Of a DNA stretch of 64,000 nucleotides, positions 1-64,000 are shown piece by piece (positions within the stretch are counted from its first letter, which is position 1; each line of letters starts with the position of its first letter). A program made the position numbers and the translations under genes. The notes under the pieces were generated by a model, which was not told the origin of the DNA, did no database searches, and was given only the letters and a program-made list of their open reading frames with translations. The DNA is from Frigoribacterium endophyticum (GTDB taxonomy: Bacteria; Actinomycetota; Actinomycetes; Actinomycetales; Microbacteriaceae), in assembly GCF_011759585.1 (NCBI RefSeq), contig NZ_JAAOYV010000002.1, positions 555,510 to 619,509 on the forward strand, read 5' to 3'.

Positions 1-54
1 GACGAACCGGTGGGTGTTGCCGGAGACGCTCGAGAAGTAGACGAGGTTCGTCAT
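1..54 (-). CDS. nrdI: NrdI flavodoxin, ribonucleotide reductase maturation (5' end only)
   Basis: Only the first 18 codons are inside the window; the rest lies past the left edge. The start is an ATG read from 54, preceded by a clear AGGAGG Shine-Dalgarno. The N-terminus contains YFSSVSGNTHRFV, the flavin phosphate-binding loop typical of NrdI. NrdI is the flavodoxin-like protein that helps assemble the dimanganese-tyrosyl cofactor of class Ib ribonucleotide reductase NrdF. It follows nrdH in the same direction with a 50-bp gap, the usual nrdHIEF order, so nrdE and nrdF are expected beyond the edge. Confidence 0.85.
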   Translation of the reverse strand, partial: MTNLVYFSSVSGNTHRFV

Positions 55-104
55 GTGAGGCGAGCCTCCTGTCTAGTCGGCGACCGCGGCCCGGGAGGCG
101 CGGG

Positions 105-338
105 TCAGGAGATGCGGGCGGCCAGGCCGGCGATCTTGTCGGGGCGGAAACCGCTCCAGTGGTCGTCGTCGGCGATCACGACGGGGGCCTGCAGGTACCC
201 GAGGGCCTTGACGGTCTCGAGCGCGGCCTCGTCGGCGGTGACGTCGAGCACCTCGTACTCGATGCCCTTGTTGTCGAGCGCACGGTAGGTCGCGGTGCAC
301 TGGACGCAGGACGGCTTGGTGTAGACGGTGATGGCCAT
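105..338 (-). CDS. nrdH: NrdH glutaredoxin-like redoxin
   Basis: This 77-residue cytoplasmic redoxin donates electrons to class Ib ribonucleotide reductase (NrdEF) and is normally reduced by thioredoxin reductase. The active-site motif CVQC is at residues 11-14, and the NrdH-specific tail motif WSGFRPDKI is near residue 61. Length is normal for the family. The ATG at 338 has AGGGGA about 7 nt upstream. It is the first gene of the nrdHI(EF) operon, with nrdI 50 bp downstream. The upstream region carries two NrdR-like boxes, the nearer of which overlaps a likely -10 (TAGTAT, 440-435), so dATP/ATP-sensing repression by NrdR is expected. Confidence 0.95.
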   Translation of the reverse strand: MAITVYTKPSCVQCTATYRALDNKGIEYEVLDVTADEAALETVKALGYLQAPVVIADDDHWSGFRPDKIAGLAARIS

Positions 339-436
339 GGGATCCCCTGTGTTCTGGGCCGACCCGGGGGGTCGGACGCGGTGGTTCTGGAGCAGTTCTG
401 GGGCTGCAGGCTCAGTGCCTGCGGCGACTCGTCGAT

Positions 437-482
437 ACTACATCTTGTGGCTGGGACTGGAGCCACCAACTAGATGCGGTGT
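437..482 (-). promoter_or_regulatory. Pair of NrdR-like boxes before nrdH
   Basis: Two related elements, ACTACATCTTGTGG at 437-450 and, on the other strand, ACACCGCATCTAGTT at 482-468, share an ATCT(A/T)GT core. Their centres are about 29 bp apart, close to the roughly three helical turns usual for paired NrdR boxes. Box 1 overlaps the likely nrdH -10 element TAGTAT. Assignment rests on position before nrdHI and resemblance to actinobacterial NrdR boxes. Confidence 0.6.
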
Positions 483-495
483 TACACGGTTGTCA

Positions 496-582
496 TTATC
501 CACAGCCCCGCCCACAGGTTGTGAACAGATCCGAGGCGGTTATCCCCTGATCCGGCGGTGCTTGTCCCCACCTTTCTCCACA
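496..582. promoter_or_regulatory. Cluster of DnaA-box-like 9-mers
   Basis: A perfect TTATCCACA lies at 496-504. Near matches are TTATCCCCT (540-548), TTGTCCCCA (562-570) and TTCTCCACA (574-582). All four lie within 90 bp between nrdH and the divergent MFS gene. One could arise by chance; the clustering is less likely to. No dnaA or dnaN lies nearby, so this is not the standard origin; regulation of nrd by DnaA or DnaA titration are the likelier roles. Confidence 0.4.
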
Positions 583-658
583 CCACCGACACTCACGCCC
601 CCGTGCCCCCCGTTCGGGCCGTCGGCGTGTCGTGGGCCGGTCGTAGACTCGACTCCTC

Positions 659-1867
659 GTGAGCACCTACACCTCCCTCCTGAAGACGCCGGGCGTCGGC
701 CGCATCATCGCGGCGCAGCTGACGGCGCGCTTCCCGTTCGGGATGCTCTCGCTCGCGTTCCTCCTCCACGTCGAGCACGTCCACCACTCGTACGCCGCGG
801 CCGGCCTCGTGCTCGCCGCGACGAGCATCGGGCAGGCCATCTCGGGCCCCCTGACGAGCCGGTGGATGGGCCGCTGGGGCATGCGCCCCGTCCTGCTGCT
901 CACCCTCGTCGTCTGCTTCGTCACGATGGTGACCTTCACGCTGTACGACTTCTCGGTGCCCGCCTTCATGGCGCTCGGCTTCGTGACCGGCCTCAGCGTG
1001 CCTCCCGTCCAGCCCGCGGTGCGCACCATCTACCCGAAGATGGTCAACTCGTCGCAGCTGACCCCGCTCTTCTCCCTCGACGCCTCCGCCCAGGAGATCA
1101 TCTGGGTCGCCGGGCCGGTCATCACCACCTTCGTCGGCACGCAGGTCGGCACGCAGGAGGCCATCTGGCTCGCCGCCGTCTTCCTCGTCGGGGGCGGCGC
1201 CTGGTTCATCGCCTCGCCCGAGGTCGGCCGGGTGCGCATCCCGCGCAGCAAGCGCGCCTTCGGCAAGGTGCTCGCGCGGCCGACCGTGCTGCTGGCCACC
1301 GCCTCCGGCTTCCTCCTCATCGGCGCCTGCGCGGCCGTCGAGGCCGGCGTCGTCGCCCTCTTCGGCGAGGGCAGCGCCGACTCGGGCATCGCCCTCGCCG
1401 TCTTCGCCCTCGGCTCGCTCGTCGGCGGCCTCGCCCTCGGGCACGTGCCGGTGGGCCCGTGGGCACTGGCCCGCCGCCTCGCGATCGTCTTCGTCGGCAT
1501 GACCCTGGCCGTCTTCGTCAGCGGACTGCTGCCGCTCAGCGCCGCCCTGCTCGTCGCCGGCGTCGGCATCGCCCCGGCCCTGGCCGTCATGTTCGCGATC
1601 GTGTCGTCGAGCGTGAAGTTCAGCGACACGGCCGAGGCCTACGGCTGGGCCGGCACCGGCCAGCTGATCGGCTCCGCCCTCGGCTCCGCGATCGCCGGCT
1701 TCTGGATCGACCGGATCGGCGGCCAGGGCGGCCTGCTGGTGGCCGCCGTGTTCGCGCTCGTCGGGGCCGTGGTGGGCGCCGTCTTCCACCGCTCGCTGCC
1801 CGATCTGCGCGGGCGCGACGCGAGCCCGCTGCCCGACACCGAACCGGTGCCCGTCCAGCCCAGCTGA
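659..1867 (+). CDS. MFS transporter
   Basis: A 402-residue major facilitator superfamily protein with about 12 hydrophobic segments in two halves. The loop after the second segment contains GPLTSRWMGRWGMRP, the MFS-typical loop 2-3 region. Substrate is not readable from the sequence; drug or sugar efflux is typical for such stand-alone members. GTG start at 659, with a possible -10 TAGACT nine bases before it. It is transcribed away from nrdH and ends 28 bp before the aldo/keto reductase, so the two may be co-transcribed. Confidence 0.88.
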   Translation: MSTYTSLLKTPGVGRIIAAQLTARFPFGMLSLAFLLHVEHVHHSYAAAGLVLAATSIGQAISGPLTSRWMGRWGMRPVLLLTLVVCFVTMVTFTLYDFSVPAFMALGFVTGLSVPPVQPAVRTIYPKMVNSSQLTPLFSLDASAQEIIWVAGPVITTFVGTQVGTQEAIWLAAVFLVGGGAWFIASPEVGRVRIPRSKRAFGKVLARPTVLLATASGFLLIGACAAVEAGVVALFGEGSADSGIALAVFALGSLVGGLALGHVPVGPWALARRLAIVFVGMTLAVFVSGLLPLSAALLVAGVGIAPALAVMFAIVSSSVKFSDTAEAYGWAGTGQLIGSALGSAIAGFWIDRIGGQGGLLVAAVFALVGAVVGAVFHRSLPDLRGRDASPLPDTEPVPVQPS

Positions 1868-1895
1868 CCCGCGACTCCGGTGCCATGATCGAGGG

Positions 1896-2726
1896 ATGGC
1901 CCCCATCGACACGCCCACCCTCGCCCTGAACGACGGCACCACCATCCCCCAGCTGGGGCTCGGCGTCTACAAGGTGCCCGACGACGAGGCCGAGACGGTC
2001 GTCGCGACGGCGCTGGAGGCGGGCTACCGCCACCTCGACACGGCGTCGTTCTACGGCAACGAGGGCGGCGTCGGCCGGGCGATGCGCGCCTCGGGCGTGC
2101 CCCGCGACCACGTCTTCCTCACCACGAAGGTGTGGAACACCGACCACGGCTACGACGAGACCCTGCGCGCCTTCGACCGCAGCCTCGAGACCCTCGGCAC
2201 CGACCACGTCGAGCTGTACCTCATCCACTGGCCGGCCCCGACCCAGGACCGGTACGTCGAGACGTACCGCGCCCTGGAGCGCATCCGGGAGGAGGGGCGG
2301 GCCCGCTCGATCGGCGTCAGCAACTTCCAGGTGCACCACCTCGAGCGCCTGCTCGGCGAGACCGACGTCGTGCCCGTCGTCGACCAGGTCGAGGCGCACC
2401 CGTGGCTGCAGCAGCACGAGGTGCGGGCGTTCGCCGCGGCGCACGGCATCGTGACCCAGGCCTGGTCGCCGCTGGCCCGCGGCAGGATCCTCGACGACCC
2501 GACCCTGCTCCGCCTCGCCGAGCGGCACGGCGTCTCGACCGCGCAGGTCGTGATCCGCTGGCACCTGCAGCAGGGGCTCGTCGTCATCCCGAAGTCGGTG
2601 ACGCCGGCGCGCATCCGCTCGAACATCGACGTGTTCGGCTTCGAGCTCGACGACGACGACCTCGCGGCGGTCGCGGCGCTCGACTCGGGGCAGCGCACCG
2701 GCTCGCACCCCGACACGAACGGCTGA
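1896..2726 (+). CDS. Aldo/keto reductase (2,5-diketo-D-gluconate reductase type)
   Basis: A 276-residue NADPH-dependent oxidoreductase that should reduce carbonyl groups of sugars or aldehydes. The AKR catalytic tetrad is complete: D48 (in HLDTA), Y53 (in FYGNE), K78 (in TTKVW) and H111 (in LIHWP). The C-terminal half has the nucleotide-binding signature IPKSVTPARIRSNIDVF. Length and motif spacing match the DkgA/YvgN group. The ATG at 1896 follows a GAGGG element. The true substrate is not known. Confidence 0.92.
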   Translation: MAPIDTPTLALNDGTTIPQLGLGVYKVPDDEAETVVATALEAGYRHLDTASFYGNEGGVGRAMRASGVPRDHVFLTTKVWNTDHGYDETLRAFDRSLETLGTDHVELYLIHWPAPTQDRYVETYRALERIREEGRARSIGVSNFQVHHLERLLGETDVVPVVDQVEAHPWLQQHEVRAFAAAHGIVTQAWSPLARGRILDDPTLLRLAERHGVSTAQVVIRWHLQQGLVVIPKSVTPARIRSNIDVFGFELDDDDLAAVAALDSGQRTGSHPDTNG

Positions 2727-2801
2727 GCCGGAGGCGCGGGTCGAGGGGGCGGCGCCCGCTCGCGTACCGTGGTGGGCGCACATCTCGAGCAAGGAGCACC
2801 C

Positions 2802-3326
2802 ATGACGATCGTCGCCGCCGCTGACGGATCCGCCCTCGGCAACCCCGGCCCCGCCGGCTGGGCCTGGTACGTCGACGACGACCGCTGGGCCGCCGGGGGC
2901 TGGCCCCGGGCCACGAACAACCAGGGCGAGCTGACCGCCGTGCTCGAGCTGCTGCGCGCCACGGCCGGCACCGACGAGGCCGTCCACATCCTGTGCGACA
3001 GCCAGTACACGATCAAGGCCTGCACCGAGTGGATGCCGGGCTGGAAGCGCAAGGGCTGGCGCAAGGCCGACGGCAAGCCCGTGCTCAACGTCGAGATCCT
3101 GAAGGAGCTCGACGCCGCCCTCGCGGGGCGCTCTGTCACCTTCGAGTGGGTGCGCGGCCACGTCGGCCACGAGATGAACGAAGCCGCCGACGTCCGCGCC
3201 CGCGGCGCCGCGACGGCGTTCCAGAACCGCAGCGACGTGCCGAGCGGGCCGGGCTGGCCGGGTGCGCCGGTCGCGACGACCTCCCCGGTCGCCGCTCCCC
3301 CGGAGCCGCCGGCGACGCTCTTCTAG
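2802..3326 (+). CDS. rnhA: Ribonuclease HI
   Basis: A 174-residue cytoplasmic endonuclease that cuts the RNA strand of RNA-DNA hybrids. The four metal-binding carboxylates are present: D8, E43, D66 and D130, in the contexts ADGSALGNPGPAG, NNQGELTAV, LCDSQYTIK and NEAADVRARG; H120 corresponds to the mobile catalytic His. The ATG at 2802 is chosen because AAGGAG lies 5 nt upstream; an upstream in-frame start at 2769 would add 11 non-conserved residues. A short Pro/Ala-rich tail follows the fold. Confidence 0.95.
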   Translation: MTIVAAADGSALGNPGPAGWAWYVDDDRWAAGGWPRATNNQGELTAVLELLRATAGTDEAVHILCDSQYTIKACTEWMPGWKRKGWRKADGKPVLNVEILKELDAALAGRSVTFEWVRGHVGHEMNEAADVRARGAATAFQNRSDVPSGPGWPGAPVATTSPVAAPPEPPATLF

Positions 3327-3352
3327 GTCGCGCCCCGCGCCTCCCCCTCACC

Positions 3353-3392
3353 CGACGACGGCCCTGCAGCACGCGCTGCGGGGCCGTCGTCG
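3353..3392. terminator. Terminator between convergent rnhA and SDR genes
   Basis: A perfect 12-bp inverted repeat, CGACGACGGCCC / GGGCCGTCGTCG, encloses a 16-nt loop. It lies between two convergent genes and could serve both. No U-tract follows, as is common in high-GC actinobacteria. Confidence 0.7.
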
Positions 3393-3424
3393 CGTCGCGC
3401 GCCCCCGGGCAGGGGCGCCCTCCG

Positions 3425-4186
3425 CTACATCGAGGGGTGGGTGCTCGACAGCCCGCCGTCGACGACGAACTGCGCGCCGGTCGAGAAGGCCGAGTCGTCG
3501 GAGGCGAGGTGCAGGGCGAGGCCCGCGACCTCCTCCGGCATGGCCAGGCGGCCGCGCGGGCTCATCGTCTTGAAGGCATCGAGCAGCGCGGGCTGCGCCT
3601 CGACCTGGCGCCGGAAGAGCGCGGTGTCGGTCGGGCCGGGGTGCAGGGAGTTGATGCGGATGTCCCAGCCCTCCTGCGCGGCGTGCGCGGCGCTGGAGCG
3701 GGTGAGGCCCACCAGCGCGTGCTTGCTGGCGGTGTAGGCCGCGTCGTCGCCGAACCCGAGGAAGGACGTGGCCGGGGCCAGGTTGATGATCGACCCGCCG
3801 GACGACGCCGGGTTCGCGCGCATCTGCTCGATGGCGAAGCGCGTGCCGAGCATCACGCCCGTGACGTTGACGGCGAAGACCCTGTTCCAGCTCTCGAGCT
3901 GCGTCACGTCGATCGACTGGCCCGAGACGATGCCCGCGTTGTTGACCAGCACGTCGAGGCGCCCGTAGTGGTCAGCGATGCGGTCCATCACGCGCTTCCA
4001 GTCGCCGCCGTTGGCGACGTCGTGCTGGATGAACTCCGCGCCGGCCTCGGCCGCGACGGCCGAGCCGTCGAGGATGTCGGTGGCGACGACGCGCGCGCCC
4101 TCGTCCGCGAAGCGGCGGACGATCGCCTCCCCGATGCCCGAGGCGGCTCCGGTGACGATCGCGACTTTGCCGGACAGACGGGACAT
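3425..4186 (-). CDS. SDR-family oxidoreductase with altered catalytic Ser
   Basis: A 253-residue classical short-chain dehydrogenase/reductase. The Rossmann motif TGAASGIG is at 12-19, NNAG at 82-85, the active-site Asn at 107, and YTASK at 151-155. D37 after the second strand suggests NAD preference. The position that normally holds the catalytic Ser, 13 residues before the Tyr, is Pro138 (in NLAPATSFLG); T140 and S141 are close but shifted. The protein may be impaired, or may use a shifted hydroxyl. The ATG at 4186 has GAGGAGG upstream. It stands alone between a helicase and rnhA; substrate unknown. Confidence 0.9.
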   Translation of the reverse strand: MSRLSGKVAIVTGAASGIGEAIVRRFADEGARVVATDILDGSAVAAEAGAEFIQHDVANGGDWKRVMDRIADHYGRLDVLVNNAGIVSGQSIDVTQLESWNRVFAVNVTGVMLGTRFAIEQMRANPASSGGSIINLAPATSFLGFGDDAAYTASKHALVGLTRSSAAHAAQEGWDIRINSLHPGPTDTALFRRQVEAQPALLDAFKTMSPRGRLAMPEEVAGLALHLASDDSAFSTGAQFVVDGGLSSTHPSM

Positions 4187-4283
4187 GGGTCCTCCTCGTG
4201 GAGCGGAGCACGGTGGTGCTGCGGGCGGTGCGTCGGAGGGTCGCTCCGGGGTGGCCTGCGGGGTGCCGCGGCCAGCGACGATG

Positions 4284-6854
4284 CTACTCCTCGACGACCG
4301 TCGACCGGGCCCGCTCGGAGGCGGGACCGACGGCCGTGACGGTGACCACCGCCTCCCCGCGCTCGTCGCTCGAGGCCAGGTCGACCACGGCCGAGATGCC
4401 CCAGTCGTGGTCGCCCTCGGGGTCGGCGAGCACCTGCCGCACGCGCCACACGCTCGGCAGCTGCTCGACCTGGAGCATGTGCGGGCCCCGCGCGTCGGTG
4501 TCGGTGCCGATCGTGTCGTACTCGTCGAAGTAGCGGTCGAGGGCCTCGCCCCAGCGGTCGACGTCCCAGCCCGACGAGGAGTCCAGCTGACCGAGGGCCT
4601 CCGCGTCGTCGCGGGCCATGAGCTGCACCCGGCGGAACATCTCGTTGCGCACCGCGATGCGGAACGCCCGGTCGTTCGCCGTGAAGCGACGGAGCACCGG
4701 CGGCACGATCTCGTCGTGGGCCTCGGCCTCCCGGGGGTTCAGCATCTCCTCCCACTCGTCGAGCAGGCTCGAGTCGACCTGGCGCACCAGCTCGCCCAGC
4801 CACTCGATCAGGTCGGCGAGCTCGTCGGTCTTGGCCTCGTCGGGCACCGTCTGCCGCAGGGCGCGGAACGCGTCGGAGAGGTAGCGCAGCACGAGGCCCT
4901 CCGACCGGGCCAGGCCGTAGAAGCCGACGAAGTCGCCGAAGGTCATGGCCCGCTCGTAGAGGTCGCGCACGACCGACTTCGGGCTGAGCGCGAAGTCGCC
5001 GATCCAGGGCTGCGACGCCGCGTAGGTCTCGAAGAGGGCCGTGAGCAGCTCGTCGAGGGGCTTGGGGTGCGTGACCTCCTCGAGCAGCTCCATGCGCTGG
5101 TCGTACTCGATGCCCTCCTGCTTCATCGCCGCGACGGCCTCGCCGCGGGCCTTGAACTGCTGCTGCGACAGGATGGGCCGCGGGTCGTCGAGGGTCGCCT
5201 CGATGACGGAGACGACGTCGAGGGCGTAGCTGGGCGACTCGCGGTCGAGCACCTCGAAGGTCGCGAGCGCGAACGGCGAGAGCGGCTGGTTGAGCGCGAA
5301 GTTCGCCTGCAGGTCGACGGTGAGGCGGATGGTCGGCGCGGCGCCGTCGACGCCGGGCTCCTGCACGACGACCTCGGCGGTGCGGAGCGTGCGGTAGATC
5401 GAGATCGCCTGCCGGGCCATCGCGTGCTGCTTCGCGAGGGGCTCGTGGTTGTCGTAGACGAGCGACCGGACGTTCGCGAAGACGTCGCCGCCGCGGCCGA
5501 TCACGTTGAGCAGCATCGCGTGCGTGACCTGCAGGTGCGACACCAGGGGCTCGGGCTCGGCCCCGATGAGCTTGTGGAAGCTCGGCTCGCCCCACGAGAC
5601 GAAGCCCTCGGGGGCCTTCTTGCGCACGATCTTGCGCTTCTTCTTCGGGTCGTCGCCGGCCTTCTCGATCGCCTTGAGGTTGTCGATCTCGTGCTCGGGC
5701 GCCTGCAGCACGACGGTGCCGGAGGTGTCGTAGCCGGCCCGGCCCGCCCGGCCAGCCACCTGGTGGAACTCGCGGGCGCTGAGCTGGCGCATGCGAGTGC
5801 CGTCGAACTTCGTCAGCGCGGTCAGCAGCACCGTGCGGATCGGCACGTTGATGCCGACGCCGAGGGTGTCGGTGCCGCAGATGACGCGGAGCAGGCCGCG
5901 CTGGGCGAGCTGCTCGACGAGACGGCGGTACTTGGGCAGCATGCCCGCGTGGTGCACGCCGATGCCCGACCGCACGAGCCGGCCGAGCGTCTTGCCGAAG
6001 CCGGTGCTGAACCGGAACCCGCCGATGAGCTCGGCGATCTCGTCGCGCTGCTCACGCGTCGCGACCTTGATGCTCGACAGCGCCTGCGCCCGCTCGAGCG
6101 CGGCGGCCTGCGAGAAGTGCACGACGTAGACCGGGGCCTCGCCGGTGGAGAGGAGCTCCTCGACGGTCTCCTGCACGGGGGTCTGCGCGTACGAGTAGTG
6201 CAGGGGCACGGGGCGCTCGACGCCGGTGACGCGGGCGACGGGCCGGCCCGTGCGCCGGGCGAGGTCGTCGGTGATGCGCGTCACGTCGCCGAGCGTCGCC
6301 GACATCAGCAGGAACTGCGCCCGGGGCAGCAGCAGCAGGGGCACCTGCCAGGCCCAGCCGCGCGACTGGTCGCCGTAGAAGTGGAACTCGTCCATGACGA
6401 CCTGGTCGACCTCGGCGTCGGGCCCCTCGCGGAGCGCGAGGTTGGCGAGGATCTCGGCGGTGCAGCAGATGATCGGGGCGTCGTGGTTGACCGACGAGTC
6501 GCCGGTCACCATGCCGACGTTCTCAGCGCCGAACAGCTCGACCAGCGCGAAGAACTTCTCGCTCACCAGGGCCTTGATCGGCGCCGTGTAGTACGTGCGC
6601 CGCCCCTGGCTCAGCGCCACGAAGTGCGCTCCCGCGGCGACGAGCGACTTGCCGGTGCCGGTCGGCGTGCTGAGCACGACGGAGGCGCCCGAGACGAGCT
6701 CCATCATGGCTTCGTCCTGCGCGGGGTACAGGGGCAGCCCCCGGCTCTCCGCCCACTCGACGAACGAGGTGTAGGCGACGTCGGGGTCGTACGAGGACGC
6801 TCCCGGGGTCGCGGGCAGCAGAGCGGCGAGCGGGGCGGTGGGAGCGGGCGACAT
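4284..6854 (-). CDS. DEAD/DEAH-box helicase with DUF3516 C-terminus
   Basis: An 856-residue SF2 RNA helicase-like protein of the Ski2/Mtr4 type common in actinobacteria. The helicase core is N-terminal: Walker A TPTGTGKS ends at S70, DEFH is at 155-158, SATL at 185-188, and motif VI is HQVAGRAGRAGYD. The second half matches the DUF3516 architecture, which replaces the C-terminal domains of eukaryotic relatives. The family is thought to act in RNA processing or decay; this is inferred from homology. Start chosen at the ATG at 6854 (MSPAPTAPLA); longer in-frame starts add low-complexity sequence. Its leader contains a strong hairpin at 7051-7091. Confidence 0.92.
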   Translation of the reverse strand: MSPAPTAPLAALLPATPGASSYDPDVAYTSFVEWAESRGLPLYPAQDEAMMELVSGASVVLSTPTGTGKSLVAAGAHFVALSQGRRTYYTAPIKALVSEKFFALVELFGAENVGMVTGDSSVNHDAPIICCTAEILANLALREGPDAEVDQVVMDEFHFYGDQSRGWAWQVPLLLLPRAQFLLMSATLGDVTRITDDLARRTGRPVARVTGVERPVPLHYSYAQTPVQETVEELLSTGEAPVYVVHFSQAAALERAQALSSIKVATREQRDEIAELIGGFRFSTGFGKTLGRLVRSGIGVHHAGMLPKYRRLVEQLAQRGLLRVICGTDTLGVGINVPIRTVLLTALTKFDGTRMRQLSAREFHQVAGRAGRAGYDTSGTVVLQAPEHEIDNLKAIEKAGDDPKKKRKIVRKKAPEGFVSWGEPSFHKLIGAEPEPLVSHLQVTHAMLLNVIGRGGDVFANVRSLVYDNHEPLAKQHAMARQAISIYRTLRTAEVVVQEPGVDGAAPTIRLTVDLQANFALNQPLSPFALATFEVLDRESPSYALDVVSVIEATLDDPRPILSQQQFKARGEAVAAMKQEGIEYDQRMELLEEVTHPKPLDELLTALFETYAASQPWIGDFALSPKSVVRDLYERAMTFGDFVGFYGLARSEGLVLRYLSDAFRALRQTVPDEAKTDELADLIEWLGELVRQVDSSLLDEWEEMLNPREAEAHDEIVPPVLRRFTANDRAFRIAVRNEMFRRVQLMARDDAEALGQLDSSSGWDVDRWGEALDRYFDEYDTIGTDTDARGPHMLQVEQLPSVWRVRQVLADPEGDHDWGISAVVDLASSDERGEAVVTVTAVGPASERARSTVVEE

Positions 6855-7050
6855 GGTGAGTCGATCCTGCCCCATCGACCGGGCCCGCGCCTCCGCCCGG
6901 GGCGGGAGAGCCGTCACGGGGCCGGGGGGCGACCCCGTGACGGGCCCTCGCCACGGACCCTGAACCGCCCCGAGGTGAGGACTCCTCGATGGTGCCACGA
7001 ACGGATCGGTTCGGCAAACGACCGAGGGAGGCGTGACGCCGGGAGACGAG

Positions 7051-7091
7051 ACACGCCCCCGTCGACGAGCCGGGCTCGGACAGGGGCGTGT
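7051..7091 (-). terminator. Terminator-like hairpin upstream of the helicase gene
   Basis: Outer arms ACACGCCCC / GGGGCGTGT enclose inner pairs GTC/GAC and GAGCC/GGCTC, giving a long stem on either strand. No annotated gene ends just before it. It may terminate a short transcript read from 7198 leftward, or attenuate helicase expression. Confidence 0.45.
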
Positions 7092-7198
7092 CACCGCGCC
7101 CACGACGTCGACCAGCTCGAGCTCGGATCAGGAGAGCCCGAGCGACCGGACGCCGCACTACGGGCGCGGGATGCCCCGGTAACCAGCCGGGCGCACGA
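7051..7198 (-). ncRNA. Candidate small RNA or long helicase leader
   Basis: On the minus strand a possible promoter (TTCCCG at 7232-7227, 17-bp spacer, TACGGT at 7209-7204) precedes about 140 nt rich in short stems such as GCCCGG/CCGGGGC. That stretch ends in the hairpin at 7091-7051. It contains no ORF with coding character. I do not recognise an RNA family; the call rests only on promoter plus structure plus terminator. Confidence 0.25.
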
Positions 7199-7272
7199 AC
7201 CCTACCGTAGCGTGAGGCTCGGTCTCCGGGAAGGGTGGCTGGGGGGTGATCGTGCGCCGGGGCTCCCGACTC

Positions 7273-7421
7273 ACCGCAGAGGACAGTGTTCGTTAGATCC
7301 CTCTGCGTCCGCTGCGCTACCGCAGAGGACAGTGTTCGTCTGATCCCGCTGCGTCCGCTGCGCTACCGCAGCGGACAGTGCTCGTCTGATCCCGCTGCGT
7401 CCGCTGCGCTACCGCAGCGGG
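7273..7421. repeat. 46-bp tandem repeat, three copies plus a partial one
   Basis: Units begin at 7273, 7319 and 7365 with period 46; a fourth begins at 7411 and breaks off. Each unit junction forms a hairpin CCGCTGCG-CTAC-CGCAGCGG (7355-7374 and 7401-7420; one mismatch at 7309-7328). The last unit includes the stop codon of the small acidic gene at 7409, so the array lies in that gene's 3' region. Confidence 0.9.
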
Positions 7422-7606
7422 ATGTGCCCGCCCAGCGCGTCGTCGACCTGCTCGACGGCGCCCTCGCGGGCGGCGTCGTCGGCCTCGGAGGCGCCGTGGG
7501 CGTCGACGGGGGCGGGGTCGTCGCCGTGCACGGCGGCCGCGTCGGTGCGGTCGTCGAGGTCACGGTCGGCGGGGTCGGTGCTGCCGGTGATCGGGTCGGT
7601 GCTCAT
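7409..7606 (-). CDS. Small acidic hypothetical protein
   Basis: A 65-residue, Asp- and Ala-rich protein (16 Asp, few hydrophobic residues) ending in GGHIPLR. It is probably soluble and may be disordered; no function is known to me. The ATG at 7606 has GAGAGG about 6 nt upstream, and a possible -10 TAGCGT lies about 50 nt before the start. The stop codon is embedded in the 46-bp repeat. The alternative is a chance ORF, but the Shine-Dalgarno and composition favour a real gene. Confidence 0.6.
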   Translation of the reverse strand: MSTDPITGSTDPADRDLDDRTDAAAVHGDDPAPVDAHGASEADDAAREGAVEQVDDALGGHIPLR

Positions 7607-7794
7607 GGCGGTCCTCTCGCTGTCGGTGGCGGCGGGGCCGGGGCCGCGCCGTCCTCGTCACGCTACCCGCGCCTCCGGCACGGCCCCCAGCGACGCCGGA
7701 CGGCCCCGACCCTGTGGGCCCTCCGCACCCCGACACGGTAAGAACGAGGAGGCGCACCCCGCGCCCCCGAGACCCCCCCCAGGAAGTGCAGACG

Positions 7795-8700
7795 ATGTCG
7801 TCACCCGCCCCCTCCCCCGCCCCCCTCCGCGTCGCCGTCACCGGCGGCAGCGGCAAGCTCGGCCGCGCGGTCGTCCGAGACCTTGCCGAGCACGGCTGGG
7901 AGGTCGTGCTGCTCGACCGCGTGCCGAGCCCCGACCCGGTGCCCGGCGTCACCTTCGTGCAGGTCGACCTCTCCGACTACGGGCAGGTCGTGCAGGCGCT
8001 CACGCACGTCGACGACCGCTACGACTCGATCGACGCCGTGGTGCACCTCGGCGCGATCCCCGCCCCGGGCCTCGTGCCGAACGCGACGCTCTTCACGAAC
8101 AACGTCACCGGCAGCTACAACGTCTTCGCCGCCGCCCGGGCCGCGCACATCCGCAACGTCGTGTGGGCCTCGAGCGAGACCCTGCTCGGCATCCCCTTCG
8201 ACCTCGACCCGCCCTACCTGCCCCTCGACGAGGAGTACGCCGTGCGCCCCGAGTCGTCGTACTCGCTCGGCAAGGCCCTCGACGAGGAGATGGCCCGGCA
8301 CTTCACCCGCTGGGACCGCCAGCTGAAGATGATCGGCCTGCGCTTCTCGAACGTCATGGACGACGGCGACTACGAGGACTTCCCGTGGGACGAGACGCCC
8401 GAGGCGAAGACCTTCAACCTGTTCTCGTACATCGACGCCCGCGACGGAGCCCAGGCCGTCCGACGCGCGCTCGAGAGTGACCTGGTCGGCTACGAGGCGT
8501 TCATCATCGCCGCGACCGACACGGTCATGAACACGCCCACGGCCGTGCTGGCCGACCGCTTCTGGCCCCACGTGGAGCGCCGCGCGGCCGTCGAGGGCAC
8601 CGACTCGCTGCTCAGCAGCGACAAGGCCCGCGACCTGCTCGGCTTCGTGCCGGAGTACAGCTGGCGCACCTGGGGCGACCGGGTCGGCAAGCAGGACTGA
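7795..8700 (+). CDS. NAD(P)-dependent epimerase/dehydratase family protein
   Basis: A 301-residue extended SDR. The nucleotide-binding motif TGGSGKLG lies near residues 15-22, followed by D in LLDR, which suggests NAD. The active-site motif is YSLGK, with a Ser-rich strand WASSETLLG upstream. These features fit sugar-nucleotide epimerases or uronate-dehydrogenase-like enzymes; the substrate cannot be assigned. The ATG at 7795 is chosen because conserved sequence begins soon after it. The gene stands alone between the small acidic gene and a convergent lipoprotein gene. Confidence 0.88.
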   Translation: MSSPAPSPAPLRVAVTGGSGKLGRAVVRDLAEHGWEVVLLDRVPSPDPVPGVTFVQVDLSDYGQVVQALTHVDDRYDSIDAVVHLGAIPAPGLVPNATLFTNNVTGSYNVFAAARAAHIRNVVWASSETLLGIPFDLDPPYLPLDEEYAVRPESSYSLGKALDEEMARHFTRWDRQLKMIGLRFSNVMDDGDYEDFPWDETPEAKTFNLFSYIDARDGAQAVRRALESDLVGYEAFIIAATDTVMNTPTAVLADRFWPHVERRAAVEGTDSLLSSDKARDLLGFVPEYSWRTWGDRVGKQD

Positions 8701-8787
8701 CCGTCGGGCCGGGGCTCCGGCCCGGACCCGCCGGGCCGGGCAGGGGCCGGGTCGGGGCCGGGGCCGGGCCGGCCCCGGCGCGCGGCC

Positions 8788-9525
8788 TCAGCACTCGTCC
8801 AGGAGCCAGCCAGGGCCGCCGAGGCCGGCGACGGTGCCGCCCTCGCTCCAGGCGATCGCGCCGTACGGGTTCGTCTCCCCCGCGGACTCCCGCGTGCGCA
8901 CCAGGTCGTAGACCAGCGACAGGAAGCCCGTGCCGTTCGGGTCGAAGTCGCTCTGGTGCTCGACGGGCACCTGGGCGGCGAGGGGACCGATCGGGTCGCC
9001 CACCGCGACGCCGCCCGGGGTCTCGATCCGCACGTCGCGGCCGTCGGGCGTGGAGACGGACGCCTGCTCGGCCCGGAACACCAGCGACCCCTCGTCGGTG
9101 TACAGGTCGGCGGTGCCGAGCCGGACCTCTCCCCACGCCCACCGCGTCTGGGGCACGGCGCAGTGGCCCCCCAGGACGCCGTCGGCCACGGGCTCGCCCA
9201 GCACCCGGGTGAGCACCGAGACGGCGTCGTCCAGGGGCTCGCCGACGAGCGGGACGGTGCCCACCTCGACGTCGCCGTCGCGGAGCGAGAGGGCGGTCGC
9301 GCCGAACACCACCGTGTCGACGGCCGCCAGGGGGTCGGCCTCGGCCGGCGGGGTGGGCGCCGAGGTCGCCGTCGACGTCGGCGTCGACGTGGGCCCGGCG
9401 CTCGGCGGAGCGGCCGTCGACGACGACGGATCCCCTTCCGCGCCGGGCGCACCGACCCCCACGCAGCCCGTCAACGCCACCAGGGCGACCGCAGTCGCCG
9501 CCCATGCCCCCGCTCGTGTCCTCAT
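8788..9525 (-). CDS. Hypothetical lipoprotein
   Basis: A 245-residue exported lipoprotein. A basic N-terminus (MRTRAG), a hydrophobic stretch and the lipobox LTGC give a predicted lipidated Cys near residue 21. It is followed by a Ser/Thr/Pro-rich spacer and a globular domain I do not recognise. A -10-like TAGCGT (9538-9533) lies 7 nt before the ATG at 9525, pointing to leaderless transcription and supporting this start over an upstream one. It probably sits on the outer face of the membrane. Confidence 0.82.
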   Translation of the reverse strand: MRTRAGAWAATAVALVALTGCVGVGAPGAEGDPSSSTAAPPSAGPTSTPTSTATSAPTPPAEADPLAAVDTVVFGATALSLRDGDVEVGTVPLVGEPLDDAVSVLTRVLGEPVADGVLGGHCAVPQTRWAWGEVRLGTADLYTDEGSLVFRAEQASVSTPDGRDVRIETPGGVAVGDPIGPLAAQVPVEHQSDFDPNGTGFLSLVYDLVRTRESAGETNPYGAIAWSEGGTVAGLGGPGWLLDEC

Positions 9526-9603
9526 TCCCACGACGCTAGGCCGCGGGGGCACGACGGGTCGTCCTCCTCGCGGACGACCCGAGCCCCTCTCGAGTCTCAC
9601 GCT

Positions 9604-9631
9604 CGAGCACCGAGCACCGAGCACCGAGCAC
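9604..9631. repeat. Tandem 7-mer, four copies
   Basis: CGAGCAC is repeated four times head to tail between the lipoprotein start and the methyltransferase stop. Likely replication slippage; it is non-coding. Confidence 0.85.
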
Positions 9632-9645
9632 CCGACGACCGGGCG

Positions 9646-11217
9646 TCAGGCGCGCAGCATCCCCGTCGTCACGAACTCCCGCACCTGCGGCAGCAGCTCG
9701 GCGGTCAGCGCGGCCTCGTCCGCCTCGAGCAGGTGCGCGAGCGCGCCGACGATCGCGCCGACGCTGAGCTCGCCGTCGCAGGCGCCCACCAGGGCCGAGA
9801 GCGCGGTGCCCGAGTCGACCCGCCGGGCGAACCCGCCGCCCTGCACGAGGGTGATCACGGTGGGGTCGTCGTTGCCGGGCCAGTAGTGGCGCTCCTCCGT
9901 GACGTCGCCGGCGACCGTCAGGCGCGTCGCGAGCAGCGCCGCGTCGTCGAGGCCGCGCAGCACCTCGACGGCGTCGAGCGTGGACGCGAGGTGAGCGCCC
10001 AGCCCGACGTCGTTCGAGCCCAGGCCCCCGAGGAGGCGCTCGGTGCGCACCAGGGGCACCGCGCCTCCGGCCGTGGGTCGCCGGAGCGTCACGTAGCCGA
10101 AGCCGACCTCGACGACGCCCCGGGCCTCGAAGTCGCCGAGCCAGGCCTCGTAGAGGCGCTCGAAGTCGTCGGTGCCGGGGCGGGTGCCCCCGTCGCGGAT
10201 CCAGGTCTCGGCGTAGGCCGCGGGGTCCTGCACCTCGCGCTCGACGACCCAGACGTCGAGGGGCACGTCGCCGCGCGAGGCCCAGTCGGCCACCGAGTAC
10301 GCCCCGCGCTTGCCCGCGGCGGCGCCCGCGCCTCCGGTCTCCCAATTGCCGAGCAGCTGCGCGACGCCGCCGGGGGCGAGGTGGGCCCCGACCTGCGCCA
10401 CGACGGAGGCGACGAGGTCGTCGCCGACCATGCCGCCGTCGCGGTACTCGTACTCGGGCACGCCGGGGGCCCGCGGCGTGATGACGAAGGGCGGGTTCGA
10501 GACGACGTGGTCGAACGTCTCGCCGGCCACGGGCTCGAACAGGCTGCCGAGGCGGAACTCGATGCCGTCGACGAGGTTGAGCGCGGCGTTGAAGGCCGCG
10601 AACTCGAGGGCCCGCCGCGAGATGTCGGTGGCGACCACGTGGCGCGCGTGGCGGGCGACGTGCAGGGCCTGGATGCCGCAGCCGGTGCCGAGGTCGAGCG
10701 CACGGTCGACGGTGCCGGGCGTCATCAGGCCGGCGAGCGTGGCCGAGGCGCCTCCCACCCCGAGCACGTGGTCCTCGCGCAGGGCGCCGCCGAGGGCGAG
10801 CTCGCCGAGGTCGGAGGTGATCCACCAGGAGGCCTCGCCGGCCGCGTCGACGAAGGCGTAGGGGCGCAGGTCGACGAGGGCGGCCACCTCGCCGTCGGGG
10901 CGTCGCTCGACGAGCCCGAGGGCCTCGGCGCCGTCCACGCCGAGCGTCGGCAGCGCCTCCGCCAGGTCGTGCGCCGGCTGCGGGACCCCGAGCACGAAGG
11001 CCAGCGCGAGGGTCGCGGCCGGCCGGAGCGACGGGTCGCGGTCGACGCTGCGGAGCAGGGCACGGCGGGCCGCCACCCGCTCGCCGCGGAACAGGGCCGC
11101 GCCGGCGGCGGCCCCCCAGGCGTCGGCGCTGCCGAGCCGGTCGACGGTGAAGTCGGCCGACGAGAGGTCGGAGCGCAGGCGGGCGAGGAGGTCGGCGTCG
11201 GTGGAGAGGAACGGCAC
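9646..11217 (-). CDS. Class I SAM-dependent methyltransferase (small-domain type)
   Basis: A 523-residue protein. The central Rossmann methyltransferase has motif I DLGTGCGIQ and motif IV NPPF (in VSNPPFVIT). NPPF is typical of enzymes that methylate exocyclic amino groups of RNA or DNA bases, or of protein glutamine, such as RsmC/RlmG/HemK relatives. About 150 N-terminal residues form a separate accessory domain, and the C-terminal third resembles the extra domain of actinobacterial homologues. GTG start at 11217, giving VPFLSTDADLL. Target not determinable. Transcribed in the same direction as the upstream beta-helix gene but separated by a terminator. Confidence 0.88.
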   Translation of the reverse strand: MPFLSTDADLLARLRSDLSSADFTVDRLGSADAWGAAAGAALFRGERVAARRALLRSVDRDPSLRPAATLALAFVLGVPQPAHDLAEALPTLGVDGAEALGLVERRPDGEVAALVDLRPYAFVDAAGEASWWITSDLGELALGGALREDHVLGVGGASATLAGLMTPGTVDRALDLGTGCGIQALHVARHARHVVATDISRRALEFAAFNAALNLVDGIEFRLGSLFEPVAGETFDHVVSNPPFVITPRAPGVPEYEYRDGGMVGDDLVASVVAQVGAHLAPGGVAQLLGNWETGGAGAAAGKRGAYSVADWASRGDVPLDVWVVEREVQDPAAYAETWIRDGGTRPGTDDFERLYEAWLGDFEARGVVEVGFGYVTLRRPTAGGAVPLVRTERLLGGLGSNDVGLGAHLASTLDAVEVLRGLDDAALLATRLTVAGDVTEERHYWPGNDDPTVITLVQGGGFARRVDSGTALSALVGACDGELSVGAIVGALAHLLEADEAALTAELLPQVREFVTTGMLRA

Positions 11218-11285
11218 CCGACCATCTTGCCCCGCCTTGCCCCGCGGCGGCGCCGGCCCGGGACAGGGCCACGGCCCGGCCCCGG

Positions 11286-11321
11286 GGCGGTGGCGGCGGC
11301 GCGTGCCGCCGGGCCACCGCC
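11286..11321 (-). terminator. Terminator after the beta-helix gene
   Basis: Arms GGCGGTGGC-GGCGGC and GCCGCC-GCCACCGCC pair with a 2-nt bulge and a GCGT loop. It lies 13 bp beyond the stop of the beta-helix gene. Confidence 0.65.
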
Positions 11322-11333
11322 TCGGCTGCCGCC

Positions 11334-12818
11334 TCAGCGGGAGCAGGCCCCGTTCGTCAGCCCGGCCCCGGCGCGCGTGCCGGCCGTGCGGCAGACGACG
11401 ACCGTGCCGACCGCGCCCTTCTGCACCCAGACCTCGTAGCCGGGCACGCCGCCGAGCACCGTGTTGTCGCGGAAGGAGTTGCCGCGCCCCCAGCCCGAGA
11501 TGACGTGCACCTGGAAGGCGTCGAGCTTCGTGCCCGTGCCGGAGTTGGCGGTGACGAGGTACCCGTCGCCCTTGACGTCGACCCACGAGTCGGCCGAGTT
11601 CTCGCCCGAGCGGCCCGCGTCGCGGAAGACGTTGCCGCTGACGACGCCGCCCGTGGTGCCCTCCTTGAGGTCGATGCCCTCGGCCGCCGTGTCGGAGATG
11701 GTGTTGCCGATGATCTGCGCGCGGTCGGAGCGGTCGGGGGTCGACGACGAGCCCATGACGCTGCCCCAGTTGCTGACGGCGCTGCCGACGTAGATGCCCT
11801 CGCCGAAGCCCGCCTTGCGGAGCCCCGTGTCGTGCACCGACGAGCCCCGGACGGTCACGTCGACGCTGTTCGTGCGGAGGTGGACGCCCTCGTCGCCGAT
11901 GCGGCCGACGTCGACGCCCTCGACGACGGTGCCGCTCGACCCGTCGAGCACGATGCCCTTCTGGGCGGTCTGCACGGTCAGGCCCGAGACGATCCACCGG
12001 TCGCCGGTCACGTGCAGGCCGTAGCCCTTCGAGACGCTGCCGGTGGTCAGCACGGCGGCCCGGGAGCCGGTGAGGCGGATCGGCTGGCCAGCCGTGCCGT
12101 CGGCCGCGGCCCGGAAGGTGCCGGTGTACGTGCCGTCACGGAGCGCGATCGTCTGGCCCGGCCGCGCCGCCGCCAGCGCCGCGGTGAGGCCCGCCGACGT
12201 CGACACCGTCACCGTCGTCGCCGCCGGCGTCGCCACGGGCGACGTCGAGGACGCGGGAGGCGCGGGCGAGGCCACCGGGACGGGTGCCGGAGCAGGGGTC
12301 GGTGCGGGAGCGGGAGCGGGGACCGGTGCCGGCGCGGGAGCGGGAGCGGGAACCGGTGCCGGCGCGGGAAGCGGTGCCGGCACAGGAGCGGGGGTGGGTG
12401 CGGGAGCGGGAGTCGGCGAGGGCACCGGCGCGGCGACGGCCGTCGCCCGGACCGTGAACGGCACCTCGACGGCCTGGCGCCCGCCCGCCGCGGCGTCCTC
12501 CCAGCGCACGTCGAGCTCGTGGGCGCCCGGGGCCACGGCGATCGGGAAGGCGTAGGGCGCGACCTTGTCCTGGCCGAGGTAGCTCCCGTCGACCTTGACC
12601 TTGACGACGGAGCCGGCCGGGGCGTCGACCCCGAGCGTGAAGGCCCCGGTGGTCAGCGTGGCACCCGCGAGCGGCACGCCGTCGGCGGTCGCGACGGCCG
12701 TCGAGACCGCGTGCGCCGCCTCGGGCACGGTGACCGTCGCGGCCACGGTCAGCAGCACGGCGGCGCCCGCCACGGTGCTCGTCACGGCCAGCCTCCTGGT
12801 GGTGGTCGTTCGTCCCAT
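11334..12818 (-). CDS. Secreted right-handed beta-helix protein
   Basis: A 494-residue exported protein. The signal peptide (TTTTRR, hydrophobic core, AAHA) is followed by an Ig-like domain around residues 40-125, then about 60 residues of Pro-Ala repeats, then a pectate-lyase-like beta-helix of repeated GLTV/GVDV/GSSV-type rungs. The fold suits polysaccharide binding or cleavage, but no lyase catalytic set is obvious. Two ATGs are adjacent; the second (12818) is better spaced from GGGGAG. Its nearest homologues are likely extracellular carbohydrate-active or adhesin proteins. Confidence 0.85.
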   Translation of the reverse strand: MGRTTTTRRLAVTSTVAGAAVLLTVAATVTVPEAAHAVSTAVATADGVPLAGATLTTGAFTLGVDAPAGSVVKVKVDGSYLGQDKVAPYAFPIAVAPGAHELDVRWEDAAAGGRQAVEVPFTVRATAVAAPVPSPTPAPAPTPAPVPAPLPAPAPVPAPAPAPAPVPAPAPAPTPAPAPVPVASPAPPASSTSPVATPAATTVTVSTSAGLTAALAAARPGQTIALRDGTYTGTFRAAADGTAGQPIRLTGSRAAVLTTGSVSKGYGLHVTGDRWIVSGLTVQTAQKGIVLDGSSGTVVEGVDVGRIGDEGVHLRTNSVDVTVRGSSVHDTGLRKAGFGEGIYVGSAVSNWGSVMGSSSTPDRSDRAQIIGNTISDTAAEGIDLKEGTTGGVVSGNVFRDAGRSGENSADSWVDVKGDGYLVTANSGTGTKLDAFQVHVISGWGRGNSFRDNTVLGGVPGYEVWVQKGAVGTVVVCRTAGTRAGAGLTNGACSR

Positions 12819-13039
12819 CATCGTCTCCCCGGTGTCGGTGGTGGTGGCCGACGGTGCGCACGGAGAGGCGCCCCCTGCGCCCTGCAGGGTGGCCGTCCGG
12901 CGGTCGTCGACGCGCCGTCGGCGCTGATCCGACCATCCCACGGGGGCCCCGCAGCGTCTCCACCCCGTTGACGGGTCACCGGGCCCCGGAGCGCCCCCAG
13001 AGCTGGGGGGCCACGCCGACGGGCCTCCCCCACGACGAC

Positions 13040-13071
13040 GTGCCGCCCGCCCCACGAGGGGCGGACGGCAC
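13040..13071 (-). terminator. Terminator after the DUF4352 gene
   Basis: A 14-bp stem with one mismatch (GTGCCG-CCGCCCC / GGGGCGG-CGGCAC) and an ACGA loop lies 20 bp beyond the stop codon at 13092. Confidence 0.75.
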
Positions 13072-13091
13072 GGAGCGGGTCGTGACGGGCG

Positions 13092-14072
13092 TCAGCTCGT
13101 GAAGATCGCCGCGTCGTAGTCGTAGCCCGGGGCGATCTGGTAGACGAGCTGGGCCGGGTCGCTGACCGAGTAGACCTCCTGCCAGGTGGCGGACTGCCCG
13201 GCCGGCACGGCCGTGCTGGGCGAGCCCATGAGCCCCTGGGCCGAGTCGAAGACCTGGCTCGCCTCGACGCCGGCCGACGACACGCTCGAGTACGCCTCGA
13301 TCGGGTCGTAGTTCGCGCCGGTGTCGTTCTGCACGGTGACCGTGAAGACGACGGCGGCGGCCTGGTCGGCGCCGGCGGCGGTCTCGCTCGGGGTGAACGG
13401 CTGAGGGGCCGAGACGCTCACCGAGATGCCGTCGTCGTACGACCAGACGTCGCCGAAGACGGCGTTCTCGCTGCTGGCCTCCTCCGAGGCGTCGTCGGTC
13501 GGCTCGCTGGGCTCGGCGACGTCGGGGCTGCTCGAGCCGCCCGTCTCGCCGGAGCTCTCGTCGATCGAGTCGCGGACGCTGCCGGCGGCCACGAGGCCGA
13601 CGACGAGCACCGCGACGGAGATCAGGACGGCGAGGCCCGAGAGGGCCGTGCCGATGATCGCGAGGAGGCGCGAGCCGGTCTTCTTGAGGAGCGCGACGAT
13701 GCCGAGGGCGAGGCCCACGAGGCCGAGGATCCCGCCGAAGACGATGATCGAGAGCAGCAGGCCGACGCCGCCGAGCACGACGGAGGCGATGGCGAGGCCG
13801 TTGCCGCCGGCCGGCGACGAGGGCTGGCCGCCGTAGGGGGCGTAGGGCTGGCCGGGCTGGCCGTAGGGAGCCTGCGGGGCGCCGTACCCGCCTGCGGGCG
13901 TGGACTGCGGCTGGCCGTAGGCCTGCTGCGGCGCCGACCCGGGTGCGGCGTCGCCGCCGGGGGCCTGCTGGCCCGCGCCGGGGTAGGCGCCGTAGCTCGG
14001 GGGCTGCGGCACCGAGGGGGGCCCGGAGGCGGCGGGGTCGTACGGGTCGGACGGCTTCTGCGGATCGCTCAT
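13092..14072 (-). CDS. DUF4190/DUF4352 membrane protein
   Basis: A 326-residue protein. Residues 1-90 are a Pro/Gly/Gln/Tyr-rich cytoplasmic segment. Two or three membrane segments follow (AIASVVLGGVGLLLSIIVF and a second pair), typical of DUF4190. An acidic Ser-rich linker leads to an extracellular domain resembling DUF4352, an immunoglobulin-like fold (FTVTVQNDTGANYDPI). Function unknown. A -10-like TACTCT (14083-14078) is 5 nt before the ATG, indicating a leaderless or very short leader. Confidence 0.85.
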   Translation of the reverse strand: MSDPQKPSDPYDPAASGPPSVPQPPSYGAYPGAGQQAPGGDAAPGSAPQQAYGQPQSTPAGGYGAPQAPYGQPGQPYAPYGGQPSSPAGGNGLAIASVVLGGVGLLLSIIVFGGILGLVGLALGIVALLKKTGSRLLAIIGTALSGLAVLISVAVLVVGLVAAGSVRDSIDESSGETGGSSSPDVAEPSEPTDDASEEASSENAVFGDVWSYDDGISVSVSAPQPFTPSETAAGADQAAAVVFTVTVQNDTGANYDPIEAYSSVSSAGVEASQVFDSAQGLMGSPSTAVPAGQSATWQEVYSVSDPAQLVYQIAPGYDYDAAIFTS

Positions 14073-14157
14073 TTCTCAGAGTATGCCGTGTACCAGACCG
14101 CCCCGTCTGCCTCCTGCCCCGCGCGCCCCCCTTCTGGGGCCAAGCCCGCCCCCTCAG

Positions 14158-14262
14158 AGCGGCCCCGCCACTCGCCCGACACGTGGTGCACCCGCCAGGA
14201 AGGCCGCGAAGCGCCCCCGCCACCCGCCCAACACGTCAGGCGCCCGCCAGGAAAGGCCGCGA
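14158..14262. repeat. 52-bp imperfect direct duplication beside tRNA-Ala
   Basis: Unit 1 (14158-14209) and unit 2 (14210-14262) share the sequence running from AGCG through CGCCAGGAA to GGCCGCGA, with a few substitutions and one indel. Unit 2 is followed by the opening bases of a third copy. No coding role is seen. Confidence 0.75.
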
Positions 14263-14294
14263 AGCGGCCCCTTCAGCTGTTCTGACAAGAGGAA

Positions 14295-14339
14295 CGGAAT
14301 GCAGAAAGGCCCGTCAGAGGCGGGCCTTTCTGCATTCCG
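14295..14339 (-). terminator. Terminator directly after tRNA-Ala
   Basis: A perfect 19-bp stem (left arm 14295-14313, right arm 14321-14339) with a 7-nt loop. It begins at the base next to the tRNA 3' end, so it must be separated from the tRNA by processing. Confidence 0.85.
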
Positions 14340-14412
14340 TGGAGCTAAGGGGATTCGAACCCCTGACCTTCTCATTGCGAACGAGACGCGCTACCAACTG
14401 CGCCATAGCCCC
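14340..14412 (-). tRNA. tRNA-Ala (anticodon CGC)
   Basis: A 73-nt cloverleaf read from 14412: acceptor GGGGCTA/TAGCTCC, D arm GCGC-AGTTGGTA-GCGC, anticodon stem TCTCG/TGAGA with loop TTCGCAA, and T arm AGGGG-TTCGAAT-CCCCT. Anticodon CGC reads the Ala codon GCG, abundant in this genome. The discriminator is A. The CCA end is not encoded and must be added. Confidence 0.97.
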
Positions 14413-14478
14413 GGAAACTGCTCTGCAACGATAGCACCACCGTGGCGTGGTCCGTGAATCGGGCGGAGCGGCGGCGCG

Positions 14479-15567
14479 TCAGACGGCGCGTCGACGCTGC
14501 AGGGCCTCGTCGACGTGGAAGGTCGACTCGCCGAGGTCGTCGATGATGCCCATGCGGGCGAAGCGGCTCGGTGTCGCCGGGGCGGGTGCGGGGGCGACGG
14601 TCTCGGCGGAGCGGGCGTCGGCGACGGCGCGGCGGGCGCGCTCGGTGCGGGCGGCCGCGGCGGCCGACCCCGCGTCGGTCGTGCGGGCCGCGCTGAGGGC
14701 GCCCTCGGCCCGGGCTGCCTCGCGGAGGGCGTCGTGCTGGGCGCGCTGGGCGTCGCGCAGGGCTCGGACGGACCGCTCCGACTCGGAGCGCAGCTCCGCG
14801 GCCGGGCTGGCGGCGGCGGGCGCGGGCGGAGCAGCGGCAGCGGCAGCGGCAGCGGCAGCGGCAGGCCGCTGGCGCCCCCGGCGCAGGTACAGCGGCGCCG
14901 GCACGGCCACGGGCGTCCACGAGCGCGAGGCGGGCGCGGCGCTCTCGACCGGGGCCGAGGAGAAGCCGTCGGAGAAGTCGCGCAGGGGCTGGGCCTCGCC
15001 CGCGGGCGCGACGACCCGCTGACGACGCGCCCGTGCGCGGGAGACGGCCGCGAGCTGCGAGAGCACGGCGACCGAGCCGGCCCCGAACACGAGGCCTGCG
15101 ACGGCGAGCAGCCAGGCGCTCGCGAACGAGGCGACTCCCACGACGACGGCGAGGGCCGACGCCACGAGCACGAGGGTGGAGACGAGCCGCGAGCGGCGCA
15201 GGCGGCGGGCGGCGAGGGCGGGGTCGTGGTCGGCGGCCCGGAGGACGGGGGCGGCCGCGGCGAGCTCACGGGTCAGCGCGCGCTGGCGGGCGGCCTCGTG
15301 GGCGCGACGCAGCGCCTCCCGCTTGCCCTCTTCCTGGCGGAGGATGCGCTGCGCGTCGGCGACGGACCGGGCGTTCGCCTCGATGCGCACCTCCTCGGGC
15401 AGCTCGGCCGTCTGGGCGAGGATCCGCAGGGTCTGCTGGAGGCGCACGGCGTTCCGCTCGGTGGCGAGGTACTCCTGGCGCCGGTGCCAGGTGGGCACGA
15501 GGTAGACGAGCCAGAGCACGGCGACGAGCGCCAGCACGACGCCACCGCCCCACGACTCGAGTCCCAT
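14479..15567 (-). CDS. Hypothetical membrane protein with Ala-rich tail
   Basis: A 362-residue protein. One N-terminal membrane segment (VVLALVAVLWLVYLVPTW) is followed by a charged helical region (residues 25-110, likely coiled coil), a pair of membrane segments near 125-180, and a long Ala/Arg/Glu-rich cytoplasmic tail. The tail has a run of ten Ala encoded by a GGCAGC-type hexamer repeat (14832-14866). Function unknown. The ATG at 15567 is supported by a -10-like TACCCT 7 nt upstream; a GTG two codons earlier is possible. Confidence 0.78.
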   Translation of the reverse strand: MGLESWGGGVVLALVAVLWLVYLVPTWHRRQEYLATERNAVRLQQTLRILAQTAELPEEVRIEANARSVADAQRILRQEEGKREALRRAHEAARQRALTRELAAAAPVLRAADHDPALAARRLRRSRLVSTLVLVASALAVVVGVASFASAWLLAVAGLVFGAGSVAVLSQLAAVSRARARRQRVVAPAGEAQPLRDFSDGFSSAPVESAAPASRSWTPVAVPAPLYLRRGRQRPAAAAAAAAAAAPPAPAAASPAAELRSESERSVRALRDAQRAQHDALREAARAEGALSAARTTDAGSAAAAARTERARRAVADARSAETVAPAPAPATPSRFARMGIIDDLGESTFHVDEALQRRRAV

Positions 15568-15655
15568 GGTCACGAGGGTATGAGCGACGACGCGCCGCGG
15601 GGGCGCACCGCGCAGGTGTGTCGGTGCGGATCTGCCACGAGGAGGCGCGGGTCGG

Positions 15656-16303
15656 CTACCAGGGCAGGCTGCGGGCCGACTCGGCCAGCGCCTCCGGCGG
15701 GACGCTGCCCTGCCCGGGCGGCACGAGGCCCTCGCGCCACCGGCGGAGGACGCCGCCGGGCACCTCGTCGGCGACGAGCGCGAAGCAGAAGTGGTCGCGC
15801 CACATGCCGTTGATGTGGATGTACCGGCGCCGCAGCCCCTCGTAGCGGAAGCCGAGCTTCTCGACGACGCGCAGGCTCGGGCCGTTCTCGGGGCGGATGC
15901 AGATCTCCATCCGGTGCAGGCCGAGGCTGCCGAAGCAGTGGTCGGTGGCCAGGGCGACGGCGGTCGGCGTCACGCCGTGGCCGGCGGCGGACTGGGTGAC
16001 CCAGTAGCCGATCGTGGCCGAGCCGAGCGACCCGTAGGCGATGCCGCTGACGTTGAGCTGCCCGACGAAGCGCCCGTCGAGCTCGATCGCGAAGGGCAGG
16101 CCGAGACCGGCCCGGGCGTTGATCTGCAGGGAGCGGATGCTGCCCCGCACGTCGTGGCTGGTGAAGCCCGACGGGTTCGTGGCCTCCCACTGGCGGAGCC
16201 AGGAGCGGTTCTCCGAGAGCGCCGCGTCGAGGTCACGGGTGTCACGCAGACGGAGGGGCCGGATGGTGGTCCGCCCCTCCGTCAGCGTGGGGATGGTCGT
16301 CAC
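15656..16303 (-). CDS. RimJ/RimL-type GNAT acetyltransferase
   Basis: A 215-residue N-acetyltransferase of the family that acetylates N-terminal residues of ribosomal proteins (RimJ, RimL) or free amines. Recognisable parts are the N-terminal motif IRPLRLRD, the central strand FVGQLNVSGI and the acetyl-CoA loop region AAGHGVTPTAVAL, a variant of the usual Q/RxxGxG/A. LGLHRMEICIRPENGPSLRVVEKLGF is typical of RimJ-like members. It follows galU with a 13-bp gap and is likely co-transcribed. Acceptor substrate inferred only. Confidence 0.9.
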   Translation of the reverse strand: MTTIPTLTEGRTTIRPLRLRDTRDLDAALSENRSWLRQWEATNPSGFTSHDVRGSIRSLQINARAGLGLPFAIELDGRFVGQLNVSGIAYGSLGSATIGYWVTQSAAGHGVTPTAVALATDHCFGSLGLHRMEICIRPENGPSLRVVEKLGFRYEGLRRRYIHINGMWRDHFCFALVADEVPGGVLRRWREGLVPPGQGSVPPEALAESARSLPW

Positions 16304-16316
16304 GCGATGGGTCTCT

Positions 16317-17213
16317 TTACTTCTCGAGACCCGCGGTGAACTCCTGGAGCCACGGGCGGAGCTCGCCGCCGATGTCGTCGCGGTCGGAGGCGAGCTGCAC
16401 GATCGCCTTGATGTAGTCGAGCTTGTCGCCGGTGTCGTAGCGGCGGCCGCGGAAGACGACGCCGTAGACGCCGCCCGTCCACTCCTCGGCGCTGGCCATC
16501 TTCATCAGCGCGTCGGTCAGCTGGATCTCGCCGCCCTTGCCCGGCTCCTGCTTCTCGAGCACGTCGAAGACCTCGGGGCGGATGACGTAGCGGCCGATGA
16601 TGGCCAGGTTGCTGGGCGCCTCGCCCTGCGCGGGCTTCTCGACCAGGCCGGTGATCTTGACGACGTCGTCCTCCGCGGTCTCCTCGACCGTGGCGATTCC
16701 GTAGAGGTGGGTCTGCGAGGGGTCGACCTCGAGGAGGGCGACGACGGTCGCGTTCTTCGTGCCCTGGACCTCGATCATGCGGGTCAGGAGCGGGTCGCGG
16801 GCGTCGATGATGTCGTCGCCGAGCAGCACGGCGAAGGGCTCGCGCCCGACGTGCATCTTGGCGCGGAGCACGGCGTGCCCCAGGCCGAGCGGGTCACCCT
16901 GGCGCACGTAGTGCATGTCGGCGAGGTCGGTGCTCTGGTTGACCTTGGCGAGCTTGTCGTGGTCGCCCTTCTTGCGCAGGGTCTCCTCCAGCTCGCTGAC
17001 GTGGTCGAAGTGGTTCTCGAGCGCGTTCTTGTTGCGGCCCGTGATCATGAGCACGTCGGTCAGGCCGGCCGAGACGGCCTCCTCGACGACGTACTGGATC
17101 GCCGGCTTGTCGACGACGGGGAGCATCTCCTTAGGCATGGCTTTGGTGGCGGGGAGGAACCGAGTTCCGAGGCCCGCGGCGGGAATGACTGCTTTCGAGA
17201 TCGTGAAGCCCAT
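16317..17213 (-). CDS. galU: UTP-glucose-1-phosphate uridylyltransferase
   Basis: A 298-residue enzyme making UDP-glucose from UTP and glucose-1-phosphate for cell-wall, glycolipid and trehalose synthesis. The nucleotide-binding motif AAGLGTRFLPATKAMPKEML (residues 12-31) is intact, as are KPAIQYVVEEA and GVVFRGRRYDTGDKLDYIKA. Length is typical. The -10-like TACGCT (17226-17221) is 7 nt before the ATG, implying leaderless transcription. It leads a galU - acetyltransferase - membrane protein run and is divergent from the folate cyclo-ligase. Confidence 0.97.
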   Translation of the reverse strand: MGFTISKAVIPAAGLGTRFLPATKAMPKEMLPVVDKPAIQYVVEEAVSAGLTDVLMITGRNKNALENHFDHVSELEETLRKKGDHDKLAKVNQSTDLADMHYVRQGDPLGLGHAVLRAKMHVGREPFAVLLGDDIIDARDPLLTRMIEVQGTKNATVVALLEVDPSQTHLYGIATVEETAEDDVVKITGLVEKPAQGEAPSNLAIIGRYVIRPEVFDVLEKQEPGKGGEIQLTDALMKMASAEEWTGGVYGVVFRGRRYDTGDKLDYIKAIVQLASDRDDIGGELRPWLQEFTAGLEK

Positions 17214-17220
17214 GCCGGTC

Positions 17221-17278
17221 AGCGTATAGGGCGCGGCCCTCTCGCGGGGGGCACATCTGCGACCGTACGATGGGGGAC
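17221..17278. promoter_or_regulatory. Back-to-back leaderless promoters of galU and the cyclo-ligase
   Basis: TACGCT on the minus strand (17226-17221) serves galU and TACGAT on the plus strand (17266-17271) serves the gene at 17279. Each -10 is 7 nt from its ATG. Convincing -35 elements are not seen. Confidence 0.55.
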
Positions 17279-17857
17279 ATGACGGACGAGGTCGGCGACG
17301 CCAAGCGAGCCCTGCGAGCCGAGCTGCGACAGCGCCGCCGGAACCGCACCAGCGCGGAGCGCGAGGAGGCCAGCGCGGCCCTCACCCGGCACCTCGTCGA
17401 CCTGGCCACGGGCCTCTCCGCCCGCTCCGTCTCGGCCTACCTCTCGGCGCCCGACGAGCCCGACACCCGCCCCTTCCTCAACTGGGCGTTCGCGCACGAC
17501 GTGCGCGTGCTGTTCCCCGTCTCCCGCCCCGACGGCCTGCTCGACTGGGCCGTGGGCGACGGCGAGTCCGAGACCACCGGCCTCTTCGGCCTGCCCGAGC
17601 CGGTCGGCGAGGTGCTCAGCCCGATGGCGATCAACGACGTCGACCTGATCGTCGTGCCCGCCGCCTGCATCGACCGCGAGGGCATGCGCATGGGCTGGGG
17701 CCGCGGCTACTTCGACAAGACCCTCGGATCGATGGAGAAGCGCCCCCCGGTCTATGCTGTGGTGTTCGACTCCGAGTACGTCGAGTCGGTGCCGCGCGAG
17801 CGGCACGACCAGGCCGTCGACGGCGTCGTCACCCCCTCCGGCATCCACGAGTTCTGA
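17279..17857 (+). CDS. 5-formyltetrahydrofolate cyclo-ligase
   Basis: A 192-residue ATP-dependent enzyme converting 5-formyl-THF to 5,10-methenyl-THF, clearing an inhibitory folate. The ATP-binding basic N-terminus (KRALRAELRQRRRNR) and the signature GMRMGWGRGYFDKTL are present, and DLIVVPAACID precedes the signature as usual. Start at 17279 rather than 17270 because a -10-like TACGAT ends 7 nt before it and the upstream ATG overlaps that element. Confidence 0.93.
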   Translation: MTDEVGDAKRALRAELRQRRRNRTSAEREEASAALTRHLVDLATGLSARSVSAYLSAPDEPDTRPFLNWAFAHDVRVLFPVSRPDGLLDWAVGDGESETTGLFGLPEPVGEVLSPMAINDVDLIVVPAACIDREGMRMGWGRGYFDKTLGSMEKRPPVYAVVFDSEYVESVPRERHDQAVDGVVTPSGIHEF

Positions 17858-17928
17858 CCCCGCGCCTCCCCGCGCCGGGCCGGGCCCGGGTGCCCGCCGC
17901 CCCGTCTCCGTCGCACCGTGAGGAATCC

Positions 17929-18309
17929 GTGCCCACCTACTCGTACCGCTGCACCGAGTGCGGCAACGCCTTCGACGTCGTCCAGTCGTTCACCGACGAC
18001 AGCCTCACCGTGTGCCCCGTCTGCTCCGGCGTGCTCCGCAAGGTGTTCAGCCCGGTCGGCGTGACCTTCAACGGCTCGGGCTTCTACCGCACCGACTCGC
18101 GCAGCTCGGGCGCGAAGGGCGGCAGCGGCAGCTCGTCCGGCTCCGCCGAGAAGACCAGCTCGACCCCGTCGTCCGACAAGGGCTCGTCGTCGTCCGACAA
18201 GGGCGGCTCGTCGTCGTCCGGCTCCGGAGGCGCGTCGTCGTCGAGCGGGTCGGGCACGTCGTCGAGCGGGTCGTCGGGCTCCTCCGGGGGCTCGACCACC
18301 GCCTCCTGA
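17929..18309 (+). CDS. FmdB-family zinc-ribbon protein with Ser/Gly tail
   Basis: A 126-residue protein starting with MPTYSYRCTECGNAFD. Two CxxC knuckles (CTEC and CPVC) form the FmdB zinc ribbon in the first 45 residues, followed by the conserved SPVGVTFNGSGFYRTD. The rest is a low-complexity Ser/Gly/Thr tail. FmdB proteins are proposed regulatory or nucleic-acid-binding proteins; function is not settled. The GTG at 17929 has GAGG at the right distance. It follows the cyclo-ligase and precedes mscL, an arrangement common in actinobacteria. Confidence 0.9.
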   Translation: MPTYSYRCTECGNAFDVVQSFTDDSLTVCPVCSGVLRKVFSPVGVTFNGSGFYRTDSRSSGAKGGSGSSSGSAEKTSSTPSSDKGSSSSDKGGSSSSGSGGASSSSGSGTSSSGSSGSSGGSTTAS

Positions 18310-18373
18310 CCCGGCCCGTGGTTAGGTGGTCCACCGGGACGACCGTTCCGACCACCGACCGAAGGAGCATCCC

Positions 18374-18880
18374 GTGAAGGGATTCAAGGAGTTCATCCTC
18401 CGCGGCAACGTCATCGACCTCGCGGTCGCGGTCGTCATCGGCGCCGCGTTCACCGCCATCGTGACCTCGCTGGTCACGAACGTCTTCAACCCCCTGATCG
18501 GTGCGGCGTTCAACGCGTCCATGCTCGACGACGCCCTCGTCGTCTCGATCCCGACCGTCTCCGGCGACACCGCCGAGCTCCGGTTCGGCGCGGTGATCGG
18601 GGCGCTGATCAACTTCGTCGTGATCGCCGCCGTCGTGTACTTCGTGCTCGTGCTGCCGGTCAACAACCTGCTCAAGCGGACCTTCGCGAAGCAGCAGGCC
18701 TCCGAGCCGGCCCCGGTCGACGTGCCGCCGACCGACGTCGAGCTGCTCAGCGAGATCCGCGACCTGCTGCGACAGACCGTGACGCCCGCGGGCGCCTCGG
18801 CGTCGCACGGCAGCCACGCGGCCCCGACCGGCTCCGTCCCGGTGGTCGGCGAGGGCAACGGGCCGCTCGGCAGCCGCTGA
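18374..18880 (+). CDS. mscL: Large-conductance mechanosensitive channel
   Basis: A 168-residue membrane protein that opens under high membrane tension to release solutes during hypo-osmotic shock. The N-terminus VKGFKEFILRGNVIDLAVAV is the family signature. TM1 follows at about 15-45, a periplasmic loop to about 75, TM2 at about 75-100, and the cytoplasmic helix contains ELLSEIRDLLR. The GTG start at 18374 has GAAGGAG upstream. The C-terminal tail is longer than in E. coli, as in other actinobacteria. A strong terminator follows. Confidence 0.97.
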   Translation: MKGFKEFILRGNVIDLAVAVVIGAAFTAIVTSLVTNVFNPLIGAAFNASMLDDALVVSIPTVSGDTAELRFGAVIGALINFVVIAAVVYFVLVLPVNNLLKRTFAKQQASEPAPVDVPPTDVELLSEIRDLLRQTVTPAGASASHGSHAAPTGSVPVVGEGNGPLGSR

Positions 18881-18902
18881 CGCCCCGCCTCCCCCGGCGA
18901 CG

Positions 18903-18935
18903 CGACGCCCCCGACCAGACCGGTCGGGGGCGTCG
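18903..18935 (+). terminator. Terminator after mscL
   Basis: Perfect 14-bp arms CGACGCCCCCGACC / GGTCGGGGGCGTCG with a 5-nt loop, 22 bp past the mscL stop. Confidence 0.85.
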
Positions 18936-18973
18936 TCGCGTGCGGGCGGTCCCGCACCGTGAGCAGGCGCGCG

Positions 18974-19204
18974 TCAGCCCCAGTGCGGCGGCACGTCGTC
19001 GCGCAGCTGGCGGTCGTTCTCGCCCGAGGAGCGGTCCGGAGGCGCGGGCGCGGGGGTCGGATCGCTCCCGGGCACGGGGTCCGTGGTGACCCGGCGCCCG
19101 CCTCGACGCCGCACCACGAGCGGTGCCCCGGCGACCGCCTCGAAGGCGGGGCCGGCCTCGTCGGCCGGCACCGCGCCTCCGGCGGGGGCCTCGCGGTCGC
19201 TCAC
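18974..19204 (-). CDS. Small conserved hypothetical protein ending in PPHWG
   Basis: A 76-residue hydrophilic protein (GTG start at 19204) ending in DNRQLREDVPPHWG-like sequence; the exact tail is NDRQLRDDVPPHWG. Similar short proteins with a PPHW tail occur in Micrococcales, from memory, beside the same large ATPase-like gene. It starts 5 bp after the stop of the gene at 19210, so translation is probably coupled. No domain is recognised. A chance ORF is possible but the coupling and tail argue against it. Confidence 0.65.
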   Translation of the reverse strand: MSDREAPAGGAVPADEAGPAFEAVAGAPLVVRRRGGRRVTTDPVPGSDPTPAPAPPDRSSGENDRQLRDDVPPHWG

Positions 19205-19209
19205 GGCGC

Positions 19210-22200
19210 TCAGCCGCGGTTGACGTGCTGGCGTGCGGGCACGCTCGGCACTTCCTGCGTGCGGGCGGAGTCGATGCCGAGCACCTCGGCCACGCGCTGC
19301 GCCACCGAGTCGGGGTCGGTGAAGAGCTGGAACGCGTGCACGCGCACGTAGTGCCAGCCGAGGCGGCGGAGCGTCTCGGGGCGGGCCCGCAGCGACTCGC
19401 GGAGGCTGGTGCGCGACAGGGTGGTGTCGGTCTCGATCGTCACGCAGACGCCGTCGTGCGCGGCGACGAGGCCGAGCTTGCCGCGGTGGCCGAGGGCGAC
19501 GGGGATGCCGCGCGCCTCGAGGCGGCGGGCGAGGTCGACGAGCATCGGGTCGGAGTCGTCGGGCACGTGCTCGGCGGCGGTGCGCGCCTGCACCTCGGTG
19601 AGGATCTCGGAGAGCGCGATGGTGCCGTGGCCCATCCGTCCGCCGTCGATGTCGGCGGGCTGGAAGCAGGTCACGATGACCATCGAGCGTCGGGCACGGG
19701 TCATCGCGACGGCGAGCAGACGCTCGCCGCCGGGCTGGCCGAGCGGCCCGAAGTCGCTCAGGACGCGGCCGTGGGGGGTGCGGCCGTAGCCGATCGAGAA
19801 GACGACGTGGTCGCGGCTCTGCGCGACGGCCTGCTCGAGCGTCGCCACCATGAACGGCTCGCTCCGGTCGCCGACGACGAACTCCGTCAGGTCCTTGTGG
19901 CCCGACACGGCGGTGAGCACGGCCTGCTGCACGCGCACGGCGTGCTTGGCGCTGGCCGTGATGACCATCAGCGACTCGGAGGGGCGCGTGCGCGCGTGCT
20001 CGAGCACGAGCGACACGACCCGGTCGACCTCGGCGTCGACGCTCTCGACCGCGCCCGACTCGGGGTCGGGCACCGCCGTGCCGCCCGAGACGTAGTCGAG
20101 CGCGATGCTGCCGTGCCCGAGGAAGCTGCCGGCCCACGGCAGCGACTCGATGCGGCCGCCGTAGAAGCGGCGGTTGACGAGCTCGGCGAGGTCTTCTCCG
20201 CCGGCCCGGTAGCTGCGGGTCAGCGACAGCGTCGGCAGCAGGGTCGACAGCCGCGCCAGGGCGCTGTCGGCGTGCAGGGCGTCGAGCTCGGAGTCGTCGT
20301 GGCGGGGCGGCTGCTTGCCCGGCGTCACCGCGACGTCGAACTCGGAGGGCGTCTGCGTGACCGGGTCGCCGAAGGCGACGGTCTGCTTGCCGCGGCGGAT
20401 CGCGCCGACGTTCTCGGCGATGGTCGTGGCTCCGGCGTCGACCAGCACGACGGTGTCGAAGGGCACCGTGTCGGCGATCGCGTGCACCTCGTAGGGCGAG
20501 GCCAGCCACACCGGGGCGACGGCGCGCGACAGGTGCGGCGCCGCGTCGTGCAGCAGGCGCGCGGTGACGTGGCGCTGGCGCAGCAGCATCTTCAGCGCCG
20601 AGGCCTCCTCGGGCCAGTCGACGAGCCCGATCTTCCAGTTCTCGGCGAGCTGCCACCCGAGCAGCTGGGCGCTGCCCGCGGCGTGCGCCTCGTCGACGAG
20701 GCGGAAGTCGGCCTCGAGGCGGTCGAGCATCGCGGTGTTCGCACCGAGCAGGGCGCGGTCGGCCTCGAGCAGCGACTCGAGCGCCGAGCGCCACCAGGCG
20801 AGCTCGAGCTCGGCGGCGACCTGCTGCTCGGGCACGTGGCGCTCGGCGAGGTCGGTGATGAGCGGGGTGAGCTCGAGGTCACGGAGCGTCGTCATCAGCT
20901 CGGTGCGCTCCTGCAGGTTCTGCAGCACGTCGCTCTCGGCGGCCAGGGCCTCGAGGCGCTGGCGCAGCTCGACGACACCGACCTGGGTCAGGCCCTCGTC
21001 GCCGACGAGGCCGAGCGGGCCGTCGAGGCGCTCGAGGTCGTGCGAGACCTGCTGGTGCAGCACGTGCGCGTCGGCGATGCCGGTCGGCACCTCGGGCGGC
21101 GTGCCCGCGGCGACGTAGCGCTGCCACATGATGCGCTGCTGCTGGATGCGCTGCAGGGCGCTGTGCAGGTCGGCGATGTGCACGCCGGGGCGCACGTACT
21201 CCTTCGCGAGCTTCTTGAGGCGGCGACGGTTCGCGCTCGACATGTCGGGCGCGTCGCGCTTCGGCGCGGTCGCCGCGACGAGCTCCGCGACCGAGCGGTC
21301 GAAGACCACGGGCAGGAACTTGTCGAGGGTGTCGCGGATCTCCGTGAGGAGGCGGAGGTAGACGCCCAGCTCCGCGACCGACTCGTAGGGGCGCATCCGC
21401 GTGCTGCCGATGACCTCGTCGGCGCGCTCGAGCAGCCGGGGCAGGTCGCGGTGGTGCAGCGACTTCGCCAGCTGGTGCGCGTCGCCGGCCCCGAAGGAGT
21501 CGGTGAACCGGGAGCCGTACCAGGGCGAGTCGCCGGGGCCGTAGCGGAACTCGCCGAGGTTGGCGGCGTTGACCATGGTCTCGGCGACCCGGCGACGGCC
21601 CTCGACCATTGCCTCGACGCTGCGGCGGCTGAGGCGCGCGGTCGTGGCGGGGGCGGCGGGCAGGAGGGCGAGGCGGCTGAGCTCGGTGAGGCAGTCCAGC
21701 ACCGAGACGCGGAGCTCGGGGTCGCGGCGGCTGAGCGCGCCGCGGTAGTCGACCAGGACCTTCCGCAGCCGCACGAGGGCGTCGTCGACCTCGCCCATCT
21801 GCGGGTGGGTGGCCTTCTCGTCACGGGCGATGGCCCGGATCACGTCGCGACGCAGGGTCGTCGGCGCGACCGCGACGCCGGGGAGACCGATGTCGGCGAG
21901 GCGGGCCGTGATGCCGCGGAGCGTCGCCCGCCGGGGGCTGACCACCAGCACGCGCTTGTTCTGCGAGACGAGCCGGCCGACGGCGTTGACGATGGTCTGG
22001 GTGCCGCCGGTGCCGGGCAGCGTCTTGACGACGACCGAGTTGCCGGCGGCGATCTGCGCGACGACGTTCTCCTGCTCGGGGTCGGCGTCGAGCAGCAGGG
22101 TGTCGGTCTCGGGGCTGCGTTCGTCCTGCGGGGTGGCGGTCGTCGGGCGGTACGCCTCCTCGACCTGGCGGAGCGCCATCGGGTTGCCGGCGAGGGCGTC

Positions 22201-22983
22201 GAGCACCGGGTGGTCGAGCTGGCGGGCGTCGAGGGCCATCTCGGTCGAGACCTCGGCGAAGGTCGAGACGACGAGCCGGGGCTGCACGGTGAACCAGTCG
22301 AGGTGGGCGGTGAGGCCGCGGAGACGGTCGATGACGGGGTTCGGCGTGAACGACCCGTCGCGGCCGGCCAGCGCGACGAAGGCCTCCGCGTCGAGCGAGA
22401 TGTCGAACTGGTCGTGCAGGGCGTCGGCGAGCGCGGGGTTCAGCACCGGCTCGCCGAGCAGGCGGACCTCGAAGTCGCGGCCGTGTCGGCGGATGGCCAG
22501 CGGGCGGAGCAGGACGGGGGCGCGGAAGTCCTCGCCGGCGAACGACCACGCGGCCATGCCGATGGCGAGGTGGACGGCGTCGATGCCGCGGACGGTCGCG
22601 AGCTCGAGCCCCTTCGCCGCGATCTCGCCGGCGGCGACGCGCGCCGTGCGCAGGGCGAGGTCGTCGCGGATGAGGCTCGACAGCAGGGTGGTCTTGCCGG
22701 TGATGAACTGCGCCAGGCCGCCGGGGTGCGTCGTGCTGAGCTCGATGCGCGCCCGCTGCTCGTCGCCGAAGTGCAGGAGGGTCGACGAGCCGCCGACGCT
22801 CGAGAGCGTGCGTCGCCAGCCCTCGCGGATCGGCTCCGCGGCGTTGCCCACCTCGAGGCCGGGCCTGCCGAGGCTCAGGGCGCCGGGGGCCACGACCCCG
22901 GGCGCGCTCGTCGGGGCGACGGCGGAACGAGTCCCGTCGTCGCCGTCGTCATGCTGTCTGTCGGCGCGCCACACACGGCCCAC
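19210..22983 (-). CDS. Large SF1 helicase-like protein with degenerate ATPase motifs and MTES_1575-like end
   Basis: About 1257 residues. The layout resembles SF1 AAA helicases: an N-terminal domain (to about 380), a motor with an insertion of about 500 residues, and a C-terminal domain like REase_MTES_1575. The Walker A position reads LPGTGGTQT (Lys lost), motif II reads VLVDAGATT instead of DExx, but motif VI AMTRARR is intact. The nuclease-like end keeps LRRLGWHYVRVHAFQLFTDP, while the acidic motif is altered (TIETDTTLS). ATP hydrolysis is therefore doubtful. The start is uncertain: several GTGs are in frame and 22983 is the most upstream plausible one. Role unknown; nucleic-acid binding is inferred. 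Confidence 0.8.
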   Translation of the reverse strand: MGRVWRADRQHDDGDDGTRSAVAPTSAPGVVAPGALSLGRPGLEVGNAAEPIREGWRRTLSSVGGSSTLLHFGDEQRARIELSTTHPGGLAQFITGKTTLLSSLIRDDLALRTARVAAGEIAAKGLELATVRGIDAVHLAIGMAAWSFAGEDFRAPVLLRPLAIRRHGRDFEVRLLGEPVLNPALADALHDQFDISLDAEAFVALAGRDGSFTPNPVIDRLRGLTAHLDWFTVQPRLVVSTFAEVSTEMALDARQLDHPVLDALAGNPMALRQVEEAYRPTTATPQDERSPETDTLLLDADPEQENVVAQIAAGNSVVVKTLPGTGGTQTIVNAVGRLVSQNKRVLVVSPRRATLRGITARLADIGLPGVAVAPTTLRRDVIRAIARDEKATHPQMGEVDDALVRLRKVLVDYRGALSRRDPELRVSVLDCLTELSRLALLPAAPATTARLSRRSVEAMVEGRRRVAETMVNAANLGEFRYGPGDSPWYGSRFTDSFGAGDAHQLAKSLHHRDLPRLLERADEVIGSTRMRPYESVAELGVYLRLLTEIRDTLDKFLPVVFDRSVAELVAATAPKRDAPDMSSANRRRLKKLAKEYVRPGVHIADLHSALQRIQQQRIMWQRYVAAGTPPEVPTGIADAHVLHQQVSHDLERLDGPLGLVGDEGLTQVGVVELRQRLEALAAESDVLQNLQERTELMTTLRDLELTPLITDLAERHVPEQQVAAELELAWWRSALESLLEADRALLGANTAMLDRLEADFRLVDEAHAAGSAQLLGWQLAENWKIGLVDWPEEASALKMLLRQRHVTARLLHDAAPHLSRAVAPVWLASPYEVHAIADTVPFDTVVLVDAGATTIAENVGAIRRGKQTVAFGDPVTQTPSEFDVAVTPGKQPPRHDDSELDALHADSALARLSTLLPTLSLTRSYRAGGEDLAELVNRRFYGGRIESLPWAGSFLGHGSIALDYVSGGTAVPDPESGAVESVDAEVDRVVSLVLEHARTRPSESLMVITASAKHAVRVQQAVLTAVSGHKDLTEFVVGDRSEPFMVATLEQAVAQSRDHVVFSIGYGRTPHGRVLSDFGPLGQPGGERLLAVAMTRARRSMVIVTCFQPADIDGGRMGHGTIALSEILTEVQARTAAEHVPDDSDPMLVDLARRLEARGIPVALGHRGKLGLVAAHDGVCVTIETDTTLSRTSLRESLRARPETLRRLGWHYVRVHAFQLFTDPDSVAQRVAEVLGIDSARTQEVPSVPARQHVNRG

Positions 22984-22997
22984 CTTAAGCTGCTTTG

Positions 22998-23011
22998 CCC
23001 GACATGTCGGG
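22998..23011. promoter_or_regulatory. 14-bp perfect palindrome before the helicase-like gene
   Basis: CCCGACATGTCGGG lies 15 bp upstream of the proposed GTG, where a repressor operator would sit. No regulator is assigned. Confidence 0.35.
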
Positions 23012-23302
23012 GAGGACGGGCGGACGGTCAGCCACCCCGGCCCCCGTCGAGGGCGTGGCGAGCGACACCCGTCAGGCAGCTCGACGGCATCGCGCAGCAC
23101 GCTCGTCGTGCTGCGCGACACCCGCAGTACATGACGATGTTTCGCGCATCATGCTCGACAACATGCGTTCGCAGTACATCCCGCACCGCCCTGTGGACAA
23201 CTCGGTGACGATCTACATGGATGCAGTACCGTCGACACATCACCGGCTCCCGCGCACGGTGACGAAGACACCATCATCACGACATCGCACACAGGAGCCC
23301 CC

Positions 23303-23701
23303 ATGCCCTTCGAGCAGAAGTACACCGACGAGACCCGCGAGAAGTCGCTCGCCCGAGTCCTGGAGCGCCGCGAGGCCGAGCCGGGCAACCGCTCGATCAT
23401 CCGCGAGACGGCCGAGGAGTTCGAGGTCGGCGAGCAGTCGCTGCGCGGCTGGATCCGCGCCCACGAGAAGGCCAACGCCCCGGCGCCCGTCGAGCCCGAG
23501 GTCGCCGCGGAGGCCGCCGAGGCCGACGAGAGCCTCGAGGAGGCCGCCGCCGCCGTGGCAGCACCCCGCCGGGGCCGCCCCCCGGGCTCGGGCAGCGCCG
23601 CGACGAGCGACCGCATCAGCGAGCTCGAGGCCGAGGTCGCGCAGCTGCGCGCCGACCGCGAGGCCCTGAAGCGCGCCATCGCCGTCATCGTCGCCGACTA
23701 G
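23303..23701 (+). CDS. HTH protein resembling IS3-family OrfA, with AT-hook-like motif
   Basis: A 132-residue protein. Residues 1-50 form a helix-turn-helix like transposase OrfA (RETAEEFEVGEQSLRGWIRAHE). An acidic Ala/Glu stretch follows, then RRGRPPG (AT-hook-like), then a leucine-zipper-like end with heptad ISELEAEVAQLRADREALKRAI. No OrfB, no terminal inverted repeats and no target duplication are seen, so this looks like a domesticated OrfA or a nucleoid/regulatory protein. ATG with AGGAG upstream; a possible promoter GTGACG-N16-TACCGT lies at 23205-23232. A 17-bp repeat array begins 15 bp after the stop. Confidence 0.8.
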   Translation: MPFEQKYTDETREKSLARVLERREAEPGNRSIIRETAEEFEVGEQSLRGWIRAHEKANAPAPVEPEVAAEAAEADESLEEAAAAVAAPRRGRPPGSGSAATSDRISELEAEVAQLRADREALKRAIAVIVAD

Positions 23702-23716
23702 CAGCGGGTCAGCCTG

Positions 23717-23818
23717 CACAGCAGGTCAGTCCACACAGCAGGTCAGACCGCACAGCAGATCAGACCGCACAGCAGGTCGGACCGCACAGCAGGTCGGACC
23801 GCACAGCAGGTCAGCGCG
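23717..23818. repeat. 17-bp tandem repeat, six copies
   Basis: Copies start at 23717, 23734, 23751, 23768, 23785 and 23802, consensus CACAGCAGGTCAGACCG with one to three changes per copy. A diverged half copy precedes the first. Units are contiguous with no spacers, so this is not CRISPR. It directly follows the HTH gene. Confidence 0.92.
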
Positions 23819-23866
23819 GCCGCCGGGCCTCCGAGGGGGGAGGAGGCTCACCGGCGGCCGCGCTGA
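23811..23866. terminator. Large terminator after the repeat array
   Basis: A perfect 16-bp outer stem (TCAGCGCGGCCGCCGG / CCGGCGGCCGCGCTGA) encloses an inner GCCTCC/GGAGGC pair. It lies between the HTH gene and the convergent sulfurtransferase gene. Confidence 0.8.
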
Positions 23867-23924
23867 TGAACCCAGTGTGACAGCTGAAATGTCGCATGTC
23901 AAACGGCGCGCTCGGTCCGTGTCG

Positions 23925-24818
23925 TCAGGGGCCGTCAGGGGCCGGGCCGTCAGGGGCACCCGGGTCGCCGACCGCGACGGGCCGCGCCGGGTCGGACGAC
24001 CAGGCGCTCCACGACCCCGGCCAGAGGGCCGGTCGGGCCCCGGCGAGCGTGAGGGCCAGGGCCGCGTGCGCCGCGGTCACGCCCGAACCGCAGTACACCG
24101 CGACGTCGCCCCCGAGGTCGACGCCCGCCTCCCGGTAGCGCTCCGCGAGGGCCGCCGGCTCGAGGAACGTCCCGTCGGGCCCGAGGTTGCCGGCCGTCGG
24201 CACGCTCAGCGCGCCGGGCACGTGGCCCGCCCGCGGGTCGACCGGCTCGACGTCGCCGCGGAAGCGCTCGGCGGCGCGGCTGTCGACGAGCGCTCCGTGC
24301 CCCGGCCACCCGCCTGCCGCCTCCGTGTCGACGACGCCGAGGCCGTCGCGCCCCGCCCCGATCGGCTCGAGCAGCACGTCGCCGGGCACGGGCGTCACGT
24401 CGCCCTCCTCCACGGGCAGCCCGGCGCTGCGCCAGGCCGCCAGCCCGCCGTCGAGCAGGCGCACGTCGGCCACCCCCGAGACGCGCAGCAGCCACCAGGC
24501 CCGCGCGGCGGAGAGCCCGCCCAGGTCGTCGTAGACGACGACGGCGTCGCCCCGGCCGAGGCCCCACCGTCGCGCCGCGGCCTGCAGGTCGGCCGTCGCG
24601 GGCAGCGGGTGCCGCCCGTCGGTGGGGGCGCCGTGGCCCGCGAGCTCCGAGTCGAGGTCGACGTAGACCGCCCCGGGCAGGTGCCCGGCGCGGTGCTCGT
24701 CACGGCCGTCGGGGCGGTCGAGCCGCCACCGGACGTCGAGGAGTCGCGGGGCACGCGGGCCCCGGAGCTCGCGCTCCAGCTCGGCCGCGGTCACGAGGGG
24801 GTGCACGGTGGTCTCCAT
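23925..24818 (-). CDS. Thiosulfate/3-mercaptopyruvate sulfurtransferase
   Basis: A 297-residue protein of two rhodanese domains. The N-terminal inactive domain carries LLDVRW and GHLPGAVYVDLD. The C-terminal active domain carries the six-residue loop CGSGVTA with the catalytic Cys near 240. The CG[ST]GVT loop is typical of thiosulfate or mercaptopyruvate sulfurtransferases that move sulfane sulfur to cyanide or thiols. A -10-like TAGCCT (24830-24825) is 6 nt from the ATG. Divergent from the DUF4166 gene. Confidence 0.93.
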   Translation of the reverse strand: METTVHPLVTAAELERELRGPRAPRLLDVRWRLDRPDGRDEHRAGHLPGAVYVDLDSELAGHGAPTDGRHPLPATADLQAAARRWGLGRGDAVVVYDDLGGLSAARAWWLLRVSGVADVRLLDGGLAAWRSAGLPVEEGDVTPVPGDVLLEPIGAGRDGLGVVDTEAAGGWPGHGALVDSRAAERFRGDVEPVDPRAGHVPGALSVPTAGNLGPDGTFLEPAALAERYREAGVDLGGDVAVYCGSGVTAAHAALALTLAGARPALWPGSWSAWSSDPARPVAVGDPGAPDGPAPDGP

Positions 24819-24824
24819 GCGCCG

Positions 24825-24857
24825 AGGCTACCCACGCCGTGCCCCTAGGCTCGGCAC
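24825..24857. promoter_or_regulatory. Back-to-back leaderless promoters
   Basis: Minus-strand TAGCCT (24830-24825) lies 6 nt before the sulfurtransferase ATG. Plus-strand TAGGCT (24846-24851) lies 6 nt before the DUF4166 GTG. The two -10 elements are only 15 bp apart, so the promoters may interfere with each other. Confidence 0.5.
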
Positions 24858-25544
24858 GTGTCCGTCGCCTCGACCACCCCGCCCCCGTCGCCGTGGGAGT
24901 CCGTGGCCGGTGACCTGCTCGACGGGCTGCACCCGCGACTCCGCCCGTACTTCGCGGCGATCCCGGCCGGCTCGGTGGGCGTCGGCCACGGCGTCTTCGA
25001 CCGCGTGGGCACCCCGCGGCGCTGGCTGTGGCCGGTGCTCGCCGTGCTCGGCCGGCAGGGCGTGCTCTTCCCCGTCTGGCAGCACGACGTGCCCTTCGGC
25101 GTCGTGAACACCCCCGGCGTCGACCCCGCCGGCGACGTCGTGGTGGGCGCGGTGCGCACGTTCGCGTTCTCGGACGACCCCGACTCGCACCGGAGCATGG
25201 TCGACGCGATCACCGCGGGGCCGAGCGGCCTCGTCGACCACCTGGGCACGCGACGCCGCTGGTCGGCCGACCTCGCCGTGGCCGTCGTCGACGGCGGGCT
25301 CGTGCTCACGTCGGGGGCGCTCGCCCTGCGCGTCGGGCGCCGGCACCTCCCGCTGCCCCGGGCGGTCTCGCCGCGCGTCACGCTGCACGAGGCCTTCGAC
25401 CCGGCGGCCGGGCGCCAGCGCGTCTCGCTGACGCTCGACGCTCCCGTCGTCGGGCGGATCTACGAGTACTCCGGACACTTCGACTACCGGATCGAGCCCC
25501 GCGCCGCGGCGGCCGACCGCCACCCAGGGGGAACCACCACATGA
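24858..25544 (+). CDS. DUF4166 domain protein
   Basis: A 228-residue protein with the DUF4166 pattern (HPRLRPYFAAIPAGSVGVGHGVFDRVGTPRRWLWP is the typical opening, here split over residues 25-60). The domain is often fused or adjacent to SDR or epimerase proteins, but its function is not known. GTG start at 24858 with a leaderless-type -10. Its stop overlaps the next gene's start (ATGA), so the DUF4166 protein and the TIGR01777-type epimerase are almost certainly made together and may form one functional unit. Confidence 0.85.
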   Translation: MSVASTTPPPSPWESVAGDLLDGLHPRLRPYFAAIPAGSVGVGHGVFDRVGTPRRWLWPVLAVLGRQGVLFPVWQHDVPFGVVNTPGVDPAGDVVVGAVRTFAFSDDPDSHRSMVDAITAGPSGLVDHLGTRRRWSADLAVAVVDGGLVLTSGALALRVGRRHLPLPRAVSPRVTLHEAFDPAAGRQRVSLTLDAPVVGRIYEYSGHFDYRIEPRAAAADRHPGGTTT

Positions 25545-26521
25545 CCGAGCACGTCGTCCTCGCCGGGGCCTCCGGCTTCATCGGCCAGCACCTCGCCGCC
25601 GCGTACCGCGCGCGCGGCGCCCGCGTCAGCACGGTCGGACGCTCCGGCTCCGACGCGAGCTGGGGCGACACCGCGGGCATCACGGCCCTGCTCGAGGGCG
25701 CCGACGCGCTCGTGAACCTGGCCGGCAAGAGCGTCGACTGCCGCTACGGGCCCGAGAACCGCGCCGAGATCCTCCGGTCGCGGGTCGAGACCACGCGGGA
25801 GCTGGCGGAGGCGGTGCTCGCGTGCACCGCGCCTCCTGCGGTCTGGTTCAACTCGTCGACCGCGACGATCTACCGCCACGCCGAGGACCGCCCGATGACC
25901 GAGTCGACCGGGCAGGTCGGCACCGGCTTCTCGGTCGACGTGGCGACGGCCTGGGAGCGCGAGTTCTTCGCACCCGACCTGCCCGCGACCCGTCGGGTCG
26001 CGCTGCGGATGGCGATCGTGCTCGGCGACGGCAGCGCGCTGGTGCCGCTGATGGGGCTGGCCCGCGCCGGCCTCGGCGGGCCGCAGCTCGACGGCCCGTG
26101 GCCCGCGACGCGGGCGCGGCTCGCGGCCGGGACGCACCACCGCGAGGGGGCCGGCGGCGGGCGCCAGAAGTTCAGCTGGATCCACGTCGACGACGTGCTC
26201 GGCAGCATCGAGTGGCTGCGCGAGCACGAGGAGCTCGACGGGGTCGTGAACCTCTCGTCGCCGAACCCGACCGACAACCGGACGATGATGGGCATCGTCC
26301 GCCGCGCGGTGGGGATGCCCGTCGGCCTGCCGGCGACGCGGTGGATGCTCGAGCTCGGCACGGCCGTGCTGCGCACGGAGACGGAGCTCGTGCTGAAGAG
26401 CCGGTGGGTGCTGCCGGAGCGCCTGGTCGAGGGCGGCTACGAGTTCGTGCACCCGTACCTCGACGAGGCGGTCAAGGGCGTCGTCGCCGAGCGGCGGCAG
26501 CGGATCGGCGGCCGCGGGTAG
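25541..26521 (+). CDS. TIGR01777-family NAD(P)-binding epimerase
   Basis: A 326-residue extended SDR. The N-terminal motif is LAGASGFIGQHLAAAY, followed by the family-typical VNLAGKSVDCRYGPENRAEILRSR region (split, residues 62-85). The C-terminus fits DUF1731 (GMPVGLPATRWMLELG). The usual catalytic Tyr context is ATIYRHA. An insertion of about 25 residues (PWPATRARLAAGTHHREGAG) interrupts the normal GPQLDG-GRQKFSWIH block. ATG at 25541 overlaps the DUF4166 stop; AGGGGGA precedes it. Substrate unknown. Confidence 0.88.
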   Translation: MTEHVVLAGASGFIGQHLAAAYRARGARVSTVGRSGSDASWGDTAGITALLEGADALVNLAGKSVDCRYGPENRAEILRSRVETTRELAEAVLACTAPPAVWFNSSTATIYRHAEDRPMTESTGQVGTGFSVDVATAWEREFFAPDLPATRRVALRMAIVLGDGSALVPLMGLARAGLGGPQLDGPWPATRARLAAGTHHREGAGGGRQKFSWIHVDDVLGSIEWLREHEELDGVVNLSSPNPTDNRTMMGIVRRAVGMPVGLPATRWMLELGTAVLRTETELVLKSRWVLPERLVEGGYEFVHPYLDEAVKGVVAERRQRIGGRG

Positions 26522-26574
26522 GCGGCCGCGGGTAGCGCCGCCCGCGACGCGGGGGCCGGGGGCGGTCGCCTCCT

Positions 26575-26602
26575 GCCTGCGCCTGCGCCTGCGCCTGCGC
26601 CT
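26575..26602. repeat. GCCTGC hexamer repeat at the end of the glutaredoxin gene
   Basis: Nearly five head-to-tail copies run up to the stop codon of the gene at 26601. A similar hexamer tract occurs at about 62302-62324. Probably replication slippage. Confidence 0.8.
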
Positions 26603-26846
26603 AGAGCTTCGCGGCGAGCTCGGGGTCGGTGGGCTCGACGAGGTGGCTGCCGTCGGGGAAGACCACGACGGGGATCTGCGTGCGACCGCTGATCGCGTAC
26701 GCCCGGTCGGCGCCGTCCTCCACCGCCTCCACGTCGACGTAGTCGTACGCGACGCCCTCGCGGTCGAGCAGCGCCTTGGAGCGGCGGCAGTCGCGGCACC
26801 AGTCGGCGCCGAACATGAGGATGCGGTCGGGGTTCTGGTCGCTCAT
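26601..26846 (-). CDS. Glutaredoxin-like (mycoredoxin-type) protein
   Basis: An 81-residue thioredoxin-fold protein. The active-site motif is WCRDCRRSK near residues 16-24, and the cis-Pro loop is TQIPVVVFPDGSHLVEPT. The CxxC with preceding Trp and the VEPT end resemble actinobacterial mycoredoxins or glutaredoxin-family proteins that reduce mixed disulfides with mycothiol. Partner not known. A -10-like TAGGCT (26859-26854) is 7 nt before the ATG. Divergent from the amidohydrolase at 26940. Confidence 0.9.
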   Translation of the reverse strand: MSDQNPDRILMFGADWCRDCRRSKALLDREGVAYDYVDVEAVEDGADRAYAISGRTQIPVVVFPDGSHLVEPTDPELAAKL

Positions 26847-26853
26847 GCGGGCG

Positions 26854-26939
26854 AGCCTATCTGCGGGGGCGGGAGGCGACTCCCCCTGTTCGCACGGGGC
26901 GGAAACGCGCCCGACACACGGCGCTGCTAGGAATCTCGC
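26854..26939. promoter_or_regulatory. Divergent leaderless promoters, glutaredoxin and amidohydrolase
   Basis: Minus-strand TAGGCT at 26859-26854 and plus-strand TAGGAA at 26928-26933 lie 7 and 6 nt from their ATGs. Neither gene has a Shine-Dalgarno sequence. GGAAACGCGCCCG at 26901-26913 weakly recalls the operator motif of the purine cluster. Confidence 0.4.
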
Positions 26940-28433
26940 ATGGCCACGACTCCCCTGCCGACCTCCCTGCCGCCGGGCCGCCTGCTCGAGGTCCGCGGCG
27001 CCGTGCGCGTCGTCGTCGACGAGGCGACCGAGACCACCGACAGCCTCTGGGTGCGGGACGGCGTCGTGGTGGCGCCCCCGGGCGAGGACGCGCTGCGCGG
27101 CGGGCACGACGTGCTCGACGCCGGCGGGTGCGTCGTCACGCCGGGGCTCGTCAACGCGCACCACCACCTGCTGCAGAGCGGGTTCCGCACGCTGCCCGGC
27201 ACCCGCCACGTGCCGATGGCCGAGTGGCTGCCCGCGATGGCGGCGGCGTACGGCTCGGCCGTGATCGACCCGTCGCTCGTCGCGGCGACCACGGCCGTCG
27301 GGGTCGCCGAGGGGCTGCTCGCGGGCGTGACGACGGTCGCGGACCACCAGCTGAACTGGCCCGCCGCGCCCGCGCTCGGCGGGGCCGCCCTCGGCGGGGC
27401 CGCGGCGGACGCCGCCGTGGCCGACACCGTCGCGATCGCCCGGAGCATCGCGGCGACGGCCCGGGGGCTCGGCGGGCGGCTGGTCTTCGTGCGGGGCTCG
27501 GCCCGCGACGACCCCCAGCGCGCCGCGGCGTCGGCCGAGGCGATCGTGCAGGGGCTGCTCGGGGCGGAGGGCCCGGTGCCGCCGGGCGGGGTGAGCGCCG
27601 ACGGGATGCTCCAGCTCGCCGTCGGGCCGGCGGGCGTGCACAGCGACGGACGCGAGACCTTCGAGCTGCTGGCCGAGGTCGCGGCCCGCCACGGGCTGAG
27701 GAGGCGCACCCAGGCGAACGAGCAGGTCGACGTCGCGATCGCCCTCGAGCGCTGGGGGCGTCGCCCCCTCGACCTGCTCGACGAGTGGGGCTGGCTCGCC
27801 GACGACGTCACGATCGCCCACCTCTGCGCGGTCGACGCGTCGGAGGTGGCGCGGCTCGCGGCGGCCGGGGTCACGGCGACGCACGCCCCGGGGTGCGACC
27901 TGCCGATGGGCTGGGGCGTGGCGCCGGTCGCGGCCCTGCGCGCGGCGGGGGTCGTCGTCGGGCTCGGCACGAGCGGCGGCGGGAGCAACGACGCGGGGCA
28001 CCTGCTGGCGGACGCGCGGCTGGCGATGCAGGTCGCGCCGCTGGCGCCGCGGCCGGCGAGCGCCGCGGGCGCTGCGGGCGCCGGGGGTGCCGAGGACGGG
28101 GAGGGCGCCGGGGGTGCTGCCTCGTCGCCGACGCTGACGCTGACCGCCCGGGACGCGCTCGGGCTCGCCACCTCCGGCTCGGCCGCCGGGCTGGGCCGCC
28201 CCGAGCTCGGCCACCTCCGGCCCGGTGCCGCCGCCGACCTCTGCCTCTGGGACGTCTCGGGCGTCGCGGACGCCGGGGTCGCCGACCCGGTCGCGGGGCT
28301 GCTCTGGGCGAGCCCGGGGCGGCGTCCGCGCCACGTGCTCGTGGCGGGCCGCCCTGTGGTGCGTGACGGGCGCCTCCTCGGGGCCGACGAGCACGAGCTG
28401 GTCGCGGCCCTCCGCGAGCGCGTCGGCCGCTAG
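26940..28433 (+). CDS. Amidohydrolase-family protein with altered active site
   Basis: A 497-residue protein of the ATZ/TRZ, 8-oxoguanine-deaminase-like group. The first metal motif HHH is at 74-76 (in LVNAHHHLLQ) and AHLC supplies H294. The usual second-metal His (HTHLAE in relatives) is Gln258 (RTQANE), and the metal/catalytic Asp (usually in DGSASND) is Ser345 (GTSGGGSND). Two key residues are thus missing, so it may be inactive or use different chemistry. A Gly/Ala-rich insertion lies near 370-390. The position before a reductase gene and near the purine island suggests a heterocycle substrate. Confidence 0.85.
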   Translation: MATTPLPTSLPPGRLLEVRGAVRVVVDEATETTDSLWVRDGVVVAPPGEDALRGGHDVLDAGGCVVTPGLVNAHHHLLQSGFRTLPGTRHVPMAEWLPAMAAAYGSAVIDPSLVAATTAVGVAEGLLAGVTTVADHQLNWPAAPALGGAALGGAAADAAVADTVAIARSIAATARGLGGRLVFVRGSARDDPQRAAASAEAIVQGLLGAEGPVPPGGVSADGMLQLAVGPAGVHSDGRETFELLAEVAARHGLRRRTQANEQVDVAIALERWGRRPLDLLDEWGWLADDVTIAHLCAVDASEVARLAAAGVTATHAPGCDLPMGWGVAPVAALRAAGVVVGLGTSGGGSNDAGHLLADARLAMQVAPLAPRPASAAGAAGAGGAEDGEGAGGAASSPTLTLTARDALGLATSGSAAGLGRPELGHLRPGAAADLCLWDVSGVADAGVADPVAGLLWASPGRRPRHVLVAGRPVVRDGRLLGADEHELVAALRERVGR

Positions 28434-28742
28434 CCGGCCACCGGCCGCCCTGACCGCTGGCTGCTGGCTGCTGCCCACCGGCCGCCCTGCCTGCAGAACC
28501 CGACCGGTACCCCTCCGGCCCGCCTCCCCCGCCCGCAATTGCCGACCGAGGCGTCTCTGGGACGTGGAAAGACCTCTACCAGACCGCCTCTGACGGCGGA
28601 TCTGTCGGCATTTGCAGGAGTTGACACACACCGGCCGCGTGCATGGTCGGCATCAGCAGGAGGCGCGGGACGAGCTACGGCGGGAGGCGCGGGGCGGGAG
28701 GCGCGGGGCGAGCCGGGGCGGGAGGCGCGGGGCGCGCGGGCG
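28434..28742. other. Gene-free stretch with long imperfect hairpin
   Basis: No gene is seen in this 309-bp stretch. It holds an inverted repeat with 11 of 12 matching bases (GCAATTGCCGAC at 28535-28546, GTCGGCATTTGC at 28604-28615) and partial inner pairing. It also holds a duplicated CCACCGGCCGCCCTG (28437 and 28475) and four copies of GGAGGCGCGG between 28659 and 28730. The hairpin could be a terminator for the reductase gene or a small inverted-repeat element. Confidence 0.6.
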
Positions 28743-29705
28743 CTACAGGTCGAGCACCAGCCGGGGGCACGCGGCCCGCGAGACGCAGGGGAACATGCGG
28801 TCGCCGGCGGCCTGCTCGTCGGGCGTGAGGATCGAGTCGCGGTGGTCCACCTCGCCCTCGACGACGGGCGTCTCGCAGGTGCCGCAGGTGCCCTCGCGGC
28901 AGCTCGACAGCACCAGCACGCCGGCCTCCTCGACGACGTCGAGCACCGAGCGGTCGGGCGGCACCGTGACCGTCAGGCCCGAGGCGGCGAGCTCGACCTC
29001 GAACGACTCGTGCCGCACCGGCTCGCCGACCTCCTTCGGCTCGAAGCGCTCGACGACGACCTGCCGCCCGGCACCGGCCGCCTCGACGGCCGAGACCAGC
29101 CGCTCGGGCCCGCAGCAGTAGGTCGTCGTGAACGCGGCCATCCCGGCGAAGAGGGCGTCGACGTCGAGCCGGTCGCCCTCGTCGGCGGCGTGCACGTGCA
29201 GCCGGTCGCCGTGCAGCTCGACCAGCTCGTCGAGCAGGGCGAGGGAGGCGCGGCTGCGGCCGGCGTAGTGGATCACGTACCCGACGCCCGCGCGCGCCGC
29301 CGCCCGCGCCATCGCCGAGATCGGCGTGACGCCGATGCCGCCCGCGACGAACACGTACGAGGTGCCGCGACGCGGCTCGAACTCGAAGTGGTTGCGGGGC
29401 CCGGCCAGCCGCACCGCGTCGCCGACGGCCAGGGAGTCGTGCAGCCAGGCCGAGCCTCCACGTCCGCCCGTCTCGCGCAGCACGCCGATCCGCCAGGTGG
29501 GCCCGTCGGGGTCGCCGCAGAGCGAGTACTGCCGCACCTCTCCCCCGGGCAGGGCGACGTCGACGTGGGCGCCGGGCTGCCAGCGCGGCAGGGGGAGGCC
29601 GTCGGGCGCCGCGAACTCGAAGAGCTCGACCCGGTCGGCGGAGCGGGTGCGCGCCGTCACGAGGACGTCGAGGGCGGTGTCGGGCAGTCGGGTGGGGGCG
29701 GTCAC
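28743..29705 (-). CDS. PDR/VanB-family ferredoxin reductase (oxygenase reductase component)
   Basis: A 320-residue electron-transfer protein: FMN/FAD-binding domain (RQYSLCGDP), NAD-binding domain (FVAGGIGVTPISAMA) and a C-terminal plant-type [2Fe-2S] domain with CREGTCGTC and a distal Cys in FPCVSRA. The domain order is that of phthalate dioxygenase reductase. Such proteins pass electrons from NADH to a Rieske oxygenase, but none is found in this window. The start GTG at 29705 overlaps the stop of the XRE-cupin gene, so the two are translationally coupled. Confidence 0.92.
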   Translation of the reverse strand: MTAPTRLPDTALDVLVTARTRSADRVELFEFAAPDGLPLPRWQPGAHVDVALPGGEVRQYSLCGDPDGPTWRIGVLRETGGRGGSAWLHDSLAVGDAVRLAGPRNHFEFEPRRGTSYVFVAGGIGVTPISAMARAAARAGVGYVIHYAGRSRASLALLDELVELHGDRLHVHAADEGDRLDVDALFAGMAAFTTTYCCGPERLVSAVEAAGAGRQVVVERFEPKEVGEPVRHESFEVELAASGLTVTVPPDRSVLDVVEEAGVLVLSSCREGTCGTCETPVVEGEVDHRDSILTPDEQAAGDRMFPCVSRAACPRLVLDL

Positions 29706-30358
29706 AGGGTCTCCGGTCTCTGCTTGACGACGAACAGGCGGTAGCCGTCGTCGTCGACGGCGGCCCAGCGGTGGGCGGTGCCCCCGACGTAGTAGAGGGA
29801 GTCGCCGGGGCCGAGCACGTGCACGCCCTCGTCGCCGAGCTCCACGCGCAGGCGACCGGCGAGCACGTGGACGAACTCGTCCTCCGCGTGCTCGAAGAAG
29901 TCGCCGGGGTCGCGGTTGTAGCCGGTCATCTCCATCGGGTGGAAGGCGCGGTCGCCGTGCGTGAGCAGCCGCGCCGAGGCCTGCCCGTAGCGCCCCGTCG
30001 AGCCCTCGGCCGCGGCGACGTGCACGACGCCGGGCTGGTCACCGGGCCGGTCGTCGTCGACCGCGGCGAGGATCTCGACCTGGCTCGTGCCGAGCGCCCG
30101 CGCGATGCGCTCGAGCGAGACCAGGCTCGGCCGGGCGAGCCCGCGCTCGAGCTGGCTGAGGAAGGGGTGCGACAGCTCGGCCTCGCCGGCGAGCTGCACG
30201 AGGGTCAGGCCCCGGGCCCGGCGCAGCCGCCGGATGCGCGAGCCCACGGCGAGCGCCTGCGGGTCGACGGGCGCGGCGGCGGGCGCGGCGGTCACGGCGG
30301 CGGGCCCCGGGGCCGATGCCGGCGCCGGGGTCGCTGCCGACCCGGCGGCGCGAGCCAC
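29702..30358 (-). CDS. XRE-family regulator with cupin domain
   Basis: A 218-residue regulator. An Ala/Pro-rich N-terminus is followed by an HTH_3 domain (RIRRLRRARGLTLVQLAGEA, residues about 41-95) and a cupin_2 sensor domain (DEFVHVLAGRLRVELGDEGVHVLGPGDSLYYVGGTAHRW, split, about 150-200). It probably senses a small ligand and controls the coupled reductase gene and/or the divergent operon at 30593. First canonical start is GTG at 30358, without a Shine-Dalgarno. The frame stays open upstream to a perfect AGGAGG at 30396-30391 that has no canonical start at the right distance, so the true start is uncertain. Confidence 0.88.
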   Translation of the reverse strand: MARAAGSAATPAPASAPGPAAVTAAPAAAPVDPQALAVGSRIRRLRRARGLTLVQLAGEAELSHPFLSQLERGLARPSLVSLERIARALGTSQVEILAAVDDDRPGDQPGVVHVAAAEGSTGRYGQASARLLTHGDRAFHPMEMTGYNRDPGDFFEHAEDEFVHVLAGRLRVELGDEGVHVLGPGDSLYYVGGTAHRWAAVDDDGYRLFVVKQRPETL

Positions 30359-30460
30359 GGTGTCGAGGTCGTCGAGGGACGTGACGGGAGCCTCCTGGAT
30401 CGGGTGGACAGACGAGGTCTACCACGGCGGTCGGACGGCCCGGCCCGCAATTAACACGGC

Positions 30461-30500
30461 GAAACGACCGCGTCACGTGCCCGAAACGAGCCGTCCTTAG
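30461..30500. promoter_or_regulatory. Two GAAAC-type operator half-motifs before the CodA-like operon
   Basis: CGAAACGACCGCGTCAC (30460) and CGAAACGAGCCGTCC (30482) start 22 bp apart. The second shares GAAAC-N-AGCCGT-N-C with the uricase upstream site TGAAACAAGCCGTTCAC, which suggests one regulator for both operons. Confidence 0.4.
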
Positions 30501-30501
30501 A

Positions 30502-30530
30502 TTGAACCATGTTGATGCGATCAACATTCT
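30502..30530 (+). promoter_or_regulatory. Promoter with operator in the spacer
   Basis: TTGAAC (30502-30507), 17-bp spacer, CATTCT (30525-30530). The inverted repeat ATGTTGA-TGCGA-TCAACAT (30509-30527) fills the spacer, the classic position for a repressor site. The expected transcript starts near 30537, leaving a leader of about 55 nt before the GTG at 30593. Confidence 0.5.
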
Positions 30531-30592
30531 GCACCCTGCACCGACCGGCCCTCCCCCCGAGGGGCCACCGGCCGACAGACCGAGGACGACCC

Positions 30593-31867
30593 GTGAGCCG
30601 ACTCCCCCGCCCGATCTCGCTGCTGACCGCGGCCACCCTGCCCGACGGCTCGGTGGTCGACGTCGTCCTGGCCGGCGACACGGTGGAGGCGGTGGTCCCG
30701 GCGGGCACGGCGGCGCGGGCCCCCGAGGCCGAGACCCTCGACCTCGCCGGCCACCTGCTGCTCACCGCCCCCGCCGAGCCGCACGCCCACCTCGACAAGG
30801 CCCTCTCCTGGGACGCCATCCGGCCCCCGATGGGCGACCTCGAGCTCGCCATCGCCTCCTGGCGCGTGCACGCCGCGACGATGACCGTCGACGACGTGGC
30901 CGACCGCGCCCGCCGCCAGCTGCTCGCGATGCTGGCCCAGGGCACCACCGCGGTCCGCACCCACGTCGACGTGCTGCTCGGCGCCGAGGCGACGCGCGGG
31001 GCGGAGGCGCTGGTGCGGGTGCGCGACGAGCTGCGCGACCTCGTCGACGTCGAGATCGTCGCCCTCGCCTCGCAGGACAGCCCCGACCGCGACGTCGAGG
31101 CCGTCCTCGACCTCGGCGTCGACCTCGTCGGCGGCGCCCCGCACCTCTCCCGCGAGCCCGAGCGCGACCTGCACCGCCTGCTCGACATCGCGGAGCGCCG
31201 CGGCGTCGGCGTCGACCTGCACACCGACGAGAGCCTGCACGGGCCCGACACCCTGCTCGCCCTCGCGCGCCGCGTGGAGGACTGGACGACGCCGGTCTCG
31301 GCCGGCCACTGCGTGCGCCTCGGCAGCATGCCCGCCGCCCAGCGCGACGAGGTGGTCGAGGCGGTCCGCCGTGCCGACGTCGGCGTGATCGCGAACCCGA
31401 TCACGAACCTCTACCTGCAGGGGTGGGAGTCGCCGGTCGCCACGCCCCGCGGCCTCACCGCCGTGCGCGAGCTGCTCGACGCCGGGGTGCGGCTGGCGGC
31501 CGGCGCCGACAACGTGCGCGACCCCTTCAACCCCCTCGGCCGGAGCGACGCCCTCGAGACGGCGATGCTGCTCGTCGTCGCCGGCCACCTGACGATCGAC
31601 GAGGCCTGGCACGCGGTGAGCGACGGGGCGCGGTCGGTCATGGGCCTGCCCGTGGCCGGAGCCGTGGCGGGGGCGCGGGCGGACCTGCTGGCGATCCGCG
31701 CCTCCTCGCTGGCGGAGGCCGTGGCCTCGGCGCCCGCCGACCGCACCGTGCTGCACGCCGGCCGCGTCGTCGCCGAGAGCGTCGTCACGCGGCACGTCGC
31801 CGCCCCCGCCGCCGAGCGCGCCCGGATCGCCGCCCCCACCGACCGCACCCTCACGGAGACCAGGTGA
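30593..31867 (+). CDS. Cytosine-deaminase-like amidohydrolase
   Basis: A 424-residue metal-dependent hydrolase of the CodA group. The metal ligands look intact: HAHLDK, DLHTDE, SAGHC and [16 protein letters not shown]. CodA relatives deaminate or hydrolyse cytosine, isoguanine, creatinine or other small N-heterocycles; the substrate here is not known. GTG at 30593 is chosen because GAGG lies about 8 nt upstream; an earlier ATG at 30509 falls inside the promoter. It is the first gene of an operon with an ABC importer; its stop overlaps the upstream GTG alternative of the next gene. Confidence 0.9.
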
Positions 31868-31872
31868 CCCGC

Positions 31873-32655
31873 ATGACCACCACCGCCACCCCCCGCCCGA
31901 GCGCCCCGGCGCCGACGACCGTCGGCACGCTGCTCGACTTCCGCGACGTCGCCATGCGGTTCCCGAACGGCACGGTCGCGCTCGAGGGCGTCGACCTCAC
32001 CGTCGACCGCGGCGAGTTCGTCACGGTCGTCGGCCCCTCGGGCTGCGGCAAGTCGACCCTGCTGCGGATCGCCTCCGGCCTGGAGAGCGCCTCGGCGGGG
32101 CGGGCCGAGGTCGACACCGACCGCATCGGCTACGTCTTCCAAGACGCGACCCTGCTGCCGTGGCGGAACGTCCGCGACAACGTCGAGCTGCTCGCCGAGC
32201 TGAACGGGGCCTCGAAGGCCGACCGGCGCCGCGCCGCCGCCGAGGCCATCGACCTCGTCGGCCTGTCGGGCTTCGAGACGTCGCTGCCGAAGGAGCTCTC
32301 GGGCGGCATGAAGATGCGCGCCTCGCTCGCCCGGTCGCTGACCCTCGACCCCGAGCTGTTCCTCTTCGACGAGCCGTTCGGCGCCCTCGACGAGATCACC
32401 CGCGAGCGCCTCAACGACGAGCTGCTGCGGCTCTTCGTCGAGAAGTCGTTCGCCGGCCTCTTCATCACGCACTCGGTCTCCGAGGCCGTCTACCTCTCCA
32501 CGCGCGTCATCGTCATGTCGGGCCGGCCCGGCGGCATCGTCGGCGAGTTCGACGTGCCGTTCCCGATGCCCCGCGACCCCGACCTGCGCTTCACCCCCGA
32601 GTTCGCCGAGCTGGTCGGCGAGGTCTCGCACGCACTCCGAGAAGGGCACCGCTGA
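31873..32655 (+). CDS. ABC transporter ATP-binding protein (NitT/TauT type)
   Basis: A 260-residue ATPase. Walker [11 protein letters not shown]-loop [10 protein letters not shown], signature LSGGM, Walker [14 protein letters not shown] and switch His in FITHSVSEA are all present. The [13 protein letters not shown] form is typical of the SsuB/TauB/ThiZ group, which imports sulfonates, nitrate, taurine or pyrimidines. ATG at 31873 with AGGTGA upstream; a GTG at 31864 overlapping the previous stop is the alternative. Its stop overlaps the permease start. Confidence 0.95.
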
Positions 32656-33539
32656 TGGCCATCGACACCCGGGTCTCCCCCGCCGAGCCGAGCACGGCGC
32701 CCGCCGCGCAGCCCCGGCTGACCGGCCCCCGCGCCCCGCGCCGGGCGCTCACGCCCCGCGCGGCGCGGACGCGCGACGTCGTGCTGCCGATCGTCGTCTT
32801 CGTGGCGCTGATCGGGGTCGGCTACCTGATCGCGCTGTACTACGACCAGGTGCGCGGACTGCCCTTCCTGGTGCCGTACCCGCACCTCGTGCTCAACGCC
32901 GTCCTGCTCGACGCCGACTTCCGCCCCGACCTGCTCGAGGCGCTCGGCAACACGACGCTGATCGCGGTGATCGGCCTGGCGATCGCCATCGTGATCGGGG
33001 TCGCCTGGGCGGTGCTCATGGTGCAGGCGCGCTGGATCGAGAGCGCGCTCTTCCCGTACGCGGTCGTGCTGCAGTGCATCCCGATCCTGGCGCTCGTGCC
33101 GCTGATCGGGTCGCTCTTCGGCTACGAGATGCCGTCGCGCATCATCGTCACGGTCATGTTCGCCCTCTTCCCGATGGTGTCGAACACCCTGTTCGGCCTG
33201 CAGTCGGTCGACAAGGGCCAGCGCGAGCTCTTCCAGCTGCAGGGCGCCTCGCGACTCACCCTGCTGACCAAGCTGCGGTTCCCCGCCGCGCTGCCGTCGA
33301 TCTTCATCGGCCTCCGCAACTCGGCCGGGCTCTCGGTGATCGGCGCGATCGTCGCCGACCAGTTCTTCCAGCGCGGCGACGGCGGCCTCGGCGTCCTGAT
33401 CTCGGTGATGAACCAGCGGCTCAACGGCGCCGAGATGTTCGCCGCGATCGTCGTCGCGAGCGTCCTCGGCGTCGTGGTCTTCGTGGCGTTCGGCTGGCTC
33501 GGCCGGGTCGCGACGGGCAAGTGGTTCACGGCGAACTAG
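32655..33539 (+). CDS. ABC transporter permease (NitT/TauT type)
   Basis: A 294-residue membrane protein with about six hydrophobic segments. The EAA-type cytoplasmic loop is ELFQLQGASRLTLLTKLRFPAALPSIFIGLR (split, residues about 195-225). A Pro/Arg-rich N-terminus of 35 residues precedes the first segment. It pairs with the ATPase (start/stop overlap at 32655) and the lipoprotein at 33696. Confidence 0.94.
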   Translation: MAIDTRVSPAEPSTAPAAQPRLTGPRAPRRALTPRAARTRDVVLPIVVFVALIGVGYLIALYYDQVRGLPFLVPYPHLVLNAVLLDADFRPDLLEALGNTTLIAVIGLAIAIVIGVAWAVLMVQARWIESALFPYAVVLQCIPILALVPLIGSLFGYEMPSRIIVTVMFALFPMVSNTLFGLQSVDKGQRELFQLQGASRLTLLTKLRFPAALPSIFIGLRNSAGLSVIGAIVADQFFQRGDGGLGVLISVMNQRLNGAEMFAAIVVASVLGVVVFVAFGWLGRVATGKWFTAN

Positions 33540-33695
33540 CCGGCCACCGACACGGCCGCGGCGGACCGCCCGGTCGACCCGCGCCTCCGGCGCTCCCCCC
33601 CTCTCTTCCCCTTCCGCACCTCCCCTCACCGTTCCGCCCCCAGCACAGCACCGCTCTGCCCGCTCCCCTGCTCCACCCCCTGACAGGAGAACCCC

Positions 33696-34877
33696 ATGCC
33701 CCGCACCTCCCGCACCCTCACGGCCCTCGGACTCGTCGTCGTGACGGCCGCCGCCCTCTCGGCCTGCTCCGCCGGGCCCTCCGACGACGCCGCGCCCCAG
33801 GCCGCCGCGAGCGGCTCGGGCGTCGACCTCTCGGGCGTCTGCCCCGCGACCGTCGTGATCCAGACCGACTGGAACCCGGAGGCCGAGCACGGCCACGCGT
33901 ACCAGCTGCTCAGCGACGACTACACCGTCGACGCCGACCAGAAGACGGTGACGAGCGACCTCATGGCCGGCGGCCAGCCGACCGGCGTGAAGGTGGAGAT
34001 CCGGGCCGGCGGCCCGGCGATCGGCTTCAACACCGTCACCTCGCAGATGTACCAGGACGACGACATCACCATGGGCTACGTCACCACCGACGTCGCCGTG
34101 CAGAACTCGGCCGACCTGCCCACCACGGCGGTCTTCGCCGAGAACGACATCTCACCGCAGATGATCATGTGGGACCCGGAGACCTACCCCGACGTGACGA
34201 CGATCGAGGAGCTCGGGGAGGAGCTGGCGAAGGACGACGGCGTCGTGCGGTACTTCTCCGGCGCCGCCTACATGGACTACCTGATCGGCAACGACATCCT
34301 GCCCGAGGGCGTCACGGACGGCAGCTACGACGGCACCCCGTCCAAGTTCGTCGTGTCGCAGGGGAAGGACGCCCAGCAGGGCTTCGCCACGGCCGAGCCG
34401 TTCGTCTACGAGAACCAGGTCTCGGCCTGGGGCAAGCCGCTCGAGTACCAGCTGATCAACGACACCGGCTACCCGATCTACCCCGAGGCCATGGCCGTCA
34501 AGACGGGCGACCTCGAGGAGCTCAGCCCCTGCCTCGAGAAGCTCGTGCCGGTGCTGCAGCAGGCCGACGTCGACTACTTCGCCTCGCCCGAGGCCACGAA
34601 CGAGAAGATCGTCGACCTGGTCGAGCAGTACGACACCGGCTGGGTCTACGACGCCGACGTCGCGGCGTACGCGGTCAAGCAGATGAAGGCGCTCGGCATC
34701 GCGACCGACGGCGACAACGGCTACGTCGGCGACATGGACGAGGAGCGCATGCAGAAGGTCATCGACCTCGACACCGAGATCTTCGAGGCGCAGGGCTCGA
34801 CGCTGAAGGAGGGCCTCGCCCCGAGCGACCTCTACACGAACGAGTTCCTCGACGACTCGATCAGCCTGGGGTTCTGA
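33696..34877 (+). CDS. ABC transporter substrate-binding lipoprotein (NMT1/SsuA-like)
   Basis: A 393-residue exported lipoprotein: MPRTSRTLTALGLVVVTAAA, then LSAC with the lipidated Cys at 24. The mature part begins DLSGVCPATVVIQTDWNPEAEHG, a pattern seen in binding proteins of the NMT1/THI5 and taurine type, some of which bind pyrimidines (ThiY). An ATG with AGGAGA upstream. The 156-bp gap after the permease has no terminator, so it is probably in the operon. Ligand unknown; the operon context suggests a cyclic amide or pyrimidine. Confidence 0.92.
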   Translation: MPRTSRTLTALGLVVVTAAALSACSAGPSDDAAPQAAASGSGVDLSGVCPATVVIQTDWNPEAEHGHAYQLLSDDYTVDADQKTVTSDLMAGGQPTGVKVEIRAGGPAIGFNTVTSQMYQDDDITMGYVTTDVAVQNSADLPTTAVFAENDISPQMIMWDPETYPDVTTIEELGEELAKDDGVVRYFSGAAYMDYLIGNDILPEGVTDGSYDGTPSKFVVSQGKDAQQGFATAEPFVYENQVSAWGKPLEYQLINDTGYPIYPEAMAVKTGDLEELSPCLEKLVPVLQQADVDYFASPEATNEKIVDLVEQYDTGWVYDADVAAYAVKQMKALGIATDGDNGYVGDMDEERMQKVIDLDTEIFEAQGSTLKEGLAPSDLYTNEFLDDSISLGF

Positions 34878-34880
34878 GCC

Positions 34881-36296
34881 GTGCCCGACACGCTGACCGC
34901 CACCGGTGCCGGCGGCACCACCGCCTCCGCCACCGCCGCCCTCGAGGCCGAGCTGCGCGAGCTGCTCGGCGACCGCGGGGTCTCGGTCGAGCTCGCCGCC
35001 CGTGAGAGGGCGAGCCTCGACGGCTCGCGCCTCTCGCCGGTGATCAGCGAGCAGCTGCCGCTCGGCCTCGCCGACCTCGTCGCCTACCCGGCCGACGCCG
35101 AGCAGGTCGCGGCGGTCGTCGCGGCCGCCGTGCGGCACGGCGTGCCCGTCACGCCCCGCGGCAAGGGCACCGGCAACTACGGCCAGGCGATCCCGATGGC
35201 CGGCGGCCTCGTGCTCGACCTGACCCGGGCCCGCGCCGTCGTCGAGGTGGGGGTCGGCTGGATCACCGCCGAGGCCGGCGCGACGATGGTCGCCCTCGAG
35301 CAGGCCGCCGCGAAGACCGGGCAGCAGATCCTGATGTACCCGTCGACCGCGCAGTCGACCATCGGCGGGTTCCTCGCCGGGGGCTCCGGCGGCACCGGGT
35401 CGATCAAGCACGGCTCGAACAGCTCCGGCTTCGTCACGGCGCTCGACGTCGTGCACGCGGTGCCCGACGCCCGGCTCGTGCACGTGGAGGGCGACGACGC
35501 GCAGCCGTACGTCCACAACTACGGCACGGCCGGCGTCATCGCCCGGGCGACCGTCGCGCTCGAGCCGCTGCAGGACTGGCGCGGGTTCTTCGCGAGCTTC
35601 GACCGCTTCGAGCAGGCCCTGTCGCTGATCCGGCCGTTCGCGGCCCTCGAGCCGACGCCCCGCCTCGTCAGCGCCGACCTGCCGACCCTGGCCGACGCCC
35701 TGCCCGACGACCCGGGCATCCCCGCCGGGCGCGTCAGCCTGCGGGCCATCCTCGACGTCGCCACCGTCGAGGAGGCCACCCGGATGGTCGAGGAGGCGGG
35801 GGGCCGCGTCGAGGACGTGCGGGAGGGCCCCCAGACCGCCATGAAGATCAGCATGATGTCGTACAACCACCCGATCGAGTGGCTGCAGAAGGCGTACCCC
35901 GACACGTACTTCCACGTCGAGGTCTCGGGCGACGCGCTCGTCGACCGCATCGACGAGGTGCACGGGGTCTACGAGGGCGGCATGCTGCACATCGAGTCGC
36001 AGCACGGGCGGCCGATCGGCATGCTCGCCGGCGTCTACCGCTCCGCCGCCGAGGTGTACGCGGGCTTCGCGAAGCTCCGTGCGCTCGGCGTCGGCTACCA
36101 CAACCCGCACCAGTGGTACGTGGACTTCGAGCCCGAGCGCACCCGCGCCCTGGCCGCGACGACCGACCCCGAGGGGCTGCTCAACCCCGGCAAGCTCGTC
36201 GACCCGGCGACGGTCGGCGGGCCCGACCCGGGCGTCAAGGGCGGCCACGGGGCGCCGGCCGCGGTCGGCGTCGACACCGGGGCGAAGGTCTCGTGA
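34881..36296 (+). CDS. FAD-binding oxidoreductase (VAO/GlcD type)
   Basis: A 471-residue flavoenzyme. The PCMH-type FAD domain has VTPRGKGTGNYGQAIP and STIGGFLAGGSGGTGSIKHG; the C-terminal substrate domain ends with GLLNPGKLV, the usual VAO tail. Members oxidise hydroxy acids, sugars or amines. The GTG at 34881 is 3 bp after the lipoprotein stop, and the stop overlaps the creatininase gene. The reaction in this pathway is unknown; oxidation of a ring-opened product is one possibility. Confidence 0.9.
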   Translation: MPDTLTATGAGGTTASATAALEAELRELLGDRGVSVELAARERASLDGSRLSPVISEQLPLGLADLVAYPADAEQVAAVVAAAVRHGVPVTPRGKGTGNYGQAIPMAGGLVLDLTRARAVVEVGVGWITAEAGATMVALEQAAAKTGQQILMYPSTAQSTIGGFLAGGSGGTGSIKHGSNSSGFVTALDVVHAVPDARLVHVEGDDAQPYVHNYGTAGVIARATVALEPLQDWRGFFASFDRFEQALSLIRPFAALEPTPRLVSADLPTLADALPDDPGIPAGRVSLRAILDVATVEEATRMVEEAGGRVEDVREGPQTAMKISMMSYNHPIEWLQKAYPDTYFHVEVSGDALVDRIDEVHGVYEGGMLHIESQHGRPIGMLAGVYRSAAEVYAGFAKLRALGVGYHNPHQWYVDFEPERTRALAATTDPEGLLNPGKLVDPATVGGPDPGVKGGHGAPAAVGVDTGAKVS

Positions 36297-37120
36297 GCGA
36301 CCTGCGACCCCGGCCTCGCGTCCGCTCGCGCTCGCGCGACCTCGTCGAGCTGAGCGGGCCGGCCCTGTCGGCCGCGCTCGGCGAGGACAGCATCGTGGTG
36401 CTGCCCACCGGCGCGATCGAGCACCACGGCCCGCACCTGCCGCTCGCCACCGACTGGCTGATGGCCGACCTGATCAGCCGGGCGGTCGTCGAGGAGGCGG
36501 CGGCCGGCGGGCAGGACGTCTGGCTGCTGCCCCCGCTCGCCTACACGAAGTCGGACGAGCACCACTGGGCCCCGGGCACGGTCTGGCTCACGGCCGAGAC
36601 CCTGCTGCAGACCGTCGTCGACATCGGCCGCTCGGTCGCGGCCACGCCCGCCCGGACCCTCGTCTTCTACAACGGCCACGGCGGCAACATCGCGCTGCTG
36701 CAGGTGGCCCTCCGTGAGCTGCGGCGGCGCTTCGGGCTCCGCACCTTCCTGATGGGCACCGGCATGGTCGCGGGCGACGGCGTGAACGGGCCCGACGAGC
36801 ACGGCTTCGGCGTGCACGGCGGGCACAGCGAGACGTCGATGATCCTGCACCTCCGGCCCGACCTCGTCGACATGGGCCAGGCCCGGCGGTGGATCCCCGA
36901 CCACCTGCTCGACACCGAGTACGTGCGCTTCAACGGCGGCCCGGTGCACTTCGGCTGGACGAGCGACGACTTCGGGCCGGACGGCGTGGTCGGCGACGCC
37001 AGCGGGGCGAACGCCGCCTGGGGAGCCGAGCTGCACGCCACGGCGGTGCGGAACGGGGTGGCCCAGCTCGCCGAGATCGCGCGCTTCCGGCACCGGCCGC
37101 CGGGCGGGCCCGCCGCGTGA
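36293..37120 (+). CDS. Creatininase-family amidohydrolase
   Basis: A 275-residue metal-dependent hydrolase of the creatinine amidohydrolase fold. Metal motifs are present: GAIEHHGPHLPLATD, YNGHGGN and HGGHSETS. The family opens small cyclic amides or removes N-formyl groups (creatininase, ArfB, MftE). No mycofactocin genes are nearby. GTG start at 36293 overlaps the FAD oxidase stop, and its own stop overlaps the next GTG. With a CodA-like enzyme in the same operon, a creatinine- or hydantoin-like ring is a plausible substrate, but this is inference. Confidence 0.92.
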   Translation: MSDLRPRPRVRSRSRDLVELSGPALSAALGEDSIVVLPTGAIEHHGPHLPLATDWLMADLISRAVVEEAAAGGQDVWLLPPLAYTKSDEHHWAPGTVWLTAETLLQTVVDIGRSVAATPARTLVFYNGHGGNIALLQVALRELRRRFGLRTFLMGTGMVAGDGVNGPDEHGFGVHGGHSETSMILHLRPDLVDMGQARRWIPDHLLDTEYVRFNGGPVHFGWTSDDFGPDGVVGDASGANAAWGAELHATAVRNGVAQLAEIARFRHRPPGGPAA

Positions 37121-37713
37121 GGCTGCCCGACGAGGCCTGGGCCGTGCTCGAGGCGTGGCTGCCGCCGGACGACGACCCCGACCGCCCGCAGGTGACCCTG
37201 TCGACGGTCGACGCCGACGGGGGCCCCGACGCCCGCACCGTGCTGCTCTCGTCGGTGGCCCGGGACGGGCTGTCGTTCCACACCGACGCGACCAGTCGCA
37301 AGGTCGCCCAGATCCGGGCGAACCCGCTCGTCGCCGTCACGGTGCTCTGGCCCGGCTTCACGCACCAGCTCGTGGTGCGGGGCCGGGCCGAGCCCGCCGA
37401 CCCCCTGGCCGTGGCCGCGGCGTACGCCGCCCGCTCGCCGTACCTGCAGCAGCTCGCCTGGCTCAACACCCACGACTTCGCCGCGCTGCCGCTCGACGAG
37501 CGACGCGCCCGCTGGGCCGCGGCCGAGGCGGAGAGGGAGGCGCGGGTCGCCACCGCGGGAGGCACGGGTCTCGAGCCGCCCCCGACCTGGGCCGGCTTCG
37601 TCGTGCGCCCCACCCGCGTGACCGCCTGGTCGAGCGCGCCCGACACCGCGAGCCGTCGCGAGGAGTGGGTGCTCGGCGACGGGGGCTGGGCCCACTCCCA
37701 CCGCGCCGGGTGA
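37117..37713 (+). CDS. Pyridoxamine-5'-phosphate-oxidase-like protein
   Basis: A 198-residue protein of the PNPOx fold. VTLSTVDADGGPDARTVLLSSVARDGLSFHTDATSRK (split, residues about 26-62) is the FMN-binding strand pair, and FVVRPTRVTAWSS lies in the C-terminal dimerisation part. The classical C-terminal R-x-W/R-LxP ending of true PdxH is absent, so it may be a flavin- or F420-dependent reductase of the same fold. GTG overlaps the creatininase stop (GTGA), placing it last in the operon. Confidence 0.85.
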   Translation: MRLPDEAWAVLEAWLPPDDDPDRPQVTLSTVDADGGPDARTVLLSSVARDGLSFHTDATSRKVAQIRANPLVAVTVLWPGFTHQLVVRGRAEPADPLAVAAAYAARSPYLQQLAWLNTHDFAALPLDERRARWAAAEAEREARVATAGGTGLEPPPTWAGFVVRPTRVTAWSSAPDTASRREEWVLGDGGWAHSHRAG

Positions 37714-37800
37714 GCCGGCCCGCCCCGCGGTGCTGAGCCGGGCTCGCCCGGGCCCCGCCGCGGGGCTGCCAGACTCGTACCGCCCCACGAAAGGACCGCC

Positions 37801-38577
37801 GTGACCGACACCGCCGCACCCTCCGCCCCCGAGCGCGCCAGCCGGAACCCGGTCACGCGCCTCCGCCGTGACCAGGCCCGCATGCACCTCGTGATGATGC
37901 TCGCGCTGACCTTCACCACCGGCATCATCGACGCCGTCGGCTACCTCGGCCTCGACCGCGTCTTCACGGCGAACATGACCGGCAACGTGGTCATCCTCGG
38001 CATGGCGATCGCCCAGGCCGACGGGCTGCCGATCGTCGGCCCGGTGGTCGCCCTCGTGGCGTTCCTCGTCGGCGCCGCGGGCGGCGGGCGGCTGCTGCGC
38101 GGCGGCCGGAAGGGCTGGTCGGGCCGCAGCACGATCGCCTTCTCGGTCACCGGCGGCGTGCTCTTCGTGCTCGGCCTCTCGTGCTTCTGGGTGCTGCCCG
38201 AGGAGGGGTCGCCCTGGGCCTACACGATCACCGGCCTGCTCGGCGCGGCCATGGGGCTGCAGGCCGCGGCGGCCCGCAGGATCGCGGTGGCCGACGTGAC
38301 CACCGTCGTCGTCACCTCGACCATCGTCGGGCTCGCGTCGGAGTCGAAGCTCGCCGGCGGCGACGGCAAGAACTTCCCGCGGCGCGTGCTCGCGGTGCTG
38401 ATGATCCTCGTCGGCGCGGGCGTCGGGGCGCTGCTGCTGCAGGTGCACATCGGCGTCGGCATGGGCGCGGCCGGGGGCCTGACGCTGCTCGTCGCGCTGA
38501 CCGGTCACCTGATGCGCGAGCGGGTGAAGGCGGCCGAGGCGGTCGCCGCCGAGGCCGAGGGGGCGCCCCGTGGCTGA
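37801..38577 (+). CDS. DUF1275 (YoaK-like) membrane protein
   Basis: A 258-residue integral membrane protein with about six segments. GIIDAVGYLGLDRVFTANMTGNVVILGMA (split, residues about 42-70) is the DUF1275 signature; the middle AMGLQAAAARRIAVADVTTVVVTSTI is also typical. Function is unproven; transport has been suggested for the family. GTG start with AAAGGA upstream. It overlaps the allantoinase gene by 8 bp, so a role in uptake of a purine-derived compound is plausible. Confidence 0.9.
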   Translation: MTDTAAPSAPERASRNPVTRLRRDQARMHLVMMLALTFTTGIIDAVGYLGLDRVFTANMTGNVVILGMAIAQADGLPIVGPVVALVAFLVGAAGGGRLLRGGRKGWSGRSTIAFSVTGGVLFVLGLSCFWVLPEEGSPWAYTITGLLGAAMGLQAAAARRIAVADVTTVVVTSTIVGLASESKLAGGDGKNFPRRVLAVLMILVGAGVGALLLQVHIGVGMGAAGGLTLLVALTGHLMRERVKAAEAVAAEAEGAPRG

Positions 38578-39985
38578 CGCGGTCGCCGACGACCTCGCCG
38601 GGGACCTCGTCGGGGACCTCGTCGTGCGGGCCGAGCGCGTGCTCGTCGACGGCGCCTGGCGGGCCGCGTCGGTGCACGTCCGCGACGGAGTGGTGGTCGC
38701 GATCGGGTCGCTCGACGCCGTCGCCGCGCGCCCGGGCGGCCCCGACGTCACGCTGCCCGCCGACCAGGTGCTGATGCCCGGGGTGGTCGACAGCCACGTG
38801 CACGTCAACGAGCCGGGCCGCACCGAGTGGGAGGGCTTCGCCTCCGCCACCCGGGCCGCGGCCGCCGGCGGCGTCACGACGATCGTCGACATGCCGCTGA
38901 ACAGCGTCCCGCCGACCACGACCGTCGCCGCCCTCCAGCTCAAGCGCGCGGCCGCGGCGCCGCAGTCCGTCGTCGACGTCGGCTTCTGGGGCGGCGCCGT
39001 GCCGGGCAACCTGGGCACGGGCGACCTCCGGGCCCTGCACGACGCCGGCGTCTTCGGCTTCAAGGCCTTCCTGTCGCCGTCGGGGGTCGACGAGTTCCCG
39101 CACCTCACGACCGAGCAGCTGCACGCGGCGGCCCGCGAGCTCGCGGCGTTCGACGGCCTGCTGATCGTCCACGCGGAGGACACGGGCGAGCTCGACGCCG
39201 CCGCGGCCGGTCTGCCCGAGGGGCCCGCCGGAGGCGCGGTCTACGACGACTTCGTGCGCTCCCGCCCCGAGGTGGTCGAGACGACCGCGATCGAGCACGT
39301 CGTCGAGGCCCTGCGCGAGACCGGCGGCCGCGCGCACGTGCTGCACCTCTCGTCGGCGCGCGCGCTCGACACCATCCGCGCGGCCAAGGCCGAGGGCCTG
39401 AGGCTCACGGTCGAGACCTGCCCGCACTACCTCACGTTCGACGCCGGCTCGATCGCCGACGGCGCCACGCAGTTCAAGTGCTGCCCGCCCATCCGTGACG
39501 AGGCGAACCGCGAGCTGCTCTGGGCCGCCCTCGTCGACGGCACGATCGACGTGGTCGCGTCCGACCACTCGCCGTCGACGCCCGAGCTGAAGTTCGCGGG
39601 CGACGGCGACTTCGGCCTCGCCTGGGGCGGCATCGCCGGGCTCGAGCTGAGCTTCCGGGCCGTCTGGTCGGGGGCGCGGGCACGCGGCGTGCCGCTCGAG
39701 CGCGTTCTCGGCTGGATGAGCAGCGGCACGGCCGACCTCGTCGGGCTCGGTGGCGGCTCCGCGGCCTCCCCGGCCAAGGGCCGCATCGCGGTGGGGGCCG
39801 CGGCCGACCTGGTCGCCTTCGCGCCGGAGGAGCCCTTCACCGTCGACGTGACGGCGCTCGCGCACCGCAACCCGGTCTCGGCCTTCGACGGCGCGGAGCT
39901 GGTCGGGCTCGTCGCCGCGACCTGGGTGGGGGGTGTGCTCGTGACCGACGCCGCGCCTCCGGCCCGGTTGCTGACCCGCCCCTGA
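38570..39985 (+). CDS. allB: Allantoinase
   Basis: A 471-residue zinc enzyme hydrolysing (S)-allantoin to allantoate. The cyclic-amidohydrolase metal set is complete: HVHVNEPGRTEWEG, the carboxylated Lys in FGFKAFL, HAED, HLSSA and DHSPS. KCCPPIRDE and GIAGLELSF are typical of allantoinase rather than dihydropyrimidinase. GTG start inside the end of the DUF1275 gene. It supplies the step between OHCU decarboxylase and allantoate amidohydrolase (42020), whose genes lie in other operons of the island. Confidence 0.95.
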   Translation: MADAVADDLAGDLVGDLVVRAERVLVDGAWRAASVHVRDGVVVAIGSLDAVAARPGGPDVTLPADQVLMPGVVDSHVHVNEPGRTEWEGFASATRAAAAGGVTTIVDMPLNSVPPTTTVAALQLKRAAAAPQSVVDVGFWGGAVPGNLGTGDLRALHDAGVFGFKAFLSPSGVDEFPHLTTEQLHAAARELAAFDGLLIVHAEDTGELDAAAAGLPEGPAGGAVYDDFVRSRPEVVETTAIEHVVEALRETGGRAHVLHLSSARALDTIRAAKAEGLRLTVETCPHYLTFDAGSIADGATQFKCCPPIRDEANRELLWAALVDGTIDVVASDHSPSTPELKFAGDGDFGLAWGGIAGLELSFRAVWSGARARGVPLERVLGWMSSGTADLVGLGGGSAASPAKGRIAVGAAADLVAFAPEEPFTVDVTALAHRNPVSAFDGAELVGLVAATWVGGVLVTDAAPPARLLTRP

Positions 39986-39995
39986 GGCGGGGCGC

Positions 39996-40011
39996 ACCAG
40001 CGGGAACGCTG
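39996..40011 (+). terminator. Terminator after allantoinase
   Basis: CCAGCG-GGAA-CGCTGG, extended on both sides by CA/TG pairing with one bulge, begins 11 bp past the stop. Confidence 0.55.
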
Positions 40012-40220
40012 GGGTGCTGTCAGCGCGCCAGTGGCGACGCGGGTGCCCGCACGGGTGCTGACTCGAGCGCGCGACGGGCGACCTGTTCGGGCAGGTCGGG
40101 GTGCGCCGCGCCGCGCGCTCGCGTCGCTCTCTGGTGCTCCGGGTGCACCAGGCCTGGCGTCTCGGGTGCGTCAGGTACCTCGATGGTAGCGCCCCCGATA
40201 CTCTCCGGTATGCACCCCGG

Positions 40221-40282
40221 TGACCCCCCTTCCGGGGGTCAGCCCGGCGCGTGCCCGACGGGGTGCCGGAGCCCGCTAGGGT
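40221..40282 (+). promoter_or_regulatory. TetR gene promoter and candidate operator
   Basis: A -10-like TAGGGT (40277-40282) lies 7 nt before the ATG, giving a leaderless transcript. The perfect 8-bp inverted repeat TGACCCCC/GGGGGTCA (40221-40241) lies about 36 bp upstream of that -10, just above the -35 region. It could be the autoregulatory site of the TetR protein or simply a terminator. Confidence 0.4.
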
Positions 40283-40289
40283 GGCGGTC

Positions 40290-40901
40290 ATGGCGACCAC
40301 GGAACGAGAGCGGACCTCACGGCCGCCCCGCGCCGAGGTGCGCGAACGGCTGCTCCAGGCGGCCTCGACGCTCTTCTCGCAGCGCGGCGTCCACGCCACG
40401 ACCCTCGACGACGTCGCGAAGGCCGCGGGCTTCAGCAAGGGCGCGGTCTACTCCAACTTCGAGTCGAAGTCGGACCTCGTGATCACCCTCCTGACGCAGG
40501 AGACCGAGGGGGCCCTCGGAGCCCTCGAGCACATGATGCTGCCGGGCACGCCGCTCTCCGACCTCCCCGCCGCCGTGCGCGACGCCTTCGCGCCCTACGC
40601 GCAGGTCACGGCCGACGACTTCACCCTGATGAGCGAGTTCCGCGCTCAGGCCCTCGCCGACGAGGCCGTGATGGCGGCCTTCGTCGACCGGCGCCGGGCG
40701 GTGCTCGACACGCTGCGCGGTCTCGTCGACGTCGTGCTGCAGGGCCAGGCGCGACAGGTGACCGGGCTGTCGTCCGACACGCTCGCCCGGCTGCTCATCG
40801 ACGTCGCGCTCGGCTCGGCGTTCGACGCCCCCGCCACCGGCGAGGTCGGCCCGGGCGAGGTCATGGCCGAGGTGCTCACGGCGCTGACCCGCACCGCCTG
40901 A
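40290..40901 (+). CDS. TetR/AcrR-family regulator
   Basis: A 203-residue regulator. The N-terminal HTH reads LLQAASTLFSQRGVHATTLDDVAKAAGFSKGAVYSNFESK (split, residues about 19-58); the rest is the all-helical ligand domain, with a TetR_C-like region. The target is unknown. It lies between allantoinase and the RpiR-pucG operon and may respond to a purine-derived ligand, though this is only positional. Start at 40290 is fixed by the leaderless promoter. Confidence 0.92.
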   Translation: MATTERERTSRPPRAEVRERLLQAASTLFSQRGVHATTLDDVAKAAGFSKGAVYSNFESKSDLVITLLTQETEGALGALEHMMLPGTPLSDLPAAVRDAFAPYAQVTADDFTLMSEFRAQALADEAVMAAFVDRRRAVLDTLRGLVDVVLQGQARQVTGLSSDTLARLLIDVALGSAFDAPATGEVGPGEVMAEVLTALTRTA

Positions 40902-41007
40902 GGCGCCCCGCCCGAACCGCCTCGACCGAGCCGCCTCGCCTCAGCGTCGAGTCGGCGGGTCCGTGTCCTCGTGGGCGCGCTCGTTCGTCGAGTCGGCGGG
41001 TCGGTGC

Positions 41008-41043
41008 CCTCGTGGGCGGGTCGGCGGCGACCCGCCCACGAGG
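41008..41043. terminator. Bidirectional terminator between TetR and RpiR genes
   Basis: A perfect 15-bp stem, CCTCGTGGGCGGGTC / GACCCGCCCACGAGG, with a 6-nt GGCGGC loop, between convergent genes. The left arm belongs to the second copy of a 34-bp direct repeat (40946 and 40987). Confidence 0.8.
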
Positions 41044-41096
41044 ACGGCGACCCGCCGCACCGGCGAGGACGCCCCGGCGGGGACGCCCGGCGGGGC

Positions 41097-42023
41097 TCAG
41101 GCGCCCGCGCCCTCCGTGCCGGGCCGCTGCTCCAGCTCGGCCAGGTCGGCGTAGAGCCCGGTGACGTCGCCGACGCGGGTGCGCCCCGTGCGCGGGTGCT
41201 CGGCCAGCACGGCCGCCGCGAAGAGCGCCACGAGGCTCATCGCCGCGGCGTAGCTGTCGAACGGCGAGGGGCTGTCGACCGGGCACTCGAGGCGCACGGC
41301 GACCTCCGCCGCGCGGGCCGACGCGTCGCCGACGAGCACGACGGGCACCCCGCGCTCGGCCAGCGAACGGACGACGCCCGAGAACCCGGCCGGCCGTCGC
41401 CGGAACCCGACGAGCACGACGACGTCGCGCGGGCTCAGGCCCACGAGCTCCTCCCCGACCGACTGGCCCGGCTGCGGGGCGAGGCGCACGTCGTCGCGCA
41501 CCTGCACGAGCTGCTGTCGCAGGTGCATCGCGACGGGGTAGCTGTTGCGGAACCCGACGACGACGACGCGCTGGGCGTCGGCCACCAGGCGGGCGGCATC
41601 GGCGAGGCGGCCGTCGGCGAGGCCGTCGAGCATCCGCTGCAGGTTGCGCTGCTCGGAGGCCGCGTGGGGGGCGAGGTCGCCGGAGGCGGTGGTCGGCCCG
41701 ACGGGGACGCCCCGGCCGCGCGCGGCGCGGGCCTGCTCGCGCACCTCCTGGGCGTCGGTGAACCCGAGACGGCGGAACAGCCGCGACACCGTCGCCTTCG
41801 ACACCCCGCTCTGCTCGGCGATCTCGGTCGCCGTGACGACCGCCAGGTCGTCGAGGTGGTCGAGGATGAAGTCGGCGGCGCGCTGCTCCTGCGGGCTGAG
41901 GGCGCCGTAGCCGGAGTCGATCCGGTCGCGGATGCCGCCCTCGGCCGGGGCGGCCGCAGCGTAGGTCGGCACCTGCCCCGGCTCCGCGACCGCGTCCGCG
42001 TCCGCGCTTGTGCTCGCGCTCAC
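41097..42023 (-). CDS. MurR/RpiR-family regulator
   Basis: A 308-residue regulator. The N-terminal HTH_6 (LSPQEQRAADFILDHLDDLAVVTATEIAEQSGVSKATVSRLFRRLGF, split, residues about 42-88) is followed by a SIS domain (VVVVGFRNSYPVAMHLRQQL and DVVVLVGFRRRPAGF). SIS domains usually bind phosphosugars; in purine clusters RpiR proteins (HpxU-like) act as local regulators. It is last in the pucG-allC operon, joined by a GTGA overlap. It is the best candidate to bind the TGAA-N8-TTCA motifs, as RpiR sites usually have GAA...TTC symmetry. Confidence 0.93.
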   Translation of the reverse strand: MSASTSADADAVAEPGQVPTYAAAAPAEGGIRDRIDSGYGALSPQEQRAADFILDHLDDLAVVTATEIAEQSGVSKATVSRLFRRLGFTDAQEVREQARAARGRGVPVGPTTASGDLAPHAASEQRNLQRMLDGLADGRLADAARLVADAQRVVVVGFRNSYPVAMHLRQQLVQVRDDVRLAPQPGQSVGEELVGLSPRDVVVLVGFRRRPAGFSGVVRSLAERGVPVVLVGDASARAAEVAVRLECPVDSPSPFDSYAAAMSLVALFAAAVLAEHPRTGRTRVGDVTGLYADLAELEQRPGTEGAGA

Positions 42024-43282
42024 GCCGCCTCCGCCGTCCGGGCCGCCAGGGCGCGCACCGCGGCCTCGAACGCGTCGAGCGCGACCGCCACGTCGGCGAG
42101 GCCGACGATCTCGTCGGGGTGGTGGCTGATGCCGCCGGCCCCGCAGCGGACGAAGAGCATCGCCCAGTCGGTGAGCTCCGCGACGGCCATCGCGTCGTGG
42201 CCGGCCTTCGAGAACAGGGTCATCGGGTCAGCGTCGCCCGTCGCCGCGATGCCCTCGCGCACGACGTCGCGGAGGGCGGGCGAGGCGACCACGGCGGGCG
42301 CGCTGTGCGTCTCGCGCGCCTCGACGGTGAGGCCGCGGCGCTCGGCGACCTCCGCGGCCTCGGCGAGCACCGCCTCCCACACGGCGTCCCGCTCGGCGTC
42401 GTGCTCGCCCCGCAGGTCGACGCTGGCCTCGACCAGTCCGGGGATGACGTTGACCCCGCCCGGGAACGCCTGCAGCCGGCCCACCGTCGCCACGCAGCCC
42501 GCGTCGCGGGCGAGGCGCTCGACCGCGAGCACGATCTCGCTGGCCCCGGCGAGCGCGTCGTGCCGACGGTGGAAGGGGACTCCCCCGGCGTGCCCGGCGA
42601 CGCCCGTGACGGTGAGCTCGAAGCGCCGCGCCCCGGCGATCGACGAGACGACGGCGAGGGCCCGGTCGGCCTCCTCGAGGTAGGGGCCCTGCTCGATGTG
42701 CGCCTCGAGGTAGCCGACGAGCGACCCCCGGGGAGGCGCGGCGTCGGCCACGGCCGCGGGGTCGAGCCCGAAGGCGGTGAACGCGTCGCGCAGCGTGGTG
42801 CCCTGGTCGTCGACGAGCTGCCACCACGCGTCGTCCCAGGTGCCGGCGAGCGCCCGGGAGCCGAGCAGGGCCGTGCCGAAGCGCGTGCCCTCCTCGTCGC
42901 CGAACGCCGCGACCTCGACCGCGACCGGCAGGCGGGTGCCCGCGCGGTGCAGGCGATCGACGACGGCGATCGCGAGCAGCACGCCGAGGACGCCGTCGTA
43001 GCGGCCGGCGTCGGGCACCGTGTCGAGGTGCGAGCCGAGCAGCACGGCGGGCGCGCCCGGCGTCTCGGCCTCGTACCGGCCGCGCTGGTTGCCCGCGGCG
43101 TCCTGCCAGGTCGTCATGCCCGCGGCCTCCATCCAGCCGGCGGCGATCGCGTTGACCCGGGCGTGCTCCGGGCTGAGGTAGACGCGCGTGATGCCGTGGG
43201 CCGCGCTGCTCTCCCGGGCGAGCTCGTCGCACCGGTCGAGGATCGTCTGCGCGTCGGAGCCGGGCGTGCCTGCGGGGCTCAC
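42020..43282 (-). CDS. allC: Allantoate amidohydrolase (M20 family)
   Basis: A 420-residue manganese-dependent enzyme that turns allantoate into ureidoglycine, ammonia and carbon dioxide. Motifs in order: GSHLDTVPDAGRYDG, AFGDEEGTRFG, YLEAHIEQGPYLEE, GVAGHAGGVPF and the C-terminal SKAGHDAMA. N-carbamoyl-amino-acid hydrolases share the fold, but adjacency to pucG and the allantoin pathway supports allantoate. GTG starts overlap on both sides (GTGA with pucG and with the RpiR gene). Confidence 0.93.
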   Translation of the reverse strand: MSPAGTPGSDAQTILDRCDELARESSAAHGITRVYLSPEHARVNAIAAGWMEAAGMTTWQDAAGNQRGRYEAETPGAPAVLLGSHLDTVPDAGRYDGVLGVLLAIAVVDRLHRAGTRLPVAVEVAAFGDEEGTRFGTALLGSRALAGTWDDAWWQLVDDQGTTLRDAFTAFGLDPAAVADAAPPRGSLVGYLEAHIEQGPYLEEADRALAVVSSIAGARRFELTVTGVAGHAGGVPFHRRHDALAGASEIVLAVERLARDAGCVATVGRLQAFPGGVNVIPGLVEASVDLRGEHDAERDAVWEAVLAEAAEVAERRGLTVEARETHSAPAVVASPALRDVVREGIAATGDADPMTLFSKAGHDAMAVAELTDWAMLFVRCGAGGISHHPDEIVGLADVAVALDAFEAAVRALAARTAEAA

Positions 43283-44568
43283 GCCGCGCCTCCCGCCTGC
43301 TCCGCGCCTCCGGCCGTCGCCGCGGCCAGGGCCGCGACCCGGTCGGCGTCGGCGTACACGTCGTAGGCGGCGTCGACCCCGCCGCCCGTCGCGACCCGGG
43401 CGCCCGCACGGCGCAGCACCGACTCGAGGGCCGAGAGCGTCGTCAGCACGGTGTCGCGGCGGGCGTTGTAGCCCATCGTGCCGATGCGCCAGACCTTGCC
43501 GTGCAGCGGCCCGAAGCTCGTGCCGATCTCGAGGCCGAAGTCGGCGAGCAGCTGCCCGCGCACCGCGTCGCCGTCGACCCCGTCGGGGATCTCGACGGCG
43601 ACGACGTTGTTCATCTTGTGCTCGACGTCGCCGAAGACGCCGAGGCCGAGGCCGCGCACCCCGGCGAGCATCGCCGCGCCGTGCAGGCGGTGACGCTCGA
43701 CGGCGGCGTCGAGGCCCTCCTCGACGACGAGCCGGGCGCACTCGCGGGCGCCGTAGAGCATCGTCGTGGCCTCGGTGTGGTGGTTGAGCCGCTGCGGGCC
43801 CCAGTAGTCGAAGATCATCGCGAGGTCGAAGTAGTTCGAGGCGATGCGCCGCTCGCTGGTCGGGTCGCCCGCGCTGCGGATGCCGGCCTCGACGGAGGCG
43901 CGGGCCCGGATGCGCTCGACCGCCCGGTCGGAGAAGGTGGCCGGCGCCGAGCCGGAGGGGCCGCCGAGGCACTTCTGCAGCCCGGCGGTGACGGCGTCGA
44001 GCCCGAGCGCGTCGGCGTCGAAGGCGTTGCCCGCGATCGAGGCCGTGACGTCGGTGTAGAAGAGGACGCCGTGGCGGGCGCAGACCTCGCCGAGCCCCTC
44101 GAGCGGCTGGGCGACGGTCGTCGAGGTGTCGCCGTGCACGACCGCGAGCAGCGCGGGGCGCGTCTCGACGATCGCGCGCTCGATCGCCTCGGCGGTGAAG
44201 ACCTGGCCCCAGGGCACCTCGATCGTGTGCACCTCGGCGCCGCACCGCCCGGCGATCTCGACGAGCAGGTGGCCGAAGCGACCGAACACGGGCACGAGCA
44301 CCCGGTCGCCCGGCTCGATCAGCGAGACGAGGGCCGCCTCGATGCCGGCCCGGGAGGTGCCGTCGACGAGCACGGTCTGCTCGTTGCCGGTCTGGAAGAC
44401 CTGGCGGTAGAGGGCCTGGGTCTCGTCCATGGTCGCGGTCATCCACGGGTCGTACTGGCCGACCAGCTGCGCCGACATCGCCCGCAGCACGCGCGGGTCG
44501 GCGGTGATCGGGCCGGGGCCCATCAGCAGGCGAGCGGGCGGGTCGATCGGCTGGAAGGCTCGTTTCAT
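43279..44568 (-). CDS. pucG: (S)-ureidoglycine-glyoxylate aminotransferase
   Basis: A 429-residue PLP enzyme of the serine-glyoxylate/PucG group. MGPGPITADPRVLRAMSAQL is the usual opening (residues 16-35), and GLQKCLGGPSG holds the PLP Lys. PucG converts (S)-ureidoglycine and glyoxylate to oxalurate and glycine. Being first in an operon with allC supports this over alanine-glyoxylate aminotransferase. The ATG at 44568 is 6 nt from a -10-like TACGAT, and an operator-like TGAAACACGGGTT lies just upstream. A long Ala/Gly-rich tail is not typical. Confidence 0.93.
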   Translation of the reverse strand: MKRAFQPIDPPARLLMGPGPITADPRVLRAMSAQLVGQYDPWMTATMDETQALYRQVFQTGNEQTVLVDGTSRAGIEAALVSLIEPGDRVLVPVFGRFGHLLVEIAGRCGAEVHTIEVPWGQVFTAEAIERAIVETRPALLAVVHGDTSTTVAQPLEGLGEVCARHGVLFYTDVTASIAGNAFDADALGLDAVTAGLQKCLGGPSGSAPATFSDRAVERIRARASVEAGIRSAGDPTSERRIASNYFDLAMIFDYWGPQRLNHHTEATTMLYGARECARLVVEEGLDAAVERHRLHGAAMLAGVRGLGLGVFGDVEHKMNNVVAVEIPDGVDGDAVRGQLLADFGLEIGTSFGPLHGKVWRIGTMGYNARRDTVLTTLSALESVLRRAGARVATGGGVDAAYDVYADADRVAALAAATAGGAEQAGGAA

Positions 44569-44574
44569 GCCGTC

Positions 44575-44596
44575 ATCGTACGCAACCCGTGTTTCA
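44575..44596 (-). promoter_or_regulatory. pucG promoter with operator-like motif
   Basis: The -10-like TACGAT (44580-44575) abuts TGAAACACGGGTTGCG (44596-44581). The first ten bases of that motif are identical to one of the two sites before uricase (TGAAACACGG). A protein bound here would cover the spacer region, fitting repression. Confidence 0.45.
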
Positions 44597-44647
44597 GGGG
44601 TGTTGCCGTGCGGGCGAGGGCGGCGGCGAGGCTGCGAGGATCGGGGC

Positions 44648-45322
44648 GTGACCGAGCCGACCCGCGCCCCCTCGTCGCCCTCCGACGCGGCTGCTGACGG
44701 CCGGGTCGTCGGCGTGCTCCTGGCCGCCGGGGCCGGGACGCGCGCGGGGCGGCCGAAGGCCCTCGTCCGCGACCCCGACGGCACGCCCTGGCTCGAGCGG
44801 GGGTGCGCGGCGCTGCTCGACGGGGGCTGCGACGTGGTGGTCGTGGTGCTCGGCGCGCGGGCTGGCGAGGCGCGCGGTCTCGTGCCGGCCGACCCGCGCC
44901 TCCTCGTGGTCGTCGCCGGCGACTGGGCCGAGGGGCTCGCCGCGTCGCTCCGCGCGGGGCTGGTGGCCGCGGCGGGGCCGGAGGTCGCCCGGGCGCTGGC
45001 CGACGCGGCGGGCGGTGCGGGAGGAGGAGCCGAGGAGGCGCGGTGCGCGCTGGTCTCGCTGGTCGACCTCCCGGGGCTGCCGCCGGCCGCGGTCGCGCGG
45101 CTGCTCGACGGCGACGGAGCGCGCTCGGCGGGCGCCCTGCGGCAGGCGGTGTTCGACGGCCGCCCGGGCCACCCCGTGGTGATCGGGCGCGACCACTGGG
45201 CTCCGCTGGCGGCCACGCTGCACGGCGACTCCGGCGCGCGGAGCTGGCTGCACGCGCACGGCGCCGAGCGCGTCGACGCCTCCGACCTCTGGGACGGCGC
45301 CGACGTCGACCGCCCCGCCTGA
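44648..45322 (+). CDS. MocA/PucB-type molybdenum cofactor cytidylyltransferase
   Basis: A 224-residue nucleotidyltransferase of the MobA-like fold. VVGVLLAAGAGTRAGRPKAL (residues about 20-39) is the NTP-binding loop; VDLPGLPPAAVARL and GRPGHPVVIGRDHW are conserved in MocA/PucB. It should load CTP onto molybdopterin for the xanthine dehydrogenase at 50944-54731, or guide its insertion, as pucB does in Bacillus subtilis. GTG start at 44648, divergent from pucG. Confidence 0.88.
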   Translation: MTEPTRAPSSPSDAAADGRVVGVLLAAGAGTRAGRPKALVRDPDGTPWLERGCAALLDGGCDVVVVVLGARAGEARGLVPADPRLLVVVAGDWAEGLAASLRAGLVAAAGPEVARALADAAGGAGGGAEEARCALVSLVDLPGLPPAAVARLLDGDGARSAGALRQAVFDGRPGHPVVIGRDHWAPLAATLHGDSGARSWLHAHGAERVDASDLWDGADVDRPA

Positions 45323-45348
45323 CGGCGAGCGCGACGCCGTCGCGCCCC

Positions 45349-45405
45349 CGAGGTGACTCGAACTGGGCCTCTCGCGGCGCTGAGGGCCCAGGACGAGTCA
45401 CCTCG
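45349..45405. terminator. Terminator between convergent mocA-like and amidase genes
   Basis: Perfect 12-bp outer arms CGAGGTGACTCG / CGAGTCACCTCG with an inner TGGGCC/GGCCCA stem; total span 57 bp. Confidence 0.8.
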
Positions 45406-45433
45406 ATCGCCCCGACGGCGCCGCCGCCGCGCC

Positions 45434-47077
45434 TCAGCCGACGAGCGACGCCGCCAGGTCGACGAGCGCGAGGTCCGAGCCGCGCGGCCCCACCAGGCAG
45501 AGCCCCACGGGCCCGCCCGCGACGCGCAGCAGCGGGGCCGAGACGGCGGGGCGCCCGGTGACGCCCGCGAGGCAGGTGAGGCGGAGCGTCGCCCCGCGCA
45601 CGCGGTCGACCTCCTCCGCCGAGGCGTCGAGCCGGGGCGCCGCCGACGAGGCCGACGGCAGCACGAGCACGGCGTCGCCGAGCACCGCGTCGAGGGCGCG
45701 ACGGGCCTCCGCCAGGCCGACCCGCGCCTCCTGCTCCTGCTCGGCGTCGACGCTCGCCCCGACGGCGAACCGCGCCGCGACGTCCGCGGAGAGGACACCG
45801 GGGCGCGCCTCGATCCAGCGGCCGTGGCTGCGCCAGGCCTCGGCGGCCTGCACGACCCGGAACAGCCCGAAGAGCACGCCGAGGTCGCCGACCTCCACGG
45901 CCGCGGGCCCGGGCAGCCGCCCGTCGCCGACGAGCGCGTCGACGACCTCGGTGAAGGCCGCGGCGACGTCGGGCTCGACCGCCGCGAGCACCCGGGGATC
46001 GACGACGACCGATGGCCCCGACGACCCCGACGGCCCGCGCCCCGTCGGCACGGAGGGAGCCGCCCCGAGCGACGCCTCCGCCGCCGCCCGCAGCGTCGCC
46101 GCGTCGCGCGTCAGCCAGCCCACCGTGTCGAAGCTCGGCGCCAGCGGCAGCAGACCCTCCCGCGGCACGGCGCCGTGCGACGTCCGCAGCCCCCAGAGCC
46201 CCTGGTACGAGGCGGGGACCCGCACCGAGCCTCCCGTGTCCGTGCCGAGCCCGACGTCGGCCTGCCCCAGCGCGACCGCCGAGGCGGGGCCGCTCGACGA
46301 GCCGCCCGGCAGCGCACCCGGCACGGCCCCGTTGGGCGGGGTGCCCCACGACCCGTTGCGGCCGGCGACGCTGTAGGCGAACTCGTCGGTCTGCGCCAGG
46401 CCGGCGACGCTCGCCCCGGCGGCGAGCAGCAGCTCGACGGCCGGGGCCGACGCCGTCTCGACCGGCTGCTCGGCGAGCCAGGCGGGCACGCCCGCGCCGA
46501 CCGCGTGCCCCGCCACGGCGAAGAGGTCCTTGACGGCGACGGTCCGCCCCGCCAGCGGCCCCGAGGAGGCGCGGGCCGGCACCAGGGGCCCGCCCACCAC
46601 CCGCCACACCCGCGTGTCGACCGCGGGGCGCGGGGCCTGCACGTGCGCGGTCGCGATCCGCCACGGCTGCCCGGCCCCGCGCCTCCACAGCTGGGTGACG
46701 ACGCCGCGGCCGCCGCCGGCCGGCGCGTTGACGGTGACCACGACGGCCGAGCCGGGGTCGAGCACGCGCACGTGGCACTCCTCGACGCGGCGGGCCGGGG
46801 CACCGCCCCGCCGGGCCCGGAACGCCGTGATCGCGTCGTGCCCGACGAGCACGCCCTGCGCGTCGACGCGCACGCTGCCCGGGCCGGGCTCGAACGCGTC
46901 GGCCAGGGCCGCGGCGTCGTCGCGGCGCAGGGCGTCCTCGTAGGCGACGACGGCGTCGAGCAGGCCCTCGGGCAGCTCGCCGCCCTCGAGCGTGGTGACC
47001 GGCAGCGGGGCGACCGGCAGCGGGGCGACCGGCCCCGGGGCGACCGGCCCTGGGCCGGGAGCGGTCTCGTCAGGCAC
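45434..47077 (-). CDS. AtzH-like/amidase-signature fusion protein
   Basis: A 547-residue fusion. Residues 35-150 form an AtzH/DUF3225 (NTF2-like) domain (LPEGLLDAVVAYEDALRRDD, VLVGHDAITAFRA). Residues 160-547 are an amidase-signature enzyme with K183 (VAVKDLF), Ser in GGSSSG (260-262) and S284 (TDTGGSVR). In cyanuric-acid breakdown AtzH and AtzE are separate parts of the 1-carboxybiuret hydrolase. In this purine island the fused enzyme could cut oxalurate, a carbamoyl compound or a short-chain amide. GTG start overlaps the stop of the formamidase-family gene by 8 bp. Confidence 0.9.
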   Translation of the reverse strand: MPDETAPGPGPVAPGPVAPLPVAPLPVTTLEGGELPEGLLDAVVAYEDALRRDDAAALADAFEPGPGSVRVDAQGVLVGHDAITAFRARRGGAPARRVEECHVRVLDPGSAVVVTVNAPAGGGRGVVTQLWRRGAGQPWRIATAHVQAPRPAVDTRVWRVVGGPLVPARASSGPLAGRTVAVKDLFAVAGHAVGAGVPAWLAEQPVETASAPAVELLLAAGASVAGLAQTDEFAYSVAGRNGSWGTPPNGAVPGALPGGSSSGPASAVALGQADVGLGTDTGGSVRVPASYQGLWGLRTSHGAVPREGLLPLAPSFDTVGWLTRDAATLRAAAEASLGAAPSVPTGRGPSGSSGPSVVVDPRVLAAVEPDVAAAFTEVVDALVGDGRLPGPAAVEVGDLGVLFGLFRVVQAAEAWRSHGRWIEARPGVLSADVAARFAVGASVDAEQEQEARVGLAEARRALDAVLGDAVLVLPSASSAAPRLDASAEEVDRVRGATLRLTCLAGVTGRPAVSAPLLRVAGGPVGLCLVGPRGSDLALVDLAASLVG

Positions 47078-48302
47078 GGGCCGCCTCCTCGCGGTCGAGG
47101 CGGGTCACGGCGCGGTCGCCGCCCACCAGCGGCACCCCGGCGAAGTCCGCCTTGCGCACCCGGGCGTGCACGCCCTTCACGAGGTCGACCACCTGTGAGA
47201 TGTCGAAGTCGGTGGCGGCCGAGAGGTAGGCGTAGGCCAGTGACTCGTCCATGCCCCAGCGGGCCCGCAGCAGGGCGATCGCCGCGCGGACGCAGGCGCG
47301 CACCGCCTCGTCGAGGTCGGCGTCGAGCCCCGTCGGCACGAGGTCGTCGACGGTCTCGCCGAGCGGCCCGGCGAGCTCGCCGAACATCGCGAGCGCGTCG
47401 TCGCGCCGCACGAGGTCGAGCTGCACGGTCACGCGCAGCGACGCCTCCATCGCGGTCAGCGCGACCTCGCCGTCGCCCTGGGCGAAGTGGGGGTCGCCGA
47501 CGTAGACGAGCGCGTCGGGCACCTGCACGGGCAGGTGCAGCGTCGTGCCGGCCGTGAGGAGCGCGATGTCGACGTTGCCGCCGAAGGCCCCGGGCGGCAC
47601 CGAGTGGGGGCGCTCGGCGCCCGCGGCGGCGACGCCCATGATGCCGAGGAAGGGCCGCAGCGGGAAGCGCACGACGTGCTCGCCCCCGGGCACCACCGGC
47701 AGCGTGCCGACGAGCGAGCCGTCGGGCTCGACGTCCACCGCCGCGAAGACGCTGACCGGGCCCTCCTGCAGCGGGTACTCGCCGGCGAGGGCCCCGCGCC
47801 CGTGCCGGTTCGAGACGACGCCGTACGGCACGCGGGGCAGGGCCTCGACGAGCGTCACGCTGAGCACGTCGCCCGGCTGCGCCCCGCGCACCGCGACCGG
47901 GCCGGTGACGAGGTGCGGCCCGTCGACGAGCGGGTCGCGGCCGTGGGCGTCGGAGGCGGCGATCGCCACCGCGTCGCTCAGCACGTCGTCGGCGGCGACG
48001 CCGTGGGCGGCGAAGAAGCGCACCGGGTCGCGGCCCTGGTCGTCGAGCACGCCCTCGTGGCTGACCGTGTCGATCGTGACGCGTGTGCCCGGCTCGACCG
48101 TCAGCACCGCCGTGTCGGCGGCGCAGGGCAGGCGGCCCCAGAGCGTCGTCTCGGGCGTCGCGGGGAGGTAGTGGCCGGCGGCGACGGGGCCCTCCCCCGG
48201 CTGCAGGGGCCAGGCCGGGCGGGGCGGGGCGGCGGGCGCGGCCGGTGAGTCGGGCCCGGCGGCGGGCGGGGCGGCGGGAGGAGGAGCGGGGGCGGGGTGC
48301 AC
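47070..48302 (-). CDS. Acetamidase/formamidase-family protein
   Basis: A 410-residue enzyme of the FmdA/AmdA family. After a Pro/Ala-rich N-terminus of about 35 residues, conserved elements include TVEPGTRVTIDTVSHEG, TGPVAVRGAQPGDVL, RPFLGIMGVAAAG, PPGAFGGNVDIALLTAGTTLHLPVQ (split) and VGDPHFAQGDGEV. The family hydrolyses formamide or acetamide to ammonia and acid. GTG at 48302 is chosen for the GAGAGG 9 nt upstream. It is divergent from uricase and coupled to the amidase fusion, so both may recover ammonia from late purine-ring fragments. Confidence 0.92.
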   Translation of the reverse strand: MHPAPAPPPAAPPAAGPDSPAAPAAPPRPAWPLQPGEGPVAAGHYLPATPETTLWGRLPCAADTAVLTVEPGTRVTIDTVSHEGVLDDQGRDPVRFFAAHGVAADDVLSDAVAIAASDAHGRDPLVDGPHLVTGPVAVRGAQPGDVLSVTLVEALPRVPYGVVSNRHGRGALAGEYPLQEGPVSVFAAVDVEPDGSLVGTLPVVPGGEHVVRFPLRPFLGIMGVAAAGAERPHSVPPGAFGGNVDIALLTAGTTLHLPVQVPDALVYVGDPHFAQGDGEVALTAMEASLRVTVQLDLVRRDDALAMFGELAGPLGETVDDLVPTGLDADLDEAVRACVRAAIALLRARWGMDESLAYAYLSAATDFDISQVVDLVKGVHARVRKADFAGVPLVGGDRAVTRLDREEAARA

Positions 48303-48392
48303 GGCGACGGCCTCTCTGGTCGCGCGGGGCCCGTGGCGGCCCCGGGTGACTCCCGACCCTAGGCGACGGGCCGTCCCTCCCGAGGGCCGTCC

Positions 48393-48451
48393 TGAAACAA
48401 GCCGTTCACAAACGGCCGATCGTGAAACACGGCGTTCACACGAGCGTGTGA
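48393..48451 (+). promoter_or_regulatory. Tandem operators and SD-covering palindrome before uricase
   Basis: TGAAACAAGCCGTTCACA (48393-48410) and TGAAACACGGCGTTCACA (48423-48440) are near-identical TGAA-N8-TTCA sites exactly 30 bp apart, about three helical turns, on one face of the DNA. A further perfect dyad TCACAC-GAGC-GTGTGA (48436-48451) overlaps the second site and includes part of the uricase Shine-Dalgarno (GAGGA). Confidence 0.6.
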
Positions 48452-48462
48452 GGATCACGGCC

Positions 48463-49371
48463 ATGGCGATCATCCTCGGCGACAACCAGTACGGCAAGGC
48501 GGAGTCCCGCCTGGTCCGCATCGTGCGCGACTCCCCCCGGCACGAGATCCGCGACCTCAACGTGACGACCGCGCTCCGCGGCCCGTTCGAGGCCGCCCAC
48601 CTCGCCGGCGACCAGTCGGCGGTGCTGCCGACCGACACGCAGAAGAACACCGCCTTCGCGTTCGCCAAGTCGCACGGCGTGCAGTCGGTCGAGGGCTTCG
48701 GCCTCGACCTGGCGCGCCACTTCGTCGCCGACGTGGGCCCCGTCGTGGGCGCGCGGGTCGAGATCGAGGAGTTCGCGTGGGCCCGGGCCGTCGTCGACGG
48801 CGCCGAGCACGACCACACCTGGCTGCGCACGGGGCAGGAGGTCCGCACGGCCGCCGTCACGGTCGACGCCGACGACGAGCACGTCGTGGCCGGCCTCAAG
48901 GAGCTCGTGCTGCTCAAGTCGACCGGGTCGGAGTTCGCCGGGTTCCTCACCGACGAGTTCACGACCCTGCCCGAGACCCACGACCGCGTGATGGCGACGG
49001 CGCTCGACGCGAAGTGGCGGCTCTCCGGCGCGGCGGCGGCCGACCCCGACCGCGACTGGGACGCCCTGTACGCCTCGGTCAAGACGCTGATGGTGCGCGA
49101 GTTCGCCACCCTCCAGTCGCTGGCGCTGCAGCAGACGCTCTGGCACATGGGCAAGGCGGTGCTCGAGGCCCACCCCGACATCGCCGAGATCCGCCTCAAG
49201 GCCCCGAACAAGCACCACTTCGCCTACGACCTCGACCGCTTCGGCCTGTCGAACGACAACGAGGTGTTCTGGGCCGCCGATCGGCCCTACGGTCTGATCG
49301 AGGCCACCCTCACGCGCGACGACGCCGCCCCCGCGGGCGACGCCTGGCGGGCGTCGGCCGGGCTCGCCTGA
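48463..49371 (+). CDS. pucL: Factor-independent urate hydroxylase (uricase)
   Basis: A 302-residue cofactor-free enzyme that oxidises urate to 5-hydroxyisourate with O2. Characteristic parts: YGKAESRLVRI with the catalytic Lys, LPTDTQKNTAFAFA with the catalytic Thr, LLKSTGSEFAGF and the C-terminal NKHHFAYDLDRFGLSNDNEVFWAADRPYG (split). Length is standard. ATG with GAGGA 9 nt upstream. HIU hydrolase and OHCU decarboxylase, which take the product to allantoin, are encoded at 50036 and 50359. Confidence 0.97.
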   Translation: MAIILGDNQYGKAESRLVRIVRDSPRHEIRDLNVTTALRGPFEAAHLAGDQSAVLPTDTQKNTAFAFAKSHGVQSVEGFGLDLARHFVADVGPVVGARVEIEEFAWARAVVDGAEHDHTWLRTGQEVRTAAVTVDADDEHVVAGLKELVLLKSTGSEFAGFLTDEFTTLPETHDRVMATALDAKWRLSGAAAADPDRDWDALYASVKTLMVREFATLQSLALQQTLWHMGKAVLEAHPDIAEIRLKAPNKHHFAYDLDRFGLSNDNEVFWAADRPYGLIEATLTRDDAAPAGDAWRASAGLA

Positions 49372-49442
49372 GCCCCGTCGCCGTGGCCCCCCGACCCGCA
49401 CCGCCCGCCGCCCCCGCGGCACCCGACCGAGCAGGAGGCGCC

Positions 49443-49958
49443 GTGAGCGCAGAGAGCACCACACCCGTCACCCGTGCGACCGCCACCGAGGCCGACGACG
49501 CCCGCTGGCTCGCCCGCACCATCGAGCTCGCGGTCGAGAACGTCGCCGCCGGCGGGGGGCCGTTCGGCGCGCTGATCGTGCGCGACGGCGAGCTCGTGGC
49601 CGAGGGCCAGAACCGCGTCACGGCGAACCTCGACCCGACCGCGCACGCGGAGGTCACGGCGATCCGCGCGGCGTGCCAGGCCGTCGGCGACTTCTCGCTC
49701 GCCGGCGCGACGCTGTACACGTCGTGCGAGCCGTGCCCGCTCTGCCTCTCGGCGTCGCTCTGGGCACGGGTCGACCGCGTGGTCTACGCCGCCGACCGCC
49801 ACGACGCGGCCCGGGGCGGCTTCGACGACCTCGAGTTCTACGAGCTGTTCGGCCGCGACCGCTCCACCTGGGATCTCCCGGTCGTCGCCGCGCGCCCCGA
49901 CGACGCCGCGGCGCCGTTCGAGGCCTGGCTCGCCCACGACCACCGCACCGACTACTGA
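49443..49958 (+). CDS. Guanine deaminase (CDA fold)
   Basis: A 171-residue zinc deaminase. HAE (in PTAHAEVTAIRAAC) and PCPLC (in TSCEPCPLCLSAS) form the zinc site with catalytic Glu. The tail FDDLEFYELFGRDR is typical of GuaD-type nucleoside/base deaminases rather than tRNA adenosine deaminase. It should convert guanine to xanthine, feeding xanthine dehydrogenase. GTG at 49443, 71 bp after uricase without a terminator, so probably the same transcript. Confidence 0.93.
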   Translation: MSAESTTPVTRATATEADDARWLARTIELAVENVAAGGGPFGALIVRDGELVAEGQNRVTANLDPTAHAEVTAIRAACQAVGDFSLAGATLYTSCEPCPLCLSASLWARVDRVVYAADRHDAARGGFDDLEFYELFGRDRSTWDLPVVAARPDDAAAPFEAWLAHDHRTDY

Positions 49959-49982
49959 GCGCCGTGCGAGGGCCCGTCACCG

Positions 49983-50003
49983 CCGGGGGCGCCCGGCCCC
50001 CGG
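49983..50003. terminator. Terminator between convergent guanine deaminase and uraH
   Basis: CCGGGGG-CGCCCGG-CCCCCGG, a perfect 7-bp stem with a 7-nt loop, between convergent genes. Confidence 0.6.
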
Positions 50004-50035
50004 TCGCCCGGCCCGCGGTCGCCCAGGCCGGCGGG

Positions 50036-50362
50036 TCAGCTGCCGCGGTACGTCGTGAAGGCGAACGGGCTGAGCAGCAGCGGCACGTGGTGGTGGGCCG
50101 ACGCGTCGGCGAGCTGGAAGTCCAGCACGACGCGCGGCCAGAAGGAGTCGCGGCCCGAGGCCTCGAAGTACGCTGCGGTGTGGAACGTGAGCCGGTAGAC
50201 CCCCGCGACCAGCGCCTCCGGCCCGAGGTCCGCGACGCGACCGTCGGCGTCGGTGACGCCCTGGCCGAGCAGCGTGCCCGCCTCGTCGCTGAGGTCGACG
50301 GCGACGCCGGCGGCCGGGCGGCCGAGCGCCGCGTCGAGCACGTGCGTCGTGACGTGACTCAC
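50036..50362 (-). CDS. uraH: 5-Hydroxyisourate hydrolase
   Basis: A 108-residue transthyretin-like enzyme hydrolysing 5-hydroxyisourate to OHCU. HVLDAALGRPAAG opens the fold (catalytic His and Arg contexts), FWPRV is present, and the C-terminal tetrapeptide is YRGS, the hallmark that separates the enzyme from transthyretin. GTG start overlaps the uraD stop (GTGA). Confidence 0.96.
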   Translation of the reverse strand: MSHVTTHVLDAALGRPAAGVAVDLSDEAGTLLGQGVTDADGRVADLGPEALVAGVYRLTFHTAAYFEASGRDSFWPRVVLDFQLADASAHHHVPLLLSPFAFTTYRGS

Positions 50363-50901
50363 GCGGCGGGCTCCCGCGGCGACGCGGTCTCGCTGGTGCG
50401 GCCGGTCTCGGCCGTCGCGGCGCCGAACATCTGGCGGAGCCGCAGCGCGGCGATCTCGACCAGCTGCTCGCCCACGACCTGCTTCTCGGTCTCGTCGTCG
50501 AGCTTCAGCCGGCGCTCGAGCTCGTCGACGATCTCGGCGCGGCTGCGCCCGGCGGCGCGGATGAGGAAGACGCGGCCGAAGCGCTCCTCGTACGTGGCGT
50601 TGCCCTCGGCCAGCGCCTTGGCGAGCTGCGGGTCGTCGGTCTGCGCCGACGCCTCCTGCTCGCGCCGGCTGAACTCCTGCGCGGCCCCCTCGCCGGTCGG
50701 CGCCTCGCCGATGCGCGGGTGGTGCGCCATGGCCTCGTCGACCTCGGCCTCGCTGAGCGGGCTGCCCGCGGCCGTCGCGGCCCCGACCAGGGCGTCGACG
50801 TCGGCGAACGGCGCCGCCGCGGCCACCTCGTCGACCCAGCGCTGCACGGACAATGCGGTGGCCAGCCGCTCGCGCAGCTCGCTCTCGGGGAGGTCGATCA
50901 T
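50359..50901 (-). CDS. uraD: OHCU decarboxylase
   Basis: A 180-residue enzyme that decarboxylates 2-oxo-4-hydroxy-4-carboxy-5-ureidoimidazoline to (S)-allantoin. The catalytic His lies in HPRIGE (H61); NATYEERFGRVFLIRAAGRS is the conserved second half. About 25 C-terminal residues are extra. The ATG at 50901 has a -10-like TACAGT 7 nt upstream. It is co-translated with uraH and divergent from the xanthine dehydrogenase genes. Confidence 0.95.
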   Translation of the reverse strand: MIDLPESELRERLATALSVQRWVDEVAAAAPFADVDALVGAATAAGSPLSEAEVDEAMAHHPRIGEAPTGEGAAQEFSRREQEASAQTDDPQLAKALAEGNATYEERFGRVFLIRAAGRSRAEIVDELERRLKLDDETEKQVVGEQLVEIAALRLRQMFGAATAETGRTSETASPREPAA

Positions 50902-50908
50902 GGTCGCC

Positions 50909-50914
50909 ACTGTA
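50909..50914 (-). promoter_or_regulatory. Leaderless -10 of uraD-uraH
   Basis: TACAGT read from 50914, 7 nt before the uraD ATG. The divergent xanthine dehydrogenase gene starts only 43 bp from the uraD start, so the two promoters share this short gap. Confidence 0.5.
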
Positions 50915-50943
50915 CTGACCGCGACCGCGGGGCGGGTGCCGTC

Positions 50944-51834
50944 GTGGACCTGATCACCGTGCGCGAGGTGCGCACCCCGACGACGCGGGCCGAGCTCCGC
51001 TTCGGCCCCGGCGAGCTGCCGCTCGGCGGCGGCACCTGGCTGTACTCCGAGCCGCAGCCGGGGCTGACCGGCCTCGTCGACCTGACCACCCTCGGCTGGG
51101 CCCCGCTCGAGGTCGTCGGCGACGTGCTGAGCATCGCGGCCACGTGCACGCTGGCCGAGCTCACGCGGCTGCCGGCGGAGCCCGGCTGGGCGGCGCACCC
51201 GCTCGTGCGCCAGTGCGCCGAGAGCCTGCTCGCCTCGTTCAAGATCTGGAACACGGCGACGGTCGGCGGCAACGTCGCGACGAGCCTGCCCGCCGGCGCG
51301 ATGACGTCGCTGCTCAGCACCCTCGACGCCGTGGCCGTCGTCTGGACCCCCGACGGCGGCGAGCGCCGCGAGCCCGTGGTCGAGCTCGTCACGGGCGTGC
51401 GCGAGAACAGCCTGCGCCACGGCGAGGTGCTGCGGTCGCTCGAGGTGCCCCTCGGGTCGCTGCGCTCGCGCACCGGGTTCCGCCGCGTCGCCCTGAGCCC
51501 GCTGGGCCGCTCGGGCACGCTCGTCACGAGCCGCGCCGCGCCCGACGGCGAGTGGGTGCTCACCGTCACGGCGGGCACGACGCGCCCCGAGCAGCTGCGC
51601 TTCGACGAGGTGCCCGGTGAGCGGGCGCTCGCCGACTCGCTCTCCCGCGTCGACACCTGGTACGACGACCCGCACGGCGCCCCCGACTGGCGACGGCACG
51701 TCAGCGCCCTCTTCGCGCACGAGCTGCGGGCCGAGGCCCTGTCGCCCGCCCCGACGCCGCCCGCGCGGCCCTTCGTCCACCGACCGGGCCCGGCCCGGTC
51801 GACCGGCACCCCGACCCGAGGAGGCACGGCGTGA
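50944..51834 (+). CDS. Xanthine dehydrogenase FAD-binding subunit
   Basis: A 296-residue CoxM/XdhB-type flavoprotein passing electrons from the Fe-S clusters to the acceptor. FAD-site motifs: LGGGTWLYSEPQPGL and the loop NTATVGGNVATSLPAGAMTSLLSTLDA (split). The C-terminal CO-dehydrogenase flavoprotein domain follows. GTG start at 50944 (MDLITVREV). Its stop overlaps the start of the large subunit gene, ensuring balanced synthesis. Confidence 0.93.
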   Translation: MDLITVREVRTPTTRAELRFGPGELPLGGGTWLYSEPQPGLTGLVDLTTLGWAPLEVVGDVLSIAATCTLAELTRLPAEPGWAAHPLVRQCAESLLASFKIWNTATVGGNVATSLPAGAMTSLLSTLDAVAVVWTPDGGERREPVVELVTGVRENSLRHGEVLRSLEVPLGSLRSRTGFRRVALSPLGRSGTLVTSRAAPDGEWVLTVTAGTTRPEQLRFDEVPGERALADSLSRVDTWYDDPHGAPDWRRHVSALFAHELRAEALSPAPTPPARPFVHRPGPARSTGTPTRGGTA

Positions 51835-54731
51835 GCACCCCAGGAGCAGCCAGCACCAGCGCCCCCGGCAGCACCAGCGCCCCCGGCGGCGGCGTGACCG
51901 GCCCGGCGACCGCCAGCGAGGCGGCCGTGCCGAGCCGCGCCTCCGGCAGGACGGTCTCGTTCGAGGTCGACGGGCGACCGGTCGACGCGCCGGTGGTACC
52001 CGGCCAGGTGCTGCGCACGGTGCTCCGCGAGGCCGGCGTGCACTCGGTGAAGAAGGGCTGTGACGCGGGCGACTGCGGCGCCTGCTCGGTGCTCGTCGAC
52101 GGCGAGCCCGTGCACTCGTGCATCTGGCCGGCGCACCGCCTCGACGGCCGCGCCGTCACCACGGCCGCCGGCCTCGGCACGGTCGAGCACCCGCACCCCG
52201 TGCAGCAGGCCTTCGTCGACGCCGCGGGCTTCCAGTGCGGCTTCTGCACCGCGGGCATGGTCGTGACCGCGTCGACCCTCACCGAGGCCGACCACGACGA
52301 CCTGCCCCGGCTGCTCAAGGGAAACCTCTGCCGCTGCACCGGCTACCGGGCGATCGGCGACGCGATCTGCGGCGTCGCCAACACGACGACGCCGGCCGCG
52401 GGCACGGCCGTCGGCCAGTCGACGACGGCCCCGGCCGCCCTCCGGGTCGTGACCGGCGGCGAGGAGTACACCCTCGACTTCCGCTCGCCGACGAAGCTGC
52501 TGCACCTCGCCGTGCTCGGCAGCCCCCATCCGCACGCGCGCGTCGTGTCGATCGACGTCTCGGCCGCCGAGGCCATGCCGGGCGTGCACGCCGTACTCAC
52601 GCACCACGACTCCCCCGCGACGCTGTTCTCGACCGGCCGCCACGAAGACCGGGAGGACGACCCCGACGACTCGCTCGTGATCGACCCCGTGCTGCGGTTC
52701 CGCGGCCAGCGCGTCGCGGCCGTCGTCGCCGAGTCGGTGCGCGAGGCGCGCCTCGCCCTCGACGCCGTCGTCGTCGAGTACGAGCTGCTGCCCGCCGTCT
52801 TCGACCCCGAGCAGGCCCGACGCCCCGGCGCCCCGCTGCTGCACGGCGAGAAGACGAGCGAGGTCTCGCGCATCGCCTTCCCCGAGCGCAACACCGTGGC
52901 CGCGATGCACGGCGAGACGGGCGACGTCGAGGCCGCGCTCGCCGCCGCCGACGTCACCGTCGAGGGCACGTGGCGCACGCAGCGGGTAAGCCACGCGGCG
53001 CTCGAGACGCACGCCACGCGGGGGTGGCTCGACGACGACGGGCGCCTCGTGCTCCGCACCTCGAGCCAGGTGCCCTTCCTCGTCCGTGACGAGGTGGCGC
53101 ACGTCTTCGGCCTGCCGCAGGAGTCCGTCCGGGTCTTCACCAAGCGGGTCGGCGGCGGGTTCGGCGGCAAGCAGGAGCTCCTCACCGAAGACCTCGTGAC
53201 GCTCGCCGTGCTGCGCACCGGCCGGGCCGTGCAGTACGAGATGAGCCGCGACGACGAGTTCACGGTCGTGCCGACCCGGCACCCGATGCGCGTGCGCGTG
53301 CGGCTCGGGGCCACCCGCGACGGCCTGCTCACGGCGATGCACGTCGACCAGCTGATGGACACGGGCGCCTACGGCAACCACGGCATCGGGGTCATGTACC
53401 ACTCGGTGCACGAGTCGACCTCCGTGTACCGCTGCGAGAACAAGCGGGTCGACGCCGAGAGCGTCTACACGAACAACCTGCCGTCGGGGGCGTTCCGCGG
53501 CTACGGCCTCGGCCAGGTCGTCTTCGGCGTCGAGTCGGCGATGGACGAGCTGGCCCGCGAGCTCGGCCTCGACCCGTTCGAGCTGCGCCGCCGCAACGTC
53601 GTCGTGCCGGGCGACCCCATGGTCGTCACCGACCCCGACGAGGAGACGGACCTGCTCTACGGCAGCTACGGCCTCGACCAGTGCCTCGACCTCGTCGAGC
53701 GGGCCCTGGCGACCCCGAGCGACGACCCCGCGGTGGCCGCCGCCGACGTCGTGCCCGAGGGCCCGAGCTGGAGCGTCGGCACCGGCATGGCCCTCGCGAT
53801 GATCGCGACCATGCCGCCCCGCGGCCACTTCGCCGACACGTCGGTCGCGCTGCGGCCCGACGGCGGGTACGACGTGGCCGTCGGCACGGCCGAGTTCGGC
53901 AACGGCACGACCACGGTGCACGGCCAGCTGGTCGCGACCGTGCTCGGCACCACGCCCGACCGCGTGACGATCCGGCAGAGCGACACCGACGTGGCGCGCT
54001 ACGACACCGGCGCCTTCGGGTCGGCCGGGGTCGTCGTGGCCGGCAAGGCGCTGCTCGCCGCGGCGCAGAAGCTGCGGGCCGCGATGGTGGAGCGGGCGCT
54101 CGACCTCACCGGAGGCGCGGCGCCGGTCGTCGACGGAGGCCCGCTGCCCGAGGTGGTGACCGGGGGCGTCGTCGTGACCCGCGCCTCCCGCACCCCCGGG
54201 GGCGACCCCGAGCACGTCGTCGTCGACGCCGGGCAGCTGCTCGCCGCCGGTCCGCTCTCGGCCGACGGCAGCCACGACGGCACGCCGCGCTCGGTCGCGT
54301 TCAACGTGCACGCGTTCCGCGTCGCCGTCGACCGGTCGACCGGAGAGGTGCGCATGCTGCGCTCGATCCAGGCGGCCGACGCCGGCACCGTGCTGAACCC
54401 CGAGCAGCTGCGCGGGCAGGTCGAGGGCGGCACCGCGCAGGCGATCGGCACGGCGCTCTACGAGGAGGTCCTGCTCGACGAGGAGGGGCGGGTCACCACG
54501 ACCGCGCTCCGCAACTACCGCGTGCCCAAGTTCTCGGACGTGCCGCGCACCGAGGTGCTCTTCGCGGCGACCCACGACGACCTCGGGCCGCTCGGCGCGA
54601 AGTCGATGAGCGAGGCGCCGTACAACCCGGTCGCCCCGGCGCTCGCGAACGCGATCCGGGACGCCCTGGGCGTGCGGCCGCACGAGCTGCCCATGTCGCG
54701 CGACCGGCTCTGGCGGCTCGCGCGGGGGTGA
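51831..54731 (+). CDS. Xanthine dehydrogenase, fused [2Fe-2S] and molybdopterin subunits
   Basis: A 966-residue fusion that hydroxylates hypoxanthine/xanthine to urate. After a low-complexity N-terminus of about 35 residues, the ferredoxin-like domain has GCDAGDCGACSV and the helical Fe-S domain has QCGFCTAGM with LCRCTGYR (eight Cys, two clusters). From about residue 200 the Mo domains follow, with VGGGFGGKQ, SGAFRGYGLGQ and, near the end, LGAKSMSEAPYNPVAP containing the catalytic Glu. Small and large chains are usually separate in bacteria; here only FAD is separate. It needs the MocA-like protein at 44648. Confidence 0.95.
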   Translation: MSTPGAASTSAPGSTSAPGGGVTGPATASEAAVPSRASGRTVSFEVDGRPVDAPVVPGQVLRTVLREAGVHSVKKGCDAGDCGACSVLVDGEPVHSCIWPAHRLDGRAVTTAAGLGTVEHPHPVQQAFVDAAGFQCGFCTAGMVVTASTLTEADHDDLPRLLKGNLCRCTGYRAIGDAICGVANTTTPAAGTAVGQSTTAPAALRVVTGGEEYTLDFRSPTKLLHLAVLGSPHPHARVVSIDVSAAEAMPGVHAVLTHHDSPATLFSTGRHEDREDDPDDSLVIDPVLRFRGQRVAAVVAESVREARLALDAVVVEYELLPAVFDPEQARRPGAPLLHGEKTSEVSRIAFPERNTVAAMHGETGDVEAALAAADVTVEGTWRTQRVSHAALETHATRGWLDDDGRLVLRTSSQVPFLVRDEVAHVFGLPQESVRVFTKRVGGGFGGKQELLTEDLVTLAVLRTGRAVQYEMSRDDEFTVVPTRHPMRVRVRLGATRDGLLTAMHVDQLMDTGAYGNHGIGVMYHSVHESTSVYRCENKRVDAESVYTNNLPSGAFRGYGLGQVVFGVESAMDELARELGLDPFELRRRNVVVPGDPMVVTDPDEETDLLYGSYGLDQCLDLVERALATPSDDPAVAAADVVPEGPSWSVGTGMALAMIATMPPRGHFADTSVALRPDGGYDVAVGTAEFGNGTTTVHGQLVATVLGTTPDRVTIRQSDTDVARYDTGAFGSAGVVVAGKALLAAAQKLRAAMVERALDLTGGAAPVVDGGPLPEVVTGGVVVTRASRTPGGDPEHVVVDAGQLLAAGPLSADGSHDGTPRSVAFNVHAFRVAVDRSTGEVRMLRSIQAADAGTVLNPEQLRGQVEGGTAQAIGTALYEEVLLDEEGRVTTTALRNYRVPKFSDVPRTEVLFAATHDDLGPLGAKSMSEAPYNPVAPALANAIRDALGVRPHELPMSRDRLWRLARG

Positions 54732-54766
54732 GCCCGCGCAGCCGCTGGCCTACAGTACGGAGCACC

Positions 54767-55591
54767 ATGCGCATCGCCCTCGCCCAGATCATCAGCACCG
54801 ACGACCCGGCCGCGAACCTCCGCGAGGTGGAGCGCTTCGCCGAGCTCGCCGCGGCCGACGGCGCCGAGCTCGTCGTCTTCCCCGAGGCGACGCTCTGCGC
54901 CTTCGGCGGCGCCGACCTCGGCACGGTCGCCGAGCCGCTCGACGGCCCCTGGGCGTCGTCGGTGCGGGCCCTCGCCGCCCGGCTCGGCACGACGGTCGTG
55001 GTCGGCACGTTCACGCCCGGCGACGACGGCCGGGTGCGCAACACCCTGCTGGTGGCGGGGCCCACGCCCGGCGACGGGGCCCACTACGACAAGGTGCACG
55101 TCTTCGACGCCTTCGGCTACGCCGAGTCGGAGTCGGTGCAGCCGGGCGACCGGGCCGTCACCGTGAGGGTGGCGGGCGAGACCGTCGGGCTGGCCACCTG
55201 CTACGACGTGCGCTTCCCCGCGCTGTTCCTCGCGACGGCCGCGGCGGGCGCCCGCGTCAGCCTCGTCTGCGCGTCGTGGGGCGCGGGCCCCGGCAAGGTC
55301 GAGCAGTGGCGGCTGCTCACCCGGGCCCGGGCCGTCGACACGACCACCGTCGTCGTGGCCGTGGGCCAGGGCGACCCCGCGACGCAGGGCGTCGAGCCCT
55401 CGGGCGGCGCGCCCACCGGGGTCGGGCACAGCGTCGTCGTGTCGCCGCTCGGCGAGGTGCTCGTCGAGCTCGGCGCGGCGCCCGAGCTCCGCGTCGTCGA
55501 CGTCGACCTCGCCCAGGTCGACGCCGCCCGCGGGTCGCTGCCCGTGCTGGCGAACCAGCGCTTCGCGGTCGCGAGCGGGCCGCAGGGCTGA
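54767..55591 (+). CDS. Carbon-nitrogen hydrolase (nitrilase superfamily)
   Basis: A 274-residue amidase. The Glu-Lys-Cys triad is present: FPEATLC (Glu), HYDKVHVFD (Lys) and TCYDVRFP (Cys). The RFP after the Cys and the overall pattern resemble the Nit/omega-amidase and carbamoylputrescine-hydrolase group. It lies 35 bp behind xanthine dehydrogenase, has its own -10-like TACAGT and GGAG, and may act on an amide product of purine or amino-acid breakdown. Substrate not determined. Confidence 0.92.
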   Translation: MRIALAQIISTDDPAANLREVERFAELAAADGAELVVFPEATLCAFGGADLGTVAEPLDGPWASSVRALAARLGTTVVVGTFTPGDDGRVRNTLLVAGPTPGDGAHYDKVHVFDAFGYAESESVQPGDRAVTVRVAGETVGLATCYDVRFPALFLATAAAGARVSLVCASWGAGPGKVEQWRLLTRARAVDTTTVVVAVGQGDPATQGVEPSGGAPTGVGHSVVVSPLGEVLVELGAAPELRVVDVDLAQVDAARGSLPVLANQRFAVASGPQG

Positions 55592-55666
55592 CCCCCGCGC
55601 CTCCGGACCGGCCCGTCGCTCGGCGGTTCGAGAGCGCCCTCGGGGCCTCGAGGAGGGTCCGCCGTC

Positions 55667-55698
55667 ACCGCTGATCCACTCCAGAGTGGATCAGCGGT
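55667..55698. terminator. Terminator between convergent nitrilase and BMP genes
   Basis: A 32-bp near-perfect palindrome, arms ACCGCTGATCCACTC / GAGTGGATCAGCGGT around CA. It is lower in G+C than its surroundings, so an imported element or binding site is also conceivable. Confidence 0.7.
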
Positions 55699-55791
55699 AG
55701 GCGTGGGTGCTTCCCGGGTGACGGGACCCACAGGTCGGCCGCGGCAGCGCCAGCTCTGGCCGTACTGGCCGCGCTCCGGCGCCCTCACCCG

Positions 55792-56928
55792 CTACGGCGC
55801 GCTGGGCGACTCGACGACGAGCTCGCCGCTGACGATGCTCGCTCGCACCGCGTCGAGCTCGGCCTGCAGCTCGGCGGGGACCGACGAGGCGAGGTCGTGG
55901 AACGGCGCGATGTCGACGCCGCCGTTGTCGAGCGTGCCGACGTAGGGCTCGGCCGTGAACGAGTCGTCGGTCGACGAGACGGCGATCTGCTGCACGGCCT
56001 GCTCGGTGTCCTTGATCACCGAGGTGAGCATGATCGGCCGGTACTCCTCGGGCAGCGTGTCGTAGCCGTCGTTGTCGACCCAGATCACCGAGACGCCGCC
56101 CGCGTCGAGGGCCGCCGAGGCCGCGCCCTCGCCGACCTGGCCGGCCACCGGCATGATCACGTCGGCGCCCTGGTCGATCAGCGCCTGCGCCAGCTGCTTG
56201 CCCTTGTTGACGTCCTCGAAGTCGCCGGTGAACGAGCCGTCCTGCGCCTCCTTCGACCAGCCGAGCAGCTCGACCGAGGTGCCGTGCGCGGCGTTGTAGG
56301 CGTCGACGCCGTCCGAGAAGCCGTCCATGAACAGCGTCACCGGGGGCTGGTTGCCGCCGCCGAAGGTCGCCACCGCGCCGGTCTTGCTGACCCCGGCCGC
56401 GAGGTAACCCGCGAGGTACGAGGCCTGAGCCGTGTCGAACAGGATGGGCTTGACGTTCTCGCCCTCGACGCTCTCGTCGACGATCGCGAAGTCGATGTCG
56501 GGGTTCGCGGCGGCCTGCTCCTGCGTCGCCGCGGCGAGCTCGTAGCCGACCGTCAGCACGAAGCCGCAGCCCGAGCCCACGGCCTGCTCGACGTTGGGGG
56601 CCAGGTCGGTCTCGCTCGTCGACACGAGCACCTTCGCGTCGATGCCGTCCTCGGCCTGGGCCGCCTGGAGGCCCGCCCAGCTCGACTGGTTGAACGACCG
56701 GTCGTCGAGGCCGCCCGAGTTCGTGACCATGCGGGCGCAGTGCGTGCTGTCGGTCGCGGCGACGTCGTCGCTCGGCGCGGTCGCGCAGGCGCTGAGCAGC
56801 ACGAGGGCCGACAGGCCGACGACGCCCCCGAGGAGGCGCGAGGGGCGACGAGCGGACGACGCGCGGGCCGGGGCGGCGGGGCGGACGACGGCGGCGGGGC
56901 TGCCGGTGCGGGCGGGGCGGACTGACAC
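55792..56928 (-). CDS. BMP-family (PnrA-like) substrate-binding lipoprotein
   Basis: A 378-residue lipoprotein. After a long Ala/Pro/Arg N-terminus comes a hydrophobic segment and LLSAC with the lipidated Cys near 48. Mature-part motifs are VTNSGGLDDRSFNQSSWAGL, VGYELAAATQEQAAANPDIDFAIVD (split) and ATFGGGNQPPVTLFMDGF. BMP/PnrA proteins bind purine nucleosides for ABC import, which would suit the neighbouring island, but no ATPase or permease gene is in the window. GTG start without a clear Shine-Dalgarno. Confidence 0.9.
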   Translation of the reverse strand: MSVRPARTGSPAAVVRPAAPARASSARRPSRLLGGVVGLSALVLLSACATAPSDDVAATDSTHCARMVTNSGGLDDRSFNQSSWAGLQAAQAEDGIDAKVLVSTSETDLAPNVEQAVGSGCGFVLTVGYELAAATQEQAAANPDIDFAIVDESVEGENVKPILFDTAQASYLAGYLAAGVSKTGAVATFGGGNQPPVTLFMDGFSDGVDAYNAAHGTSVELLGWSKEAQDGSFTGDFEDVNKGKQLAQALIDQGADVIMPVAGQVGEGAASAALDAGGVSVIWVDNDGYDTLPEEYRPIMLTSVIKDTEQAVQQIAVSSTDDSFTAEPYVGTLDNGGVDIAPFHDLASSVPAELQAELDAVRASIVSGELVVESPSAP

Positions 56929-57046
56929 GACGGGGAGACCTCCGGGCTGGGGGATGCTGCAGGGGTGAGCAGCATCATGGCACCGATCGGCCGCCGTGCC
57001 GCCTCCGTGACGCCGACGCGCGCGCCCTCGAGGGCGGGGCGTGACG

Positions 57047-57778
57047 TCAGCGCGACCTCCCGACCCGGTGCACCAGCATCGCCAGGTCGACCCGCCCCTC
57101 CACCTCGAGCTTCTCGTAGACGTGGCCGACGTGCGTCTTCACCGTCGCGAGCGTGATGAAGAGGTCGGCCGCGACCTGCGCGTTCGTGAGGCCGCGCGCC
57201 ACCGCCCGGGCGACCTCCGCCTCCCGCTCGGTGAGCCGCTCGAAGCGCTCGACCTCGCCGACGACCGCGGCGGCGTCCCCGCCGTCGCCCGGGCCCCCGC
57301 CCTGCCCCGCTCCCTGCCCCGCTCCCCCGCCGCGGCCGGCCGCCACCTCGATCACCCGGTCGAGCACCGACGGCGAGAGCGTCGAGCGCCCCTCGGCGGC
57401 CGCGTGCACGGCGGCGACCAGCTCGGCCGGCGGCGTGTCCTTGAGCACGAAGCCACGGGCACCGCACCGCAGAGCCCCGAGCACCATCTCGTCGGCGTCG
57501 AACGTCGTCAGCACGAGCACCGCGAGGTCGGGCCGTCGCCGCAGCTCGCGGGCGGTGGCGTCGAGGCCGTTGCAGCGCGGCATGCGGATGTCCATCAGCA
57601 CGACGTCGGGCCGGGTGCGGGCGATGACGGCCTCGGCGGCCAGGCCGTCCTCCGCCTGGCCCACCACCTCGATGCCCGGGTCGCCGCCGAGCAGCAGCAG
57701 CAGGCCCTCGCGCACCAGCCGCTCGTCGTCGACGACGACGACGCGCACGGGGGCCGGCCCCGGGGAGTCGCGGGTCAC
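57047..57778 (-). CDS. LuxR-type response regulator
   Basis: A 243-residue NarL/FixJ-family regulator. The receiver domain has the acidic pair in VVVDDE, the phospho-acceptor Asp in VLMDIRMP, Thr in LTTFD and Lys in VLKD. A Gly-rich linker (residues about 145-170) leads to the HTH LTEREAEVARAVARGLTNAQVAADLFITLATVKTHVGHVYEKL (split). GTG at 57778 overlaps the histidine kinase stop in the corrected frame (GTGA), favouring it over the GTG at 57787. Partner is the frameshifted kinase upstream. Confidence 0.93.
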   Translation of the reverse strand: MTRDSPGPAPVRVVVVDDERLVREGLLLLLGGDPGIEVVGQAEDGLAAEAVIARTRPDVVLMDIRMPRCNGLDATARELRRRPDLAVLVLTTFDADEMVLGALRCGARGFVLKDTPPAELVAAVHAAAEGRSTLSPSVLDRVIEVAAGRGGGAGQGAGQGGGPGDGGDAAAVVGEVERFERLTEREAEVARAVARGLTNAQVAADLFITLATVKTHVGHVYEKLEVEGRVDLAMLVHRVGRSR

Positions 57779-59147
57779 CTCGTCCACGGCAGCCGCGCCT
57801 CCACCGTGAACCGGCCGTCGGCGTGCTCGACGGTCAGCGAGCCGCCCGCCAGCCGGGCACGCTCCTCCAGACCCGTCAGGCCGTGGCCGCGCCCGGGCAC
57901 GCGGAGGCCGTCGGCGGCGCCGCCGACGCCCTCGGCGCCGCCGACCCCCTCGGCGCCGTCAGCGCCCCCGCCGCGCTGGTGGTCGGGTTCTCGACCCGCA
58001 CCCGCAGCTCGCGCCCCGGGCGCCCCGAGAGGCCGACCGTCACCGACTGCCCCGGTGCGTGACGGCGCGCGTTCGTGAGGCACTCCTGCACGACGCGGAA
58101 GGCGTGCCGCGAGGTCGACGTCGGCAGCGCCTCCAGCCCCCGGCGCGTGTCGTCGTCGACCCTCGGCGTCACGGGCGAGCCGGCCGCCCGGGCCTCGTCG
58201 AGCAGGCCGTCGAGGCCCGCCAGCGTCGGCTGCGGCGGCACGGCCGCGGCGCTGGCGGCGGCGGCGGCGACGTCGGAGTCGGCGTCGGCGTCGGCGTCGG
58301 GCCCGTCGCCCCCGCGCGCCCCGTCGCGCAGCACGCCGAGCACCTCGCGCAGCTCGGTGAGCGCCGCCCGGGCGTTGTCCCGGATGACCCCGGCCGTCGC
58401 CCGGGTCTCCGCCTCGCCGAGCCCCTCGCGGTACTCGAGCGCCCCGGCGTGCAGCGCCACGAGCGAGAGCCGGTGGGCGAGCACGTCGTGCATCTCGCGG
58501 GCGATCCGCGTGCGCTCGTGGTCGCGGGCCTGGGCGAGGCGGAGCGACTGCTCCTCCTCGGCGAGGCGGGCCCGCTCGCGGAGCGAGCGCAGCAGCTCGC
58601 GGCGGCCCCCGATGTAGAGGCCCACGGCGACGAGCAGGGCGACGACGAGCGCCGACACGGCGACCAGCTGCCAGAGGGGCGTCGCTGCCGAGGCCTGCGT
58701 GACGATGCGGTCGCCGAGCACCGACGCCCCGACGAAGACGACCGACACGAGGCCGATCTCGACCGGGCGACGACGAGTCGCCAGCGAGACGGTGGCGAGC
58801 ACCGCGGCGCCGATGCCGAGCGCGGAGGCCCCGCAGAGCGCCACGGCGACGAGGGCCACCACCAGGGGCGCGTGTCGCCGGAAGGGCACGAGCACGAGGG
58901 CGGCCGACCCGAGCACGAGGTCGAGCAGCACCAGCATCGTGAAGCGGGGCTCGCCGAGGCCCTCGGACACCGCGGGGTCCGAGAACCAGACGACCACGAA
59001 GAGCAGGAGGCCGACGACGGCGGCGACGATCCAGCGCCAGGTCTCCGACCAGAGGCGCGCCGCGGCGCCCGGGCGGTCGTCGTCGACCGTGCGGCCGACG
59101 TCGGCGGGGCGCGGGGGCGGGCTCGCGGGGCGTGCTGTCGCGGTCAT
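57775..59147 (-). CDS. Sensor histidine kinase, apparently frameshifted near its C-terminus
   Basis: A NarX/DesK-type kinase: five or six membrane segments (residues about 35-190), then HisKA_3 with EMHDVLAHRLSLVALHAG (phospho-acceptor His) and the N-box NARRHAPGQ. The reading frame from 59147 ends at 57876 before the G2 box. The missing end, GRGHGLTGLEERARLAGG then VEARLPWTR, continues in another frame to 57775, where its stop overlaps the regulator start. One base seems lost between about 57897 and 58000, most easily in a five-C run (57965-57969 or 57945-57949). TAGGCT lies 6 nt before the ATG. Could be a real pseudogene, slippage, or a sequencing error. Confidence 0.8.
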
Positions 59148-59179
59148 GCGGCGAGCCTACGGAGCGGCCCGCGGGGCCC

Positions 59180-59203
59180 GGATCGACCGAAGGTCGGAGA
59201 TCC
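59180..59203 (-). terminator. Terminator after ppc
   Basis: GGATCGACC-GAA-GGTCG-GA-GATCC, a 9-bp stem with a 2-nt bulge, 36 bp beyond the ppc stop. Confidence 0.5.
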
Positions 59204-59238
59204 CGGCCCCACGCCGGCGCCCGTGCCCGCGCCCGGGG

Positions 59239-61890
59239 TCATCCGGTGTTCTGCAGCCCCGCGGCGATCCCGTTCACGGTGAGCAGGAGGAGGCGGTGGT
59301 CGGCGTCGGCAGGGTCCTTCTCGACCGCGCGGCGGATGCCCCGCAGCGCCCGCAGCTGCAGCAGCGACAGCGCGTCGACGTACGGGCTGCGGAGGCGCAC
59401 CGAGCGCTTGAGCACCGGTCGCCCCTCGAGCACCTCGGCGTGGCCGCTCACGCGGAGCACCCACTCGCGGGTCAGCGCCATCTCGGTGAGCACCCGGTCG
59501 GCGAGGTCGGTGCGCTCGGCGAGGCCGAGGTACTCGCGGGCGATGTGGTCGTCGGTCTTGGCGAACGACAGCTCGACGTTCTTGATCATCGTCGTGAAGA
59601 GCGGCCACGACGCGTAGGCCTCGCGGAGCAGGTCGACGTCGCCCACCGCGGCGAGCGCGGAGCCGAGGCCGTACCAGCCGGCGAGGTTGATGCGCGCCTG
59701 GGTCCAGGCGAACACCCACGGGATCGCCCGGAGGTCCTCCAGGGACTCGACCGAGAGGCCGCGCCGCGCGGGGCGGGAGCCGAGCGCGAGCAGGCCCACC
59801 TCCTCCATCGGGGTGACCGTCGCGAACCACTGGGCGAAGCCGTCCGCCTTGACGAGGCCGAAGAAGGCGTCCTTCGAGGCGGCGTCCATCGCGGTCGCGA
59901 GCGGGGCGAAGCGCTCCGCCGCGGCGGCGTTGCGCGCGGCCGTCGCGGGGCTCGACGCCTGCAGGGTCGCGGCGGCCATCTGCTCGATGTGCCGGGCGGC
60001 GATGGTCTTGTTGCCGTAGTGCGCCAGGATCACCTCGCCCTGCTCCGTGATCTTGAACCGCCCCTCCACCGATCCGGGCGGCTGGGCACGGACGGCCTCG
60101 TGGGCCGGCCCGCCGCCGCGGCCCATCGAACCGCCGCGGCCGTGGAAGAGAGTCAGCACGATGTCGTTGCGCTCGGCCCACTCGGCGATGCGCGCCTGGG
60201 CGTCGTACAGCGCGAAGCCGGCGCTGACCGGCCCGACGTCCTTCGACGAGTCGGAGTAGCCGAGCATGACCTCGAGCCGGCGGCCGTTCGCGGCGAGGCG
60301 ACGCTGGACGGGCTCCGTCTGCAGGGCCTCCTCGAGGATGCGCGTCGACGCTTCGAGGTCCGCGAACGTCTCGAAGAGCGGGATCACGTCGAGCACGGGC
60401 GCCGCCTCGGCCGAGCCGAGCGCGAGCTCGGCCAGCTCGACGACGTTCGCCAGGTCGGCCGACGACTGCGTGAACGAGACGATGTAGCGGGAGGCGGCCT
60501 GGCGCCCGAAGCGCTGCTGCAGCTCGGCGACCACGCGGAACACCTCCAGCACCTCGACGGTGGTGGGGCTGAGCTCGCCGCCGGCCCGCGCCTCCTCGAG
60601 GGCGGTGCGGTGCACCTGCGAGTGCTGGCGCACCTCGAGCTCGGCGAGGTGGAACCCGAAGGTCTCGACCTGCCACACGAGGTTCTGCAGCTCGCCGTTC
60701 GCGGCACGGTCGGCCCCCGCGGCCCGCAGCGAGCGCTGCACGGTGCGGAGGTCGTCGAGCAGCTCGTCGGGGCGGCCGTAGGCGAGGGGCTCCTGGCCGA
60801 GGCGGGTCGCCTCGAGGCGGGCCGCGACGAACAGCAGCACGCGGCGGTGGCTCTCGTTCGGCGAGCGGATGCCGATGCGCGAGGCGACGTCGGGCTCGAG
60901 CTGCCGCTGCTGCTCGGCGAGCGCCACGAGGCCCTCGTCGCCGGGGGTGTCGGCCTCGTCGAGGGTGAGGGTGCTGCCGATGCGCGTGGTCGCGCGCTGC
61001 AGGCCGATCAGCACGTGCTCGGAGGCGATCTCGGCCGCGGCCCGCGTGACCTCGGCGGTGACGTGCGGGTTGCCGTCGCGGTCGCCGCCGATCCAGCTGC
61101 TGAGGCGCATGAAGGCGGGGGCGCGCACCGGCTCACGGCCGGCGCCGTCGCCCTGGAGGCGGTCGTCGAGCAGGCGGTAGACGGTCGGCACGACCTCGAA
61201 GAGCGTCTGGTCGAAGACGTTCATCGCGGTGCGGACCTCGTCGAGCGGGGTCGGGCGCGTCGTGCGGAGCGGCGAGGTGCGCCACAGCGTGTCGATCTCC
61301 TCCAGGAGGCGGCGCTGGGTCTCGGCGCCGGTCACCTCGTTGGCGGAGATGTCGCGCTCGGCGAGCAGGTCGCTGATGCGGCGGATGGTCGACGCGACGG
61401 CGCGGCGGCGGGCCTCCGTCGGGTGCGCCGTGAAGACGGGCTGGAAGCGCAGCTCGGCGAGGCGCCGCGACGCCTCGTCGGCGCCGAGCTCGTCGACCAG
61501 CCGCTCGACGGCGGCCGGCAGGGAGTCGGGGCCCGAGCCGCGGCGCGTCAGCACGCGCACGCGGTGGTGCTCCTCCGCGAGGTTGCTGAGGTGGAAGTAG
61601 CAGGTGAAGGCCCGGGCGACCTGCTCGGCGCGCTCGTGGTCGAGCGACTCGACGAGGTCGCGGGCGCGGGCCCTGGCCACCTCGTCGGTGTCGCCCTCGT
61701 ACGCGCCGATCACGGCGGCGCGCAGGGCCTCGACGTCGGCGAGCAGCTCGGGGCCGCCGGCCTCGGTGAGCACGCGCCCGAGGAGGCTGCCGAGGAAGCT
61801 CACGTCGGCGCGGAGGGCCGCGTCGACCTCGCCCCGGACGTCGTCGCGGGAGGTGCCGTCAGGGCGTCGGGGGGTCTCGGTGTCCGTCAC
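59239..61890 (-). CDS. ppc: Phosphoenolpyruvate carboxylase
   Basis: An 883-residue anaplerotic enzyme making oxaloacetate from PEP and bicarbonate. Conserved blocks: FTAHPTEARRR with the catalytic His, SWIGGDRDGNPHVT, EVMLGYSDSSKDVG, LFHGRGGSMGRGGGP with the mobile loop, and the terminal NGIAAGLQNTG, diagnostic for PEPC. Length is typical of actinobacterial enzymes. GTG at 61890 lies 6 nt after CAGAAT, a weak leaderless -10. Confidence 0.97.
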   Translation of the reverse strand: MTDTETPRRPDGTSRDDVRGEVDAALRADVSFLGSLLGRVLTEAGGPELLADVEALRAAVIGAYEGDTDEVARARARDLVESLDHERAEQVARAFTCYFHLSNLAEEHHRVRVLTRRGSGPDSLPAAVERLVDELGADEASRRLAELRFQPVFTAHPTEARRRAVASTIRRISDLLAERDISANEVTGAETQRRLLEEIDTLWRTSPLRTTRPTPLDEVRTAMNVFDQTLFEVVPTVYRLLDDRLQGDGAGREPVRAPAFMRLSSWIGGDRDGNPHVTAEVTRAAAEIASEHVLIGLQRATTRIGSTLTLDEADTPGDEGLVALAEQQRQLEPDVASRIGIRSPNESHRRVLLFVAARLEATRLGQEPLAYGRPDELLDDLRTVQRSLRAAGADRAANGELQNLVWQVETFGFHLAELEVRQHSQVHRTALEEARAGGELSPTTVEVLEVFRVVAELQQRFGRQAASRYIVSFTQSSADLANVVELAELALGSAEAAPVLDVIPLFETFADLEASTRILEEALQTEPVQRRLAANGRRLEVMLGYSDSSKDVGPVSAGFALYDAQARIAEWAERNDIVLTLFHGRGGSMGRGGGPAHEAVRAQPPGSVEGRFKITEQGEVILAHYGNKTIAARHIEQMAAATLQASSPATAARNAAAAERFAPLATAMDAASKDAFFGLVKADGFAQWFATVTPMEEVGLLALGSRPARRGLSVESLEDLRAIPWVFAWTQARINLAGWYGLGSALAAVGDVDLLREAYASWPLFTTMIKNVELSFAKTDDHIAREYLGLAERTDLADRVLTEMALTREWVLRVSGHAEVLEGRPVLKRSVRLRSPYVDALSLLQLRALRGIRRAVEKDPADADHRLLLLTVNGIAAGLQNTG

Positions 61891-61950
61891 GCGACCATTC
61901 TGTGGCACGCGGGCGGAGTGTGACGAACATCGGGGGCCCCGGGGTCGCCC

Positions 61951-61962
61951 TAGGGTGGCGGC
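61951..61962 (+). promoter_or_regulatory. Leaderless promoter of the NIPSNAP-like gene
   Basis: TAGGGT (61951-61956) then GGCGGC and ATG. The arrangement is almost identical to that of the TetR gene at 40277-40289. Confidence 0.5.
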
Positions 61963-62298
61963 ATGAGCCTCGAGCCCTCCGCGAAGACCGTCCAGCTGCG
62001 CCGCTACGACCTGGTGCCGGGGGTGCTCGACGACTTCCTGGCGTGGTTCCACGCCGAGATCGTGCCCGTGCGCACCGCGCAGGGCTTCACGGTCGAGTTC
62101 GCGTACGCCGACCGCGAGGCCGAGCAGTTCACCTGGGCGGTCAGCGTGCCCGGCGACGCCGCGGCCTTCACCGCCCTCGAGCAGACGTACCTGGCCAGCG
62201 AGGGCCGGGCCGCGGCGTTCGCCGGCCAGCCGACCCGCGTCGCCGTCTCGCACGTCGGCCTCGTCGAGACCGTCGTCGAGGCCGGCAGCCGCGCGTAG
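61963..62298 (+). CDS. Small NIPSNAP/dimeric alpha-beta-barrel-like protein
   Basis: A 111-residue protein. VQLRRYDLVPGVLDDFLAWFHAEIVPVRTAQGFTVEFAYADRE (split, residues about 10-52) has the pattern of NIPSNAP or antibiotic-monooxygenase-like ferredoxin-fold dimers. No catalytic residues can be named. It is transcribed divergently from ppc, whose start is 73 bp away. Function unknown. Confidence 0.8.
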   Translation: MSLEPSAKTVQLRRYDLVPGVLDDFLAWFHAEIVPVRTAQGFTVEFAYADREAEQFTWAVSVPGDAAAFTALEQTYLASEGRAAAFAGQPTRVAVSHVGLVETVVEAGSRA

Positions 62299-62358
62299 CG
62301 CTGCGCCTGCGCCTGCACCTGCACCCACCGCCGGTCGGGGGCGGCAGGCGGCAGTGCG

Positions 62359-63225
62359 TCAGGCGGCGGAGACGCCGACCATCGCCGCGCTGCGCTCCCA
62401 GAGGCCGCGCGAGAGCTCGCGGTCGCCGGCCTGCGCCGCGACGCGGCCGGGCGCCTTGAGGCGGTCGAAGTAGTTGCCGCTCGGGGCGGGCACCGAGGCC
62501 GCGGCCGCGAGCCGGACGAGGGGCTCGGCGCCCTGCTCGGTGCTGATCGCGAGGTTCTTGGCGAGGCTGACGACGGGGCCGCCGCCGCCGAAGCTCGAGG
62601 CGACGAAGCCGGGGTGGAAGGCGAAGGCGTCCACCGCGGTGCCGCGGAGGCGGCGCGCCAGCTCCCGCGTGAAGAGCACGTTCGCGAGCTTCGAGGTGCC
62701 GTACGCCCGCATGCCGCCGAGCCAGGGGCCGGTCGAGGTGTCGAGGTCGTCGAGGTCGACGCGGCCCATGAGGTTGCCGGCGCTCGATGTCTGGACGATG
62801 CGGACGGCGCCCGGCGGGACGTCCTGCGCGGTCTCGGTGAGCCGCGGCAGCAGGATCGAGGTCAGCAGGAAGGCCGCGAGGTGGTTGCTCTGCAGCGTCG
62901 TCTCGAAGCCGTCGCCGGTGGTGCCGCGCTCGGGCATGAGGCCGCCGGCGTTGTTCGCCAGCACGTGGATGCGCGGGTGGTCGGCGAGCAGCTGCTCGCC
63001 GAGCGAGCGCACGGCGGCGAGGTCGGTGAAGTCGGCGAGGTAGGCCTGGCCGCCGACCTCGTCGGCGACGCGGCGGGTGCGCTCGGCGTTGCGCCCGACG
63101 ACGGCGACGGTGGCGCCGAGGCCCGACAGGGCGACCGCCGCAGCGCGGCCGATGCCCGAGCTCGCGCCGGTGATCACGACCGTGCGGTCGTCGAGTCGGG
63201 CGGGGGCGGGCAGCGTGACGGTCAT
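62359..63225 (-). CDS. SDR-family oxidoreductase (retinol-dehydrogenase-like)
   Basis: A 288-residue SDR. TGASSGIGRAAA, NNAGG, Ser in IVQTSSAGNL and YGTSK are all intact. VGRNAER after the second strand suggests NADP preference. The long C-terminal half with FHPGFVASSF is typical of the WWOX/retinol-dehydrogenase-like group. The ATG at 63225 (MTVTLP) is chosen because TATCGT (63238-63233) is 7 nt upstream; a GTG three codons earlier overlaps this element. Substrate unknown. Confidence 0.9.
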   Translation of the reverse strand: MTVTLPAPARLDDRTVVITGASSGIGRAAAVALSGLGATVAVVGRNAERTRRVADEVGGQAYLADFTDLAAVRSLGEQLLADHPRIHVLANNAGGLMPERGTTGDGFETTLQSNHLAAFLLTSILLPRLTETAQDVPPGAVRIVQTSSAGNLMGRVDLDDLDTSTGPWLGGMRAYGTSKLANVLFTRELARRLRGTAVDAFAFHPGFVASSFGGGGPVVSLAKNLAISTEQGAEPLVRLAAAASVPAPSGNYFDRLKAPGRVAAQAGDRELSRGLWERSAAMVGVSAA

Positions 63226-63309
63226 GCCGTGCACGATAGCCGCGCGCCCCCCGCCCCGCCTGGGTGCGGGAGGAGGGGCGCGGGGCGGAGCACGGGAGGC
63301 GCGGTGCGG

Positions 63310-63735
63310 CTAGCGGCGGCGCTTCCGGTCGCGCCAGGCTCCGGTCGACCAGAGCGCCCAGGCGATCAGCAGCGGCTGGCCGAGCAGGCGCAGGCCGCGC
63401 TTGGTGTCGGTGTCGAGCCCGAACGCGTCGCGGTGGTGGATGAGCTGCGCGATGTTGCCGGGGAAGATCACCGTGAAGAAGATCGCGGCGACCCAGCCGA
63501 CCGTGACGCGACGGCCGCGCAGGGCGATCAGCGCGGCGCCGAGCGAGATCTCGGCGACGCCCGAGGCGAGCACCGTGACGTCCTCGCTGAGCGGGACGAA
63601 CTCGGGCACCTGCGCGCGGAAGTCCTCGCGGCCGAAGGTGAGGTGGCTGGTGCCGGCGAAGACCAGCGCGGAGCCGAGCAGCACCCGGCCGATCGTGCGG
63701 GGCACCGAGGTGCGGGGGAGCTTGCGCGAGGTCAT
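63310..63735 (-). CDS. DoxX-like membrane protein
   Basis: A 141-residue protein with four hydrophobic segments. IGRVLLGSALVFAGTSHLTFGREDFRAQVP (split) resembles the DoxX/MauE group. Members associate with oxidases or handle membrane redox stress, but the role here is unknown. The ATG at 63735 overlaps the stop of the upstream gene (ATGA), so it is the second gene of an operon. Confidence 0.85.
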   Translation of the reverse strand: MTSRKLPRTSVPRTIGRVLLGSALVFAGTSHLTFGREDFRAQVPEFVPLSEDVTVLASGVAEISLGAALIALRGRRVTVGWVAAIFFTVIFPGNIAQLIHHRDAFGLDTDTKRGLRLLGQPLLIAWALWSTGAWRDRKRRR

Positions 63736-64000
63736 GGTCGGTCCGTTCGGTCGGTGCGGCGGGAGTCGGGGTGCGGGTCGGTGTCGCCCACGGCGCCGTC
63801 GAGCGGGGCGACGGGCGCCCCCGTGGCGACGGCGGCGGCGGTGGCGGTCTCGCCGGCGGCGGACGTGGCGGCGGGCGCTCCTGCAGTGCGGCCCCGCGCC
63901 TCCGCCTCGAGCCGGTCGGCCTCCTCGCCGGTGACGGCCTCGCCGCGGGCGACCATGCCGGCCACGTCGCTGAGGGCGATCTGCGGCAGGAAGAGCGCGA
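63732..64000 (-). CDS. C-terminal part of an unidentified protein
   Basis: The reading frame is open from the right edge to a stop at 63732. It encodes 88 residues, beginning ALFLPQIALSDVAGMVARGEAVTGEEADRLEAEA and ending in an Ala/Thr- and then Asp/Arg-rich tail (SRRTDRTDRP). The tail is probably disordered. The true start is outside the window and I do not recognise the family. An internal ATG at 63965 is not the likely start because coding continues upstream of it. Confidence 0.6.
   Translation of the reverse strand, partial: ALFLPQIALSDVAGMVARGEAVTGEEADRLEAEARGRTAGAPAATSAAGETATAAAVATGAPVAPLDGAVGDTDPHPDSRRTDRTDRP

Follow-up and report, generated by a model that had tools for sequence, protein, structure and literature searches.

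The closest described counterparts of the word reported here are the uptake sequences of two bacterial families. The DUS of the Neisseriaceae is a short word present in thousands of copies, both in permissive gaps and in genes, with inverted pairs at terminators and dialects that follow lineages (PMC3630211). The USS of the Pasteurellaceae has a short core with weaker flanking positions, occurs as two lineage types and is described as accumulating through point mutations (PMC12616744, PMC1939737). The actinobacterium Micrococcus luteus has ComEA/ComEC and a Tad/Flp pilus, and the paper on its competence does not contain the term "uptake sequence" (PMC4322843). The decamer GGAGGCGCGG of the actinobacterial genera Frigoribacterium and Curtobacterium is similar to DUS and USS in copy number, placement, dialects and a core with weaker flanks but is unrelated to DUS, whose receptor is ComP, in sequence and phylum.

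The starting material was a stretch of 64,000 nucleotides from Frigoribacterium endophyticum (assembly GCF_011759585.1, contig NZ_JAAOYV010000002.1, positions 555,510 to 619,509), which we call the window. Exact matching located 40 copies of GGAGGCGCGG spanning positions 94 to 63903, 18 on the plus and 22 on the minus strand. An earlier note on this DNA had counted 39 (17 and 22) and had likewise seen no clear strand bias, and its estimate of roughly two copies expected in 64 kb agrees with the mean of 2.48 (maximum 6) in 100 dinucleotide shuffles of the window and with a third-order Markov expectation of 1.76. The longer form that it attributed to a third of the copies is the 12-mer CCGGAGGCGCGG, found in 13 of the 40. 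In the list below every entry is an exact copy of GGAGGCGCGG unless given as the variant GGAGTCGCGG; genes and gaps are those of our own gene caller, and relatives refer to the alignment of ten window sites with 12 related genomes.

94..103, plus strand, gap
2730..2739, plus strand, gap, directly 3' of a stop codon
3335..3344, minus strand, gap, convergent genes either side
6885..6894, minus strand, gap; in 0/3 aligned relatives
7667..7676, minus strand, gap; in 0/6 aligned relatives
10059..10068, minus strand, in gene; in 0/11 aligned relatives
10326..10335, minus strand, in gene; exact in 5/11 aligned relatives
12256..12265, plus strand, in gene, antisense; no alignment to relatives
15641..15650, plus strand, gap; in 0/11 relatives, alignment poor
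17860..17869, minus strand, gap, directly 3' of a stop codon; in 0/12 relatives, alignment gapped there
19038..19047, plus strand, gap; in 0/11 relatives, six of which have GGAGGCTCGG
19171..19180, minus strand, gap; exact in 7/11 aligned relatives despite poorly aligning flanks
25827..25836, minus strand, in gene, antisense; exact in 8/10 aligned relatives, the other two one base off
28659..28668, plus strand, first copy of a four-copy cluster (28659-28730) in a single gap
28683..28692, plus strand, gap, second copy of this cluster
28697..28706, plus strand, gap, third copy of this cluster
28721..28730, plus strand, gap, fourth copy of this cluster
29244..29253, plus strand, in gene, antisense
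31696..31705, minus strand, in gene, antisense
33579..33588, minus strand, gap
37536..37545, plus strand, in gene
39230..39239, plus strand, in gene
39951..39960, minus strand, in gene, antisense
42732..42741, plus strand, in gene, antisense
43284..43293, minus strand, in gene
43302..43311, minus strand, in gene
43894..43903, plus strand, in gene, antisense
44894..44903, minus strand, in gene, antisense
45034..45043, plus strand, in gene
45722..45731, minus strand, in gene
46565..46574, plus strand, in gene, antisense
46677..46686, minus strand, in gene
51935..51944, minus strand, in gene, antisense
54111..54120, plus strand, in gene
54179..54188, minus strand, in gene, antisense
55595..55604, minus strand, gap, convergent genes either side, directly 3' of a stop codon
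57793..57802, minus strand, gap
60586..60595, minus strand, in gene
63295..63304, plus strand, gap
63894..63903, minus strand, in an open frame at the window edge
1869..1878, minus strand, GGAGTCGCGG variant, a spelling enriched in the window's species only
24740..24749, plus strand, GGAGTCGCGG variant
24933..24942, minus strand, GGAGTCGCGG variant
50144..50153, plus strand, GGAGTCGCGG variant
57764..57773, plus strand, GGAGTCGCGG variant

The enrichment is not confined to the window. The whole genome (3.32 Mb) holds 1304 copies against 146 of the reversed word, which bears out the earlier note on a genome-wide scale, and the copies are split 655/649 between the strands, with similar splits in the other genomes of the genus. 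The small contigs C3-C5 of the same genome, chromosomal-looking by gene content, also carry GGAGGCGCGG (40 of the 160 kb of C3 and 40 of the 73 kb of C4 were examined, C5 and C6 being complete), and contig C6 (5.9 kb, 55% G+C) lacks the word as well as any called gene. Extended, the word reads (A)GGAGGCGCGG-G-K-C-GGG, K standing for G or T; two sampled species show the leading A strongly and the window's species shows it weakly, and the flanking consensus is alike for copies in genes and copies in gaps. An A/T-rich flanking tract is a feature of USS, whereas the Frigoribacterium flank is not A/T-rich.

All 16 Frigoribacterium genomes examined carry 842-1725 copies of GGAGGCGCGG, and 7 of 9 sampled Curtobacterium genomes carry 216-688; in the rest of the sampled Microbacteriaceae the word is at or near control, with one exception. 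The g55 genome G069, raised for GGAGGCGCGG, has a weaker related word, GGAGGCGGT (50 vs 11.6), and slightly raised GGAGGCTCG (239 vs 141); in Frondihabitans, searching for enriched words de novo yielded only the mild GCAGGATC (58 vs 17.1), with no clear extension. The spelling changes between close relatives. GGAGTCGCGG occurs 373 times in the window's genome compared with 16-39 times in 15 sister genomes, and GGAGGCTCG reaches 613 and 725 copies in two Curtobacterium genomes with near-control counts of GGAGGCGCGG (G409 and G435); 5 of the 7 other Curtobacterium (g32) genomes show the opposite pattern. Two dialects one base apart in one genome, as in the window's species, have been described for Simonsiella muelleri (PMC3630211).

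Exact conservation of GGAGGCGCGG was observed for 91/148 sites in gaps and 215/446 in genes. The corresponding figures were 43/307 and 731/3892 for composition-matched 10-mers, and 759/2567 and 10576/34253 for random 10-mers. Among the ten window sites compared with relatives, three are common to some of them, six were seen in none of the aligned relatives, and one could not be aligned, suggesting that turnover is fast or that the sites are new. Differences at the three common sites are mostly substitutions, which argues against insertion of a mobile unit, several of the unshared sites lying in gapped, indecisive stretches.

ComEC was found in 16/16 Frigoribacterium genomes and also in 10/14 control genomes. 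The window's genome (G000) has ComEA-ComEC, a type IVa pilus locus and, as the only genome examined for TadA, a TadA-family ATPase over cut-off, an equipment like that of M. luteus. Type IVa PilT was over cut-off in 13/16 Frigoribacterium genomes; type IVa pilus ATPases were not found in the other three (G002, G003 and G006), all of them motif-rich, and among 12 sampled genomes from other genera that lack the word, 7 have a type IVa pilus. The pilus is thus not a necessary partner unless these losses are recent, and the case for tying the word to this pilus alone is weakened. Minor pilin-like proteins of G000 are 35-51% identical to those of G015 and G007, compared with 90-92% for PilB, and such fast divergence may point to a candidate receptor, as a lead only. 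Judged by title, literature searches joining natural transformation with Curtobacterium or Frigoribacterium, or with Microbacteriaceae and type IV pili, gave no competence report, and none of the matches listed for the exact word GGAGGCGCGG was on actinobacterial genomes. A search for uptake sequences in Actinobacteria gave a review, again by title.

We read GGAGGCGCGG as the core of a DUS-like tag of self DNA, with a probability of about 0.5. Like DUS, it is present in excess, in both orientations without polarity, with a preference for gaps and gene ends including inverted pairs, and in dialects with a common core. DNA-uptake sequences were among the parallels drawn in the earlier note; density, strand neutrality, dialects, inverted pairs at 3' ends, site conservation and com genes, all established by computation together with the enrichment and the position preference, support that parallel circumstantially, and uptake as the driving force is what we infer from them. 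In the proposed mechanism, DNA would enter through a pilus on the cell surface together with ComEA and ComEC, and a protein exposed there would favor fragments bearing GGAGGCGCGG. The favored fragments would recombine into the chromosome, biased uptake and recombination acting together as a molecular drive, so that the word would spread wherever its harm is small; a shift in receptor preference would respell the word throughout the genome and thereby generate dialects. Biased uptake predicts a graded excess over mismatch classes (PMC1939737). Words with one mismatch to GGAGGCGCGG showed a 1.45-1.57 fold excess, not clearly separated from three control words (0.75-1.50), and in lacking a clear graded excess the word differs from USS. 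In Neisseria, DUS are in excess in genome-maintenance genes; here the dnaA region, the sole maintenance region counted, was not rich in the word, with counts of 5, 4 and 1 in 20 kb vs genome means of ~8, 9 and 6. An uptake tag should also be depleted in recently acquired DNA, and two 20 kb stretches of G015 that, from their gene content and G+C, may be islands had no copy. Further points against the uptake reading are the frequency of ComEC outside the genus, the window sites seen in no relative, the weak coding excess in Curtobacterium and the climb of density with G+C described below.

The best-surviving alternative, which we consider rather unlikely, is that GGAGGCGCGG is bound genome-wide by a protein inside the cell that serves the nucleoid, segregation, repair or recombination, and is kept by selection or biased gene conversion, with the dialects reflecting changes in that protein. 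Of the chromosome-organising motifs suggested in the earlier note, it is this non-polar kind that stays in contention. Strand neutrality, conservation and dialects would suit any evolving sequence-specific protein, and the near-random spacing of copies and the three motif-rich genomes without type IVa pili fit as well as they fit uptake. However, a private second spelling at hundreds of sites in one species would be unusual for a housekeeping protein, as would the switch in two Curtobacterium genomes and the absence across most of the family, and by eye, distance from the origin does not order the copies in the sampled stretches.

Copies occur in gaps and in genes of both senses, as the earlier note had observed (17 of the 40 window copies are in the ~11% intergenic part; across three species samples together, 128 copies in genes are sense and 151 antisense), but they are not placed equally as it had claimed: the window has 2.38 copies per kb in gaps vs 0.40 in genes, and gaps are 3-6 times denser than genes. 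The densest class is that between convergent genes (2.25 per kb in G015, 1.25 in G007 and 4.52 in the window). Gaps between divergent genes are the poorest in G015 (0.44) and the window (0.48), with G007 as the exception (divergent 0.93, tandem 0.65). The samples of G015 and G007 contain 12 inverted +/- pairs 26-31 bases apart, every one at most 50 bases from a gene 3' end and six between convergent genes. Curtobacterium copies, unlike DUS, are mostly intergenic (15/19 in G459), and many are arms of ~46-base palindromes in gaps.

The palindromes and the 3'-end pairs would suit an improbable reading that derives GGAGGCGCGG from palindromes in gaps, either transcription terminators or a REP-like repeat: the word would be one arm, and lone copies would be remnants. 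REP/REPIN elements likewise have a GGAG-led word and inverted pairs in gaps. However, the Y1/RAYT transposase (PF01797) was found in 0/31 genomes, with 5/14 control genomes positive, and most coding copies stand alone, which rejects REP/REPIN with RAYT. As many as 103/178 copies in G015 and 85/129 in G007 are wholly inside genes, 87/103 and 80/85 of these having no other copy within 150 bases; copies inside Frigoribacterium genes are 7-14 fold above synonymous-codon shuffles, and in the window the members of any inverted pair lie at least 68 bases apart. Moreover, DUS too are described as forming inverted pairs at terminators (PMC3630211).

We regard it as very improbable that GGAGGCGCGG is a polar motif, either a Chi-like recombination signal or an FtsK/KOPS-like segregation signal. 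Its density is comparable to the range of Chi sites, to which the earlier note had likened it, but leading and lagging strands carry 89/89 copies in G015 and 64/65 in G007, and these counts refute Chi, KOPS, AIMS and any other polarity-defined motif, the polar chromosome-organising kinds included.

We give almost no credence to a by-product of composition or codon usage in a 72-75% G+C genome. The density of GGAGGCGCGG does climb as local G+C rises in two of the three samples (G000 and G015; G007 is poor in the word only in its lowest G+C fifth), and control words share the mild one-mismatch excess, but dinucleotide, Markov, reversed-word, anagram and synonymous-codon controls all fall short, refuting such an artefact, and the word is missing from most of the family. 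In a 384-kb sample of the window's genome, GGAGGCGCGG is the most frequent 10-mer and ranks first among its 340 anagrams present there. The codon-aware check proposed in the earlier note gave 100 coding copies in this sample against means of 8.5 to 11.9 in three kinds of synonymous shuffle (60 each), and over the three Frigoribacterium species samples 100, 96 and 83 copies compared with means of 7.0-12.1. The coding excess is weak in Curtobacterium (3 vs 1.1 in G459, 8 vs 2.1 in G409, the two genomes on which this test rests); G153 (12 observed, 4-6 expected) was left out because its gene calls were poor (71% coding), and its split pilus ATPase matches suggest frameshifts. A G-quadruplex-forming element deserves equally little credence: GGAGGCGCGGGTCGGG has four short G runs, but quadruplex loops are free to vary and, in the neighbour tables, most single changes at non-G core letters are as rare as G-run changes, C for A at the third letter being one of the exceptions.

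Returning to the uptake tag, we tentatively propose, at slightly under even odds, that Frigoribacterium and Curtobacterium possess a third, independently evolved sequence-specific DNA uptake system, the first in Gram-positives, whose dialects switch inside a genus and which is gaining a second spelling in the window's species. If true, this third case, in Actinobacteria, would show that uptake tags evolve repeatedly, Gram-positives included, and would predict natural competence for the two genera. Because sister genomes differ in their tag, the receptor could be sought by what co-varies with it and matched and mismatched transfer could be measured, and the evolution of sexual isolation through uptake tags would be open to study across dozens of sequenced strains. 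Even without uptake, a protein with ~1000 sites per genome, whose spelling shifts between sister species, would in our judgement be remarkable for the family.

The window contained 40 exact copies of the main enriched word, GGAGGCGCGG, 18 on the + strand and 22 on the − strand, where dinucleotide shuffling gave a mean of 2.48 and a maximum of 6 copies (100 shuffles) and a third-order Markov model of the window gave an expectation of 1.76. The enrichment described in the earlier note is therefore real, and its count of 39 was one copy short. The enrichment also extends beyond the window: the whole genome of Frigoribacterium endophyticum (G000; 3,324,001 bases, 6 contigs) carried 655 forward and 649 reverse copies, vs 81 and 65 of the same word read backward, our composition control. 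Codon usage was controlled by three synonymous-codon shuffles with 60 replicates each on 384–400 kb sampled per species. Coding copies lay far above the shuffle means in G000 (100 copies, 46 sense and 54 antisense; means 8.5–11.9) and in two other Frigoribacterium species, G015 (96, 37 and 59; 7.0–10.7) and G007 (83, 45 and 38; 8.5–12.1), and in all three samples GGAGGCGCGG outranked every occurring anagram of itself. The enrichment itself and the lineage dialects described below are firm.

At window positions 28659-28734, four copies lay on the same strand within 72 bases, a cluster that may have arisen by local amplification. The window also holds several other repeats and features:

7273-7417, intergenic: 3.2 tandem copies of a 46-base unit, 94% similar to one another
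14158-14271: 2.2 repeats of a 52-base unit, beside the tRNA-Ala(CGC) gene
14339-14412: tRNA-Ala(CGC) gene
19210-22893, − strand: 1227-residue protein with weak REase_MTES_1575 nuclease and AAA_12 matches, both under curated cut-offs
23303-23701: short transposase-like (HTH_Tnp_1) open frame
23702-23814: tandem array of a 17-base unit, 6.6 copies, directly behind the preceding frame

Judged from its domain matches, the 1227-residue protein is possibly a helicase-nuclease. Two 20 kb stretches of G015 (L092 and L101; 66.4% and 69.1% G+C) were island-like and lacked GGAGGCGCGG.

Copies were denser in gaps (1.32, 0.83 and 2.38 per kb in G015, G007 and the window) than in genes (0.30, 0.25 and 0.40 per kb). 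Gaps between convergent genes were the densest in all three; the sparsest were divergent gaps in G015 and the window and tandem gaps in G007. All 12 inverted pairs spaced 26–31 bases apart in G015 and G007 lay no more than 50 bases from the 3′ end of a gene, six of them between convergent genes, and no T run was seen by eye after the inverted pairs of these genomes; the window had no inverted pair less than 68 bases apart. Once close copies were collapsed, the spacing was approximately random (CV 0.95–1.05).

The consensus around the core was similar for genic and intergenic copies. An A at −1 preceded 74% of all copies in G015 (77% in gaps, 71% in genes) and 70% in G007 (89% and 60%), and was weak in G000. 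The 3′ flank from +10 to +15 read G, then T or G, C and GGG, with a T at +16 in G015 alone. The final two core letters partly tolerate change, as GGAGGCGCTG and GGAGGCGCGC were also in excess; in a graded excess over mismatch classes, GGAGGCGCGG was indistinguishable from control words.

Conservation was assessed in 812 pairwise alignments (mean identity 82%, every pair counted in both directions), dropping cells with flank identity below 50% and setting aside gap cells (among motif cells, 62 coding and 43 intergenic). In these comparisons, which share a common phylogeny and are non-independent, GGAGGCGCGG was kept exactly in 215/446 coding and 91/148 intergenic cases, composition-matched 10-mers in 731/3892 and 43/307, and random 10-mers in 10576/34253 and 759/2567. 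Flank identity was lower at motif sites (0.77 and 0.73) vs random sites (0.86 and 0.81). When ten window sites were checked against 12 relatives, the word was present at site 25827 in 8 of 10 aligned relatives, at 19171 in 7 of 11 and at 10326 in 5 of 11, the deviating forms being mostly substitutions such as GGAGGCACGG and GGGGGCGCGG. At six sites no aligned relative had the word, and several of these sites fall where the alignment is gapped or poor; for the tenth site no alignment was obtained. That three sites were common to some relatives and six to none suggests that some copies turn over fast.

The window GalU matched Frigoribacterium at 95–98% identity in 12 of the 80 best loci, with Curtobacterium and Frondihabitans next. 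All 16 Frigoribacterium genomes carried 842–1725 copies of GGAGGCGCGG (reversed-word controls 41–148). Hundreds of copies above control were found in only 2 of 74 other genomes of the family (G046 and G069), and the biggest excess in 59 order-level genomes was 68 vs 41. In a broader census of 398 family genomes, evenly drawn out of a larger group, the nine Curtobacterium genomes had 79–688 copies, with 7 of them clearly raised, and one species of a further genus, g55, was raised as well (G069, 399 vs 142); the remaining genomes were at or near control, some small counts being slightly higher. Three named Curtobacterium genomes carried 597, 514 and, in C. ammoniigenes, 220 copies. In Frondihabitans, counts fell under control in 3/3 genomes. 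In Frondihabitans sucicola (L172–L177, 120 kb), we observed GCAGGATC 58 times vs 17.1 Markov-expected (3.4 fold), possibly an unrelated enriched word.

The word has lineage dialects. GGAGTCGCGG, one base off GGAGGCGCGG and with the same 3′ flank, occurred 373 times in G000 (control 42; five copies within the window) vs 16–39 times in the 15 sister genomes. In Curtobacterium, GGAGGCTCG reached 613 copies in G409 (control 66) and 725 in G435 (control 82), and GGAGGCGCGG was near control in both (79 vs 65 and 94 vs 117). Five genomes (G046, G192, G299, G341, G459) had 456–688 GGAGGCGCGG and 65–78 GGAGGCTCG (controls 53–82), and C. pusillum (G152) and C. flaccumfaciens (G153) likewise favored GGAGGCGCGG over GGAGGCTCG; G249 had both, and G378 had 216 GGAGGCGCGG and 99 GGAGGCTCG vs 74. 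Curtobacterium copies showed a 5′ extension, CGGMCK, many were arms of intergenic palindromes, and the coding excess was weak. C. flaccumfaciens (L129–L148) also had a second repeated word, GAATCGCGCGTAGG, with 14 counts vs ~0 expected in 400 kb on both strands.

ComEC was present in 16/16 Frigoribacterium genomes and also in 10/14 control genomes, adjoined by ComEA at the two loci examined; in G000, both proteins passed domain-model cut-offs and fell below those of full-length models. A type IVa pilus locus in G000 adjoins rpoB/rpoC and encodes PilT and PilM above cut-offs, PilB just under (634 vs 676 bits) and PilC. It also holds genes for a prepilin peptidase, one major pilin and three minor pilin-like proteins that evolve fast; the names PilN, PilO, PilV, PilW and PilX were assigned from position and resemblance. 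PilT was above cut-off in 13/16 Frigoribacterium genomes, 9/9 Curtobacterium, 2/2 g55 and 7/12 word-free genomes of other genera. In the 16-genome search, neither PilT nor PilB was found in G002, G003 and G006, with 1421, 1562 and 1415 copies of GGAGGCGCGG, respectively. G000 also has a TadA-family ATPase, and Tad pili are used for transformation by Micrococcus luteus (PMC4322843). One of three Frigoribacterium genomes checked had a second pilus-type ATPase cluster with a weak prepilin-like match (G015:C1:2393161-2397935; E 0.12). A search of 31 genomes found no Y1 transposase.

Among the alternatives, a site for an intracellular binder is the best placed, though less probable than the DNA-uptake reading given below. 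For replication polarity, dnaA was placed in 16/16 Frigoribacterium genomes and copies were counted in 20 stretches each from two single-contig genomes: leading and lagging strands held 89 and 89 copies in G015 and 64 and 65 in G007, and counts showed no trend by eye with origin distance, which argues against Chi, one of the earlier note's suggestions, as well as KOPS and similar signals. The remaining alternatives have low probability.

We give a probability of about one half to the reading of GGAGGCGCGG as a DNA-uptake-sequence (DUS)-like tag. The Neisseriaceae DUS is alike in density, neutrality, dialects and placement, and likewise includes one genome with two spellings differing by one base (PMC3630211). 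Neisseriaceae and Pasteurellaceae are the sole families known for sequence-specific uptake, as stated in a 2025 paper (PMC12616744); the word of Frigoribacterium may be a tag of this kind.
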